Positions 1 through 64,000 of a DNA stretch of 64,000 nucleotides are shown here, one piece after another. The translations under genes were made by a program, and so were the position numbers. The notes below the pieces were generated by a model. That model did no database searches. It worked only from the letters and a program-made list of their open reading frames with translations, and was not told where the DNA came from. How positions within the stretch are numbered: position 1 is the stretch's first letter; each line of letters starts with the position of its first letter. The stretch spans positions 48,997,491 to 49,061,490 of the forward strand of contig CM065700.1 in assembly GCA_017654935.2 (NCBI GenBank), given 5' to 3'. Origin of the DNA: Phymorhynchus buccinoides. Lineage: Eukaryota > Mollusca > Gastropoda > Neogastropoda > Raphitomidae.

Positions 1-137
1 AACTTTCTCAATTTTCGACCGATTTTGATAATTTGGGTATCATTTTAAAGGTCTTGTCGGGCTCTTTCCAATGACATAAATTTCATTAGGATTTGACAAA
101 AAGTACACATTTTTTTTAAATTTTATAACCACCCTAC
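1..137. repeat. Interspersed repeat, copy 1 of 2
   Basis: Nearly identical to 43736-43872 in the same orientation; both end at the same ACCCTAC. A more diverged relative of the middle lies near 42150-42230. No coding potential is visible. The window starts inside it, so its left end is unknown. Confidence 0.8.
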
Positions 138-225
138 CATGGGCTTCCACTTTCTGTAGTAGTCTGCGGTGGGGGACTGAAGCAAAAGCTTTGCGGAAGT
201 CCATGTAGATGACATTGACTGCCAC
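136..225 (-). pseudogene. LINE reverse transcriptase fragment
   Basis: Read on the minus strand it gives about 30 residues with the RT core motif DFRKAFASVPHRRLL, the usual first catalytic aspartate block (YxDFxKAFDxVPH) of CR1/Jockey-type non-LTR retrotransposons. The frame runs straight into the unrelated repeat at 1-137, so this is a truncated remnant. Confidence 0.65.
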
Positions 226-805
226 AAAACGTTTTTGGCGAACGTCGACGAAAGAGGTGTTTCTTAGTACCGTTTTTGCCGATTTGCGCTCACGCTACGT
301 AACGTTAGCCCTTGTCACAAGGCTTGTGAAACTCGACCCAGGAACAGTTGCACCCATGATATTTATTATTAAGTTCACAAGCCAAGGTACATTCCAAATC
401 AAAAAGCCAAATGTCTTCACATTACAACAAAATATGCAGAGATCCAGATCAAAACTGGTCTCTCCTCCGTCAGCATAACGTGTACTGAAGCCGTTTTGAA
501 GCAACGTTCCTTAGATTTCGCTCAGTTTCGCATTGAACCTTACCGGGTTAGTGTCCTTGTGCCCATTTTGTTTTGTTGTGGTCATATGACCATCACCTGT
601 AAAGCTAAATCAATTTACTTTCGTATATATTAATAATTTTAGCAATATCTTTGGAAATAAATATCAAACATCCAAGTACCTGTCATTTATATCAATTTAT
701 GTTATATGTGTTTACAATGTAAGTTTTAAGACTTACATAGTTTTTACTTTCTTGACAATTGTAATACGTAGACGCGGTTAATCAAGTAGAGTCATTTTAT
801 TTCAA
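226..805. other. Upstream flank of GPN1, no gene seen
   Basis: AT-rich sequence with no convincing reading frame, TATA box or repeat. The GPN1 transcription start should lie near its right end. A short palindrome GGTCATATGACC sits at about 581-592; its meaning is unknown. Confidence 0.4.
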
Positions 806-816
806 CAAGATGGCGG
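806..816 (+). promoter_or_regulatory. YY1-like motif overlapping the GPN1 start codon
   Basis: CAAGATGGCGG contains the start codon (ATG at 810). AAGATGGCGG is the well-known YY1 site found at the translation start of many TATA-less housekeeping genes. It also gives a good start context, with A at -3 and G at +4. Use as a regulatory site is inferred. Confidence 0.45.
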
Positions 817-1001
817 AATCCATGCCGAAGGAGAAGGAGCAAAACATGGAAAGTGAAGTTTCGACCACAAATCCTTCAGCGGAGAGTGACGCATCTGCAG
901 CTGCAGCTGCGGCAGCACTAACGTCACTGTCCTTGAAGAAAAAGCCAACATGTGTCCTGGTTCTTGGCATGGCAGGCTCAGGAAAGACAACTTTTGTTCA
1001 G
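810..1001 (+). CDS. GPN1: GPN1 exon 1 (coding part)
   Basis: Codes residues 1-64 and ends with the complete P-loop [12 protein letters not shown], phase 0. Donor is CAG|GTATTT. The first ATG of the open frame is used; a second in-frame ATG (codon 5) is close by. The acidic, Ser/Ala-rich leader before the GTPase core is not conserved in vertebrates. Confidence 0.93.
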
Positions 1002-1479
1002 GTATTTGTTTTTCCATTGCAGTGGTGAAGTCGCTGAAGTGTTTCCTTTTGGGGGTGGGGGGGGGGGGGGGCTAAGACAGGGTGAGGAGGGGGGGTGGGA
1101 AGACTTGGGAAAACTAGCTATCAATTTGGCCATGAGGAAAACCGTTAATTTTAAACGCCGTGAGGCCCAGTCCAGTAATAGGAAGAAGAAGAAGAAGGGT
1201 CGGTAAGAATACCCAATCGGACCCAACCGTACCCAATCGGACCCAACAAAGTTATGCCAAATAACTACTTTGTGACTCTGTTGTGTCATGTGTGTGTGTG
1301 TTATCTTCTTGTTCGTCTTTGTATAGGCCTAACGTCTTTGTTTGAATGCATTATGAATTTTTAGCATGTGTGTGCGCTTCGATTTAATTTCAGTCTATCA
1401 AGATTTAGCGCCGTATATAAGTACGGACTGTTGGAATTAACGACTGTTGTTGTACGCGCACGCGCTAACCAGCACACAC

Positions 1480-1556
<77 letters not shown>

Positions 1557-4500
1557 TCACTAACTCGAACCTTCAGTGCACTCTCTCTATCCCCCCACCC
1601 CCACACCCCCAACCCACTACAAACAAAAAAAAGAAAGAAAGAATAGGCCTAAGGCCTAACTGAAGTGAAATCCGTAATCCAAAAAGGCAGTGGCTATTTA
1701 CCTTCTAGAATTCAGGCTATTTTCCCTCACTGTCTCTCTGTGTCTTTTTTCTGTTTATCTCTATCTGTGTCTCTCTCTTTGGCCCTCTCTTTCTGTCCTT
1801 CTGTTTAATCTCTGTCTTTCTCTCTCGATCTGTGTGTCTCTCTCAATCTTTACTCTCAGCTCTCCCTGTGTGTTTCAGTCTCTGTCTCTCCTTGATTTGG
1901 TCTCTTTGTGTCTCTCTCTGTCTCTGTCTTTCTATCTGTGCTGTAGGTATTCCAAAGGGGTTTTCAATAATACATGCTACACATTGTCTGTTGCTACAGT
2001 TTGATAGATCTTTTGATCCTGATTAATGTGATACCAGAAACAAGTCTGTGTGGTAAAAAATAAAAATGTTATGACGTTTTATGTGATTTTTGGACTTAGA
2101 AAGTTTTTCGGCAACATTTTTGTGCCATTTTCACTCGCACACAGCAAAAAATCATAAAGTCACAGAGATCTCAAAGTTCTGGTTTTTAATCTTTATATAC
2201 TGGTAATCAAACACACAAAATTTGTTGACATCAAATGCTTTACAAAAAAAGTTGTAAATCTCCAAACTCGGTCAAAAATTAAGTTATTTCCACAGATTCT
2301 TGGAACAAAATCGCACAATGGGGGTATTTCAAAGGTCTGGTACACAGTTGTTTTCAGTACCATAACTACAAAATCTTGATTACAACTTTATAGTGATAAA
2401 GAGATTATGCTCAATTTTTTTCAGAACTCTGTTTGTGATAGTTACATCATACTGGTCCAATGAAAATGGTACATCATCGAATTTGAGCGCCTGGCCAAAA
2501 AGGATCAATTTTGAAGGTTTTTCAAATTGCTATAACTTTGTCATTTTTAATGCTACTGAGTTGCCCTTTATACCAAATTGTCAAGTTTTTAATGTCCTCT
2601 ACTCTGAAAACAAGTAAAAGTGCTAAATTTACAAAACATTTAAAATTTTAATGCTTTTTTTTTAACAAAAATATTCAAATTTTTAATTTTTTCACATTTT
2701 CAACTTTCTTTTTTTTTCTTCCTGAATGAAAATTATGAATAAAAACTCATACCAAATTGTACTTCTGTCTTTTGTGGTTCTATTGGTGTGCTTTTTATTC
2801 TTGTGTATGATGTGTTATTATTTTAAAATATTTGTTGAAAATACCAACCGTATTGGAGATTTTGGCCGCCGCCAGAGCCTTCAGACTAAGGCCGTCGGCA
2901 CCCCCCGGCACTTCATGGCTTTGGATGAGCGTGCCCCTTTACTCAATATTAACTAAAATGGTTCTATCTAAAAGAAAATTGAATGCTCTTTAAAACCATG
3001 TACTTTTTGAAAGGGTGGGGCAATGTTAAGCTGGTTAAAATTTAGTTCAAACTGTTCAAAATAAAATGTCTTATCGAAAATAACATTTTTGCATAAAAGT
3101 TACACCGATCGAAAGCTTGGGGTTTCCTCTTCCCGTGACAACATGTTCTATTTTTATCCGACCAATGGGCATGCTCAAACAATTGCCAAAAAGGCGTGCA
3201 GCGCGTGACGTCAAGTGATCATTCACTAGCTGGCGGACAACAATACAACAAGGAACAAAAAACAAATATTTTTGCATGATGCACATAGACTTGATTGAGT
3301 TATGCCGTATGCATTATTCGTGACAATGCAATTCTTTGGCAAGCAATGCTTTGACAGGTGAGTTTCCCTCAGTCCTGAGAGGTTCCTGGCACGTTCAGGT
3401 GGAAACCCGGAACCAGGAATCAGATCTTGGAACCATTTCGCCACCTGCAACATAATAAAACAGAATATATGCGTCAGTTCTTTGATTTAACTTTTATTTT
3501 CCGAAATGAATACTTCCATATATTTTCATCTTTAGCAACTAAGCAAGACACCACAAGTGCTTTGCGTTAAGATTCTGTTGTGAAGTCCTTACATGAATTT
3601 AAACTTGAGGGAAAAAAACAACTTCAATCCACAGTCCAATTTTTTTTCCCCCACCTGAAATATAATTTTCCCATCTTTTTTTTCAAAGACAAAGTAAAAT
3701 GAAGCTAATATTTAAATAATCTGAAACGAATCTCCAAAATTTATTTGAAAACTCCTAATTGGCCCACTCCCAGTACGGTGATTATGAATCACATCAGGTG
3801 GTAGTTGACCTCCTGTCAGTCGTTGACGACCACGGATGTTGGGCCCTAGGTCAGGCAATGCAATAGAACATTGTATTAATTTAGTCGCACACACAGAACG
3901 AGAGAAAGGTTATGTGCGTATGTGCATGCATATTTGCATGTGTGTGAGCTATTAATAAAATTATTATAATTATATTATGTCTTTGTTGAACTTCGTTTTT
4001 AAAATTTTAAGCGCATAAAATTTAGTCTCTCTCTCCCCTTAGTGTGTGTGTGTGCGCGCGAGAGAGAGAGAGAGCAGGCATGGGAATTGTCAGAGACAAA
4101 AAAAAATGAAAAGCCCCCCCCCCCCCCATTTTTACAGCATTAAAATATAATATTATAAAAATTGAAGTATTTAGTAACTTAAAGTTTGCCTTAAAAAAAA
4201 ATATTTGCGGACAATTCCCATGCCTGCAGAGAGAGAGAGAGAGAGAGAGAGTTTTAGGAAGTCAGTTGCCTGAAACTTGAAACTGCATCAAATTGTCTTA
4301 ATTCAGGTACATCCACATGCACTGTGTGTTGTGTGTGTGCATATAACCCAGTTGGGTCTTTAACTCTCTTGTGCGGTTAACGGTCGTGAACGTTTAAAAA
4401 AAAATCGGATCGGAAACGTCTAGAACGTTCGGGAACGTACGGATTCCACGTGGCCGGTTTGGGCGCTTCCATTTTGTTTCTATCACATGGCAGTCACGTG

Positions 4501-6886
4501 AGCGCTTCAGCCTCGCTTTCGCTACAGATTACACTTCCGTCCTGTTGCTTGCAATGGCTTCTAGGCCGATTGGTTTGAAATATATGAATTTTTGAAAATT
4601 AGTGACCGACTTCGGCATTTTCGTGATTTTTCCAATATGGATGACGAACAGTTATGGCGTCCATTGACTGAGGAAAGCGATGAATAGTCGTATTTTTGTG
4701 AAAGATGGGACTTATGAGATCGCGAAGTGATGAGTAAGGAGTGTATTCTGACCTATTTCGGCAGCGAGCTTGTGTTTGTTCGATCAATGCGAATTTTTGA
4801 AGTCATGTTACTGACATCGGCATTTTCCCGACTTTTACATCATCATGATCATGGATGATGAGTCGTTATTGCATCCACTTTGAGTGATGACAGCGATGAA
4901 AATTCTCTTTTTTGTGAAAGATAAGAATTATAAGATCGTGAAATGAAAGGGTAAGTGAATGGTTTTGATCTACATTTCCATTTCAGTCGTCTTAGGCTTC
5001 AACAGTCTGCAAAAGTAGGCAGTGAATGACTAGTGAATGCAGTTTGCGAATACACTTTGGCATTTTGATTTTTTTTTGTGGAGCCATGCATCCCCATAAC
5101 ATCTTGAAATTCCTTTTGCAACTCAGACATCTCGGCAACGCATTCAAAACAAAAAACCCCACAAAATCTGGTAGGGTATATTTTATTTTATTATTTTTCT
5201 GACGCTACCCCGCCTTTTGTACGGAGTGACGTCCCTTGGGTTAGGATTTCAGAGGTGATTGAGAGCACAGAGCGTCAGGCACAAGAGGGTTAATTGTATG
5301 TTTATTATTGGGTTGCTAGGTGCTTGAGTTAAGTTCCTTGTAGTGTGTGTGTGTGTGTGTAAAATAAAGCGTGCAGAAATCAAAATCTCATGTTTGTGAA
5401 TGAGAAACAGCAGACCTTTATCAATCATTCAATGTATTGTTACTGTTAGTGTTAGTGTGTGTGCATTCTCCAGTATCTGTTCATTGTTAATGAAACACAA
5501 TATTGAGAACAATTGACTGTTTTTTGTAGTTTTGCTTAGCATTAACTAGTTTCGATTTTGTTGGTAGCCGTAGGTCTAGGCCAAGACGTTTACTTAGGCC
5601 TAGCATGATATTCCTCTCTATCTCAGAATCTGGGTTGAACTTGAAGTTGAAGATGCTTCACTTTACTGACTAAAGGTTTTCAATTCAGAAACAAACAGTT
5701 GAATCTTTTGCAAAATACATGCAGAAGTCTAGAAGCGCAATAATTTTAACCAAAACAATTACTGATTTGAATAAGTATTGGGCAAAAAACGAGGAAATAT
5801 AATTCTGATCCTAGGCCTAGGCCGATCGAAAAACAGAATCGAATATTGCCAAGGGAAGTCACTCAGTCTAACTAGTCAGACAGACCATTTTTTCAACATC
5901 ACGTGATCTCACATTTTGATCGATTTCTTTAAAATCTTTCAATTTTATTCCTAATTACATCTTTAAGCGTTAATAATAGGCTTTTTCCAAAACATCTATA
6001 ATGGTTATGATCGGTTTACATGATGAGAAAAAATTAGCTCGGCTTCGATAGTACTCGACTGCTCGCCGTGTCAAAGATTTGATTTCTAGCTCAAGAACGA
6101 TGTCATGTTTTACGGAAATACAAAACTTTACAACATCATATATGCATAAAAAATGCACGAATATAATCTTAAACAGCAATACTCACCTAGCATGGAATCA
6201 ATATCGTAGATAATTTCAAGATGGGCAATATTTTCGCGATGAAACTGAACCTCTGTTAGCGTTGTCGTGCGTGCGCCATTTTTGTCGGCCAGTTGTAAAT
6301 GGCTGAATGAGGTCACGCGCTTCGCGGAGTTTGGGTTCGTGGTTGAGCGTGCCCATTGGTCGGATACAAATAGAACATGTCGTCACGGGAAGAGAAAACC
6401 TCAAGCTTTCGATCGGTGTAACTTTCACGCAAAAATGTTGTCATTTTCGATCAGAAATTTTACTTTGAAAAGTTTGAACTAAATTTTAACCAGCGTAACA
6501 TTACCCCACCCTTTCAAAAAGTGCATGGTTTTAAAGAGCATTCAATTTCCTTTTAGATAGAACCACTTTAGTTAATATTGAGTAAATGGGCAGGCTCATC
6601 CAAAGCCATGAAGTGCCGGGGGGTGCCGACGGCCTTAGTCAGAAGGCTTGTCGGCGGCCCAAAACTCCAATACGGTTGGTATTTTCAACAAATGTTTAAA
6701 AATAATAACACATCATACACAAGAATAAAAAGCACACCAATAGAACCACAAAAGACAGAAGTACAATTTGGTATGAGTTTTTATTCATAATTTTCATTCA
6801 GGAAGGAAAAAATGAAAGTTGAAAACAAGCAAAAATCGGCATTCTGGGCAGTTTGTCACAGCTGCAAGGCAGGGCTTTGGAATACC

Positions 6887-6930
<44 letters not shown>

Positions 6931-7249
6931 CTGTAGTGTATGTCTCTCTGTCTCTGAGCTCTCTCTCTGTTTTCTCTGTCTGCACAGTTGTGCAGCTGTA
7001 GGACAGAAAAAGAAAGATAGTCAGAGAGACAGAGAGAGTGAGACATACGAAAGAGAGAGAGAGAGAGAGTCTGAAATGGAGACAGAGAAAGACAGTGAGA
7101 GACAGGGACATAGAGAGAGAGACAGACATACACACAGCGAAAGAGAGAGAGAGAGAGAGAGACAGAGACAAAGAAGGAGAGAGATACACACCGTCATACA
7201 GATCGAGAGAGATACAGACCTCTATCGAGAGACAGACACAAAGAGAGAA

Positions 7250-7286
<37 letters not shown>

Positions 7287-9906
7287 CTGACACAGAGGCA
7301 GAGAGAGAGAGAGAGAGAATTGAATTGAATTGAATGAATTTTATTTATAGAGGGTAATAGAATAAGCAATAACAATTAACATGCTTTTTTACATCCAGCG
7401 CTCTGAAAAAAACAAAGCAAAAAGTTGAAATGGAAAAGGAAAATGATTCTTTGGCCGGATATGTAAATAGGTAATGAAGTAAATGACTGATTTTGGCGTT
7501 TTTGGCGCGTTGTTAGACACATATACTTAGTTTTAGTTGGATTAATTAGCATATGGTTCAGTTCAGCCCATCGTTTCAACTGTTCTACATTTTCTTGGAC
7601 GTTTGATGACAAAACAGGTAAGGAATGATGAGAGAGAGAGAGAGAGAGAGACTCAGAGAGAGAGAGAGAGAGAATTAAAAGAGAGAGTGTGAGGGAAAAT
7701 AGCCTGAGTTTTATTTCCCACTAGAGGGTAAACAGCCACTGCCAAGCAAAAAAGTACTTATAAAGTATATTTGGATTGGATTACTCACACCCATACACTG
7801 ATACAGTATACATACACTCCCTCCCTCACTCCGATTGGGTACGATTGGGTATTCTTACCGACTGGAAGAAGAAGAAGCGTTGATGGGTAACTGCTAGTAA
7901 TACTAGTATGCCAATAATTGATGTTCTTCATTCTGACAGAGGATCACGGCTCACCTGCACGGGACAAAGGACATGCCCTATGTGACGGTTACTAGTGTTA
8001 GTGTTACTGTTAGTATAAAACATAAACTACATACCAATAACGATGTTCTTCATTCTGACAGAGTATCACGGCTCACCTGTACGGGAAAAAGGACACTCCC
8101 TATGTGACGGTTACTGTTAGTATAGACTACCTACCAATAACGATGTTCTTCATTCTGACAGAGGATCACGGCTCACCTGTACGGGACAAAGGACACTCCC
8201 TATGTGACGGTTACTGTTAGTGTTACTGTTAGTATCTATATTTATAGACTACCTACCAATAGTGATGTTCTTCATTCTGACAGAGGATCACGGCTCACCT
8301 GTACGGGAAAAAGGACACGCCCTATGTGATCAACCTGGACCCTGCTGTTCTGGAGGTGCCCTACCCTGCCAACATTGGTGAGGAATACAGGGCTTCCAAT
8401 CGTCCCGCAAAACAAGGGGTCCCAGGGACTCGTTCCCTTACAGTATAGAGGGTCCTAGACGCGGGATAGAGGGTCCCACTCCCAGTGGCATAGCAAATGC
8501 TAAAAATAATTTTTCTAGCGCATCCCTGGGACCCCCTGCACATTCTTTTAGAGAGTCCTTTAGAATTTTAGTACTTCATAGACCCCCAAATGGGGGTCCC
8601 TGGGAGCCCTGGGAATGGGATTTTATGCTACGTCTTGGCGACAGGAAAGGGAGATAATTTTTGGACTGACTTGGCCATGCCACCCAGTGACTAGTCAGGG
8701 ACAGATGATTTTCTGTTGGCTATATGCTACTAGTTCATGACAGGCAAGGGCAATAATCTTAAGTAGGTGGCGTTCACATCTTAGTGCACGAGACAAGGGC
8801 AGATAATGTTTAGTATAAAGCCTCATTAGTGTGTGTTTTGTGGGGGTCTGTGTGTGTGTTGTCTCTTTGGGGTGGATTAGGGTGGGGGGGTGGGGGGGCA
8901 TGGCACGTGTGGCTTGTGTGTGTTTGTGTCACTGTGTGTGTTTCTGTATATATGTGGGGGTGTGACCCAAGTAAACCAATCACGTGTGGCTTGTGTGTGT
9001 TTGTGTCACTGTGTGTGTTTCTGTATTATATATGTGGGGGTGTGACCCAAGTAAACCAATCATGTGTGGCTTGTGTGTGTTTGTGTCACTGTGTGTGTCT
9101 GTATATATGTGGGGGTGTGACCCAAGTAAGCCAATCATGTGTGGCTTGTGTGTGTTTGTGTCACTGTGTGTGTTTCTGTATATATGTGGGGGTGTGACCC
9201 AAGTAAACCAATCACGTGTGGCTTGTGTGTGTTTGTGTCACTGTGTGTGTTTCTGTATATATGTGGGGGTGTGACCCAAGTAAACCAATCACGTGTGGCT
9301 TGTTTGTGTCACTGTGTGTGTCTGTATATATGTGGGGGGGTGACCCAAGTAAACCAATCACGTGTGGCTTGTTTGTGTCACTGTGTGTGTCTGTATATAT
9401 GTGGGGGTGTGACCCAAGTAAACCAATCACGTGTGGCTTGTTTGTGTCACTGTGTGTGTTTCTGTATATATGTGGGGGTGTGACCCAAGTAAACCAATGG
9501 AGTAATGTTAAAGTTGATTTAAAAACTATTTTTCTGATAAATAATTATAAATATCATTATCATCAATCAGGTTTGATTAGAATGTCATGCGTTTTTCTGT
9601 CTTAGCAGCCTGACTGCTTTTCTTTTTTTTTATCTTTCTTTTTCTTTTTTTTCATTTCAGATATCAAGGACACAGTGAACTACAAAGAGGTCATGAAGCA
9701 GTATCCTTTTTTAGTTGTTAATCAATGACTGACATGTGGTTGCATTCGCTGGGATTCACCTCTTATTAATAATAATAATTGTACATTTATTATATAGCGC
9801 TTTACCTCAGATGAGCCCAAAGCGCTTTACAATCAATTTTTCATCAACAAATAGACAACAAATGTCAAGAATGACACCAACCAACAACAACGCATACATA
9901 CAAAGC

Positions 9907-10005
<99 letters not shown>

Positions 10006-10122
10006 ACACACATACACACACACACACGCACGGAATGACCACATACACCAACACATACAGAAACACACTCACACAACGTATACACGCTGATAGACAAACA
10101 CACAGACACACACACACACATG

Positions 10123-10153
<31 letters not shown>

Positions 10154-11501
10154 CACAAAGCACAGCACAAACCTGTGCACACGTGCACACAAGATAGACA
10201 ACTGATCAAATATTTAGGGTGCAGCAGGAAAAAGATGGGTTTTAAGAGAGGTTTTGAATGAGGAGACTGAGTTGGAGTGTCGGAGAGGAGAAGGCAGAGA
10301 ATTCCAAAGAGATGGTGCTTGACAGGAAAAAGAACGTTGGCCAGCAGATTTGAGACGGATGGAGGGAGGGGAGAGGAGACGAGAATCAGAAGACGAATGT
10401 AGTTGGCGAGCTGGGACATAGAGATGAAGGAGATCAGAGAGATATAAGTGAGCTTGATCATTCAGTGACTTGAAGGCAAGGAGGAGAATTTTGTAGTCAA
10501 TACGTGATTGAACTGGGAATCAATGTAGGGAACGAAGAACCGGAGTGATATGATCGTACCTAGGGGAGCGAGAAATGAGACGAGCAGCATTATTCTGGAC
10601 CCGTTGGAGCTTAGAGATGAGAGTTGATGGACAGCCAGCAAGAAGTGAGTTACAGTAGTCAAGGCGAGACAGAACAAAAGCACATACTAGAGTCTTCAGG
10701 GCATCTTGAGAGAGGAAACGGCGGATTGAACTAATTCTTCGAAGTTCTAGATAGCAAGACTTGCAAACATTGGAAGCATGTTGTTTGAAAGAGAGGGTTT
10801 GGTCCAAAGTAACACCTAGATTGCGGACAGATGCTGACAGCTTGATCTCAGTGCCATCAATGTTGACAGAACCTGGGAGAACCTGAGTTTTAATTGTGTA
10901 GTTAGAGGCTACAAGAATCATCTCTGTCTTTTCAGCATTTAGTTGCAGTTTGTTGCAAAACATCCATGTTTTAACAGCAGAGATGCACAACTTAGAAGAA
11001 GAAATCATTTGATCTAACTGACTCAGGTGGGCAGAAATGTACAGCTGATTGTCATCAGAAAAGCTATGATGTAGAATAGAATGCTGGTTGATGATGGCGG
11101 AGAGAGGTTGGGTATAAAGAACAAAAAGAATAGGGCCTAAGACTGAACCTTGGGGCACACCGAACTGAAGACCTTTTATTGCATTGATCCTTCCATTCCA
11201 GCCCCATCCCATCCAGCCTTGAACCCTCACCCCACTCCACAGGAAAGAAGGTAGCACAGTGGTTAAGACGCTCACCTGCCAATTCCAATGCTTGAGTGAC
11301 CCAGGTTCAAATCGGGGCCTTGCCCTTTCTTTCTAGTTCGACGGGAAAACCGAACTGAATGTTGAGTCCTTGGATGGGGACTTGAAGCTAGTCTCACACA
11401 TGCACTTTTCACACGGAAAAATACCACGGCAGTTGAAAGTCGGTAAGAGCAGGGAGAAATCCCGCTGCCTGGTAAAATTGATAGCTAGGTTTTCCAAGTC
11501 T

Positions 11502-11539
<38 letters not shown>

Positions 11540-14500
11540 TCCCTGCCTCACCCTGTCCCCCTCCCCCTGCAAAAAAAAGGGTGGCACTGCACTTGCAGCG
11601 ACGCACTCTCCAGGCGGGAATTATGTGACGGTGGCACTGCACTTGCAGCGACGCACTCTCCAGGCGGGAACTATGTGACGGTGGCACTGCACTTGCAGCG
11701 ACGCACTCTCCAGGCGGGAACTATGTGACGGTGGCACTGCGTGTGTATCCAAATGTATGCAGAATAAAATAGTCTTGTTACTGTCAAAGTAAAAAAACTT
11801 GTACAATGCAAGATCTCAAGCGTTTGTAAACTCCCCACGTATGCATGCACACATAGATACATGTATGCCTGTACTTATGTACACACACAGTGAAACACAC
11901 TAAAAAGCCTAAATGTTACAAAGAGTGATAACTTCGCAGCCTACAAACGTGGCAAAGAATGAAACCAACTAGTTCACAATGATCCCCAGCTGTAGTGTAG
12001 GTGAAAGGGTGGGAGTAAAACAAAACTGCTTCAGTCTACTGTGGAGTGCGAGCTCTTTGTATATTCAGGCTTTTTGAACACACACACACACACACACACA
12101 TCAAATGTTTGGAATGTTTAGTTCTTTATTTTTCGTTACATCTTTTTTTATGGATGGCTTGTTGGGGAAAAACCCCCATGTCATTTGCTTATGCAATGTT
12201 CCCATCTGGAAATAAAACTTTGACTTTGATCATGACTTGACACACACTTGGAAATAGTACAAACCCCCACATTAAGGACACGTTGCAAGTGGTTTCCTTA
12301 ACAATATTCAGGTACGGGTTGGGGCCTAACGGAGGAATTGTGACCTCCCTCAACCTGTTTGCCACACGATTTGACCAGGTAAGACTTGCATTAATCACTA
12401 ATATATTAATTTGGTCTTTTTAAGTTTGTCTCTTTTTTCTCTCTTTTTTATGTGTATCCGTCAGTCTGGATCATGTATTGTATTTAGGTTTGTTTTTTTG
12501 GGGTGTGGGTTTTTTATTATAATTTGTATATGTTTACTCTGTGTTAATAGAGAGTTATTGGCAATGGGTGTGGATGTATGTGGCTGTGATTTTTTTTCTA
12601 CTGAGAGAAAGAGAGTATATGCTTTGCACAGACATGTCTGTTTTGCAAACAAACTTAGAATTATCTGTTTCCTTTCTTTTTCTTTTTTCCCTTGACAAAT
12701 GTTTACCTTTTGTTTTAACAGTGTTAGTTCTGACGCACATATAATGTACTTCTATGACTCAGAACTGCCATCTGATGCAGTGTTCAACATTCAACATTCT
12801 TTAATCAGCCAATGCATCAGAGTACAAAGGAAATTGTTTTGGTTTTGCACAGGACACAATCTAACAACAAAAGCATGCACATGGATGGACAACCAATTAA
12901 AAAAAAAATTCAGGTTATATAATCATGTATCCCCCATCAGATTCTCTCTTACTCTCAGATACACACATACACATACACCAACACACATACACACCCCTCA
13001 CACAAACACACCTACACAAGACCGTGAACATGCAAGCACACCGATCGACCGACACATACCAAGTTTATCTGAGCAAAATAAGATAAAGACTTCCCCTAGG
13101 GGAGTGAGCCTACTGAGTATTGATGGCTCTGACAGCAGAGGGGTAAAATCTGTTCTTCGGACGGTTAGATAAATTGCACTTAAAAGAACAGAAACTTTTA
13201 CCAGAAGGGAGAGATTGAAACAGATGGTTGGCTGGGTGTGTGCTATCAATTAATTTTTTTTTATGATGGATCTATCTTTGCGTCTCATGTGCACACTTTG
13301 GATGCTATCTATAATCTAGGGTTAGTCTCAGACCCACCTCACTAAACCGTAAAGGTAGCAATGTTTCACCTGAGGCACAGGTTTATCTTTAAAAAGTTTT
13401 TAAAAGAGAGACCCCCTAAGTCCTAATTTGGGCGCTGATTTTGACCCCCCTGATTTGGGGCAGTGGGTGGATGTCTTGTGCCTTAATACAGGGAGCTGGA
13501 CGACCCCGACCCCACGAGTCTCTCTTTGACTCATGCATTTTTCCTTACTGTCATCTACGATCTTTCTGACCTATTGGCCCATTCTCCTGCTTTTTTTCAA
13601 CAACAAAAATGTCCAAATAACTTTTCTCCTTTGAGCTCCTCCGAAATCGAAATGTGTCGGCTGTACGCAGTGGGGAGACCAGTGAAAACTGAAACTGGAC
13701 ACACCATTATGGCCTTCTGGGAACGCAGAAGAAGAAGATCCCCTGATTTGGAAGATAGAATCAATGCTATGTTTGCTGCTTAATGAGGCTTTATACTGAA
13801 AATTATCTGCCCCTGTCTCATGCACTGAGATGCGAACGCCGCCTACTTAAGATTATTGCCCTTTGCGTGTCAGGAACTAGTAGTATACAGCCACAGAAAA
13901 TTATCTGCCCCTGACTAGTCACTAGGTGGCATGGTCAAGTCAGTCCGAAAATTATTGCCCTTTCGTGTCGCCAAGACGTAGTTTAAAGCCCCATTATGAA
14001 TGACTCTCATACTTCTTGTTGGTTGTTTTTTTACAGGTGATGTCTCTCATCGAGAAGAAAGCTTCAGAATGCAAGTAAGTTATAAATTTGGTATAAATCA
14101 CTACATATCACAGTACATTTTAGACACCAGTTTCTTTTGAAAACTTCTAAACAATACCCATTCATTTTGGTGTTTCTCTCTTCTTTTTTTCATTTTTTGT
14201 TCAAAAGCAAACTTCTCCAATGTTTTTTTGACATTTTGATCAGGATTGCTTCCAAAGCGTGTTTGTTTTTTACATTCCCCATCCTTTCAATGTCTGTTTG
14301 CTCGAAAGCGAAACAACTCAGAGGTTATAAACATATACTGCTCACAAAAAGTAGGGGGATGTTGACTTTGCAACATCACCATGGGTTCAATAACCAGACC
14401 ATAGGTTTCATTTCATGGGAAGATGATAGTTCAGCCTTTCTTGGCTGTAAAATCGAAGACAAAAATCAATGTTAAAATGCCACGTGACTGCCAGAGGCAA

Positions 14501-17500
14501 TAAACATTGGTGGGTGTGTTATTCAAAATCACAAAACACATTAAGTTGACAGATTGTTGGGCCACTGTTTGCTGCCAGGCATTCAAGGCAATGCTTTCTC
14601 ATGCTCTGGAACAGTCTCCTGAAGATTTCCTAGAGGATTAATGTTTTTTCCCAACCGTTACAATGGTGCAGGCTTAAATTGAAAAAGCGCCAGCGTTGGG
14701 CAGATTTTAACCTCCAAAATGACTGCGCGTCTCCACTGAGCACATTTTGTGCAAGATCACCTTCACATCCACGAAACCCAGACCATTTTCAATTAATTAT
14801 CCCACTATGCCTTGCAGGAAACTGGTCCAACACATTTTCAACTGTTCTATGACTATTGTTGTGACTTTTGGACATTGCACCCATTGATGTCCGTCTTCTC
14901 TGGCAATCACGTGACGTTTAAAAATTAATTTAGTCTTCCATTTTATGTTCAAGGAATAACATACTTTTGTTCTCAAATTGAATAGAACTTATAATTTGGT
15001 TGTTGAACCCATGGTGATCTCACAAAACTGAGAAGCAACATTGTGCTGTTCTCTGGAAACACATAGGGCTATGATTATTTTCATAAAACTAAAAGAAGCA
15101 CACTTTGAGATTGAGGGATGTAGACATGAAGGGTGTCTACAGTACAGCTTTGCCTAAATGTGGAGCTGGATTGTTTGATTCAATGTGGAGCTGGATTGTT
15201 TGATTCAATGTGGAGCTGGATTGTTTGATTCAATGTGGAGCTGGATTGTTTGATTCAATGTGGAGCTGGATTGTTTGATTCAATGTGGAGCTGGATTGTT
15301 TGATTCAATGTGGAGCTGGATTGTTTGATTCAATGTGGAGCTGGATTGTTTGATTCAATGTGGAGCTGGATTGTTTGATTCAATGTGGAGATGGATTGTT
15401 TGATTCAATGTGGAGCTGGATTGTTTGATTCAATGTGGAGCTGGATTGTTTGATTCAATGTGGAGCTGGATTGTTTGATTCAATGTGGAGCTGGATTGTT
15501 TGATTCAATGTGGAGCTGGATTGTTTGATTCAATGTGGAGCTGGATTGTTTGATTCAATGTGGAGCTGGATTGTTTGATTCAATGTGGAGCTGGATTGTT
15601 TGATTCAATGTGGAGCTGGATTGTTTGATTCAATGTGGAGCTGGATTGTTTGATTCAATGTGGAGCTGGATTGTTTGATTCAATGTGGAGCTGGATTGTT
15701 TGATTCAATGTGGAGCTGGATTGTTTGATTCAATGTGGAGCTGGATTGTTTGATTCAATGTGGAGCTGGATTGTTTGATTCAATGTGGAGCTGGATTGTT
15801 TGATTCAATGTGGAGCTGGATTGTTTGATTCAATGTGGAGCTGGATTGTTTGATTCAATGTGGAGCTGGATTGTTTGATTCAATGTGGAGCTGGATTGTT
15901 TGATTCAATGTTGCAAATCACATCTGCTTGGTTTGTTTCCATCTACTCTCTCCAGGAGTGTTCAGACATGATGAAATGTGTGGTAAACATTTACAAGACG
16001 GAATGTGCCGATATGCATGTGTGTGGACTCCGGGTATCCAGTGATGTCCCGAGGCCCCGGTCATAGGCCATTGACCTATTCAAATTTAAAATGTCATATT
16101 GTGTTCTCCCGTCATGACAAATGTCTGGTTAAATTTTTAACACTGGCGCGCTTTGTCTTATTGATTTCTGCAAGAGCCAGGACGTTGTCCTATTGAATTC
16201 TCTCGTCTCAGGACAGTTTGTCCTGTCACTTTTCGATCCTCGGTGCATCACTGACTGTATGTAAGTGCTTTGAATTTTGGAGGGTAAAAAAATGTTTTTA
16301 TGAGTTTGGTCAGCGTTTCAGCTGGACAAAGGATTTTATAATGAACTGAAGATTTTCTCGATTTAACAATGGTGTTGTTTTTGTTTCTTCATGTTTATAA
16401 AATACGTTTTTACTCTTGTTTTCTAATAATCCTTGTTATTGAATGTTTTATCTCCCCAACTATCTCCTGTCTACTTTAACCCATTTTGTGCATTGTCTGC
16501 CTGCACAAATCAGCATTTTGTTTTAAGGTCAATTGTTTTTATGATTAATTTTCCAACTTGTAGCACGCTAGGAAGTTTTACAATTCAGTCCATGGTTGGG
16601 TGTATGAGATAAAGAATGAATAAAATTCGTAATATATACGTTTTTAAAGCGGGCGTTTGGGTGTTTTCCTTGTGTGTTATTGAATATTGATGTGTGACAC
16701 AGACACATTATACTGGACACACCGGGACAGATAGAGGTGTTCACCTGGTCAGCTTATTGAATATTGATGTGTGACACAGACACATTATACTGGACACACC
16801 GGGACAGATAGAGGTGTTCACCTGGTCAGCTTATTGAATATTCATGTGTGACACAGACACATTATACTGGACACACCGGGACAGATAGAGGTGTTCACCT
16901 GGTCAGCTTATTGAATATTCATGTGTGACACAGACACATTATACTGGACACACCGGGTCAGATAGAGGTGTTCACCTGGTCAGCTTATTGAATATTGATG
17001 TGTGACACAGACACATTATACTGGACACACCGGATCAGATAGAGGTGTTCACCTGGTCAGCTTATTGAATATTGATGTGTGACACAGACACATTATACTG
17101 GACACACCGGGACAGATAGAGGTGTTCACCTGGTCAGCTTATTGAATATTGATGTGTGATACAGACACATTATACTGGACACACCGGATCAGATAGAGGT
17201 GTTCACCTGGTCAGCTTATTGAATATTGATGTGTGACACAGACACATTATACTGGACACACCGGATCAGATAGAGGTGTTCACCTGGTCAGCTTATTGAA
17301 TATTGATGTGTGACACAGACACATTATACTGGACACACCGGATCAGATAGAGGTGTTCACCTGGTCAGCTTATTGAATATTGATGTGTGACACAGACACA
17401 TTATACTGGACACACCGGATCAGATAGAGGTGTTCACCTGGTCAGCTTATTGAATATTGATGTGTGACACAGACACATTATACTGGACACACCGGATCAG

Positions 17501-18730
17501 ATAGAGGTGTTCACCTGGTCAGCTTATTGAATATTCATGTGTGACACAGACACATTATACTGGACACACCGGGACAGATAGAGGTGTTCACCTGGTCAGC
17601 TTCAGGCTCCATCATCACCGAATCACTGGTCAGTTGGGTGCATGTCAGTGTGCATGGGAGAGAGTGGCCATAAGCGCTTAGAGCTAAACGGTGAAGCGCT
17701 ATATAAATTTTCTTAGCCCTTTCGCCGCCAGCCATTTTTCAGCAACAAAATTCCATTAATCTTACCTGGATAGAGACAAAATCTGTCTGTTATGTTCGGT
17801 ATTCCTCTGTGACATGTATAACATTAGGCCTATCCTTGCCTCCCAAAACTACGAAAATAGGGTCTTCGGATAACAGGCCCTGATTTGATGCTTTTTAGTG
17901 ACATGGGTGTTAAGCCATTGTGGTGCAAAGATGCGACATTGGCGGCGAAAGGGTTAAAGGTGAAGCGCTATATAAATGTTCTTAAATAAATAATATGAGA
18001 GAGTCTGTGTCAGTCAGGCATGGTAGACCTCCACGAATCGCGGAAAATCCGCGAAAGTGAAATTCACATTAACAAAAAAAGCCGGGGTAAAAATTCGCTC
18101 GGGTGCCTAAAAATTACATGCGTTAAAACGTATGCAATCGCTAAACGGAACCGGATGTGAATGACTGAACAAGCAACTTCCCGCCGAAGTTAGCAGTCGT
18201 GCGCGGCCTAGTTCACGCCACACGTTTCCAGATTTGTGATCCTAGTGCTTCTTTTTCTTCTTCTTCTTCTTCATTTTGATGCCCAACTTCATCATTTTAG
18301 TTTGAGTCAACATCTTTCAAATGAAATGCAGAATCGGTTGGATATTCTTCTGCGAAACCCACTTTGCCCCCACTACCATGCCTGGTCAGTGTGTGTGTGT
18401 CACTATGTGTGTCACAGTGTGCATGCGAGAGTATGTGAAAGACAGAGAAAGTGTGTGTGTGTGTGTGTGTGTCTCAGAGGAGAGAGACTTTTTTTTCAAT
18501 TTCCTTGGTTTTCTGTTTATGTTTAGTTTTGTTTAGTTTTGTTCCTGTCGCAATACACAATGCTGTGCAAGTGTCCGGAGGGATAACTCAGCGTCACATG
18601 ATTTAGATTCCAAGAAAGATGGACAAAGAAGATGAGAAATATGAAAAGAGTGGGGAGGGATTGGGAGTGGAACAATCAGAGAAAGGAAGAAACAATTCAC
18701 ATTTTATTAAGTGTGTGTTTGGTGGCTGGC

Positions 18731-18788
<58 letters not shown>

Positions 18789-21700
18789 AGAGAGCAATTT
18801 TGAACTAATTATATCCTAACATTCTCCCTTTCTGTTGTGGATGTTGTTTAGCATTTTAGTTCTTTTCTAATTTCAAGCCTTGTTGTCACTCATGATTGTC
18901 CATCATTTTATTTTAGTTTTGTATACAGTGGAACCTCCCTTATAAGACTTTCAAAAATGAGGTCTTATAAGGGAGGGGTCTTATAAGGGAGGTAATTTTA
19001 ATACTTACAGAGAAGGGCAATGTCTCAGAGAAGTAGGTCTTATGTGGGAGGGAGTCTTATAATGGGAGGTCTTATAAGGGAGGTTCCACTGTATAACTGT
19101 TGGTTGGGGTTTTGGGGTGTGTTTTTTGCTCACAGGCTTCATCGGTGCCAACGGTGGTGGTTTACATCATGGACACGTCACGCAGCGTGAACCCTGTGAC
19201 CTTTATGTCCAACATGCTGTACGCCTGTAGTATTCTGTACAAGACCAAACTGCCTTTCCTCATCGCTATGAACAAGGTCATAATATCAGTAATATTGATC
19301 ATAATAACATGCTGTAGTATATTGTTCAAGACCAAACTGCCTTTCCTCATCGCTATGAACAAGGTAATAATATCAGTAATATTGATCGTAATAACATGCT
19401 GTAGTATATTGTACAAGACCAAACTGCCTTTCCTCATCGCTATGAACGAGGTAATAATATCAGTAATATTGATCATAATAACATGCTGTAGTTCTGTACA
19501 AGACCTTTCCTCATCGCTATGAACAAGGTAATAATATCAGTAATATTGATCATAATAACATGCTGTAGTATATTGTACAAGACCAAACTGCCTTTCCTCA
19601 TCGCTATGAACAAGGTAATAATATCAGTAATATTGATCATAATAACATGCTGTAGTATTATGTACAAGACCAAACTGCCTTTCCTCATCGCTATGAACAA
19701 GGTAATAATATCAGTAATATTGATCATAATAACATGCTGTAGTATATTGTACAAGACCAAACTGCCTTTCCTCATCGCTATGAACAAGGTAATAATATCA
19801 GTAATATTGATCGTAATAACATGCTGTAGTATTCTGTACAAGACCAAACTGCCTTTCCTACTCGCTATGAACAAGGTAATAATATCAGTAATATTGATCA
19901 TAATAACATGCTGTAGTATATTGTACAAGACCAAACTGCTTTTCCTCATCGCTATGAACAAGGTAATAATATCAGTAATATTGATCATAATAACATGCTG
20001 TAGTATTATGTACAAGACCAAACTGCCTTTCCTCATTGTTATGAACAAGGTAATAATATCAGTAATATTGATCGTAATAACATGCTGTAGTATTCTGTAC
20101 AAGACCAAACTGCCTTTCCTCATCGCTATGAACAAGCTGTATTTGTACATACTCCATATCAACAATATATAAAATCCATGATAATAATAATAATAATCCC
20201 CCCATGTTTTCGCCTTGATCCTTTAAAATTTAAAACTGGGAGAAAAAACCATTAAAATCGTAAACAGAGAAAAAGAAATCAGAAACCCTGATACCGTTAG
20301 AAGATTTACATTGTGTGCTTTCAGCATCCTAAATTGCGTTATGCTCTTATTTTTTGTTTTTATTATACAAATTTTTGTTGTGATTCTTTTTTTTCTTCTC
20401 TTTTCAGATTGACATAGTCAGCCACAGTTTTGCGGTGGAGTGGATGCGCGACTTTGAGTCGTTCCAGGAGGCCTTGGAACACGAGACGTCTTACGTGTCC
20501 AACCTGACGCGAAGCATGAGTCTGGTGCTGGATGAATTCTACACACATTTGAGGGTAAATCTCTCTGCTGTGTGGCCTTTCCTAGCTCTGTTTGTCTTTC
20601 TTTGATTGCCTGTCTTTCTCTCAGTCTCTTTTTGTCTCTCTATATGACTCTCTCTCTCTCATTCTCTCTCTCTCAGTATGTCCATTTTTGTCCGTCTTCT
20701 CATCGTCTCTCTCACTAAATTTATGATTGTAGCGTCACGGCAAAAGCGACAAAATATAACGAGTAGTATTCCCCCAATATATATTCGCAGTAATACTGTA
20801 GAAGAAGTCAACACACACAAAGTTTTAAGGATTACTGTTTTCCAGTGTGTCGGTGTGTGTGTACTCTCACTATTTGTTGTTTTACAGTGTGTCGGTGTGT
20901 GTGTACTCTCACTATTTGTTGTTTTCCAGTGTGTCGGTGTGTCTGCAGTCACAGGGGAGGGCATTGAGGAGTTTTTCCAGAAAGTGGACGAGGCAGCAGA
21001 GGAGTATGAGAAGTGAGAATTCACACACACACACCACACACACACACACACAGGCACACACACACACACACACGCACATACTCACGCACACACATACACA
21101 CTCTCACCACACATGCGCATGCACGCACACACATGCACGCACATACACACACACATGCACGCGCACACACACAAACACACACGCACGCACACACACAAAC
21201 ACACGCACATGCACACAAAACGTAGATTGCATTTTGTTATGGTAATTGGTATGCTTGCAATGGATTTATCTGATTTCTCCTTCTTTGTAAGTGTAACGTT
21301 GCTTTCATCTAAAAAAAAAAAAGCAAAAGCTCCATAACAATGTTTATAGCAATATTCTTGCAAAAGGATTTACCAACACATCTTGACTGAAGCCATTGTT
21401 GTTATATTTTTTCGACAGAGAATACCGCCCGATGTATGAGAAACTGAAGGCAGAGAAAGAGGCAGCGGCGCGCCAGGAGCAAGAGCAGCACATGTCTCGC
21501 CTTCACAGCGATTTAGCGGCGGGAGGCAGCAAGGCTGCGTCGGCCTCCTCTGCACAGGGTGGGTGGTTGTCTGCGGCGAGAGGCTGCGCCTTTGTCTTTG
21601 TTAGTTAACTCTTTCTAGTCGTTCCGGCCATATATGTCCGGAATTAATAGATAGCTGTCAGTTTCATGCATTTGCTTCAAGGGAAGTAAATCTGTATGCA

Positions 21701-24700
21701 CACCATACCTTGGTCACTTCTAAACTCGCTTCGCTCCCTTTAGACCACAATTTTGCCTCTGACTGCTTTTGTAGTTTGTTGTGGGGAAACCAATCAGTGT
21801 AGAGAGTTTTTCTATATAAAGTCTATGTATAAAATAATCTGATCTACCACTTCCCTATGTCAGTGTAGAGAGTTTTTCTATATAAAGTCTATGTATAAAA
21901 TAATCTGATCTACCACTTCCCTATGTCTAAACCTGAAGTAAAAACCCGTAATCTTCTTTAATTTCTCCTTTTGTTTATGTCTGTTTTGTTTGTGTGTATG
22001 GCTGGAGTGATTAGTGAGTTTTTTTAATAATTCAAAATCGTTCTGATGCGAATGAGTTAAGTTGTGTCTCTTCACATAGTTACTTTTTTTAAAACAGTTT
22101 GTTCGTAATGGATTATAGGGAGGCGCCGTGGTGTAGTTGGTTAGAGTCGGCGCTCGTAATCCAACGCGTTTGCTAGTGCGCTGGTTCGAACCCAGAACCG
22201 TTGGCGGTGTTGCGTCCTTGGGAAAGATACTTTACTCTTATTTTCCTGGTCCTTGGGATGAGACCTTAAACTGAGGTCCTGTGTGCGAACGCACGCTCAA
22301 GATCTTGTGCACACGTTACTTAAAGCCCATTCCACTATTCTATAGGAGTAGGCCGTGTTGTGCCGGTGGGATGGATGACATGAACTCAGCATGCAAAAAT
22401 GGGTGGCGCTGTACTAGAGCGACGCGCTCTCCTGGTGGGAGCATCCCAAATTTCACAGAGACGAGTTTCTGTGACTGGAAAATACCAACAACAACAAATC
22501 TGAGTAAGGGCTGCAGTATTCTGCAAAGAATGTTTTTTCAATTTTGAATTTAGCAGGAGTGGAGTCCCCTATAGAGGCTATGCATTTTGTGTGTGTGTGT
22601 GCGTATACCCTGATATTTGTAAGTAAAGACTTAAACATATCTAAATTTTTCTTGGCACATTTAGGAAACAAATCAAGAGAAAGAAACAATAAATTTACTG
22701 GCAATAAAATCATCATGTCTAGCAAAGCAGTCTGTATTAACAAAGGATCTCTCAAAAAAATATTTTTGTTCCGTTTCTCGTCAAACAGGCTTGGCCTACA
22801 GCCAGCCAGACAGCATCTATTTGCGCGCAGCTGTTGGCGATGATGACGATGATGATGACGACGACGAAGGCTTGCGGAGAGCAGCAAATAGTGATGGTGA
22901 GGAAAAGACAGAGAAAGAGGCAGTCTGTGTGAAACAGAGTTCCCACAATCTGTTAACACTTGTAACCCCGATTAAAATGATGACTCTACTCCCTGTAACC
23001 ACCAAATTAATGTTGGTAAACTAGGCCTGAAATGGGGTACTTTGTTTAAAAAAATATTAAAAAATAACTACTTGATGGATTGATTTCAAATGTTCAGGGT
23101 TTGTGTATAAATGAAGAATGTTTAACTTGCAATGTTTTTTGTGTTATGTGATATTTTTTATATTGCCATTTTAACTCCAAAATACATAACGAAGTGGGTG
23201 TAGAGGGGCGGTTTTAGACGGCTTGGTAGGAGAAAGTAATGGATGTCATGGGCGGAATCAGGCTATAAGGGGCTTAAAAAGTTTAACCCCTTCACTGCCA
23301 GAGGAAAAGACAGAGACAGAGGCAGTCTGTGTGAAACAGAGTTCCCACAATCTGTTTAACCCCTTCACTGCCAGAGGAAAACAAATTATCGATTTTTTTC
23401 ATTATGAAATTTAAAAGAGATCTGCTACCATGTTAGAATCATTCTGAGAAAATGGTCTGGAGATATACATGTGCCTTTCCTGACTTTTCTAACCCCAAAC
23501 CATCATTCCAGAGCTATGATGTGAAACGTTATGACATCATCAATGACATCACACATCCCATAGTAAACACAGGATGGGCAGGGAAGAGGGTAAAAGGTGT
23601 TTCTTTCTTTTTTCAAAAAAGTTGGACACCACTTTTCCAAAGTCCATGGGTGAAAACTACACAAAATGAACAATTCTGAAAGGCCGGGGTCCAGGGGTAA
23701 TGTCCCCCTGCGGCTGAAGAAAAACCAATTGATTTATGAAGGCATTTTAGTTTGCTTTTTCCACAATTTATACAAATGCTTATTTTAAAGTGTTTGAAAA
23801 ATACAGTAGACACACACAGATCTTGTTTGATAACATTTTGTTAAAAGGGAACTTCGTTTTCTGGTACAATTCACAAGCAGGAAATCCTCGTATAGCAGGA
23901 AACGTTGCACCCATGCAAGTCCTGGAACACGTGGGTTGATAAATTGGGCTATTTTGCTCGCTTGTTCAAATTTTTAATTTTATATCTGCTTTGCATGTGT
24001 GTGTTTGGCCTTTGAATGACCAAATGACCCCGTGGGGATACCGGCGGTCTTTTGCATAAATAGTTCTCCCACCTTCTGGAAGTTCTGTGCTTGTAACTTC
24101 CTCTAATCTGTCACTTTCTTTGACTCTGCCTTTTCCCTTTGCTTACTGTCATCTACTATCTTTCTGCCTTACCGGTCCATTCTCCTGCCTTTTTTCAAGA
24201 AACACTTTCAAAAAGATTTCCTCAAGCCGAAGTCGGACATGCTGGGTCTAATTATTTCTTACTTAGGTGCATAATGGCAGCATGACGCATCTGCACTCAT
24301 AATTGACAGGAAACTGTCTGAGCGATCAAAGAAGAAGAGTGACCAAATGATTTATTAATTTTTTTCACTTTTTTTTGGGGGGGAGGTGAGGGTGTATGTG
24401 TTTACTGTTCTTGATTTTGTTGTTGCGGTTATTTTTTTATAAAAAAATGTTGGTTTTTCTTTATTGTTTTATTTTATTAATGCTGCTTAAAGCTGTCATT
24501 CATTGTGATTGTGAGACATGAAACGGACTATTCCTGTTCAGAAATTAATTTTTCACAGCAAGTTTAGCGCTTTGACAGGAAAGTCTCTAATTTATCAGTA
24601 ATCATTTTCATTACTTAAGGCTCCTGGAGGGGATACCGGGGGTCTTTTGTATAAATAGTTGCCCCACCTTCTGGAAGTTATGTGCTTGTAACTTCCTCTA

Positions 24701-25123
24701 ATCTGCCACTCTCTTTGACTGCCTTTTCTGTTTGCTTTCTGTCATCTACCATCTTTCTGCCTTGCTGGTCCATTCTCCTGCCTTTTTTCCTGACCATGGT
24801 CCAAATGATTTTCTCCTTTGAGCTACTCCAAAATTGGACAGCGGGGAGACCAGTAAAAACTGAAAACCAGACACACACGTACCTTACTCATTTTGGCCAT
24901 ATGGCCTGGAAACGCTGAAGAATTACTTAAGGAATTTTAGACCCTCAGCTGAACAGAAAAAAGACAAAACTCTCATTTCTCTCAAGTCAGATTGTTCTCA
25001 TTGTATGATTTTTTTCTTTTTCCAGACGAAGATCCAAGGGAGGCAGAGTCGTTCAGTCGTTATCTGAAAGAGCATCGGCACCGACAGCAAGAGAAGATGA
25101 AAAAGATGCAGCCACCCTCCTGA
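810..25123 (+). CDS. GPN1: GPN-loop GTPase 1, 12 coding exons
   Basis: Exons 810-1001, 8284-8377, 9661-9700, 12312-12378, 14037-14074, 17550-17628, 19136-19276, 20408-20554, 20930-21012, 21419-21558, 22789-22896 and 25026-25123 join in frame to 1227 nt (408 residues; human about 374). Motifs in order: Walker [10 protein letters not shown] (residues 53-61), NLDPA (81-85), the GPN loop Gly113-Pro114-Asn115 that defines the family, DTPGQ (G3, 149-153), NKID (G4, 216-219) and VSA (G5), then an acidic run (358-367) and a basic C-terminus. GPN1 (XAB1; yeast Npa3) pairs with GPN3 and is needed for assembly and nuclear import of RNA polymerase II; it is mainly cytoplasmic. The first 44 residues, with a run of seven alanines, extend beyond the human N-terminus. 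All introns are GT-AG. Exons 2, 6, 7 and 9 have tandem partial copies of their splice-site ends in the flanking introns. Exon boundaries are inferred by homology and splice phase. Confidence 0.93.
1020..1150 (-). mobile_element. SINE-like 3' part with poly-G/C run
   Basis: Matches, in reverse orientation, the interval about 11470-11560: both share a segment reading TTGATAGCTAG followed by AAGTCTTCCC and a long C run (here a G run at about 1051-1071). It lies just downstream of the exon 1 donor in intron 1. Confidence 0.5.
1472..1558. repeat. (AC)n microsatellite
   Basis: An almost pure AC/TG run of about 80 bp in intron 1, followed by C-rich and pyrimidine-rich sequence to about 1930. The open frames across it are low-complexity artefacts. 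Confidence 0.95.
1944..3225 (+). mobile_element. Unclassified interspersed element, longest copy
   Basis: Begins GTAGGTATTCCAAAG and ends near GCGCGTGACGTCA. Two shorter copies occur in reverse orientation at about 6290-6891 and about 40165-41765; all share the outer parts, including CCGTCGGCACCCCCCGGCAC. This copy is about 1.28 kb and the other two lack most of its AT-rich left half. No transposase or RT is recognisable and no terminal inverted repeat was found. It lies in GPN1 intron 1. Confidence 0.65.
3226..4073. other. Intron 1 stretch, nothing recognised
   Basis: Moderately AT-rich sequence. A minus-strand open stretch at 3380-3450 has an acceptor-like left edge but no recognisable protein similarity. 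No repeat family shared with the rest of the window was seen. Confidence 0.3.
4074..4227. mobile_element. MITE, CAGGCATGGGAATTGTC termini, copy 1
   Basis: About 154 bp with inverted ends GCAGGCATGGGAATTGTC and GACAATTCCCATGCCTGC. A second copy is at 37563-37721. The CAGG ends suggest a hAT-type element. This copy sits inside a (GA)n run, so its target duplication cannot be read safely. Internal poly-C and AT-rich core. Confidence 0.8.
4360..5293. mobile_element. piggyBac-like non-autonomous element with ORF remnant
   Basis: TTAA flanks both ends (4360-4363 and 5290-5293), with inverted ends CTCTCTTGTGC and GCACAAGAGGG, matching piggyBac target choice and end type. Inside are two related blocks (about 4570-4790 and 4790-4980), each with a degenerate ATGGATGACGA-type start followed by an acidic short frame, like the N-terminus of piggyBac transposases. 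No catalytic domain is present, so it is an internally deleted relic. Confidence 0.65.
5294..6289. other. Intron 1 stretch, nothing recognised
   Basis: AT-rich sequence with a short (GT)n run near 5344 and several AGGCCTAG motifs. No gene, RNA or repeat family could be assigned. Confidence 0.3.
6290..6891 (-). mobile_element. Unclassified interspersed element, short copy
   Basis: Reverse-orientation copy of the element at 1944-3225, with the AT-rich interior deleted. Its terminal GGAATACCTAC directly abuts a (TG)n microsatellite, just as the 1944 copy abuts a pyrimidine repeat. Confidence 0.65.
6892..7316. repeat. (TG)n and (GA)n-rich low-complexity tract
   Basis: A (GT)n run at 6892-6928, then about 390 bp of purine-rich GAGA repeats on the plus strand. 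Open frames of up to 193 codons on both strands are Ser/Leu or Arg/Glu repeats made by the microsatellite, not genes. Confidence 0.9.
7317..7615 (-). mobile_element. 5'-truncated LINE with pentanucleotide tail
   Basis: The minus-strand frame includes [20 protein letters not shown], the RT block seen as W...N.M.INP.KTK in Jockey/CR1 LINEs. The 3' end (low coordinates) is a short TTCAA-type repeat (7317-7336 on the plus strand: GAATT repeats), a typical LINE tail. Most of the element is missing. Confidence 0.65.
7625..7690. repeat. (GA)n microsatellite
   Basis: Two GA runs next to the LINE fragment in GPN1 intron 1. Confidence 0.9.
7915..8283 (+). repeat. Three decoy copies of the exon 2 acceptor end
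   Basis: The segment GATGTTCTTCATTCTGACAG followed by the first 46 nt of exon 2 (through CCCTATGTGA) occurs three extra times before the real exon. Decoy exon starts are at 7940, 8062 and 8162; the real one is 8284. Spacings are 122, 100 and 122 bp, not multiples of three. Each decoy leaves the exon sequence at the same point, then continues with CGGTTACT spacer. Decoy 2 has AGT for the first AGG codon. Confidence 0.9.
8284..8377 (+). CDS. GPN1: GPN1 exon 2
   Basis: Acceptor CTGACAG|AGG, donor ATTG|GTGAGG; phase 0 in, phase 1 out. Codes residues 65-95 plus the first base of Asp96, including the family signature VINLDPA and the conserved PYPANI. It is the last and only complete member of a four-copy tandem set of its own 5' end. 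A hAT-type MITE starts only 11 bp past the donor. Confidence 0.93.
8388..8611. mobile_element. hAT-type MITE, copy 1
   Basis: About 224 bp with ends CAGGGCTTCC and GGGAGCCCTG. Related copies are at 31049-31266 (8-bp target duplication) and, reversed, at about 58821-59049. It is inserted within 11 bp of the GPN1 exon 2 donor. Confidence 0.8.
8620..8828 (+). mobile_element. MITE with TAATGRGGCTTTA ends, copy 1
   Basis: About 200 bp, matching 13781-13996 in reverse orientation over nearly its full length (shared AGGGCAATAATCTTAAGTAGG and GACTTGGCCATGCCACC). The better preserved copy shows inverted ends TAATGAGGCTTTA and TAAAGCCCCATTA, suggesting a TA target. The left end here is degenerate. Confidence 0.7.
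8829..9498. repeat. Minisatellite, about 73-78 bp, 8 copies
   Basis: Repeats of GTGTGGCTTGTGTG ... GTGACCCAAGTAAACCAATC in GPN1 intron 2. Units differ by a 4-bp loss in the GT tract. Open frames over it are artefacts of the repeat. Confidence 0.95.
9661..9700 (+). CDS. GPN1: GPN1 exon 3
   Basis: Acceptor TTTCATTTCAG|AT, donor AAGCA|GTATCC; phase 1 in, phase 2 out. It completes Asp96 and codes [12 protein letters not shown], matching the conserved NIDIRDTVKYKEVMKQ block of GPN1 proteins. Confidence 0.92.
9764..11180 (-). mobile_element. 5'-truncated L2/CR1-like LINE
   Basis: On the minus strand it starts at the RT motif [13 protein letters not shown], continues through SFSDDNQLY (the catalytic YxDD box, first position altered), [17 protein letters not shown] and a C-terminal [11 protein letters not shown] block, then a 3'UTR with (CT)n and (CA)n runs and an ATT-repeat tail at 9764-9780. 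The frame breaks near 10520. A relative in the same orientation runs off the right end of the window. It sits in GPN1 intron 3. Confidence 0.85.
9907..10152. repeat. (CT)n and (CA)n microsatellites inside the LINE 3'UTR
   Basis: A pure CT run of about 95 bp (9910-10004) followed by CA-rich runs. The related LINE at 62684-64000 has the same order at the same place, so these tracts probably travel with or grow from the element. Confidence 0.9.
11225..11580 (+). mobile_element. tRNA-related SINE with C-run
   Basis: Contains an A-box-like TAGCACAGTGGTTAAGAC and a B-box-like GGTTCAAATC about 50 bp downstream, the spacing of an internal Pol III promoter. The body ends in a C run of about 35 bp (11504-11537). 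The tail shares sequence with 1020-1150. Confidence 0.6.
11581..11740. repeat. 50-bp tandem repeat, 3 copies plus
   Basis: GTGGCACTGCACTTGCAGCG ... TATGTGACG repeats starting at 11581, 11631 and 11681. The unit resembles the tail of the SINE near 22400 (GCGCTGTACTAGAGCGACGCG), so it looks like an amplified SINE tail. Confidence 0.9.
11741..12311. other. Intron 3 remainder
   Basis: AT-rich intron sequence with short CA runs near 12078. No gene or repeat family recognised. The right edge is the exon 4 acceptor AACAATATTCAG. Confidence 0.4.
12312..12378 (+). CDS. GPN1: GPN1 exon 4, carries the GPN loop
   Basis: Phase 2 in, phase 0 out; donor CAG|GTAAGA. Codes [20 protein letters not shown] then DQ, with the diagnostic Gly-Pro-Asn at residues 113-115, which in the family reaches into the partner active site. 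Confidence 0.94.
12379..13500. other. Intron 4 part, low-complexity and unassigned
   Basis: T-rich then CA-rich sequence (12955-13020). A block near 13080-13250 (CCCTAGGGGAGTGAGCC) looks like an old repeat but has no second copy in the window. No gene seen. Confidence 0.4.
13500..13778 (+). repeat. Interspersed repeat family T, partial copy
   Basis: Shares long blocks with 24045-24240, 24625-24925 and 60350-60610, including GTCATCTACGATCTTTCTG and TTCTCCTTTGAGCTCCTCCG. The family ends near a GCAGAAGAAGAAG-like sequence. Class unknown; no terminal inverted repeat was noted. Confidence 0.65.
13781..13996 (-). mobile_element. MITE with TAATGRGGCTTTA ends, copy 2
   Basis: Inverted ends TAATGAGGCTTTA and TAAAGCCCCATTA are visible at both sides. 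Reverse-orientation partner of 8620-8828. It ends about 40 bp before exon 5. Confidence 0.75.
14037..14074 (+). CDS. GPN1: GPN1 exon 5
   Basis: Acceptor TTTTTTTACAG|GTG, donor GCAA|GTAAGT; phase 0 in, phase 2 out. It is a 38-nt microexon-sized exon coding [12 protein letters not shown], matching the helix before the G3 strand (human VMKFIEKAQNMS). Confidence 0.88.
14335..15060. mobile_element. Possible degenerate inverted-repeat element
   Basis: CACCATGGGTTCAATAACCA (near 14377) is found inverted as TGGTTGTTGAACCCATGGTG (near 14998). The outer parts are only loosely related. If real, it is an old DNA element of about 0.7 kb in intron 5. Ends are uncertain. Confidence 0.4.
15157..15910. repeat. 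25-bp minisatellite, about 30 near-identical copies
   Basis: AATGTGGAGCTGGATTGTTTGATTC repeated over 754 bp with one visible substitution (GAGATGG for GAGCTGG near 15390). Such uniformity suggests recent expansion or strong homogenisation. Located in GPN1 intron 5, 0.77 kb before the exon 6 decoy array. Confidence 0.97.
15911..16676. other. Intron 5 remainder
   Basis: AT-rich sequence between two satellites. No gene or repeat family was recognised. Confidence 0.4.
16677..17549 (+). repeat. Eleven decoy copies of the exon 6 acceptor end
   Basis: Exact 77-bp period. Each unit holds 24 nt of intron ending in GTGTGACACAG and the first 53 nt of exon 6 ([17 protein letters not shown]). Decoy exon starts run from 16703 in steps of 77; the twelfth start, 17550, is the real exon. 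After TCAGCT every decoy reads TATTGA, an in-frame stop, where the real exon reads TCAGGC. Six of the 11 decoys have GGA changed to GAT, turning the catalytic DTPGQ into DTPDQ. Confidence 0.95.
17550..17628 (+). CDS. GPN1: GPN1 exon 6, carries the G3 motif
   Basis: Acceptor GTGTGACACAG|A, donor CACTG|GTCAGT; phase 2 in, phase 0 out. Codes [17 protein letters not shown] then [14 protein letters not shown] is the switch II/G3 motif (residues 149-153). The acceptor lacks a good pyrimidine tract. Only this last member of the 12-copy array continues past TCAGCTT into exon sequence and a donor. Confidence 0.92.
17717..17953. mobile_element. piggyBac-type MITE, copy 1
   Basis: Inverted ends CCCTTTCGCCGCCA and TGGCGGCGAAAGGG with TTAA on the right and TTAG on the left. 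Relatives at 27588-27828 and, as a left-end fragment, near 26535. Direct repeats of about 27 bp (GGTGAAGCGCTATATAAAT...) lie on both sides. Confidence 0.8.
18000..18925. other. Intron 6 part with microsatellites
   Basis: Contains (TTC)n at about 18247-18272, a (GT)n run near 18451 and a (GA)n run at 18735-18795. No gene recognised; the open frames here are low-complexity. Confidence 0.5.
18926..19091. mobile_element. pogo/Tigger-like MITE, copy 1
   Basis: Ends CAGTGGAACCTCCCTTATAA and its inverse, flanked by TA on both sides (18924-18925 and 19092-19093). The core is made of repeated GGTCTTATAAGGGAGG. A second copy is at 53667-53840. It ends 44 bp before GPN1 exon 7. Confidence 0.88.
19136..19276 (+). 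CDS. GPN1: GPN1 exon 7
   Basis: Acceptor TTTTTTGCTCACAG|GCT; phase 0 at both ends. Codes residues 171-217, including [20 protein letters not shown], and ends in Asn-Lys, the first half of the G4 motif NKxD. The first donor, AAG|GTCATA (19277), is taken as the normal one. It looks no stronger than the copies downstream, which read GTAATA, so longer forms are possible. Confidence 0.88.
19277..20137 (+). repeat. Ten further copies of the exon 7 donor end
   Basis: An 87-bp unit repeats the last part of exon 7 ([16 protein letters not shown]) plus 27-30 nt of intron. Donor GTs are at 19277, 19364, 19451, 19528, 19615, 19702, 19789, 19876, 19963 and 20050. The eleventh copy reads AACAAGCTG and has no GT. 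The step is 87 bp, except 77 bp between the third and fourth. The third copy has GAG for the final AAG. The frame stays open through copy 3, then stops at 19520. Confidence 0.95.
20138..20407. other. Intron 7 remainder
   Basis: AT-rich sequence with a short ATA repeat near 20180 and a strong pyrimidine tract before the exon 8 acceptor TTCTCTTTTCAG. Confidence 0.6.
20408..20554 (+). CDS. GPN1: GPN1 exon 8
   Basis: Phase 0 at both ends; donor AGG|GTAAAT. Codes [20 protein letters not shown] and on to [14 protein letters not shown] (residues 218-266). Its first two residues, Ile-Asp, complete the G4 motif NKID begun in exon 7. Confidence 0.94.
20695..20836 (+). pseudogene. LINE reverse transcriptase fragment in intron 8
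   Basis: The frame reads [14 protein letters not shown] and then [20 protein letters not shown], the RT thumb region seen in CR1/Jockey LINEs (KTK..v.T.RQK ... VNTHKVLGI). It ends directly at the first tandem acceptor of exon 9 and stays open into it. Confidence 0.7.
20837..20929 (+). repeat. Tandem acceptors of exon 9 (42-bp unit)
   Basis: The exon start TGTGTCGGTGTGT behind TTTTCCAG or TTTTACAG occurs at 20846, 20888 and 20930, exactly 42 bp apart. The spacing is 14 codons and no stop lies between, so use of either upstream acceptor would add 14 or 28 residues in frame ([14 protein letters not shown] or [14 protein letters not shown] type). Confidence 0.93.
20930..21012 (+). CDS. GPN1: GPN1 exon 9
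   Basis: Acceptor GTTTTCCAG|TGT, donor GAGAA|GTGAGA; phase 0 in, phase 2 out. Codes [20 protein letters not shown] and on; Val-Ser-Ala is the G5 motif. The third and last of three tandem acceptors is chosen because it gives the length seen in human GPN1 (RVVGVSAV). Confidence 0.88.
21018..21222. repeat. (CA)n-rich microsatellite
   Basis: About 200 bp of interrupted CACACA/CACGCA directly after the exon 9 donor in intron 9. Confidence 0.95.
21419..21558 (+). CDS. GPN1: GPN1 exon 10
   Basis: Acceptor TTTTTTCGACAG|A, donor CAGG|GTGGGT; phase 2 in, phase 1 out. Codes [20 protein letters not shown] and on to SASSAQ, the charged helix after the GTPase domain (human EYRPEYERLKKS). Confidence 0.9.
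21605..22060. mobile_element. TTAA-flanked MITE, copy 1
   Basis: Bounded by TTAACTC and GAATGAGTTAA, with a second, shorter copy at 36033-36366. TTAA at both ends points to piggyBac-type insertion. A 66-bp segment (AGTGTAGAGAGTTTTTCTAT...) is tandemly duplicated here at 21796-21926 and is single in the other copy. Confidence 0.75.
22119..22500 (+). mobile_element. tRNA-derived SINE
   Basis: A box TGGTGTAGTTGG (22129-22140) and perfect B box GGTTCGAACCC (22183-22193) are placed as in a tRNA gene, followed by a body of about 300 bp ending in a CAACAACAAC-like tail. Reversed fragments of the family appear near 56880-56985 and 57235-57425. Transcribed by Pol III by family knowledge. Confidence 0.85.
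22789..22896 (+). CDS. GPN1: GPN1 exon 11
   Basis: Acceptor CGTCAAACAG|GC, donor GATG|GTGAGG; phase 1 in, phase 1 out. Codes [16 protein letters not shown], then nine aspartates and a glutamate, then GLRRAANSD. The acidic run matches the acidic C-terminal region of GPN1 proteins. The GAT/GAC tract may vary in length. Confidence 0.88.
22897..23400. repeat. Intron 11 start and its duplicated segment
   Basis: The 55 bp just after the exon 11 donor (GAGGAAAAGACAGAGAAAGA ... CACAATCTGTT) recurs at 23303-23358. There it lies between two copies of TTTAACCCCTTCACTGCCAG (23282 and 23358), as if copied into a tandem duplication. Confidence 0.8.
23401..24040. other. Intron 11 part, nothing recognised
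   Basis: AT-rich sequence with no second copy in the window and no gene signal. Confidence 0.4.
24041..24345 (+). repeat. Interspersed repeat family T, second copy
   Basis: Begins CCCCGTGGGGATACCGG and continues TTCTGGAAGTTCTGTGCTTG; parallels 24625-24925 and 60350-60610. It ends near GAAGAAGAG. Confidence 0.7.
24622..24925 (+). repeat. Interspersed repeat family T, third copy
   Basis: Same start (GGGGATACCGGGGGTCTTTT) and body, the most complete right half, ending in CTGGAAACGCTGAAGAA. Two copies lie 0.3 kb apart in intron 11. Confidence 0.7.
25026..25123 (+). CDS. GPN1: GPN1 exon 12 and stop codon
   Basis: Acceptor TTTTTCTTTTTCCAG|AC; phase 1 in. Codes [20 protein letters not shown] and [11 protein letters not shown], then TGA at 25121-25123. 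The pattern of an aromatic helix followed by a basic tail parallels the human C-terminus (FQNFMQESMAQYWKRNNK). Confidence 0.9.
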
Positions 25124-25337
25124 GAGAGAGAGGGAGTGTAATGCAGGGGTGCATGTGGGTGTGCCTGAAGCCTGAATTCAGGCAGTTTGATGCAGGTTCA
25201 GACAGCACTTTGCCTGAAGAAAAGCCTCTTCTATGGACTTGTGCTGTTGAGGTAGCAGCTGTATCAAGGGTTATGATGGAAGGTTCAGGCAAAAGCTTGG
25301 GTCACCGCATGCACCCATGGTAGTGTGTGTGTGTGTA

Positions 25338-26120
25338 AGAGAGTGTGAAACCAGAGACCCAGTGGAAGAGAGAGAGAGTGTGAAACGAGAGACCAAGTGG
25401 AAGAGAGAGAGAGTGTGAAACGAGAGACCAAGTGGAAGAGAGAGTGTGAAACGAGACCAAGTGGAAGAGAGAGAGGGTGTGAAACGAGAGACCCAGTGGA
25501 AGAGAGAGAGAGTGTGAAACGAGAGACCAAGTGGAAGAGAGAGTGTGAAACGAGACCAAGTGGAAGAGAGAGAGAGTGTGAAACCAGAGACCCAGTGGAA
25601 GAGAGAGAGAGTGTGAAACGAGAGACCCAGTGGAAGAGAGAGAGAGTGTGAAACGAGAGACCAAGTGGAAGAGAGAGTGTGAAACGAGACCAAGTGGAAG
25701 AGAGAGAGAGTGTGAAACGAGAGACCAAGTGGAAGAGAGAGAGAGTGTGAAATGAGAGACCCAGTGGAAGAGAGAGAGTGTGAAAGAGACCAAGTGGAAG
25801 AGAGAGAGTGTGAAATGAGAGACCCAGTGGAAGAGAGAGAGAGTGTGAAATGAGAGAAGTGGAAGAGAGAGAGAGTGTGAAATGAGAGACCCAGTGGAAG
25901 AGAGAGAGAGTGTGAAACGAGACCAAGTGGAAGAGAGAGAGAGTGTGAAACGAGAGACCCAGTGGAAGAGAGAGAGAGTGTGAAATGAGAGACCAAGTGG
26001 AAGAGAGAGAGAGTGTGAAATGAGAGACCCAGTGGAAGAGAGAGAGAGTGTGAAATGAGAGACCAAGTGGAAGAGAGAGAGAGTGTGAAATGAGAGACCA
26101 AGTGGAAGAGAGAGAGAGTG
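25338..26120. repeat. 35-bp satellite in the GPN1 3'UTR, about 22 copies
   Basis: Unit GAGTGTGAAACGAGAGACCA plus AGTGGAAGAGAGAGA, with subtypes differing by CCA/CAA, ACGAG/ATGAG and short GA deletions. It follows the stop codon by about 215 bp. Frames of up to 299 codons on the opposite strand are produced by the repeat. Confidence 0.95.
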
Positions 26121-26136
26121 AGAAACAGAGATAGAA

Positions 26137-26214
26137 AGACAGTCGTTTAGAGATTTTGTGAAAGAGCATCGCTTCAGACAACAAATAATGAAGAGAAACC
26201 AGCCTTTCTACTGA
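26137..26214 (+). pseudogene. Diverged second copy of the GPN1 terminal exon end
   Basis: TCG TTT AGA GAT TTT GTG AAA GAG CAT aligns codon by codon with exon 12 ([10 protein letters not shown]) and ends in its own TGA at 26212-26214 followed by the same GAGAGAGAGA. It is about 1.09 kb downstream of the true stop. There is no pyrimidine tract before it, and splicing exon 11 onto 26143 would hit a stop at once, so it is read as untranslated. Confidence 0.8.
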
Positions 26215-26323
26215 GAGAGAGAGAATGACAGAGAGATTGAGTGAGTGATTCTTATAAGAAAGTTGGTTGATACATTTTGTTGCAGATTTGAAAATCTGAG
26301 AACACGTTTCAAAACTAGAAAAA

Positions 26324-26329
26324 AATAAA
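26324..26329 (+). terminator. Candidate GPN1 polyadenylation signal
   Basis: AATAAA followed within 30 bp by a TTGTCGGTTGTTTTTTTTGTGTGTG-type GU-rich stretch (from about 26348). It is the first canonical hexamer seen after the stop codon and the duplicated exon end. Confidence 0.5.
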
Positions 26330-27110
26330 TTGTTGGTTTTAAGCTAATCTTGTCGGTTGTTTTTTTTGTGTGTGTGGGCACATGCATGCGCACAAGCTTG
26401 GGATAGTTGATAGTGGGAAGGTATGTGTGTGTAGGGGGTGGGGGGTTGCAGTGTCTTTTTACTTATAGTGATGGGTTTAAGTTTCTGTTTCCTTTGTTTC
26501 TGTCCAGTGTTTGCGGCTGGATTGCTAAGACGTTAACCCTGTTCGCCGCCAGCCATTGTGCAGCAAAACAATGCTGTCAAATTTACCTGGATATAAAAAT
26601 GTTAAAAAAACTATAAATATTGGCCTTCTTTCTTTCCAGTGCAAAGTGGAATTGCAATCAGTTGTCTGGGTTTTTTGTTTTTTCTATGTGCACAATATCT
26701 TGTGAACTGATTCACAGAATCGTTTCAAATTTTGTATGGTGCTACATTACCTGAAACCAGTTGGGTAACTAATAGTATCATACATCTTGTTGCCCTTTTC
26801 AACGATACCCCTTCTTTTAGCCATTTAGTAGTACCCGGTAGATCTGTGCAAGTTATTGCTATACACTATTTCTTCTTCTGTATTCCCAGGCCATATATCA
26901 TGATATAGCTAAGCCATAATGGTTGAGGTACGTTTTGCAGTTTTCACTGGTCTTCCCGATGCTTTCAGATGAAACATTCCAATTTTAGATGAACTCTAAG
27001 GACAAAATGATTTGAAAGATGTTTTTAGGTGTTTTTTAAAGGCAGGCGAAAGGGCCTTTAATTCAGCAAAATAGTAGATAATACAGTGATCGCGCTTGGA
27101 ATTTTGAAAA
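26330..27110. other. Intergenic, with a piggyBac MITE left end
   Basis: GTTAACCCTGTTCGCCGCCAGCC at about 26532 matches the left end of the MITEs at 17717 and 27588, but the right end is not found. The rest is unassigned AT-rich sequence. Confidence 0.5.
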
Positions 27111-27238
27111 CCAGTCCCATCAACAATGCCCCCAACAACCGGTGTCAAAACCGGTCCCATCAACAATGCCCCCAACAACTGGTGTCAAAACCGGTCCCAT
27201 CAACAATGCCCCCAACAACCGGTGTCAAAACCGGTCCC
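27110..27238. repeat. 42-bp tandem repeat, 3 copies
   Basis: CCGGTCCCATCAACAATGCC plus CCCAACAACCGGTGTCAAAA repeated three times, differing by CCGG/CTGG. Confidence 0.93.
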
Positions 27239-27587
27239 TGGGAAACGAAAACCAGTGAAAACCACAATATTAAAGTGCAGCCTCTGTTCAAAAAAATCAT
27301 ATCAGTCCTAGCAAAAATGTATGAGTCCGACAGATCAAAATGTTTTCAGTATTTTGGTTTTGCGATCAGTATTTTGCTGATGATTACCAGTTGACGCGAT
27401 CACTGAATGATAGTAAGAAAAGAAAAAGGCATAGTCAAAGAGTGATAGATCAGAGGAAGTTGCTAGTACAGCAGTATTTAAAATGTATACAGTGGCTCCT
27501 ACATGTACCAAACCTAGCTAACGTTCAGTCTGGAAATGGAAGGGTTCCTTCCCTTTAGTATGGAAACTGACAGCTCTGGTTCATTAA

Positions 27588-27828
27588 CCCTTTCACCGAT
27601 AAATCGCATTTTTGCACCACAATGATTTAACATCCATGTATCCATGTCACTAAAAGGCATCAAATCAGGGTCTGTTATCCAAAGACCCTGTTCTCTTCAT
27701 TTTTGGAGGTAAGGATAGGCTTTAAATATGTCACAGAGGAATCCCCAATGTTACAGACAGATTTTTTTTCTCTACCCAGGTAAGTTTAAAGGGATTTTTT
27801 TTCTGAAAAATGGCTGGCGGTGAAATGG
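27588..27828. mobile_element. piggyBac-type MITE, copy 2
   Basis: Flanked by intact TTAA on both sides (27584-27587 and 27829-27832). Ends CCCTTTCACCG and CGGTGAAATGG. Interior matches 17717-17953 in reverse order (CTGTTATCCAAAGACCCTG). Confidence 0.85.
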
Positions 27829-27948
27829 TTAACAGACAGCCTTTTTTCAAGTTCTTGGTACTTCCTTCCTAGCTGGACTTGAGGCCGCGACTTTGAAAGC
27901 ACTGCTGTATGGTTTGAATCTCTCTCTCTCACACACGAGAGCAGGATA

Positions 27949-29651
27949 TGAGGCAATGTCAAAAGGTGCCATGCCCCACCCCTACCTCACAAAATTGTCC
28001 ATAACTTAATTTAATGATGCTTATGATCTCAGTGATTAGTCTGTCTGTGTTGTAGAAACATTAAAAATGTTTATTAAACAGTAAAAGCTATTGAAGACAT
28101 CAAATTTAAAAAACTAAGCGAAAATACCGGCACTAGATGGCCGAAATCGGCGTGCATTTTGACTGTGGTGAACAGTGCACCACTTGGAGGGCTTGTGGTT
28201 CCAAATAGATGCAAATAGCAAACCCATTTTCAGTTGTATTATGTTCTTCTGTAATCTTTGCAACTATAATAATGTTCAAAATAAAATGTTCATGTGTATC
28301 TTTATGGTAATATGACCTCAAAGTCGGTATGTTACTTGCTACAATTGTCGTCACAACTCACATTGAGAGCTAGCAGATAACTGCTTACCTTGACTAACAA
28401 AAATATGGAACAAGTCTAAAATGAAGGTTATAGATCCATTGGAAGTTGCTCTTTTTAACACCTATTAGTACAATAGTTTTTTTGTGGTAATAGTTAGCAA
28501 AATTACATCATTTACGGATTGTCGTCACAAGTAACAGTTATGAGCTTTCAATGCTTATTACAATTAAAAAATTCAGTCAACAAGAACGGAACCCCCAGTT
28601 TCTGTAAACCTTCGACTCAGTGTGCAATGCTCAATAGCTTTTCCACTCTTTTCAACATCGAAAGAGCGAAGAGAAGGCTCATAAATTTTTGTTGTCACGG
28701 AGGAATTGATGTCACAAGTAACATAATCTTGTAGCAAGTAACACACAAACCATAGTTCATTTTTATATCAATTCGATTGAAGCAATAATTTGGATGGAAA
28801 TATTGACAGCTTGGCACAAAACTTCTTTATTTTGATCTACTCTTCTGCTAGTGGGTGCCAAAATTATGTTGTAGGGTAAGAGACCCCCTGTGACGGGAGA
28901 TCTTGTGGTGTCACATGTCACAAGTAACTCATGAGTTACGATTTTAAGTTGAAATTAGGCACATTACAAGTTTACTTCACCACACTTTGGCTGTTTCAGT
29001 AATACTGAAGCAATATTTCTTGAAAAAGTACTTTCTTTTCTGTTGGTTTATGAGACTTAATGACTTCAATCACATGTTACTTGCTACCTGTGACAACACT
29101 TCAATTTGTCGTCACATGGATTTGTGTAGCAAGTAACATAAATAAAGTTCTACTCTCTTATTCATTTGGCTTGAATTTTTTTATCATTACTTTACAATAT
29201 ACACATGGAATGTTTCTTTGAAGAAATAAACATTTGTTTGCTGTTTCTGAGATTTTCTTTTATGGTAGGCAATTGTGTGCGAGTGAGGCAACGACGTATG
29301 TGTAGGTGATGATACAAAACTAAGCATAACACATGTGTTATTACTAAAGTGTCAAAAACAATTATACCAGATTATTCTAGCAATGTGACTTTATTTATTT
29401 CTGCTTTATGAAGATGATCTTTGCTTTACTCTTCACACAGCATAGTACTTTATGTTGTCACGTGTCACAAGTAACATGCCTCCTGAAGCCAATTCAAAAT
29501 TGTGATAAATCATAATCTAAGCTAATTTATCCATAAATTCACACAAAGTCATTTTATTGGAGTTGAAAAGAAACAGAAAAGGTCAAAAGAATGGCTGACA
29601 ATGACATTTTATTTTTCACTTGCTTGGAAAGCACCTTTTGACATTGCCTCA
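27949..29651. mobile_element. 1.7-kb TIR element, TA-flanked, non-coding
   Basis: Perfect inverted ends: TGAGGCAATGTCAAAAGGTG at 27949 and its exact reverse complement ending at 29651, both flanked by TA (within ATAT). TA duplication and length fit a Tc1/mariner-size element, but no frame longer than about 73 codons and no transposase motif is seen. The interior holds many copies, in both orientations, of a motif like GTCACAAGTAAC or TAGCAAGTAACA (28331, 28522, 28711, 28731, 28918, 29075, 29128, 29462). Class is uncertain. Confidence 0.75.
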
Positions 29652-29690
29652 TATATAAAAAAAATTGTCAGCTTATTATTTAACCCTCAA

Positions 29691-29861
29691 TAAAGATGAT
29701 TTTGACTTGACACACACACACACACTAACTGCAATAATTATTTATATGGAACATCATTTCATTATCAGGAAGTACCAATACACATACCAGAAGGAATGTT
29801 TTCATCAAACCCAGTTGTCAGCCACTCAATGATTTGACACACACACACAGTGACACACACA

Positions 29862-29892
<31 letters not shown>

Positions 29893-30135
29893 ACACTAAC
29901 TGCAATAATTACATGGAACATCATTTTATTATCAGGAAGTACCAATACACATACCAGAAGGAATGTTTTCATCAAACCCAGTTGTCAGCCACTCAATGAT
30001 TTGACACACACACACACACACACTAACTGCAATAATTACATGGAACATCATTTTATTATCAGGAAGTACCAATACACATACCAGAAGGAATGTTTTCATC
30101 AAACCCAGTTGTCAGCCACTCAATGATTTGACACA

Positions 30136-30166
<31 letters not shown>

Positions 30167-30275
30167 TAACTGCAATAATTACATGGAACATCATTTTATT
30201 ATCAGGAAGTACCAATACACATTGCGGAAGGAATGTTTTCATCAAACCCAGTTGTCAGCCACTCAATGATTTGGG
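29691..30275. repeat. Tandem repeat of about 130-170 bp, 4 copies, with CA runs
   Basis: Unit includes CTAACTGCAATAATTACATG and ACCAGAAGGAATGTTTTCAT and ends in ATGATTTGACACACAC. Copy length varies with the CA run. Confidence 0.92.
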
Positions 30276-30355
30276 GCACTTTATTACACATAAATGTCCA
30301 ACCAGAGAACTACAGCAAAGAGTGACGCTTCCTTTCCATAATATCCACATGTCTT

Positions 30356-30662
30356 AAGGCCTAGCCACACCACATGTATACGATTCAGTTCACTGCGACC
30401 CAATTTTGACATTTGTGAGGCATGATACATGTGCAACTCTACTGTCTGAATCTGATGATATCCTTACCAATTATGTTCACTATATTTGTAGTCCGCCGTG
30501 CACGAATCTGATGAAATATCTGTATTTTTGTATCAGACGTTTTATGTGATTAGTGTATTGGGGTGTGCTTGAGTATAGAGAACGAAAAGAGTAGCATTAG
30601 TATTTCACACGAACCTCGTGTTGAGATCAGTTTGTATGTAGTGTGGCTGTGGCTAGGCTTTT
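30356..30662. mobile_element. MITE with AAGGCCTAGCCACA ends
   Basis: Left AAGGCCTAGCCACACCACAT, right GTGTGGCTGTGGCTAGGCTT, an imperfect inverted repeat around 270 bp of non-coding sequence. It directly abuts the next element. Confidence 0.65.
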
Positions 30663-30664
30663 AT

Positions 30665-30834
30665 GTACCATATTTAACTATAAGGCGATACTTTTCCCCA
30701 GACTGAGACCCCTGCGCCTTATAATGTGACTGGTAATATAGTAAGAAACTATAATAACAAAATCTGAATTTTGTGAAATTTGGGGAGTGTGCTTTATAAT
30801 CAGGTGCGCCTTGTAGTCCAAACAATGTGGTACA
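30665..30834. mobile_element. pogo/Tigger-like MITE (GTACCATATTT ends)
   Basis: Left GTACCATATTTAACTATAAG with GCG following; right GCGCCTTGTAGTCCAAACAA with TGTGGTAC following; about 170 bp. The ends are imperfect inverted repeats of a type common in animal genomes. Confidence 0.7.
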
Positions 30835-31048
30835 TGATAGCAGACGAACACATCTCTTACATTGTTACAATAATACCAGACAGATATATGTTTGACAAAC
30901 AGTAACACATTATTTAGTACACACATGACATAACACAGTAAGACACACACACATGAGTTATGTGTGCTGGTCAGGCATATCAAAAAAACTTGAATAGCAA
31001 AGGAGGCAATTGCTACTCAGTCTCTAGAAAATAGGGCTACTATTTGAC

Positions 31049-31266
31049 CAGGGCTCCCCATCGTCCCGCAAAACAATGGGTCCCAGGGACTCCTTCACTT
31101 ACAATATACAGGGTCCTAGAGGAGGGATAGAGGGTCCCAATGACATTGTGAATACTAAAAAGAATTTTTATAGTGCATCCCTGGGACCCCCTGCACATTC
31201 TCTTTTAGAGGGTCCCTTAGAATTGTAGTACTTCATAGACCCCCAAATGGGGGTCCCTGGGAGCAC
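31049..31266. mobile_element. hAT-type MITE, copy 2, with 8-bp target duplication
   Basis: Begins CAGGGCTCCCC, ends GGGTCCCTGGGAGCAC, flanked by TATTTGAC on both sides (31041-31048 and 31267-31274). An 8-bp duplication and CAGGG ends are the hAT superfamily signature. Confidence 0.9.
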
Positions 31267-31590
31267 TATTTGACATACAATGAAGAGGCCTTGCCCAGGG
31301 CACATTCCTACTCTCAGCCATGAGGACTGTAGACACCAGGATGGTTAGTTTGTCTCAAAGGCCAGTAACTAAATGCACCCTTAGACTCACACAGTTAGAG
31401 GCAGTAGCACTGAAATAGTGGTGCTGTACTAGCAGCGACAGGCTCTCCATTATTATGGGGTAGCAGCTCAAATTTCAAGGAAGCAAGTCTCAGCAACCAG
31501 AAAATAATGCCAATCAATGCCAAAACTAAAATTCAGAGCAAAACAACGTTCATCTTTCATTCCACCTTCAATGTGTTGCTGCTGCTGCTG

Positions 31591-32815
31591 CCAGTCTGTC
31601 GTTTCCGACAATGACTGCCAGATAGCACAGGAGGCAGCTGCTATTCCAATGATATGCCAGTCTGTCGTTTCCGACAATGACTGCCAGATAGCACAGGAGG
31701 CAGCTGCTATTCCAATGATATGCCAGTCTGTCGTTTCCAACAATGACTGCCAGATAGCACAGGAGGCAGCTGCTATTCCAATGATATGCCAGTCTGTCGC
31801 TGCTATTCCAATGATATGCCAGTCTGTCGTTTCCGACAATGACTGCCAGATAGCACAGGAGGCAGCTGCTATTCCAATGATATGCCAGTCTGTCGTTTCC
31901 GACAATGTCTGCCAGATAGCAGAGAGGCAGCTGCTATTCCAATGATATGCCAGTCTGTCGTTTCCGACAGTGACTGCCAGATAGCACAGGAGGCAGCTGC
32001 TATTCCAATGATATGCCAGTCTGTCGCTGCTATTCCAATGATATGCCAGTCTGTCGTTTCCGACAATGACTGCCAGATAGCACAGGAGGCAGCTGCTATT
32101 CCAATGATATGCCAGTCTGTCGTTTCCGACAATGTCTGCCAGATAGCAGAGAGGCAGCTGCTATTCCAATGATATGCCAGTCTGTCGTTTCCGACAATGT
32201 CTGCCAGATAGCAGAGAGGCAGCTGCTATTCCAATGATATGCCAGTCTGTCGTTTCCGACAATGTCTGCCAGATAGCAGAGAGGCAGCTGCTATTCCAAT
32301 GATATGCCAGTCTGTCGTTTCCGACAATGTCTGCCAGATAGCAGAGAGGCAGCTGCTATTCCAATGATATGCCAGTCTGTCATTTCCGACAATGTCTGCC
32401 AGATAGCAGAGAGGCAGCTGCTATTCCAATGATATGCCAGTCTGTCGTTTCCGACAATGTCTGCCAGATAGCAGAGAGGCAGCTGCTATTCCAATGATAT
32501 GCCAGTCTGTCGTTTCCGACAATGACTGCCAGATAGCACAGGAGCCAGCTGCTATTCCAATGATATGCCAGTCTGTCGCTGCTATTCCAATGATATGCCA
32601 GTCTGTCGTTTCAAACAATGACTGCCAGATAGCACAGGAGGCAGCTGCTATTCCAATGATATGCCAGTCTGTCGCTGCTATTCCAATGATATGCCAGTCT
32701 GTCGTTTCCGACAATGACTGCCAGATAGCAGAGAGGCAGCTGCTATTCCAATGATATGCCAGTCTGTCGTTTCAGACAATGACTGCCAGATAGCAGAGAG
32801 GCAGCTGCTATTCCA
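31591..32815. repeat. Satellite with mixed long and short units
   Basis: The main unit is about 65-67 bp (CCAGTCTGTCGTTTCCGACA ... GGCAGCTGCTATTCCAATGATATG) in two subtypes: AATGACTGCCAGATAGCACAGGAGG and AATGTCTGCCAGATAGCAGAGAGG. Short 31-bp units (GCTGCTATTCCAATGATATG plus CCAGTCTGTC) interrupt it. The order of subtypes repeats, a higher-order pattern. Frames on both strands are repeat artefacts. Confidence 0.93.
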
Positions 32816-33030
32816 GCGGGCTGGGCTATAATTTGTTTATAGCGGAGAAGCCTTGCCCAGGCTACATCCCCACTCTTGGCCAAAGGGATTTGAGGACGAG
32901 AGTTGGCATCAGGGAAGGTCCCCAAAGGCCAACCAATCCCACTGGCTACAGCACTAGAGCCGGTGCAAATGCCCCCTAGTTAGAGAGTCATAGTCTTCCA
33001 CGAAAGACTAAGCTGTACCATGATATTCCA
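32816..33030. repeat. Interspersed repeat also present at 53395-53650
   Basis: Shares AAGCCTTGCCCAGG-like, CCAACCAATCCCAC and GTGCAAATGCCCCCTAGTT blocks with 53395-53650. In this copy the region before it has been expanded into the satellite at 31591-32815; at 53 kb the corresponding GGGAGCAACTGCTACTATGG is single. Confidence 0.75.
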
Positions 33031-33517
33031 ATAGTGTACAAAATCATACAGTACAGCTCTCATTTACTATTGGCCCTTTATACAGGCTAATGTCAACCAG
33101 TGATGAAAGCCATTTGTGTACATGTATGTAGCAAAACACACAGACTGACTTGTAACTGTATCCGAAGACTACCAAAACAGCGGTAAAGTAGAATTGATAG
33201 AACTCTGCTCAAGACAAAAAGCCAAACCAACTAAAACAAAAGAGAAAAGCAAAATAAGTACAAACACACAGAACCTCACGACGGAGACCACACACCATAT
33301 GAACACATCATGATCAAACAATATTTGGTAAAAAAAAATAAAAAAATTGACAAACACTTATTTAAACCACCAACAACGAAGAATAAGATTTTTTAAAAGA
33401 AATAAACAAATCAAACTGCTGACATTGCCTGTATTTGCAACCTCGTTGTTTGGTGAAAATCTGCTACATTTTAGTGCTGCACTGGTCTGAAATCCAATGC
33501 GTCAGACGGGAGATGCG
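33031..33517. other. Intergenic, nothing recognised
   Basis: A-rich sequence with no gene, RNA or repeat family that could be assigned. Confidence 0.4.
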
Positions 33518-34634
33518 AGCGTCACAGACATAGATCTGTGTGTAACAACCAACACTGCTAAGACAGCCCCCGTCACAGATGTAGATCTGTGTGTAACAAC
33601 CAACACTGCTAAGACAGCCCTCGTCACAGATGTAGATCTGTGTGTAACAACCAACATTGCTTAGACAGCCCCCGTCACAGATGTAGATCTGTGTGTAACA
33701 ACCAACACTGCTAAGACAGCCCCCGTCACAGACATAGATCTGTGTGTAACAACCAACATTGCTTAGACAGCCCCGTCACAGATGTAGATCTGTGTGTAAC
33801 AACCAACACTGCTAAGACAGCCCCCGTCACAGACATAGATCTGTGTGTAACAACCAACATTGCTTAGACAGCCCCGTCACAGATGTAGATCTGTGTGTAA
33901 CAACCAACATTGCTTAGACAGTCCAGTCACAGATGTAGATCTGTGTGTAACAACCAACACTGATTAGACAGCCCCCGTCACAGACGTAGATCTGTGTGTA
34001 ACAACCAACACTGCTTAGACAGCCCCAGTCACAGACGTAGATCTGTGTGTAACAACCAACACTGATTAGACAGCCCCAGTCACAGACGTAGATCTGTGTG
34101 TAACAACCAACACTGATTAGACAGCCCCCGTCACAGACGTAGATCTGTGTGTAACAACCAACACTGATTAGACAGCCCCCGTCACAGACGTAGATCTGTG
34201 TGTAACAACCAACACTGATTAGACAGCCCCCGTCACAGACGTAGATCTGTGTGTAACAACCAACACTGATTAGACAGCCCCCGTCACAGACGTAGATCTG
34301 TGTGTAACAACCAACACTGATTAGACAGCACAGTCACAGACATAGATCTGTGTGTAACAACCAACACTGATTAGACAGCCCCCGTCACAGACATAGATCT
34401 GTGTGTAACAACCAACACTGATTAGACAGCCCCGTCACAGACGTAGATCTGTGTGTAACAACCAACACTGATTAGACAGCCCCTGTCACAGACGTAGATC
34501 TGTGTGTAACAACCAACACTGATTAGACAGCCCCCGTCACAGACGTAGATCTGTGTGTAACAACCAACACTGTTTAGACAGCCCCCGTCACAGACGTAGA
34601 TCTGTGTGTAACAACCAACACTGTTTAGACAGCC
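33518..34634. repeat. 51-bp satellite, about 22 copies
   Basis: Unit GTCACAGACGTAGATCTGTG plus TGTAACAACC and AACACTGATTAGACAGCCCCC. Subtypes alternate: GATGTAG, GACATAG and GACGTAG; TGCTAAG, TGCTTAG, TGATTAG and TGTTTAG. Later subtypes cluster to the right, which suggests local expansion. Confidence 0.95.
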
Positions 34635-35075
34635 CCAGGCCAATGTCTCAGCTATGAGGACTCTAGCTAGGCTAGCTGGCATTGGAGACGATACAAACTA
34701 ATCCCCAAAGAAGCAGCACAAAGTCGGTAAAAACGCTCACACACTGTCACAGGCTTTCAGTTTCATGGTGTAAAGGTTGCAGCAAAACGCACAGACTGAC
34801 ATTTTCCATAGATCCTACAAAATATCTAGAGACAGTTTACAGATTCAGTGGAACTACAAAACACTGACACTTCTGAGGCAGGCAAAGAAATAAGACACGA
34901 TACTTTTCTTTTGACCATGGCTTAATAGTACATTGAAAAAATGGCTGTCACCGTGTAAAACAAAACAAACAAAAATTAACATCAACAATAGAAACATATA
35001 ATGAATGCTATTCGCATAGCGTCACAACATTAGACGAATTAACAAAAAAAGTGAACAGAACAATGACACTTGAAA
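34635..35075. other. Spacer between two satellites
   Basis: Unassigned sequence; no convincing gene. Confidence 0.4.
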
Positions 35076-35650
35076 TTGAATGAGTACATTATCCCATACC
35101 CATTATATGTATGATTGAGTACACTATCCCATACCCATTGCTCATTATATGTATGATTGAGTACATTATCCCATACTCATTGCTCATTATATGTATGATT
35201 GAGTACATTATCCCATACTCATTGCTCATTATATGTATGAATGAGTACATTATCCCATACTCATTATATGTATGAATGAGTACATTATCCCATACTCATT
35301 GCTCATTATATGTATGATTGAGTACATTATCCCATACTCATTGCTCATTATATGTATGAATATTGAATGAGTACATTATCCCATACTCATTGCTCATTAT
35401 ATGTATGATTGAGTACATTATCCCTTACTCATTATATGTATGATTGAGTACATTATCCCATACTCATTGCTCATATGTATGAATGAGTACATTATCCCAT
35501 ACTCATTACTCATTATATGTATGATTGAGTACATTATCCCATACTCATTGCTCATTATATGTATGATTGAGTACATTATCCCATACCCATTATATGTATG
35601 ATTGAGTACACTATCCCATACCCATTGCTCATTATATGTATGATTGCATC
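35076..35650. repeat. 42-bp satellite, about 13-14 copies
   Basis: Unit GAGTACATTATCCCATACTC plus ATTGCTCATTATATGTATGATT, with shortened units that lack ATTGCTC and units with AATGAG in place of ATTGAG. Confidence 0.95.
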
Positions 35651-36032
35651 CCCCCTCTTTCATGCCCCTTCCTCTTCCATCTTTCATCACCCATTCGTCC
35701 AATCACCCATCCACCCTCCTTGACATTTTTGTTGTCATACCCTGGCTAAAAGACTCCAGGGATCATCCCAAAAGCGGAAGCACATGACGTTGAACACTAT
35801 CACACAAGTGCATCAGCTATGGCTGAAAACAGTATGTGTATGGCCAGTTTATATTACCCTGCAACATGGGCAGCCACACTACGACTTCAGAGGATACTGG
35901 AGACTAATGATCAATGTTATGCTAGGAGCTTGTCATGGCTAGAGACAATCCCTGCATAACTAACATTTTGATGTAGCCTTGATGTTCTACTTCTGGCCTA
36001 GATCATTAGATGTCAATTGGTCTGACACAGCC
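35651..36032. other. Intergenic, nothing recognised
   Basis: No gene or repeat partner was seen. Confidence 0.4.
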
Positions 36033-36366
36033 TTAACTCATTCAAGTCTTAGTCGTTTAATAGGTAGCTGTCAATTTGATGCATTTGCTTCAAGGGAAGT
36101 AAATCTGTGTGCACACTGTACCTTGGTCTACAATTTTGCCTCTGACTTTGCTTTTGTAGTGGTTTGTTGTGGGGTAACCAATCAGTGTAGAGTTTTTCTA
36201 TATAAATAAGTGTAATCTACCACTTCCTTATGTCTAAACCTGAAGTAAAAACATGTAATCTTCCTTCATTTCAACTTTTGTTTATGTCTGATTGTGTGTA
36301 TGACTGGAGTGATTTATGAGGTTATTATTTTAATAATTCAAAATCATTGTGATGCGAATGAGTTAA
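36033..36366. mobile_element. TTAA-flanked MITE, copy 2
   Basis: Bounded by TTAACTCATTC and GAATGAGTTAA, a clean inverted pair with TTAA. Interior (TTTGATGCATTTGCTTCAAG, GTCTAAACCTGAAGTAAAAA) matches 21605-22060. Confidence 0.85.
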
Positions 36367-37105
36367 GCCAAGGCGGCTCCTTGCAATTAATGTTAACCCC
36401 TTCATTTCACTCTTCCATCATTCACCTTTCATCAGCCACACTTCCACTGCCATCTGCCCTCATTTCAATCAACAACAGTTAGAACAAGGCAAAATAAAGC
36501 ACACACAAAAAAGGAATGACCCCAAAAAAAAACAAAGAAACAACAAACCAACCAGCCCCAACACAGAGCACATTTTCATTAATGATTATGATCATACAAG
36601 AAATTCACACTTCCCATAAAATCATTATACGGCACAAATTTTGAAGGTCACACTTTTCAACCACCACCACCTAAAAAAACAATCAGATAAAAACAAAAAT
36701 CAAAGAAAACTTCTAAGCACTTTTCAAATTTTCATTTTGTTTGTTTTGACAAGATTTTCAAAAGACTAAAGTGCTATAATTCAGCCTATATCACTATGTA
36801 CACACATATACACAAGATGCAAGAAGCATTTGTTGAGAAAGCAGCTGAAGTTCAAACTGTAATTTTTCACTGAAATTTGGAACAGATAAACAACAGCCTC
36901 CAAGTCTGTGAGAAGCAAGACAAAAGAAAAATAACTGATTGTATTTTGAGGCTGCAGCAAACAAGCATGCCCACCCACTGACCCACTTCATTGTATGCCA
37001 AGTAACAACTAACAAACTGAAGTTTGATTTTTGTTACCATCATTATTTTCCGTTGTCTTGTTTGACTAGAATTAAAACCGTCGCCTCCATGTAATTAATT
37101 ATCAG
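36367..37105. other. Intergenic, nothing recognised
   Basis: AT-rich. It may include the distal 3'UTR of the minus-strand F-box gene, but no end could be fixed. Confidence 0.3.
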
Positions 37106-37559
37106 CAGGGCTGCCAACCCTCTGTTGCAGTTTCCAGGGACAAACTACAAACAAACCAGGGACACAGACTTATTTCCAGGGACAAACATCGCAATGTCAT
37201 GCATCAGGGTCAAAACGAGCATTAACTTCCAATTATTTCATGATCTAGCAACATTTCTGTGACTTTTTTTCTGTATTCTTGATGTTTTTTTGGTGCCAAT
37301 GTGCTTCAATATTCAAGGTCCCTTGATGTTCAGTAACCTGTGCAACATGCATGTTAGGAAACATTTTAAGTGTTGTGTTGGGTGTTCCTGTGTTCAATAG
37401 CAAGGCCAGCAAACAAGACAAGTGATTGTTCTACAATTCTTTTTTATTCTACTCAGTTTCCAGGGACACCAGAGAGAAAAGTGGATTCCAGGGACAAGGT
37501 GACATTTGTGACTGTTTCCAGGGACAAATACCCCTTAGGGGGGACGGTTGGCAGCCCTG
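37106..37559. mobile_element. hAT-type MITE with subterminal repeats
   Basis: Ends CAGGGCTGCCAACC and GGTTGGCAGCCCTG. The sequence TATCAG lies at both outer edges. Inside, TTCCAGGGACAAA-like motifs occur at least six times (37131, 37153, 37169, 37456, 37487, 37515), clustered toward both ends. Such subterminal repeats are typical transposase-binding sites in hAT elements. Confidence 0.8.
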
Positions 37560-37562
37560 TAT

Positions 37563-37721
37563 CAGGCATGGGAATTGTCAGAGACAAAAAATTCTGAAAA
37601 GCCCCCCCCCCCCTCATTTTTACAGCGTTAAAATATAATATTATCATAATAATTGAAGTATTTAGTAACTAAAATTTGCCCTAAATTAGTTTTTGATTTA
37701 CCGGACAATTCCCATACCTGA
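37563..37721. mobile_element. MITE, CAGGCATGGGAATTGTC termini, copy 2
   Basis: Same family as 4074-4227; here the right end reads GACAATTCCCATACCTG. It starts 3 bp after the previous element, so one probably inserted at the edge of the other. Confidence 0.8.
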
Positions 37722-37783
37722 ATTATTAATGAACAGCACCTTGAAAACCATCCTGATTTTAGACATTATTTTCTCCAGCATCT

Positions 37784-37912
37784 CAGACGATCCTGTCACA
37801 GACTGACAGTTCCAATCCTTGGTCCATCAACAAACACAGACGATCCTCTCACAGACCTACAGTTCCAATCCTTGGTCCATCAACAAACACAGACGATCCT
37901 CTCACAGACCTT
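37784..37912. repeat. 53-bp tandem repeat touching the F-box stop codon
   Basis: CAGACGATCCTCTCACAGAC plus CTACAGTTCC starts at 37784, 37837 and 37890. The third copy runs into the last codon and stop of the F-box gene (minus strand), so the start of its 3'UTR is a small tandem duplication. Confidence 0.85.
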
Positions 37913-39240
37913 CAGTTCCCAGCTTTGACAGGGAGCAGTGTCCAGTTGTATCCCAGAAGCTGTGACACTGTGCTTTCCAGACGTCTCCGTTCCTCACCTA
38001 TTGCATCACGCTCTGACCCTGTCCACTTGTCCTTCACTCTCACTGGACCTCCAATGTCCAGCCTGGTCCACTGTCTGCCCAGCTTGGCAATGGCTACCAC
38101 ATCTTCGTAGTCAACGACTGAATTGTAGTGGACGTCCACCATCTTGGAACACCGAGAGGCAACATATGCAAGCGGGAACTTTTTCACTTTCTTATGGCTA
38201 TCTCTTCTGTGAAAACTGTGCCCTTTCGTCTTCCCTATTTTCAGTTGTTCAAGGCTGGGGCAGTGAGCTACACAGAGCCGAGCCAGGGTCTTTGGAAAGT
38301 GTTTATCTTGCTTTCCGTTCACTTTGATGCTTGTCAAGTGAGTCTGTGGTCTAATCACAGAGTTCACATGGGATGTGGAAGCAAATTTCCTGAGCGAAAC
38401 AAAGACCTGCAAGTGAGTACACACAGTTAGCAGATTCTTCCAAGTAGTGGAGGAGATAGTTCTGAAGTTTCCTCCTGTCTCCACTAACTCATGTTGAAAA
38501 CCAAAGATAGTGAACGTCTGCAGCATGCTGTTCTCCTGGCAGCTGGCAGCCATTGCTTCAAGCAGCTCCTTGGTACATTGACAATTTGACACGGAGAGAT
38601 GTTGGAGGGCAGGGAGCATGGAAACCAGCTTAGGAATCTGACTGAAAACATAGGGATTTGGATGAATGCTTTTACGGAAATGTACAAGACACTCTAATTT
38701 CAAGCTACGCATTCGTCTGAGCACTAAGTCTGAAGGATAACGAGATAAATACTCCAACAATACACCATCCACTGTCTTGACCCTAAAATCTAAATGCACT
38801 GTGCAGCCTGGTTTCTGACAAAGGGCTTCCAGAAGACGATAAACATTTGGCCGACGTTGTCCAGACCCAAAAGTAAATAAAACCAAGTTTAGCTCGGCAG
38901 TTATTTCTTTCAGGGCACTAGAATCATTCAGAGCCAGCAGCGAAGTGTATGACTTTGAATCTAATTCACATCCGGTCATTTTCAGAACGACCTTCTGGAA
39001 GCAGTGTCTGAACTTTTTAATAACAGAGACCTGCTTCTCAGACAAACTATCTACGGCTTCTATGGACAAATCTTTTTTCACACTCACAATGACACGCTGC
39101 CATGCCGATGGTCTGTTACATATATTGTCAAGAGCCTGGCATGTTCTGGACACATTAAAACGGTCCTTTGCCGATAGGTAATTCAGCACATTGAACCAGA
39201 CCTCACTGGGAAGGCGGCTGAAGTCCATACTTTGTGCCAT
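37912..39240 (-). CDS. F-box protein, 442 residues, intronless coding region
   Basis: The N-terminal segment FSRLPSEVWFNVLNYLSAKD and following, to AWQRV (about residues 8-49), is a classic F-box: LPxEVxxxVLxYL, then RxNVSRTCxxL and W. F-box proteins bind SKP1 and recruit substrates to SCF ubiquitin ligases. The rest has leucine-rich spacing (LQHLSVSNCQC, LTSIKVNG, LARLCVAHCPSLEQLKIG), like degenerate leucine-rich repeats of the FBXO33/FBXO39 or FBXL type; a specific orthologue cannot be named. The start context is CAGCCATGG. A likely 5'UTR acceptor (TTGTCTGTTTCAG on the minus strand) lies at 39353, so the mRNA probably has an upstream non-coding exon. No frameshift or stop inside; codon use looks like a real gene. 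Function beyond the F-box is unknown. Confidence 0.88.
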   Translation of the reverse strand: MAQSMDFSRLPSEVWFNVLNYLSAKDRFNVSRTCQALDNICNRPSAWQRVIVSVKKDLSIEAVDSLSEKQVSVIKKFRHCFQKVVLKMTGCELDSKSYTSLLALNDSSALKEITAELNLVLFTFGSGQRRPNVYRLLEALCQKPGCTVHLDFRVKTVDGVLLEYLSRYPSDLVLRRMRSLKLECLVHFRKSIHPNPYVFSQIPKLVSMLPALQHLSVSNCQCTKELLEAMAASCQENSMLQTFTIFGFQHELVETGGNFRTISSTTWKNLLTVCTHLQVFVSLRKFASTSHVNSVIRPQTHLTSIKVNGKQDKHFPKTLARLCVAHCPSLEQLKIGKTKGHSFHRRDSHKKVKKFPLAYVASRCSKMVDVHYNSVVDYEDVVAIAKLGRQWTRLDIGGPVRVKDKWTGSERDAIGEERRRLESTVSQLLGYNWTLLPVKAGN

Positions 39241-39352
39241 GGCTGATCCACCCCTGTTTGTTGAGGTCAGAGGTGGAGGCAGCGATAGGTCAGAGATTCT
39301 GTCACTCTGGGTTAAGCTCCATGTACATCTGGGTTACAGTATACCAGTAATC

Positions 39353-39365
39353 CTGAAACAGACAA
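39353..39365 (-). other. Putative 5'UTR splice acceptor of the F-box gene
   Basis: On the minus strand TTGTCTGTTTCAG followed by GATTACTGG, 112 bp before the F-box start codon. A good pyrimidine tract suggests the coding exon begins at 39352. Confidence 0.45.
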
Positions 39366-39784
39366 TGTTGAGCATGCATAAGGAAAACAGACAATGCAAT
39401 TTTGTTCATAAATTAAGATTTTGCTTTCATGTTGCAATGATCCGTTTCAAATATTAATATTACTTCTTTCCAACCACCCCTAGGTAGTGTCTCTGCTTAT
39501 GATGATGATGATGATGCTGTTGTTGTTTTTGTGAGTGTGTGTGTGTGCGCGCCTTTGCATATGGCGCACCCCCCAAATTGTACCCTCAGATTTTGTTACT
39601 ATTTCATCAGTAACATTATAAGGCGATATAGTAATAGTTTCTACAGACAATACACTATCTGTGTATACTGCTTTTCTTTTCAACATGTCACAATTTTTTG
39701 TGTTTGAGTCATGAGTGAAAAAATAGACCAATGTTCGAACAAAATTATACCTATTTATGCAAACTATTGACAAAAAACGCATGT
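39353..39784. other. Upstream of the F-box coding exon
   Basis: AT-rich sequence with a short GAT repeat (39499-39514) and a short (GT)n run. Probably intronic for the F-box gene. No other feature seen. Confidence 0.4.
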
Positions 39785-40126
39785 TTACAACAAATTTAGG
39801 TATTTTTCTCTCATTTTATCAGTACAAATCTGAGAATTACGTAAGGTGGTTTTTTCTGTATAATCTGTGAAAATTTGTATTTTACAGTCCACTTGGTCAG
39901 GCATGTCATTAATAATAATATAGTATATAAAAAGGATCGGACCCAATATGCTCCCCTGGGGGACACCACTAGTAACTGGTATTCTAGGTGATATAGAACC
40001 ATTAACATTAACATACTGTGTTCTTCGATTTAAAAAGTCTTCAATCCAACTAAGCATTAGTTTAAGCAACTTCCCTTGAACACCATAACCTTTTAGTTTA
40101 AGTGCGGATATTCCATGCGGAAACAA
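39785..40126 (-). pseudogene. LINE reverse transcriptase fragment
   Basis: The frame includes LKLKGYGVQGKLLKLMLSWI, EDFLNRRTQYV, TSGVPQGSILGPILFIYYI and QIFTDYTEKT. The last is the catalytic F/YADD box with both key positions altered (FTDY), so it is inactive. Same broad clade as the 45-47 kb element. Confidence 0.8.
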
Positions 40127-40164
40127 GGAAGGGAAAAGTGAAACAAGGAAGGGAAAAGATTAGT

Positions 40165-41765
40165 GATGACTGAATGACGTCACGCGCTTCGCAGAGTTTG
40201 GGCTCGTGGATGAGCGTGCCCATTGGTCGGATACAAATAGAACATGTCGTCACGGGAAGAGAAAACCCCAAGCTTTCGATCGGTGTAACTTTTACGCAAA
40301 AATGTTGTCATTTTCGATAAGAAATTTTACTTTGAAAAGTTTCAACTAAATTTTAACCAGCTTAACATTACCCCACCCTTTCAAAAAGTGCATGGTTTTA
40401 AAGAGCATTCAATTTCCTTTTAGATAGAACCACTTTAGTTAATATTGAGTAAATGGGCAGGCTCATCCAAAGCCATGAAGTGCCGGGGGGTGCCGACGGC
40501 CTTAGTCAGAAGGCTCTGTCGGCGGCCAAAAACTCCAATACGGTTGGTATTTTCAACAAATGTTTTAAAATAATAACACATCATACACAAGAATAACAAG
40601 GGCGTCGCCGAGTGGCAGACATGTCCGTCACCAGCAATGCCACGCACTTGCGACACCCCGTAGAGTGTCACATCCTGACACAAAATTGGAAGGGATTCTG
40701 TCTTCTAGTTCACGAGATACAGCTTGAAGAAGAAACATATAGCGCAAAGAAGGAAATTTCGGTTTTCAAGGTCACACTTCAAGGTCAAGGTCAGCATGGT
40801 GATAATTTATGCTCGGATGTTTTCTTCTCTAGGGTATACAGTACCACACACAATCTGAAGCGCTTCTGTCAAGTACCAATGTGGAAAATATGGCTTAAAA
40901 CCCAATGTGTAGACCCCTACCACTTTCAAGGCCTACGGATCGCCCGGACCGTGACCTTGACCTTGATCGGTATGCCACCATCAGAACGGGCATAAGCCAA
41001 AGTACCTTCATGCCAAATTTGAAGACTCTAACACTAACGGTGTGGGAGTTATGGCCCCTGAAAGATTTTCGGTTTTCAAGGTCGTACAAGGTCAAGGTCA
41101 CGACGGCAATATGGTTTGCGCGGATGCCTTCCTCTCATGGTGACACACCAGCACACACAATTTGACGTGATTCTGTCAACCCGTTCGAAAGATATCCTTG
41201 GGACAGACAGAAGGAGAAAAAAATGACCCTCCGATTTTCAGGCTCCAGCGATCTTTTTGACCTTGACCTTGATCGGTATGCCATCATCAGAACGGGCATA
41301 AGCCAAACCACCTTCATACCAAGTTTCAACATCCTATGTTGATCGGTGCCCGAGATATGGCTAAAAATAGATTTCCGGTTTTCAAGGTCATACGTCAAGG
41401 TCAAGGTCACGACCGCAAAATGGTTTGCGCCGATCTCTTCCTATTAAGGAGGCACACCTTCACACAAAATTTGACGCGATTCGGTCAAGCGGTTCGGGAG
41501 ATAGCCTTGGGACAGACAGAAAAGAAAAAAAAAAAAAAAAAAAAGAAACAAACAAAAATACAAACCAGCCCATCGCAATAGTCCGTCTTGGTGACGGACT
41601 AAAAAGCACACCAACAGAACCACAAAAGACAGAAGTACAATTTGGTATGAGTTTTTATTCATAATTTTCATTCAGGAAGGAAAAAATGAAAGTTGAAAAC
41701 AAGCAAAAATCGGCATTCTGGGCAGTTTGTCACAGCTGCAAGGCAGGGCTTTGGAATACCTACTA
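40165..41765 (-). mobile_element. Unclassified interspersed element, copy split by an insertion
   Basis: Left part 40165-40597 and right part about 41602-41765 together match 6290-6891. Between them lies 1.0 kb of foreign sequence. The break falls in CAAGAATA|AAAAGCACACC as judged from the intact copy. Confidence 0.75.
40600..41601 (+). mobile_element. 1.0-kb insert with GTCCGTCACC/GGTGACGGAC near its ends
   Basis: The left part has GGGCGTCGCCGAGTGGCAGA, which resembles the A-box region of a Ser/Leu tRNA, then GTCCGTCACC. The right end is GTCCGTCTTGGTGACGGAC, a small hairpin. The interior is three diverged tandem blocks (about 40740, 41060, 41375), each with TTTTCAAGGTC ... TCAAGGTCAAGGTCA and CCTTGGGACAGACAG. 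A partial relative is at 56535-56690. Could be a composite SINE or a non-autonomous DNA element; no coding capacity. Confidence 0.6.
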
Positions 41766-41769
41766 GTAG

Positions 41770-42570
41770 CCTTTCTCAGCTCTTGAAAATGATAGCATCC
41801 TGATACTTGTGTAGCAGATTTGCATAGATTTCCCCAGTAATGTTTGACCCTTTTCAAGAAAATCCATAATCAATACCATCAGCAAGCCAAAGGATTCTAG
41901 CCGTTGCTGTACCAGCAGATACGTTTAACCTAGTCGTCTTTGGAGGGGGTTAATCAAAACTGTTTTGAATGCTTTGATTCTAGCATTATCATGTCGTAAA
42001 ATGTGAACACATGTTTTATCCATAGTGACAAATCAGCCAAGAAAACTAACAGGATCTACTACAAATCGATGCTGTGTGTTTGAATGTCTCAGAAAGGTTT
42101 GGCACCCATTTCTGGGCACAATTTCATTTTCAAGAAGCCGTAACTTACTTATTTGTTGACCAATTTAAACAAATGTGGTATCATTTTAAAGGTCGTTTCA
42201 CGCTCTTTCCAATGATATGGGTTTTCTAACCTTCCTACTTAATATCTTCTTCTTCTTCTTCCAATATAGTTGACAAAGTCAGTTCTGACCATTTTGTCCC
42301 ATATGTGCCTTCCCAGGTCGAGAGGACGTAAAACTCAAATTTACCTAGTTCTGACCATTATCCAAAAAAGGGTCCCTCCCTTCCTCCCTCTCTTCGGATG
42401 CTTCTTTTTTGGGAGTATCTGGAATGAGGGGAAGTCACCCTGGATGACTAGACCACAGCCGCTATCATGGGAGCTAACCCACTGCGATAGCGGGCTAGTA
42501 GGCCTAGCTCCGGTGTTATGATAAATAAGTACCTGTCATTAAATATCTACCTCTCGCATGAGAACTGTAC
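41770..42570. other. Unassigned, with a diverged copy of the 1-137 repeat
   Basis: Near 42150-42230 the sequence follows the 1-137 repeat (TATCATTTTAAAGGTCG, CTCTTTCCAATGA). Nothing else was recognised. Confidence 0.4.
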
Positions 42571-42574
42571 CCAT

Positions 42575-42616
42575 CTAACCCTAACCCTATCCCTAACCCT
42601 AACCCTATCCCTAACC
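42575..42616. repeat. Interstitial telomere-like CCCTAA repeats
   Basis: CTAACCCTAACCCTATCCCTAACCCTAACCC-type hexamers, about seven units of the CCCTAA metazoan telomere motif with single substitutions (TATCCC). Located 100 bp from a promoter-like cluster. Confidence 0.85.
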
Positions 42617-42715
42617 ACGGAAAGAACCAAAAAATAGAGCAGGAGGGTGTAAATCTACATGTTTGCCGATAAATCGATGTACAAGTCCATAAATCCATAA
42701 TCCGTAAAATTCACA

Positions 42716-42777
42716 ATGGCGGACAAACAAACGATTCTGATTGGCTACGCTAGGACTACTTCTAATGCGCATGCGCA
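42716..42777. promoter_or_regulatory. Promoter-like cluster: ATGGCGG, inverted CCAAT, NRF-1 palindrome
   Basis: AATGGCGG (YY1-like, 42715-42722), ATTGG (inverted CCAAT, 42740-42744) and TGCGCATGCGCA (perfect NRF-1 palindrome, 42766-42777) lie within 62 bp in an otherwise AT-rich region. This grouping is typical of TATA-less housekeeping promoters. On the minus strand the order NRF-1, CCAAT, CCGCCAT would fit transcription toward the F-box gene, whose first exon is missing. Confidence 0.5.
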
Positions 42778-42799
42778 GAGGTAAATATTTCATAGGACT

Positions 42800-43735
42800 A
42801 CTTACTCATTATCATGATTATGACACCGGGGCTAACTTCTTTTATTTTATGTGTTAAGGTTTAACCCAGGTCGATTGGTGCGTATCCTTGCACGCTTTTA
42901 ACTAATTTTGTTGCCCAAACAAAACACAAATTGAAATATAAACTTTTTAGCTGTACCTTTTTACTAATTTTAGTTTTTATCTCATGTCAGTTTTAAAACT
43001 TATTTTCCAGAGAAGAGATAATAAAAAATCTCGATAGCTTCAAAGTAGAGGTCTATTGGTAGGAACGACGGAATTAGGTCAAGCCGCAGCGATTTTTCTG
43101 GTTGAAAATCCGAACCGCGATTTTGGCTATGTGCCAAACGGTCACTTCCTTTGCTTGTTTTTATTGGTGGTTATTCTTGGCGCTGACCATCCGAGTTTCT
43201 TTCTTTCGGGAAGCAGACACCTACTCTGTCATTCGGGAACGATCTTTTTTTACGCTAAGACGGCCGATCGCGAGAGACAAGCGATCCAATATTTGGGTCC
43301 AATTCATTCGTTTATCATTTCTGAACGGTAATTATATAATTCTTTAAAACAAATGCTTAGTTACATTTAATTATTTTTCTACAAGTACACCAAATTTGGT
43401 GCATCTAGAATAAATCTCAATGCTGCTCAAGGTCTCCACAAGTCGGGAGGTGTTACGTCGAAGACTGTCGGACATGTTTTCTGTCACGCGCATGTTGATG
43501 TTGCGATCTTGTGAGTCGCACAAAAAGCTTAGGCCTAATCTGTCTAATATTTGGGGTTGATGTTTCCCCTTTGAATAAGCTTTATTTTGGTACCAATGTT
43601 TTGTTTATTGGTAAAAAAAAGAAAAAGTTATGGCTGTTTTATTCATCCAAACCTTGATACGGTAAGGGCCGGTAATCTTGATCAACTTTTTCTTATATAG
43701 CTCATGTAAAAAAAGCTAACATTTTAAAACGTCGT
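42800..43735. other. Intergenic, nothing recognised
   Basis: One plus-strand open stretch (43056-43331) has no recognisable similarity. No repeat partners seen. Confidence 0.35.
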
Positions 43736-43872
43736 AACTTTCTCAATTTTCGACCGATTTTGATAATTTGGGTATCATTTTAAAGGTCTTGTCGGGCTCT
43801 TTCCAATGACATAAATTTCATTAGGATTTGACAAAAAGTACACATTTTTTTAAAATTTTATAACCACCCTAC
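43736..43872. repeat. Interspersed repeat, copy 2 of 2
   Basis: Same sequence and orientation as 1-137, differing by a T-run length and few substitutions. Confidence 0.85.
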
Positions 43873-43899
43873 TATTGGTGTTTTGTGGCTTTTTTGAAA

Positions 43900-44135
43900 T
43901 CACAAATTGAAATACCTTCAGTTATCAACGTTGCAGTCAGAGTCAAGCTACACAAAGTCGGACGATCGTCAACACGATGACTGACCACGCGAAACGAAGA
44001 ACAGGAATGTTGGACATGCTTCTGTAGATCTGCCAACATGAACGGAAATTGAGATTACCGGGCAGGAAATGTCTTAACACAGAAAACAGAAACAAAATTG
44101 CCGAAAAGACTCAAAAGATGCCGTATTCGGCCAAA
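43900..44135 (+). repeat. Interspersed repeat shared with 59900-60165
   Basis: Shared blocks: ATACCTTCAGTTATCAACGT, TCAAGCTACACAAAGTCGGA and CGGGCAGGAAATG. The 59.9-kb copy carries a short insertion. No coding potential. Confidence 0.75.
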
Positions 44136-44254
44136 CCCTAACAAATTTTGAAGAAAAAAACACTGCCACCTGATGGGTTGTTTGTTGTTTGTCTTTCAAC
44201 TGTCATAAAAAAAAATGTCAGCACGCTTTCTCCTGCAACTTTGGTGCCCATATC

Positions 44255-44858
44255 TTAAAAAACATATTGAACATAGTTGAGGGTGTCCAAAGGAGATTTA
44301 CAAAGAAAATTGTTGGTACGGGAAATATGGACTACGATTAAAGACTGAAATATTTAAAATTACCAAGTTTGGAGAATAGGCCTAGACGTTTTAGAAGTGA
44401 CCTTATCGAGGTTTATATAATTATACACAAAATGTATGATCCTAGCATCACTAAAACCTTATTAACACTTTCAGACGAAGGTAGAACTAGAGGTCGGACA
44501 TACACTTCAAACTTACAAAGAAAATCACAATACTCGTTCCACTAAAAAAAAACCGTTAACGAATAGAATTACAACGGCATGGAATAACCTTTCTAATGAG
44601 ACTATATTAATGCATCGTCACTGAACGTATTCAAAAATCATATAAAAGCGTGATGTAGGCTATGTCGCGTGCAAATAAGTTGGGGCTACTCCTAAAATTT
44701 GGAGGAATTTTATTAGGATTCAAAGCCAATACACAAAAGCCTATTAGTTCACGGGTAAAAAAAAAAAGTACATTGATATCAGTAGTAACAATATCAAGAG
44801 GGCAAAAGGCTTAAAAAATAAGCCTATTGTGCCAAATTGCTATATATGCTATGCTATG
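44255..44858 (+). pseudogene. LINE 3' fragment, same family as the 773-codon element
   Basis: Broken frames read GVQRRFTKKIVGT, RSDLIEVYIIIHKMYDP and LLTLSDEGRTRG, matching the C-terminus of the element at 45139-47593. It ends with the same 3' sequence (GAGGGCAAAAGGC ... TATGCTATGCTATG). It lies tail-to-tail with the other copy. Confidence 0.8.
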
Positions 44859-45138
44859 AACGGCCTCCCTGAGGAAGTTGCCTCCACCCAGTCCTTGGTG
44901 GCCTTCAAGAGGGGCCTCCAAAAGCACCTCTACTAAACAACCATTCCTCTGCCCTCCCCTCCCCACCTCCCACCCCTGCATCCCCACACCTAAAAACAGA
45001 TGCCCCCCCCCCCCCCCCCCACCCCCTTTTACATGCATGCCCCCTAAATACAAATAACCATGTGCACGCATCATGTGGGGCCCGTGTTTCCCCGGCTGAT
45101 CTGGGGGGACTAAATTAAGGGTCGTGCATGAAACTGTA
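44859..45138 (+). pseudogene. LINE 3' end of a different family
   Basis: Starts inside a C-terminal RT tail (NGLPEEVASTQSLVAFKRGL then QKHLY and stop), followed by a C-rich 3'UTR ending near CATAGCATAG. A related 3'UTR-like stretch follows 47593 (CATGTGTGGCCCGGGCC). Confidence 0.65.
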
Positions 45139-47593
45139 CATAGCATAGCATAGCATAAATGGCACTATAGGCTATTTTGTTTAGCCTTTTGCCCTCTAAA
45201 TATGTTTTTTGATTTTTATTTGGTTTGGCTTCATTCACTGATGACTACTAAGGCATCTGTGTTTTATTCCTTTAAATCTGTATATTAACTGAATACATTT
45301 TGTTTTGGAAAAACTTGTCTATGATATTTTTGAATGAATTTAATGACTTTGCATTAACTGCTTCATCGGGAAGGTTATTCCATGCATTTATTACTCTATT
45401 AGTAAAAAAGTTTTGTGCTAGTCTGGTGTTAGTATCTTTTTTGTACAGCTTAAAGTTATGGCCACGGGTTCTATCACCCTCACAAAGAGTTAGTAGGCTG
45501 TTAGTAGTGGAATAATCGTATAAATGGTGACATATTTTATAAACTTCAATCATATCACCCCTGAGCCTTCTATACTCTAGGCTAGGTATCCGCAGATAAA
45601 TAAGTCTTTCCTCATAGGTCATATCATTTGTACCAACAATCTTTTTTGTAAACCTCCTCTGAACTCCCTCTAGCATATCAATGTGTTTTCTCAAATGTGG
45701 ATACCATACAGGATTTCCATACTCTAACATAGGTCTCACCAAAGCCTTAAATAAAGGAATCATTATAACTTTTGATTTGTTAGTAATAATGCTAACAAGC
45801 AGACCGGACATCCTGTTGGCTTTTAATACAATATTATTTATGTGAGGTTCGAAAGTCAAGCCCGGGTCCACAAACACCCCAAGATCTTTCTCAACATCTG
45901 TAGGTTCCAGCACCCGTTTATCTTCATTATTTTTCATATAATATGTATGCTTGGGATTATTTTTACCAAGGTGCATAACCTTACACTTTTGACTATTAAA
46001 TTTCATGAGCCAAGTATCAGCCCATGTAACTAAGTTATCAATGCACATTTGAACTCTTTTTCTTGATTCATCATTGTTTTCTACATTATTGTATGCCTTA
46101 GTGTCATCAGCAAAGATCTTCATATTACAGTCTACACAAGTTGGTAAATCATTTATAAAGTACAGGAATAAAGTGGGACCCATGACACTACCCTGTGGGA
46201 CCCCACTAGTGACATCTACCTTTTTAGAACTAAATCCATTTATAGTTACATATTGTGTGCGCTCGCTCAAAAAATCCCTGATCCACCCCAACAGTCTTCC
46301 GCCCACGCCATAGCCCGCCAGCTTCAAAATAAGTTTGGAATGTGAAACAGTATCGAACGCCTTCTGAAAATCTAGGTAAACGGCGTCCACTGGCCTACCT
46401 TCCTCCAGGGAGCCTATCCAGTCTCCCAAGGTGACTAACAGCTGTGTGACACAAGATCGTCCCCGGGTAAAACCAAATTGGTCTTTAGATAAAATATCAT
46501 TCTCAATTAAATGATCACACAGTGCGTCACGGATAAAACCTTCAAAAAGTTTACAAACGATGGAGGTAAGGCTCACTGGGCGGTAGTTCCCAGGACTACT
46601 CTTATCGCCCTTTTTAAATATTGGTGTAACTTGAGCTACTTTCCAGCTAGTAGGTAATTTGCCTACTAGTACAGATTTATTAAATAAAAATGTTAGAGGC
46701 CACGCCAACTGGCTAGACAACTCCCTGAGGACTCTAGGATGTATTTCGTCAGGTCCAGGTGATTTATCTATTTTTAAGGACTGTAGTGCTTTCAGCATTT
46801 GCTCCTGACCAATTGTGACTGAGTTAATCACTGAATTATAACTTGCTTTAAAATTTGGCAAACTGTTTGCTGGGTCTGTTATAAAAACACTACCAAAAAA
46901 CTCATTTAAGACTATTGCCTTATCCATATCTGTTTCAGTATAAGTCCCATCTTTTTGCCTTAATTTTGAAATTTGTTCTCTAGGTTTAGTCTTGTCAGAT
47001 ACATATCTAAAAAATACTTTAGTATTATTTTTGGCTTCCTGAGCCAAAAGAGATTCTCTTTCCTTTACACGCTTTCTGGTAGCTTGTCTAACCTGGTTTC
47101 GGGCCCTGGCATAGAAGTCCCAATTTTCCTTGGTCGGGTATTTTTTATAGGTTTTGAACGCTTTCCTTTTCTTTCTTATCTTATCAAGGATAGATGCTGG
47201 AAGAGGGTCCTTTCTGCTGGTACCCGTTTGGGATACCTTAATTTTTGGTATAAATTTGTCACAAGCTTCCACAATTATCCGACTCACAATCTCCCAACAC
47301 TCATCCACAGTACATTCGTCCTTTAAAGTGCTGGACCAGTTGACAGATCCCACAAACTCTCTCATGCTGTCATATTTTCCCTTATTGACTAAATATTTAG
47401 TAGTAGCAGTAGTAAATATTTTCTTTTTTACAAAATGTAAGTTAAAACATAAAACTGAATGATGGCTCTTTCCCAAAGGTGGTAAGTAGTCAATATCTGA
47501 CACAAGGTTATCTTGGTTTGTTAAAATAAGGTCCAGTATATTAGGCTGCTGTAAGACTCTGTGGTGTGTTGGTTCTTTGACTTTCTGGAACAT
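45139..47593 (-). mobile_element. 5'-truncated CR1/Jockey-like LINE
   Basis: Contains the open frame 47593-45272 and a 3'UTR of about 130 bp ending in TATGC repeats. The 5' part of the element, with the start of the endonuclease, is absent. Confidence 0.85.
45272..47593 (-). CDS. Endonuclease/reverse transcriptase ORF of a LINE, 773 codons open
   Basis: No stop or frameshift over 773 codons. It opens inside the APE-type endonuclease domain (LDLILTNQDNLV, then GKSHHSVL, the final His block). RT motifs follow: GPDEIHPRVLREL, TPIFKKGDKSSPGNYRPVSL, DAVYLDFQKAFDTVSHSKLI, GVPQGSVMGPTLFLYFINDL and the catalytic MKIFADDTKAY. The tail has EGVQRRFTKKIVGTN and VINAWNNLPDEAVN. RT of this kind copies its own RNA at a nicked target. 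All RT core residues look intact, so it was active recently, but the missing endonuclease front makes this copy unable to move by itself. The annotated start is only the first ATG of the truncated frame. Confidence 0.9.
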   Translation of the reverse strand: MFQKVKEPTHHRVLQQPNILDLILTNQDNLVSDIDYLPPLGKSHHSVLCFNLHFVKKKIFTTATTKYLVNKGKYDSMREFVGSVNWSSTLKDECTVDECWEIVSRIIVEACDKFIPKIKVSQTGTSRKDPLPASILDKIRKKRKAFKTYKKYPTKENWDFYARARNQVRQATRKRVKERESLLAQEAKNNTKVFFRYVSDKTKPREQISKLRQKDGTYTETDMDKAIVLNEFFGSVFITDPANSLPNFKASYNSVINSVTIGQEQMLKALQSLKIDKSPGPDEIHPRVLRELSSQLAWPLTFLFNKSVLVGKLPTSWKVAQVTPIFKKGDKSSPGNYRPVSLTSIVCKLFEGFIRDALCDHLIENDILSKDQFGFTRGRSCVTQLLVTLGDWIGSLEEGRPVDAVYLDFQKAFDTVSHSKLILKLAGYGVGGRLLGWIRDFLSERTQYVTINGFSSKKVDVTSGVPQGSVMGPTLFLYFINDLPTCVDCNMKIFADDTKAYNNVENNDESRKRVQMCIDNLVTWADTWLMKFNSQKCKVMHLGKNNPKHTYYMKNNEDKRVLEPTDVEKDLGVFVDPGLTFEPHINNIVLKANRMSGLLVSIITNKSKVIMIPLFKALVRPMLEYGNPVWYPHLRKHIDMLEGVQRRFTKKIVGTNDMTYEERLIYLRIPSLEYRRLRGDMIEVYKICHHLYDYSTTNSLLTLCEGDRTRGHNFKLYKKDTNTRLAQNFFTNRVINAWNNLPDEAVNAKSLNSFKNIIDKFFQNKMYSVNIQI

Positions 47594-47671
47594 GCACCAT
47601 GTGTGGCCCGGGCCAGACTAGGGACATTTAACGGTCGGGCATGACCTTAAACTCGTCTTTCCCTCTATCAC

Positions 47672-47722
47672 CCCCCCCCCCCCCCCCCCCCCCCCCCCAC
47701 TCCTCCCCCCCCCCCCCCCCCA
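47672..47722. repeat. Poly-C tract
   Basis: Two C runs of about 28 and 16 bp separated by ACTCCT. Confidence 0.95.
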
Positions 47723-47779
47723 AATCAAATCTTCACATATCTAACTAACTTTTTTTTCTCGGTTTTTGAATCTCATTAA

Positions 47780-48025
47780 TATTTTTCTACATAGTCAACT
47801 GTGTATCTATAAATACTTCAGTTACTTCCTGACTATCTTGCAATCATTGTTTCTTTCTGTTTCCCCATAATGTTATCATTTCGCTTTGTACTCTATCTTT
47901 TTAATATTTTTCTACATAGTCAACTGTGTATCTATAAATACTTCAGTTACTTCCTGACTATCTTGCAATCATTGTTTCTTTCTGTTTCCCCATAATGTTA
48001 TCATTTCGCTTTGTACTCTATCTTT
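47780..48025. repeat. 121-bp direct duplication
   Basis: ATTTTTCTACATAGTCAACT ... TTTGTACTCTATCTTTT occurs twice in tandem with almost no difference, so the duplication is recent. Confidence 0.93.
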
Positions 48026-48348
48026 TGCTATTTCTCTCTTTTTCGTACTACCCCCTAAAGTGCAGCAGAGTCTTCAACGTGGTGAAGTTGGCTGCCTAAG
48101 GAGAAGAAGACTGAAGATGTAAATCTAACAAAGATCAAAGTGTGCCCCTCCCCCTCAGTCTTAAAAAATCAAGTTATATTTTCATGAGATATAGACAGTT
48201 AATGTTGCTTAATGCTTAAAAAAAAGACTGCTTAAATATCTCACCTTAGTATATTAGAAAGAAAAAAAATGTAAGCTAAGTATATAGTCTATCATTGTTG
48301 CTGCTGTGCAATAAGTAGGCTACCAATGATGAAGAAAATTAGAATGTT

Positions 48349-48944
48349 AGTGCACTGGCGTAGGAACGGGGGGGGGGGGGGGGGGGGGGGGGCAGGGGGG
48401 GCAGCAGCCCCCCCCTGGCTTCGACGAGGGGGGGGGGGGGGGGGGGGGGGGCAGACGTATCTCTCTGCCCCCCAAAAATTTATAACGGCAAAACAAACAA
48501 AAAAAAAAAAAGGACACAAGGAAACGAAAGAGTTAATAGTCTCAGCCCATTCACTACACATTGCTGTCATGGACTTGGTACTGCATCAAAGATGGATTTG
48601 AGGGGGGTTACAGGGGTTCCACCCCCTCAGACAAAAAATGGAAAGAAAAAGAGGAAGACAAATTGTAGTTCCATGCTAGTTATTCTCTCACGAGAAGCCT
48701 TGATTGCATCTTTTACATTCAAATTATCATCAGCTTCTGGGAGGCAATCCCCCCAGACCCATCACCACACCCCAACTGCCAACTTGGAGCTACCCCCTCC
48801 CCTCTTCCATGACTGGCTGATCCGCCCCATACATGGTTGTATTTTTATGCTTTTTTGTTGTCTCCTTTCAATTCACACCGGTTTGTTGGCAATCCTGTCC
48901 CCCCCCCCCCCCCCCGGCTTGAAAACGTTCCTACGCCACTGTAG
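48349..48944. mobile_element. DNA element with CTGGCGTAGGAACG ends and G-runs
   Basis: Left end CTGGCGTAGGAACG plus a G run; right end a C run plus CGTTCCTACGCCACTG. TAGTGC sits at both outer edges. Internally two G runs of about 22 bp (48369-48391 and 48429-48451) flank a CAGCAGCCCCCCCC palindromic stretch. Ends resemble hAT elements. Non-coding. Confidence 0.65.
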
Positions 48945-48952
48945 TGCCACTC

Positions 48953-49880
48953 TTTGTGTAGGGGAGCATGGGGTAAAAGCCTCTCCTCTTTGTGTAGAGG
49001 AGCACGGGGTAAAGCCCTCTCCAGTTGTAGGGGAGCATGGGGTAAAAGCCTCCCCTCTTTGTGTAGAGGAGCATGGGGTAAAAGCCTCCCCTCTTTGTGT
49101 AGAGGAAGATGGGATAAAGCCCTCCCCAGTTGTAGGAGACCATGAAGTAAAAGCCTCGCCTCTTTGTGTAGAGGAGCATGGGGTAAAAGCCTCTCCTCTT
49201 TGTGTAGAGGAACATGGGGTAAAGCCCTCTCGTCAGGGGAGCATGGGGTAAAAGCCTCTCCTCTTTGTGTAGAGGAGCACGGGGTAAAGCCCTCTCATCA
49301 GGGGAGCATGGGGTAAAAGCCTCTCCTCTTTGTGTAGAGGAGCACGGGGTAAAGCCCTCTCATCAGGGGAGCATGGGGTAAAAGCCTCTCCCCTTTGTGT
49401 AGAGGAGCACGGGGTAAAGCCCTCTCCAGTTGTAGAGGAGCAAGAAGTAAAAGCCTCTCCTCTTTGTGCAGAGGAGCACGGGGTAAAGCCCTCTCCAGTT
49501 GTAGGGGAGCAAGAAGTAAAAACCTCCCCTCTTTGTGTAGGAGACCATGAAGAAAAAGCTTCTCCTCTTTGTGTAGAGGAGCACCGGTAAAGCCCTCTCC
49601 AGTTGTAGGGGAGCATGAAGTAAAAGCCTCCCCTCTTTGTGTAGGAGACCATGAAGTAAAAAGGAGCCATGAAGTCTCCTCTTTGTGTAGAGGAGCACCG
49701 GTAAAGCCCTCTCCAGTTGTAGGGGAGCATGAAGTAAAAGCCTCTCCTCTTTGTGTAGGAGACCATGAAGTAAAAGCCTCTCCTCTTTGTGTAGGAGACC
49801 ATGAAGTAAAAGCCTCTCCTCTTTGTGTAGAGGAGCACCGGTAAAGCCCTCTCCAGTTGTAGGGGAGCATGGGGTAAAAG
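48953..49880. repeat. Satellite of two alternating 34-38-bp half units
   Basis: Half unit A: GAGCATGGGGTAAAAGCCTC then TCCTCTTTGTGTAGAG. Half unit B: GAGCACGGGGTAAAGCCCTC then TCCAGTTGTAGGG or TCATCAGGG. About 25 half units with local subtypes (GACCATGAAGTAAAAG, GAGCACCGGTAAAG). It begins right at the end of the element at 48944. Open frames of 90-280 codons on both strands come from the repeat. Confidence 0.93.
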
Positions 49881-49889
49881 CAATCCCAC

Positions 49890-50336
49890 CCCCCTGTTAA
49901 CATTTTAGAGGACATTAATAGCACCAAACTTCCAGAAAGTGGGGGAACTATTTGTACTGAAAACACCACTACCACCCTCCCTTGTGATTGATGAAATTGT
50001 TGATAATATATAACAAAATCAGTTGATTCCCTATTCTGTAAAAACAGTAGAGGAAGGTGATAAAGTGGAATGCGTGTGTGTTTGTGTGTGTGTGTGCGCA
50101 TGCGTGCGTGTGTGCTAAGATGATCATTTAACTTCAAAGTAGTTTGTGCAGTGGTGTTTAATCTGAAGGATGCTGTTGAGCAATAGGATGAACTATTTTT
50201 TTAGAGGTAGGGCATCATGCAAAGAATTTTCTCTGTCCTGGAAATCTATTGTAACTGCTACACAGAATAATTTCAAATCCATACTGCTTTTTCTTTCTTA
50301 ACAGATACTGATATATTCTATTCAGTAACATGATAA
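49890..50336. other. Intergenic, nothing recognised
   Basis: Includes a short (GT)n run near 50073. No gene seen. Confidence 0.4.
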
Positions 50337-50545
50337 CAGACCTGTTTACCCCCGACACAAATCTTGAGTAGTCTGGATAGCTGAAATGAGTAGTTTTGGT
50401 GTGAAATGAGTAGTCCTCTTCATTAAACCATCAAATAATGTTCACTGAAAATGAGTAATTAGAGCATTGTTTTCAATTTTGAAGAGTAGTAGAGGTCCAA
50501 ATTGAGTAGAATACTACTCTAACAGAGTAGAGTAAAACAGGTCTG
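50337..50545. mobile_element. MITE with CAGACCTGTTTAC ends
   Basis: Left CAGACCTGTTTACCCC, right GTAAAACAGGTCTG, with TGATAA at both outer edges. The interior repeats GAGTAGT motifs. About 209 bp, probably hAT-type. Confidence 0.75.
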
Positions 50546-50629
50546 TGATAAAAATAGTGGAAAGTTATTTAGGGGATCACCCAAACAACACTTGTTTATC
50601 AGGAAATGTATTCACTGATTGACAGAATC

Positions 50630-50945
50630 ACTTCAAATTGGTGCAGTGGTGTATTAACTGAAGCCAACGTTTTGTTGAATAACATGATAACATTTGTAAT
50701 TCATGCAGTGGTTTATTAACTGAAGCCAACGTTTTGTTGAATAACATGATAAAATTTGTAATTCGTGCAGTGGTTTATGAACTGAAGCCAACGTTTTGTT
50801 GAATAACATGATAAAAATTTTTATTCGTGCAGTGGTTTATTAACTGAAGCCAACGTTTTGTTGAATAAAATTATATTTGTAATTTGTGCAGTGGTTTATT
50901 AACTGAAGCTGACGTTTTCTGTTGAATAGCATGCATGATCAAATT
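50630..50945. repeat. 62-bp tandem repeat, 5 copies
   Basis: GTGCAGTGGTTTATTAACTG plus AAGCCAACGTTTTGTTGAAT units starting near 50637, 50699, 50761, 50823 and 50882. Confidence 0.92.
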
Positions 50946-51244
50946 TGTAGGTTACTTTGGCGATTGCCTCAAAACGGGTAATATCTATAAACCACTGCAC
51001 AAATCACTAACCTCAACTTTTGTGTGGTGGTCAAATATCTGAAGGTAATGTTAAATATTTCATCTGGAGTAACATGGTGTAGGGCTGAGGAGGGTTAGGG
51101 TATCCACCAAAGAACACTTTATTAAATCAGACACCATGCAAGGTGGGATAGGTTTGTTACCCTAAAAGTTGACAACTTTCCACTGCAATTGTTATATTAA
51201 GAAAAACACACTCTTTCTCTCTCACAATATCTCTGCTATCTTTG

Positions 51245-51790
51245 ATTTTACAGCCATCTGAAGTTTCATGGCTCTCATATTCTTTTTCAGCGCTACAAGC
51301 TTTGACTTTGTCGATGTGTGATCATCCAGTTTTAGTCACAATTTTAGAACTGTTAACCAAAATGCATCCCGACAAAGACATCTTGTTCTTGTGGGTTCCA
51401 TTAGTCATTCTGGTATCAGAGGCAATGAGATGGCGGACATTTACACGAAGAAAGCGTTCAACGACCCTGGTGTACGCTCCCATCTCTCACCATATTCAGA
51501 TTTTAAACCTTTGGTAAACAAGTACGTCAACAAACTTTGGCAAGAGGACTGGAATTTAGAAACGGAAAATAAACTAGACAAAATTCTTCCAATCATTTCA
51601 GAGAGGCTTCCTTTGGCCTGCAAGAACAGAAAGGAGGAAAGCGTTCTCCGTCGGATCCACATTGGTCACCTGGTTGACACATTCGTTCCTTTTAAGAAGA
51701 GAGGAGAAACCATACTGTTTTGCCTGTGATTGTTTTTACACTATAAAGCATGTTTTAACCGAATCACTCGGAATGTGATGATCTCAGTGA
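51245..51790 (+). pseudogene. I/Nimb-type LINE fragment, RNase H end
   Basis: Frames join as FSALQALTLS ... DILFLWVPSHSGIRGNEMAD, the last active-site block of the RNase H domain, then LPLACKNRKEESVLRRIHIGH and a C-terminal CD..TIKHVLTE. A frameshift near 51395-51405 splits WVP from HSGIRGNEMAD. The rest of the LINE is missing. Confidence 0.8.
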
Positions 51791-51859
51791 AATAAGGGGG
51801 AAATATTATGCCCCTTAGTCCGCTTTTTAGAGAATTTCAGTGTCTGTGATATTTTAAAT

Positions 51860-52200
51860 TTTTACCAGCTGCAAACAAAGTGAGCGAAGCTGGTAATGTT
51901 TTCAGTGGATTCTGAAACCGACTATCTATCTATCTATCTATTTATTTATGTGTGTGAACACAATAACGTTTGAATGGAGGGACCCAGAATGCTCAAATTC
52001 TGCATGCAGATAGGTACTAAAAATATCCAGGCTAGGTTTGAAAATGAAGGTCATAGGTCAAAAGCTATGGAAAGAGCAATAATGAGGATTATGCACTGTA
52101 ATGGAATGTGTCACGCTCGCCCCACTTTCTCCTCTACCCACCCACCCCTCCTCCCTCAAATTAGGCATATATCTAGTGAAATACTGTATAGAATCACTCC
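51860..52200. repeat. Probable old interspersed repeat with (TATC)n
   Basis: A short TATC run at 51925-51950 and a purine-rich body; no second copy in the window. No coding signal. Confidence 0.35.
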
Positions 52201-52219
52201 AAATTTTGTGTGTGTGTAA

Positions 52220-53060
52220 AAAGAATTAAGAAGAGTAGAAGACATTGCAGTACAAATTATGCTGCGTGGGATTTCAATGTCGCCGAGCTCAGACATGTCT
52301 CCGAGTTAAGAGTGTACACCCCAATGATTAACCTTTACCGTGCTTCATGGGTCGTCCAAGACCCAGAGATGCACAAACAACTTAATATCTCAGGAACTAT
52401 TGGGACTATGATACTAAATAAAATTTAAAAAATTTGAAACATAGTTTGGCATATGTCAGGAAAGTTTGGTTCCAATACACTTATACAGTAAAAACTAAAG
52501 TCATAATTAGAATCTAGATACATCATTTTAACATACTTCTCCTATGTAACGCGGGTCACGGAGGACCCATACTTTAAAGGGCAGAAATATGTCACTGCAG
52601 TGCATTGATTATGGGTCGTGGGAGACTCGTGCCATCTGGAGAAGTATAAACACATGGTGACTCTTTGACGAGTATGGGTCCTGGAGAACCTGCATCATCT
52701 GGAGAGGGATAAATACTGTTAAAATGCATGTAAAAATCAAGGAGACCCGCATCATCTGGAGAAGTATAATCACAAGCAACATCTGGTAAAGGTTAAGGGT
52801 GTACACCCCACTAATTAAGAGTGTGCATCTCGGTAAAGGAGGGAGTCTAATAGTAAAAGTAAAAGACACTGTAGCAAAAAATGTGCCATGTGGGGCTTAA
52901 AAGTCGCCAAGCGGAAGACATGTCTCAAGTGTTAAGGGTGTACACCCCACCAAGGGTGTGTAGGTGTATGACCCAAAGGACACAAGAAGGACGGGGGCCT
53001 AACATGTGAGGGGCAAGGGAGGTACAGGGCGGGGCAGGTACAGGGCGTAGCCGGAAAGGA
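52220..53060. repeat. Diverged tandem duplication
   Basis: Blocks such as AGACATGTCTCCGAGTTAAG and GTGTACACCCCA near 52290 recur as AGACATGTCTCAAGTGTTAAG and GTGTACACCCCA near 52917 and 52800. It looks like an old local duplication. No gene recognised. Confidence 0.5.
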
Positions 53061-53394
53061 CATATCTCCCGCTCGGCGATGCCCTTGTTTAAAATGTGAC
53101 TAAACACAGAAACCATTAAAAAAATTAAATTTTTAATTGGTATTTTGAAGGTTGATAGAATACGAGAACATGAAAATAAATATGCCTTGATTGAAGACTA
53201 AACTTTGTGCTTTTCTTTTTTTCTTAATCCCAAAAGCTTGGAATCAGGGTTCTCATGCAGCATCATACCTCACTTTATAAATTTAAAAAAAAAATCAGTC
53301 AGAGTAAGCAAACTCCACATTTTTGTCTGGTAAGTGTAGGAAAAGATGAATCATAATGATAAACATGCCAGTCAATCCCTTCTGGTTATGACTA

Positions 53395-53650
53395 ACACTA
53401 GGAACAGATAGATACCAGAGGGAGCAACTGCTACTATGGAGGGCTGGGTTAAAATTTGTTTTTAGTGGTGAAGCCTCGCCTGGGGTACATCCCCAATCTC
53501 TTGGCCAAAGGAATTGATACAGAGGGCAGTTGGCATTGGGGAAGGACCCCAAAGTCTAACCAATCCCACAGGCTGCAGCACTAGCCAGTGCAAATGCCCC
53601 CTAGTTTGAGAGTCACAGTCTTCCGCAAAAGATTAAGCTGTACTGTTGTC
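53395..53650. repeat. Interspersed repeat also present at 32816-33030
   Basis: Shares CCAATCCCAC, GTGCAAATGCCCCCTAGTT and GAGAGTCACAGTCTTCC-type blocks in the same order and orientation. Confidence 0.75.
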
Positions 53651-53666
53651 TTCCACTATTATAATA

Positions 53667-53840
53667 CAGTGGAACCTCCCTTATAAAAATATAAGACATC
53701 CCATTATAAGACTCCCTCCCACATAAGACCTACTTCTCTGAAACATTGCCCTTCTTTGTATTAAAATTACCTCCCTTATATTATTAGTTATAAGACACCA
53801 TTATGGATTGTTTTTTATGGTCTTATCGGGAGGTCCACTG
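53667..53840. mobile_element. pogo/Tigger-like MITE, copy 2
   Basis: Begins CAGTGGAACCTCCCTTATAA, ends GGGAGGTCCACTG, with TA on both sides (53665-53666 and 53841-53842). Relative of 18926-19091 in reverse order. Confidence 0.85.
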
Positions 53841-54109
53841 TAGTGTTGACAATCTACGGTACAGTGTTCATTTTACTATTGGCCCTATGGATGGCGGACA
53901 GTCTTTACAGCAAAACTACCCAGGTTTTGACCCAAATAACTGCATCATTGCTTACGAAACATGCAGTTGATGTTCCCAAGTCATTCATCCTGAGATGTTT
54001 GTGCCAGCTTTAATTCTTCTTTCCCGATCTATGATCGCAAAGGAGTCTAACTTTGTTGCGGTAATTTTATTCTTTTTCTGTCTGTCCAAGACGGAAAACA
54101 TTCTACTAT

Positions 54110-54763
54110 CAGGGTAGGACAGTAACTTTTTTGGGGGGCAACCTGGCCTGGGGGCAGGTAGACAATGTTTTTACCTGCCCCCCAGTTTTAGTCACCTGCC
54201 CAATAAATGAATGTGCCATGAGTGAAAAATCTAGTAGAAAGAGTCTCCAAGATTGGCCATCCTGTCACACAGCTCCTCGGGAATGACATCATTTTTTTCT
54301 TTCTCACCCATGATAAGCAAAATGTTATCTTCACAATGTTATAATCTGCAGTGCAGAAATAAAATGTTTAACTTGCAAAAACGTTGTTTTGATTTCTTCT
54401 TGTCGGAACCCGAAGCACATGTCATAATATCGTCTGCCATTTTGCCAAAGGCTGTCTGCAATTGACTGGCTAAGTATGCTTCATTCTGATTGGATAATGA
54501 ATTTTCTTTAGCCAATCGTCTTGCTTGATACAAATGGCTAGATCCGATTTTGTGGAACTGATGCTGACATCAAGTCAAACTACTCGCGAGCGTGGTGCTA
54601 GTAGGGCCTATGATTGTTGATGTAGCCTGCGTTGTAGGCCTAGAATCTGACGCGTTTTTTACACTTGCACTTGCCCGGCGGGCAGGTCATCGAGTTCGCC
54701 ACCTGCCGGACACTAATGACTACCTGCCCCGGGCAGCCGTTACTCACTTACTGTCCGACCCTG
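54110..54763. mobile_element. DNA element with CAGGGTMGGACAGTAA ends
   Basis: Left CAGGGTAGGACAGTAAC, right TTACTGTCCGACCCTG; ACTAT lies at both outer edges. Length 654 bp. Subterminal CACCTGCC/GGCAGGT motifs occur near both ends. hAT-like. Inside, on the minus strand, are short peptide-like frames (54533-54339 and about 54333-54236) with no recognised similarity; these might be captured host sequence. Confidence 0.75.
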
Positions 54764-55284
54764 ACTATCCAAGACAGTGACAGTGGGCGTTAATCTGCAT
54801 CTTAGCCCCAAACTATATTAAGAAGGCAAATTTAGCATATTTGTAAAGCCTTTAAAGAAAAAAAGCTTTTATATTTTGACATTCTTTCATCGATGCATTG
54901 GATTGTTAAATTGTTCACTGGTTTGATATTTATTTATAAAAACAATTGGTGGTTTTGTTTTTGCATTTGTTTTATTGCATCACACAGCTCTTTTAGAGTC
55001 ACTGAAAGTCTTCTTCTTTGGTTGAACAACCACGTCATATTGACTTGTCGTTGGAACTAGGGGACTCCAGCCAGGCAGAAAACCGTACACTGTGTCTTTG
55101 CCACCATGATGATCAACCTTTATCATATGGTTGGGATGTGGAGGAAATGGGGGACAGGGGAGGAGCGGTGAACAGCAGGGTAGGACGGGGTAGTGGGGGA
55201 AGAAATTACACCTATAGCTTTTGTAAACTGTTGACAGAAAACACATTTTTACAACAAACAAAACATGTGAACTTTCTCCTCAAG

Positions 55285-56465
55285 TAGAACCCAATCAGTC
55301 CGCTATCAGTCTGTACTCTACTCTCAACTCTCTACTTCAACCGGCGCTCCCCAAGGTACTGTCCTCTCTCCTGTTCTGTTCACCCTGTACACAAATGACT
55401 GTCAAGGTACTGAAAATATTCCCATAATTAAATATTCTGACGATTCTGCTATTCAAGATCTTTCTAATTCTGACTCTCAATATTTTGATGAAATAGCCAA
55501 ATTCTCCCTCTGGTGCAAAGAAAATTATCTGGATCTTAATGTTGTAAAAACGAAAGAAATGTTAGTTGATTTTAGAAAGGATCCGCTGCCTGTTCCAAGT
55601 GTGGTCATTGATGGTCAAGCTGTGGACAGAGTTACTGAATATAAATATTTAGGAACCATTTTAGACAACAAACTGACTTTTAATAAAAACACAGAGTGCA
55701 TTCACAAGAAATGCCAATCAAGAATGTTTATTTTACAGAGACTTAGGAATATTGGCATTGATTCTGGTATTTTACACACATATTATCGCTCTTGCATTGA
55801 GTCCTTGCTCACTGTGTCTTTTATTTGTTGGTTCGGGAGTTTGAGTGTGGGGAGCAAGAAAGTGTTGAACGATGTAGTGAATGTGTGCAGCAAGGTTGTT
55901 GGGATGAGAGAGACTGGAATGCAAGAGTTGTATGAAAGACGCGCAAAGCAAAAGGCCAGGCAGATTGCAATTGATACTTCTCATGTTTTAAACAAACACT
56001 ATGATCTTTTACCATCAGGACGCCGCTACAGAACTTTTAAACTGAAATCCAGGGCCCAGAAATCTTTTATCCCTTCCTCTATCCATTTCTTAAACCCATC
56101 ATGAATCTTTCAAAATTGTTGGCTCTTACTGATCGCCAGCATGTGTGTTTAAGTAAAGTGTGAGTGTATGGGAGGGGAGGGGGGGGGGACGAAATAGAGT
56201 GTGTACCCTGAAGGTGTGCAATACGTTTATGACTGTGATTTTGGTCTTTGTTCAATTAGATATCATACATTTCTTTGCATTTTAAATTGTGCTTGTAAAT
56301 ATGATAATGCATGTGTGCTCTATACCTTTAATCTTCTATGCTATATATTATAACCGTTCAATGTATTTTATTGTATGTTTAATGTCTATGTTATGATCGT
56401 GGCACCTGGACGCAAATTCTCTTTTCAGAGATAATAAAGATGTTTTGATTGATTGATTGATTGAC
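55285..56465 (+). mobile_element. 5'-truncated LINE with TGAT tail
   Basis: Open from about 55288 to the TGA after 56101. RT motifs: TGAPQGTVLSPVLFTLYTND, the catalytic KYSDDSAIQDL, LWCKENYLDLNVVKTKEM and EYKYLGTILDNKLTFNKN, then a C-terminus ending SSIHFLNPS. The 3'UTR runs to a (TGAT)n tail at 56446-56465. The reading frame is intact where present, so the insertion is young. Only the last RT third survives. Confidence 0.88.
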
Positions 56466-56534
56466 ATCATAAAATTCACATTTCACCCATTCGCGGCCAC
56501 TGGCATTGCCATTGTCATTGGAAATATTGATTAA

Positions 56535-56690
56535 AAAATCATACGCCAAGGTCATGACAGCGATAATTTATGCACGCAGATGCCTTCCTCTCACGGTGAC
56601 ACACATGACCACCACACAAAATTTGAAGCGATTCTGTCAAGCAGTTCGGGAGATATCCTTGGGGCAGACAAGGGGGAAAAAAAAACACCA
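56535..56690 (+). repeat. Partial copy of the 40600-41601 insert family
   Basis: Shares GATGCCTTCCTCTCACGGTG, AAATTTGAAGCGATTCTGTC and GGGAGATATCCTTGGGGCAG with the tandem blocks near 41110-41220, followed by an A-rich tail. Confidence 0.75.
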
Positions 56691-56879
56691 AAAAAACATA
56701 CTGCAGCGAATTAAATTTTGACTCCTTTGCGATCATGGGCGATTGTGGGCACTTAACCGGAAGAAGAAGAAGACAAAAAAGCCATACACTTTTTTCTTCC
56801 AGTTGGGGATGTTTATCCTGCCCCACGCTCACCGGTTTTCATTCAGACCATTAATAGCGCGCAGGATACGTGCTATGTG

Positions 56880-57425
56880 AATTTGTGTCATCCATCCCAC
56901 CTGCACACACGGCCTACTCATACCGAATAGTGGGATGGGCTTTAATGCATGCGCAAGATCTTGTGCATGCTGATTGACTAATCAAGTAGGTTTTCATTGA
57001 CACTCACTGAACCACATGCAGTGACACACCATACATACACGCTAAAACAGAATAACAACACACACACAGCGACAGAAACGGAGACTTTGCACACAGTCAC
57101 ACCCATGCACTCAACTGTCTCAGTGGCCTACAAACTCACAAGAGAGAGACAGGGAGGGGGTGGAGAGGTGGAAAAAGAGAGGGTTCTATCTTTTAAGTAA
57201 GCCTTTACTTTGCTAAAAGTTGAAAAAAAATTTGTTCGCACACAGGACCTGTTTTTAAAAAGTCTCATCGAAATGACTTTTTCCCCAACTGACGTCAGGT
57301 ACCCATTTACACCTGGGTAAAGTGAGGAAAATAGGAGTAAAGTGCCTTTCCCAAGGACACACCACTGTGAACCGAGCTGGGTTCAAACCCGCGCACTCGC
57401 AAACCTGACGGATTACAACCTAGCG
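56880..57425 (-). mobile_element. tRNA-derived SINE fragments, reversed
   Basis: The stretch 56880-56985 carries the reversed SINE body (CCATCCCACC ... GGCCTACTCATACCGAATAG). The stretch 57235-57425 carries the reversed head with B box GGTTTGAACCC (57381-57391 on the plus strand as GGGTTCAAACC). A CA-rich and GA-rich stretch separates them. Confidence 0.65.
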
Positions 57426-57850
57426 ACTTGGACTTTACTACGATACCTTAGTGCGCCCACATCTGGAATACTGTTCAACAGTATCATGGAATCCCCACAC
57501 CACAGAACTAACATTGTAACAAAGAAGACTGAGGCTGTACAGAGAAGAGACGCTAGATATGTCAACAACGGCTACGATACCACCAGTAACGTCACAGCCA
57601 TGCTCGCGAAGCTTCAATGGGAATCACTTGAGGTAAGAAGATCAAAACATCAGGTCAGCATGATGTACAAAGTCGTCAACGACCTCTACTCGGACATCAA
57701 AGCGGAACAGTTTCTCCTCCCTGGCAACACCGCACTAGGTCAAATAATTCATTGAAATACAGACAAATCACAACAAGAACACTTTCAAATACAGCTTTGT
57801 CCCCAGAACTATCCCAGTTTGGAATTCTCTTCCAGCCGCAGCCAGCGGAG
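57426..57850 (+). pseudogene. LINE RT C-terminal fragment, left half
   Basis: The frame reads TLLRYLSAP, KKTEAVQRRDARYVNN, TSNVTAMLAKLQWESLEVRR and MMYKVVNDL, the usual CR1/Jockey C-terminus. It continues as VWNSLPAAA-like sequence (57820-57850), where it is cut by a DNA element; the reading resumes at 58599. Confidence 0.8.
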
Positions 57851-58589
57851 GCGCTATGTCTATACTCTAGTATACACCGGAAAATGCTGGAAAATACCGG
57901 AATATGCCAGAAAATGAGTGCAGAATGGTCGGAAAATGAATGCAGAATGGTCAAAACATACCGAAAAATGCTGAATGGTGAAGGTGGAATGATCAAAATG
58001 CAGAATGGTAGGGCTGAATTATGAAAACATTCTACAGAAAACCCCAAAACGTTTATTTCAATGGAAAGTGAAATTGCCTAAAACCAAAGTAAAAAGCAAA
58101 GTGATTAACAGTAACACGGCCCCGATGACACATTTCCGTAGTTCGGCTATCCGGCACACAAGAATAGAAATTACGTCATACAGCATCATATCGACATGTT
58201 TACAAACAAAACAGCGCGCGTGTGCACGCGTACAATTACAAGCACATCAGCGCTCAACATAAATCAAAGAACTCAATGAGTAGATGTCAAATTTTTTTGT
58301 GTGTGGCATTACACACCGTTCACACAGGCTGAAATCATCACCAGGCACGTAGCGACCTAGGCCTGGGCCGTGTGTTATTATTAAAAGCTAACCTTTTTAA
58401 AAGATTGCCTGTTTTTAAGATCAACAATGTCCGATTATCCTTGCTCCTGTTGTGGTAAGCAGTCTTTACAAGTTAACTGACAATATTTATATTTTGGTTA
58501 TCTGTGGTTTTATAATTCAGCTTCACCATATCATGGTGTAATGACCATCCAGCATTCACCTTTCAGCATTTTCCGGTGAATAGACATAC
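57851..58589. mobile_element. DNA element nested in a LINE fragment
   Basis: Inverted ends: GCTATGTCTA with CACCGGAAAATGCTG on the left, CAGCATTTTCCGGTG with AATAGACATAC on the right. Flanked by CCAGCGGAG (57842-57850) and CCAGCTGAG (58590-58598), a 9-bp near-identical target duplication. Length 739 bp. Several short AATGCTGGAAAAT-type subrepeats near the left end. No transposase seen. Confidence 0.8.
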
Positions 58590-58598
58590 CCAGCTGAG

Positions 58599-58655
58599 AC
58601 TCCCTCCTTGGTATCTTTCAAGAGGGAGCTCAACAACTTGTCTTTCTAATCACTG
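58599..58655 (+). pseudogene. LINE RT C-terminal fragment, right half
   Basis: TPSLVSFKRELNNLSF and stop, the last residues of the LINE protein interrupted at 57850. It completes the NSLP...AET...SFK pattern. Confidence 0.75.
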
Positions 58656-58820
58656 ACTAGGGGGCCATAGATCAAAGTAGCGGTAAATGAAGGGCAGGAG
58701 CTGTGCCGGTCGGGGTTTGGCCCCGGGGACCACTACGGTAGCCGGATTGGTTTTGCCTGGATACTATGAAACAAAGGTCTATGGTCCACCCCCCTTCCCT
58801 CCACACACACACACACACTC

Positions 58821-59049
58821 CATGGACCCCCATTTGGGGGTCTATGAAGCACTAAAATTCTCAAGGACCCTCTAAAAGTAAAAGAATGTGCAGGGGGTCC
58901 CATGGATGCACTAGTAGTAGAAGAAATATTCTTTTTAGCATTTGCAATGCCACTGGGACCCTCTATCCTGCCTCTAGGACCCTCTATACTGTAAGTGAAG
59001 GAGTCCCTGGGACCCCTTGTTTTGCGGGACGATTGCATTGGGAGCCCTG
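58821..59049 (-). mobile_element. hAT-type MITE, copy 3
   Basis: Reverse-orientation copy of 8388-8611 and 31049-31266, ending GGGAGCCCTG at 59049. CACACACT flanks both sides, which would be an 8-bp duplication but lies in CA-rich sequence. Confidence 0.82.
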
Positions 59050-59063
59050 CACACACTTTATTT

Positions 59064-59458
59064 GGTAAAGGTAAAGATGTGCCACCCCCCCCTGCATTTC
59101 TCGCTTAATTGTATTTTTCCGTTTTTGCCTTTCTTACCATACATAAAGCTGTATTTTAGGAACATTTTTATCTAATAACCTTTTTGGAATACTAACCCTA
59201 TCCCTAACCCTAGCCCTAAACCCAACCCTACCCTCCACTATGTACTGCAGTACACCGCGATTTGTCACAGTTGTGGTTCGTTGCGTTTTTCCGTCTTATA
59301 GGGTGGGGGGTAGGGTTAGGGCTAGGGTTAGTATTCCAAAAAGTTTATTAGCTAAAAATGTTCCTAAAATACAGCTTTATGTATGGTAAGAAAGGCAAAA
59401 ACGGAAAAATACAATTACCCGAGATATGGGGGGGCACATCTTGATCTTTACCTTTACC
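59064..59458. mobile_element. Foldback element with telomere-like arms and 8-bp duplication
   Basis: Two inverted arms of about 165-170 bp meet around a centre of about 65 bp. Ends are GGTAAAGGTAAAGATGTGCC and GGCACATCTTGATCTTTACC (with TTTACC after). Each arm ends inward with telomere-like repeats: CTAACCCTATCCCTAACCC at 59191 and GGGTTAGGGCTAGGGTTAG near 59313. Flanked by perfect CTTTATTT on both sides (59056-59063 and 59459-59466), so the whole unit moved as one element. Confidence 0.88.
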
Positions 59459-59466
59459 CTTTATTT

Positions 59467-59899
59467 TATTTTTAAAAAAATGTCCACACACACCACACAC
59501 ACTTTGGTCCAAATTAGTTCTCTAATTATTTTATTTTCCGTATTGTGCAACCTCTTAAGTCACCGTAATGTCTACAGAGACGGCGTGACAGGAAACTGTT
59601 GAAGACTGAAGACTGAGCTACATCGGCTCCAACACACTGACACTCTCAGTATCACTATCACTGACTGTGAGTGACAGAAGCTGTGCAGGCCAAGACCACC
59701 GACACCTTTGTCTCCAAATAGTTATCCAGCAACACTCCCCCCTCCCCCCAATTCCCTCCACCTCTACCCCTCCCCCTGTATTAACTAATTAAGGCGCTCT
59801 TCCGCAGATCCTCAATTTCTACTCACTTACGTTACTGAGTTACTCAACTTACTGGAAGGAAGAAAAGAAGAAAAAAAGTTCAAAAGAATATCAACCCTA
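59467..59899. other. Intergenic, nothing recognised
   Basis: Mixed sequence with C-rich runs. No gene seen. Confidence 0.4.
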
Positions 59900-60165
59900 A
59901 AACAAAACACAATACCTTCAGTTATCAACGTTACAGCCAAAGTCAAGCTACACAAAGTCGGACGATCACCAACACGATTATTGTCACCGACCAAAACAAA
60001 GAAGAAGAACAGGAACGTTTGAAAGCACATACATCATGTACATGTGCTTCAGCTGTAGATCTGTGGAAGAGAACGGAAATTGATTTGCCGGGCAGGAAAT
60101 GCCTTAAGACAGAAAACGGAAACAAAATTGCCAAAAACAGTGAAAGAGACCGCCGCACGGTATTC
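59900..60165 (+). repeat. Interspersed repeat shared with 43900-44135
   Basis: Same order of blocks as the 43.9-kb copy, with AAGCACATACATCATGTACA inserted. Confidence 0.75.
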
Positions 60166-60349
60166 TTCTTCTTCTTCTTTTTGGCTGTGCATGGCCACAA
60201 TCAACACTTTGATTATTTTGCCACGGAACCGGGGGGTACTTCTATGGTTCTAGACCACTTTTGCCGGAGGAGAGGCTCAAAGCCTGAGAAGAGATAGAAC
60301 AGAAGAGAGGACAGCTATAAAAGAACTATAACTGACTGTTGATCTGCTG

Positions 60350-60610
60350 GGGCTCCCCGTGGGAATACCGGGGGGTCTGTCGTTAAAATAGTCCCCCCCC
60401 CCCCCCCACACACACACACCTTCTGGAAGTTCTGTGCTTGTAACTTCCTCTCATCTGCCACTCTCTTTGACTCTGCCTTTTTCCTTTGCTTTCTGTCAAT
60501 TACTATCTTTCTGATTTGTTGGCCTATTCTCCTGCCCTTTTAAAAAAACATCTAAATAATATTCTCCTTTGAGCTCCTCCGAAATCAGAATGTGTTGTTG
60601 CTTTAGTCCG
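60350..60610 (+). repeat. Interspersed repeat family T, fourth copy
   Basis: CTTCTGGAAGTTCTGTGCTT and TTCTCCTTTGAGCTCCTCCG match the copies at 13.5, 24.0 and 24.6 kb; a C run interrupts the left part. Confidence 0.7.
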
Positions 60611-61070
60611 TTGACCCCAGAGTGGGCCATCAGACGTGGCGACTGCAGCAGGAGGTTGTCTGTTGAGGTGCTGCCAGACCCTGGGGGGTTCTGACCTCAA
60701 CTGCCGCTGGTGGCAGGATGTTCCACTCCCTGATGGTACGTGTTCGTGTTCGACACTGAGGGTAGAAATTGCTGTGAGTTCCCTCTACGTTGCCGCTCTG
60801 GTTGGGGTTCTAGCTTATTGTCCTCATCGATGCTCACCATGTCGTGGTGTATTTTCTACATCATGGTGAGCCTTGCAACCTGCCGTCGTTGCTGTAGCCT
60901 TGAGCTCCAGCCAAGCCTCTGGATGATTTCAGTTGCAGATATGTTACTACTTGGTGAGCAACGTCTCTTAGATGTTTCTAAATATGTAGTTCGTAGTTTA
61001 TCAGTAAGAAAATTCAGTAACCACGGATGAATTATTAATAGACTCCAATAACGATTTTCCCAAAAGGGCT
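60611..61070. other. Unassigned, possibly LINE-derived
   Basis: GC-rich compared with its surroundings. Open frames here lack recognisable motifs, but the sequence leads into the I-type LINE fragment. Confidence 0.3.
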
Positions 61071-61099
61071 AAAAACATTTCATATTTACAACCAATAAG

Positions 61100-61935
61100 A
61101 AATTATACTTCTAAACTTATGTCGGATTGTAACATTGATCTATTGTCCGTCCCAGAAGTTCCCACGATACCTAAGATGCCTCCTTGGGAACATATGAGCG
61201 GAAAGTTTGATTATGAATACACAAATGTTAAGAAAACTGAAAACCCAAACGTTTTAGTGAATGACGTTAGGGAATATCTTGACACTTGTTATATGGGAAG
61301 ACGGGGTAAAAAGCGCAGAAGCCCATCCCAATTATCTCATGAAATAAAGAAAATGTCAGTCAAATTTGCCCATGAGACGAATGCTATACATTAAGGCTCG
61401 TCTCATGGGCAAAATGAGACTGAAATTTGCTTCATTTCATGAGATAATTGGGGTGGGCTTCTTACCCGCCCATGCGCTTTTTACCCCGTCTTCCCCTAGT
61501 AATCATCTTAACATTTATACTGATGGTTCAGTTATGGATAATATTGGATGTGGTTCTGGTTTTGTAATTCCTAGCCTTAAAATGTAAAAGTATTTTCATA
61601 TTGGTAAAGGGTTCTCTATATTCACAGCAGAATTATATGCAATATTGATGGCCTTAACTTATACTTGTGATACACCTATGTCCTATTACAACATTCTTAT
61701 TTGTGTTGATTCAAAATCTGTCTTACAATCTTTGCGGCATTGGGATAGTAAAGCACGAAGAGATCTGATTTTTTATATACATCATCTTATACATGTTATA
61801 ATGATGAAGGGAGTAAATGTAGATTTTTGTTGGGTCCCTTCTCATTGTGGGTTGAAATGGAATGAAACAGCAGATAGTCTTGCTAAGCGCGGAGCTAAAC
61901 ATCATTCTGATACTGATTTTAATCATATATCCTAA
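61100..61935 (+). pseudogene. I-clade LINE fragment with RNase H domain
   Basis: After an interval carrying IPKMPPWE, the RNase H domain follows: NIYTDGSV (first Asp), FTAELYAILMALTY (Glu), ICVDSKSVLQSL (Asp) and CWVPSHCGLKWNETADSLAK (last Asp). All four catalytic acidic residues are present, but a TAA interrupts the frame at 61586 and a long palindrome (61295-61495) breaks the sequence before it. RNase H is characteristic of I and related LINE clades. Confidence 0.82.
61295..61495. repeat. Long palindrome inside the LINE fragment
   Basis: Left arm 61295-61381 and right arm 61398-61495 are inverted copies (GGGAAGACGGGGTAAAAAGC / GCTTTTTACCCCGTCTTCCC; TTTGCCCATGAGACGA / TCGTCTCATGGGCAAA) around a 16-bp loop. 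The right arm has 11 extra bases near CCGCCCATGCG. Confidence 0.9.
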
Positions 61936-62683
61936 AGAGGTCTTCGGTTGAATTTGGTTGGTTTTGGAAAAGTCTGTTCATGATAGAAATAGAAGGAGAA
62001 AAGTTATCGCCCTCGTTATATATACAAGATGATCTTAAAACTAAAGTTAAAAGTATGGAACACTAAATACTGTTATGTTTTATGTAATTGTGGAAAGTGC
62101 ATCATTTGTTAAAAGAATGCCCAATTTTAACACCACTTTACATAAATACCTGTAAGTCTATTGACTAAGTGATTTATGAGAATGATCGTCAAATATTATT
62201 TAGCCCTAAGTTCTTCAGTAGTTCTGATTTCTACTAGTACAAATTGGAATTCCGATTTGTACCGACAGCCAGTATGAAATGGAATTTAGTACAAACTGGA
62301 ATTTTGTTTTCTACTCTTAAACTTACGTGATTGAAAAAAGACTTAGAATTTTAGGAAAGGCTATATTATTAGAACAGTAAAACCTACCAGATAGGATACA
62401 CACATCACAGATCACAGCAGAATACAAATGATGGAAGTCACACTTTCTATTTTAATGATTGGTAGTTTAATACAAACGTTACATTGGTTTAAATGGTAAG
62501 CCAATCTAATTTTCTCTCAGACTCTGTTAGAAATCTGAATCTGTCCTTCCTGAGTCTCATTCCACACACACGCACACGCACGCACCTACGCCTCCCCGTC
62601 CACCGTCCACAGAGAGAGAGAGAACAACAATGAACAACAACAACAATGAACAAATTGTTTAATGATTAGTCCTTTGGCCCATA
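61936..62683. other. Intergenic, nothing recognised
   Basis: AT-rich; the first part is probably the 3' remainder of the I-clade LINE. No other signal. Confidence 0.35.

Positions 62684-64000
<1,317 letters not shown>

Follow-up and report, generated by a model that had tools for sequence, protein, structure and literature searches.

The GPN1 locus and its arrays

The window, i.e. the whole 64,000-nucleotide stretch of genomic DNA from the gastropod Phymorhynchus buccinoides analyzed here, contains a gene for GPN1, an essential factor in RNA polymerase II assembly and import. Its exons join into 1227 nt without an internal stop and encode a product of 408 aa, which is 77% identical over 100% to GPN1 from Babylonia areolata and matches PF03029 with an E-value of 2.2e-83. 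The donor of intron 3 has a low score (-6.5), probably due to its U12-type look.

810..25123, plus strand: GPN1 coding span, 12 exons
810-1001, 8284-8377, 9661-9700, 12312-12378, plus strand: GPN1 exons 1-4
14037-14074, 17550-17628, 19136-19276, 20408-20554, plus strand: GPN1 exons 5-8
20930-21012, 21419-21558, 22789-22896, 25026-25123, plus strand: GPN1 exons 9-12

The original prediction of tandem arrays at the junctions of exons 2, 6, 7 and 9 was confirmed for every position and copy number by repeat finding and sequence inspection: 4 of the 22 GPN1 splice junctions sit in minisatellites whose unit spans the authentic splice site. One copy in each array is continuous with the rest of its exon ("attached"), while the other copies are free ("decoys").

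7911..8329, plus strand: exon 2 acceptor array, 4 acceptor ends (7940, 8062, 8162, 8284)
8284..8377, plus strand: exon 2 with the attached copy; the array provides its first 46 bp
16677..17602, plus strand: exon 6 acceptor array, 12 copies of a 77-bp unit
17550..17628, plus strand: exon 6 with the attached copy; encodes DTPGQ
19136..19276, plus strand: exon 7 with the attached donor copy; the array provides its last 52 bp
19225..20136, plus strand: exon 7 donor array, 87-bp unit present 11 times, GT after 10 copies
20836..20942, plus strand: exon 9 acceptor array, 3 acceptor ends (20846, 20888, 20930), 42-bp unit
20930..21012, plus strand: exon 9 with the attached copy; the array provides its first 13 bp

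The acceptor ends of exon 2 are spaced by 122, 100 and 122 bp, and the final copy continues into the exon; those of exon 6 lie at 16703 + 77n for 12 copies, the last being 17550; the donor copies of exon 7 run from 19277 to 20137, with copy 4 shortened and CT following copy 11. Unit lengths differ among the four arrays (about 111, 77, 87 and 42 bp). The splice dinucleotides are kept in nearly all decoys: AG in 3/3 for exon 2, 11/11 for exon 6 and 2/2 for exon 9, and GT in 9/10 for exon 7. A search made without a repeat finder (a 32-mer across each junction, up to 7 mismatches, 2 kb either way) returned extra copies at the exon 2 acceptor (3), exon 6 acceptor (11), exon 7 donor (9) and exon 9 acceptor (2), and no further copy within 2 kb of the remaining 18 of the 22 junctions.

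It had also been predicted that a single copy per array is attached, the last one in acceptor arrays and the first one in the donor array. This is indeed the case, and it is a geometric necessity, since each unit, spanning a single junction, contains just part of the exon, and the edge copy alone can join the rest. Tandem exon duplication and mutually exclusive exons were considered and rejected: among nine arrays detected in GPN1 with TRF, four cross exactly one junction, five touch none and none touches two, so that none of them contains an internal exon.

The terminal exon was likewise said to have a second copy. Such a copy exists, but it belongs to no tandem array; it is dispersed, diverged and located about 1.1 kb downstream, and its longest DNA match is 13 bases, while the score of its peptide alignment was equalled in 0 of 2000 shuffles.

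26137..26214, plus strand: diverged second copy of the terminal exon end, following a 35-bp array (25338-26131)

Elsewhere in the window, two further arrays adjoin open reading frames.

37915-39333, minus strand: F-box ORF (PF12937)
33520-34636, minus strand: 51-bp array; the unit resembles an acceptor and runs into a short ORF

The F-box ORF was discarded as a control gene: the adjoining 53-bp array starts at its stop codon and not at a recognised splice site, and a search with 37915-39240 did not find a homologue at E 0.001. For the 103-aa ORF beside the 51-bp array we obtained two weak Pfam matches below the cut-offs (E 0.47 and 1.5), one weak PDB match (E 1.3) and none in the protein search; for the 24-aa end there was no Pfam match at all.

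Consequences of decoy use

Analysis of reading frames reveals that the full protein can be obtained at exons 2 and 6 from the attached copies only, as all 14 decoys lead to a premature stop (3/3 for exon 2; 11/11 for exon 6, after 162 aa). At exon 7, the GT decoys of copies 2 and 3 are in frame (+29 and +58 aa) and the other 7 of 9 run into a stop, while both decoys of exon 9 are in frame (+28 and +14 aa). Read-through in frame by design was rejected: 87 and 42 are divisible by 3, but 77, 122 and 100 are not, and exon 7 goes out of frame once the shortened copy 4 is reached. By-eye inspection, limited to exon 6, showed that CTG/GTCAGC within the unit lies 32 nt from the next AG, below the usual intron size, and that a 45-nt pseudo-exon joined to the attached copy gives a TGA.

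The DTPGQ motif encoded by the attached copy of exon 6 is invariant in this GPN1 and nine aligned homologues, whereas 6 of the 11 decoys carry DTPDQ (G to D). Amino-acid changes in the exon-derived part are also found in 3/3 decoys of exon 2 and in 6 of the 9 full-length decoys of exon 7. Since many decoys hold such changes, the idea that purifying selection maintains them as coding sequence is unsupported. Five of the exon 6 copies (5 and 8-11) share one sequence, and the attached copy 12 matches copy 3 exactly rather than its neighbor, as repeat turnover would give. In exon 7, the exon-derived part is variable at 9/52 sites (nine full-length decoys) vs 1/35 sites in the intron-derived part (nine GT decoys; Fisher P 0.045). 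The shortened copy 4 of exon 7 was excluded from exon-part counts, and copy 1 of exon 6 from intron-part counts.

Single-junction precedents

The original prediction knew of no described gene with this pattern. We found no gene with four junction-crossing arrays in the literature searched, but for single junctions the statement goes too far, as human ABCA7, human IFI6/G1P3 and potato RdRp are precedents; it is the presence of four in one gene that is striking.

The minisatellite of IFI6/G1P3 is said to have a 12-bp unit. As described in PMC4526556, it resembles GPN1 in that a donor is repeated several times at the end of an exon, and it differs in being restricted to one junction and to donors, with usage shown in humans; two downstream repeat units serve as donors (Turri 1995, cited in PMC4526556). 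The VNTR in intron 18 of ABCA7 (PMC5954066) likewise repeats a splice donor in tandem, its units beginning at the exon 18 donor GT; the first donor is canonical, and the one a unit downstream is sometimes used, causing a frameshift. Unlike in GPN1, a single donor junction is involved, the unit starts at the GT without exon sequence, is 25 bp long, and occurs in about 12 to 427 copies, and the array is polymorphic and disease-linked (PMC5954066). In potato RdRp (PMC4974935), a duplicated segment spans an acceptor junction and creates two acceptors, as in GPN1, but there are only two copies, and the outcome is a new intron, supported by RNA-seq reads that span the exon boundary thus created. The GPN1 arrays share features with both kinds of case: the duplicated segment spans an intron-exon boundary, as in intron gain, and the unit contains an authentic splice site with consensus dinucleotides in the extra copies, as in VNTRs of the ABCA7/IFI6 type. 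The polyubiquitin gene UBC is a further parallel, with a tandem array and a splice site in each unit; its sites are usable and chosen stochastically, but the array is coding and the sites act as donor or acceptor (PMC10809524), whereas each GPN1 array repeats one kind of junction.

Splice signals of attached and decoy copies

At exons 2, 6 and 7, the local splice signals lend no support to the suggestion that decoys are tolerated through strong recognition of the joined exon; at exon 9, the attached acceptor is the richest in pyrimidines of the three (0.79 vs 0.74 and 0.63). At exons 2 and 6, attached and decoy acceptors are almost alike in local signal. At exon 7, the attached donor (AAG/gtcata) scores -1.3 bits on a donor frequency table, on which eight of the nine GT decoys reach 2.8 and the other 1.9.

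These values speak for the strongest of the alternatives to tolerated minisatellites, namely that splicing is leaky or tunable, so that decoys are used and array length dials what fraction of GPN1 transcripts is unproductive or extended. The signals at exons 2 and 6 are nearly identical, all nine GT decoys of exon 7 outscore the attached donor, and the decoy exons would be of normal size (e.g. 156 nt with the nearest decoy of exon 6). ABCA7 offers a parallel, in that the next-unit donor of exon 18 is occasionally used and exon 19 skipping is correlated with VNTR length; however, in PMC5954066, next-donor use is independent of VNTR length and exon 19 skipping alone changes with it. Among nine aligned homologues, the mussel protein alone has inserted residues, ambiguously, at the exon 7 site, and an internally repeated 7-mer is present in just 4 of 120 listed homologues, although annotated proteins would miss unproductive transcripts. 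On balance we regard tunable splicing as unlikely.

Junction crossing and chance

Minisatellite density is the same inside GPN1 and in the remainder of the window, 25124-64000: arrays cover 17.0% and 17.6% of the bases, respectively, and number 4.1 per 10 kb in both. Random-placement nulls were first run on the nine TRF arrays with a period of at least 20, shorter-period repeats being excluded throughout; a tenth array, intronic at 1210-1247, was first omitted and then restored, and the results changed little.

When the nine arrays were placed in their grown form, 3.57 junctions were expected in arrays vs 4 observed (P 0.50). For arrays that touch a junction, the expectation was 2.04 vs 4 (P 0.09), and for those that touch exactly one it was 0.71 vs 4 (P 0.003). 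The grown-array results are much the same with ten arrays. When unexpanded units were placed instead, a null that we prefer because it matches the birth of arrays, 0.54 one-junction crossings were expected vs 4 (P 0.0011) with nine arrays and 0.56 vs 4 (P 0.0014) with ten, the overall range being 0.54-0.58 (P 0.0011-0.0016); with at least 10 bp required on each side of the junction, P fell to 0.0003-0.0004. This excess is post hoc, for one gene chosen for its pattern. By a further measure, a second copy was present at 436 of 2296 sampled GPN1 positions (19%) vs 4 of 22 junctions (18%), and hence there is no junction excess.

The verdict on whether the pattern exceeds chance therefore depends on the null chosen. 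The proposal that four arrays in one gene point to a shared process keeps the roughly 7-fold excess over the unit null and loses the counts of junctions inside grown arrays and of positions with a second copy; a shared process is possible. In its specific form, splice junctions in this lineage would themselves seed tandem duplications through their sequence, R-loops or co-transcriptional splicing. The one-junction excess over the unit null (P about 0.001) is what such instability would produce, but 15-115 (Poisson) or 6-32 (simulation) of 20,000 GPN1-like genes, an overall span of about 6 to 115, would carry four such junctions by chance, the other two measures show no excess, five of the nine arrays touch no junction, and the unlike units display no common motif by eye. 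We consider junction-directed instability improbable.

Origin of the arrays

The explanation that we favor, and hold to be probable, is that the arrays are ordinary minisatellites: tandem duplications over one junction were tolerated via the remaining intact copy and then expanded. Short segments (about 40-120 bp) that by chance crossed one exon-intron junction would have been duplicated in tandem. Each such event would leave one whole exon and one intact splice site, and a transcript spliced at the attached copy would be unchanged because the complete exon with its site remains; duplications would be tolerated because one intact copy persists, while those that lie within a coding exon or take in an entire exon would alter the protein and usually be eliminated. 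The arrays would later grow and turn over through unequal exchange or slippage, with free copies drifting and the attached copy held by selection on the protein. In this order of duplication and expansion, which we infer from the arrays as they stand, the attached copy is presumably the main splice site, and decoy use would mostly yield transcripts destroyed by nonsense-mediated decay.

Support for tolerated minisatellites comes from the anatomy, the frames, the amino-acid changes of the free copies, the equal density of arrays inside and outside GPN1, and the single-junction precedents. Three observations fit less well: the excess over the unit null (4 vs 0.54-0.58) is somewhat awkward for chance plus tolerance, neutral drift does not predict that the exon part of the exon 7 decoys varies above the intron part, and the weak attached donor of exon 7 is hard to square with its straightforward use.

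An assembly artefact, with repeats collapsed or over-expanded, is very unlikely, as the copies differ in substitutions and some in indels, the surrounding gene is intact, and the longest array (926 bp) is short relative to long reads in general. The idea that each unit folds to hide its free splice sites is likewise very unlikely: five stretches were folded, with each array represented by one or two of them, and their z-scores were -0.51, 0.63, 1.27, -0.38 and 1.64, so that two are slightly negative but none clearly beats the shuffles, 62 to 191 of 200 of which fold at least as well.

Implications

Tolerated minisatellites remain our reading; a bolder one, to which we give only a slim chance, is that in this snail lineage, rich in minisatellites, duplications seed preferentially over junctions, exon context sets splicing, and array length tunes unproductive transcripts. 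If that were true, genes such as GPN1 would carry several decoy arrays together and splice-site strength would not be deciding. Exon 7 is the sharpest case, with an attached donor weaker than nine downstream ones, of which the nearest two would add 29 or 58 residues in frame. The locus constitutes a natural experiment in splice-site choice, with up to 12 near-identical acceptors or 10 GT donors per junction and, at exons 2 and 6, the full protein obtainable from one copy only; if the attached copy is chosen despite equal or weaker local signals, then exon context decides. Repeat-rich genomes may hold many loci of this kind, from which new introns and alternative exons could arise.

GPN1 gene model and junction-crossing arrays

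The exon boundaries of GPN1 were predicted from homology and splice consensus. The resulting model has 408 codons and is free of stops; its predicted product contains a complete PF03029 domain (E 2.2e-83) and exhibits 77% identity over the entire length to GPN1 from the snail Babylonia areolata and 73% identity to GPN1 from Littorina saxatilis, which makes a caenogastropod the probable source of the window.

810-25123, plus strand: GPN1 coding region, 12 exons (homology and splice consensus)

We take intron 3 (9701-12311), with the donor GTATCCTTTT and a branch-like TTTCCTTAAC close to the acceptor, to resemble a U12-type GT-AG intron.

Analysis of the repeat anatomy reveals that the acceptors of exons 2, 6 and 9 lie within tandem arrays of 4, 12 and 3 copies, respectively, and the donor of exon 7 within an array of 11 copies, 10 of them with GT; in each case the unit comprises both intron and exon sequence. 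For each of the 22 splice junctions, a 32-mer spanning it was searched for directly within 2 kb on either side, allowing up to 7 mismatches; additional copies were present at these four junctions, and the other 18 had no second copy. The arrays and copy numbers proposed in the original prediction are thus accurate. The accompanying proposal, that a single copy per array is attached to the rest of its exon, also holds, but it is a matter of geometry and gives no evidence for a process: each unit carries just a part of the exon, so continuity with the remainder is open to the outermost copy alone. The predicted second copy of the terminal-exon end is present, albeit as a diverged dispersed duplicate rather than an array; it may represent either a relic or an alternative last exon.

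26137-26214: diverged second copy of the GPN1 terminal-exon end, with an open frame ERQSFRDFVKEHRFRQQIMKRNQPFY and then a stop

Predicted splicing of attached and decoy copies

All decoy (i.e. unattached) acceptors of exon 2 (3/3) and exon 6 (11/11) would lead to a premature termination codon located >55 nt upstream of the last junction; therefore, provided that GPN1 is produced, some transcripts use the attached copies of these two exons. At exon 7, donor copies 2 and 3 are in frame, adding 29 or 58 residues, while the remaining seven of the nine GT decoys yield a stop owing to the shortening of copy 4. Both exon 9 decoys are in frame (+14 or +28 residues), and a few extended GPN1 proteins may possibly arise at exons 7 and 9.

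At three of the four junctions the attached copy is not singled out by local signal strength. In exons 2 and 6 the acceptor context is almost equal in attached and decoy copies (the first copy of the exon 6 array has a flank unlike the others), and at exon 7 donor strength points the other way, favouring the decoys: by a donor frequency table, the attached donor AAG/gtcata scores -1.3 bits versus 2.8 bits in eight of nine GT decoys and 1.9 in one. Among the three exon 9 acceptors, pyrimidine content is highest in the attached one (0.79 vs 0.74 and 0.63). Folding of five stretches provided no support for structural masking of decoys. If the attached copy is used, the choice must presumably be set by exon context or by the order of synthesis.

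Evolution of the array copies

The free copies do not look retained as coding sequence. The attached copy of exon 6 encodes DTPGQ, invariant in the window protein and nine aligned homologues, and DTPDQ is found in 6 of the 11 decoys; the exon-derived part carries amino-acid changes in all three exon 2 decoys and in six of the nine full-length exon 7 decoys. Within the exon 6 array, one sequence is shared by copies 5 and 8-11, and copy 12 matches copy 3 exactly, a pattern expected from repeat turnover. Among the exon 7 decoys, 9/52 exon-derived sites are variable vs 1/35 intron-derived ones (Fisher P 0.045), a contrast that does not fit plain drift.

In the predicted GPN1 of Mytilus edulis, a 49-residue segment about the position of the exon 7 donor occurs twice (VYCMDTS...FIVVMNK), perhaps through a duplicated exon 7. 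An internal repeated 7-mer is present in four proteins among the 120 homologues listed, this one included.

Other features and known relatives

33520-34636, minus strand: array of 22 copies of 51 bp, acceptor-like unit CTAATC...TTACACACAG/ATCTACGTC
37784-37919: array of 2.6 copies of 53 bp, starting at the stop codon of the F-box ORF
37915-39333, minus strand: F-box ORF (PF12937), protein search without a homologue

The last copy of the 51-bp array runs into a short open frame IYVCDARISRLTHWISDQCSTKM, for which no homologue was found; the array is possibly a fifth junction array, in a different gene. An open frame of 781 codons (45272-47617, minus strand) appears, by eye, LINE reverse transcriptase-like.

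A 25-bp VNTR in human ABCA7 takes in the exon 18 donor, whose first copy is canonical; the donor one unit downstream is used occasionally, with a frameshift, and VNTR length correlates with exon 19 skipping and not with extra-donor use (PMC5954066). Minisatellite repeat units serve as donors in IFI6 (PMC4526556, citing Turri 1995), a new intron in potato came from a duplication across an intron-exon boundary (PMC4974935), and a study of human tandem repeats states that novel introns may come from variable repeats at exon-intron boundaries (PMC2812944). Unlike the ABCA7, IFI6 and potato cases, GPN1 combines four arrays of this kind within a single gene, at three acceptors and one donor; no other gene with four was found in searches of open-licence papers.

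Chance versus junction bias

Arrays with a period of at least 20 cover 17.0% of GPN1 vs 17.6% of 25124-64000, and their number, 4.1 per 10 kb, is equal in both; by the 32-mer test, another copy exists at 19% of sampled GPN1 positions vs 18% of junctions. Random placement of the nine grown arrays predicts 3.57 junctions inside arrays (4 observed, P 0.50), 2.04 arrays touching a junction (4 observed, P 0.09) and 0.71 touching exactly one (4 observed, P 0.003); with ten arrays the expectations are 3.59, 2.05 and 0.73 (P 0.50, 0.10 and 0.004). Single units placed in the unexpanded gene give 0.54 expected one-junction crossings with nine arrays (P 0.0011), 0.56 with ten (P 0.0014), and ~0.40 (P 0.0003) when the unit must extend 10 bp or more past the junction in both directions. 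Since this unit null mirrors array birth, we read from it a several-fold excess of junction crossings in GPN1.

GPN1 was, however, selected for the pattern, and, assuming that all genes are GPN1-like, four crossings are expected by chance in ~6-32 per 20,000 genes by simulation and in 15-115 by Poisson tails. From one gene, luck and junction bias cannot be separated. The GPN1 arrays are a real case, best explained by minisatellites of a repeat-rich genome that would have been born across single junctions and tolerated, since in each array an intact copy remains joined to its exon.
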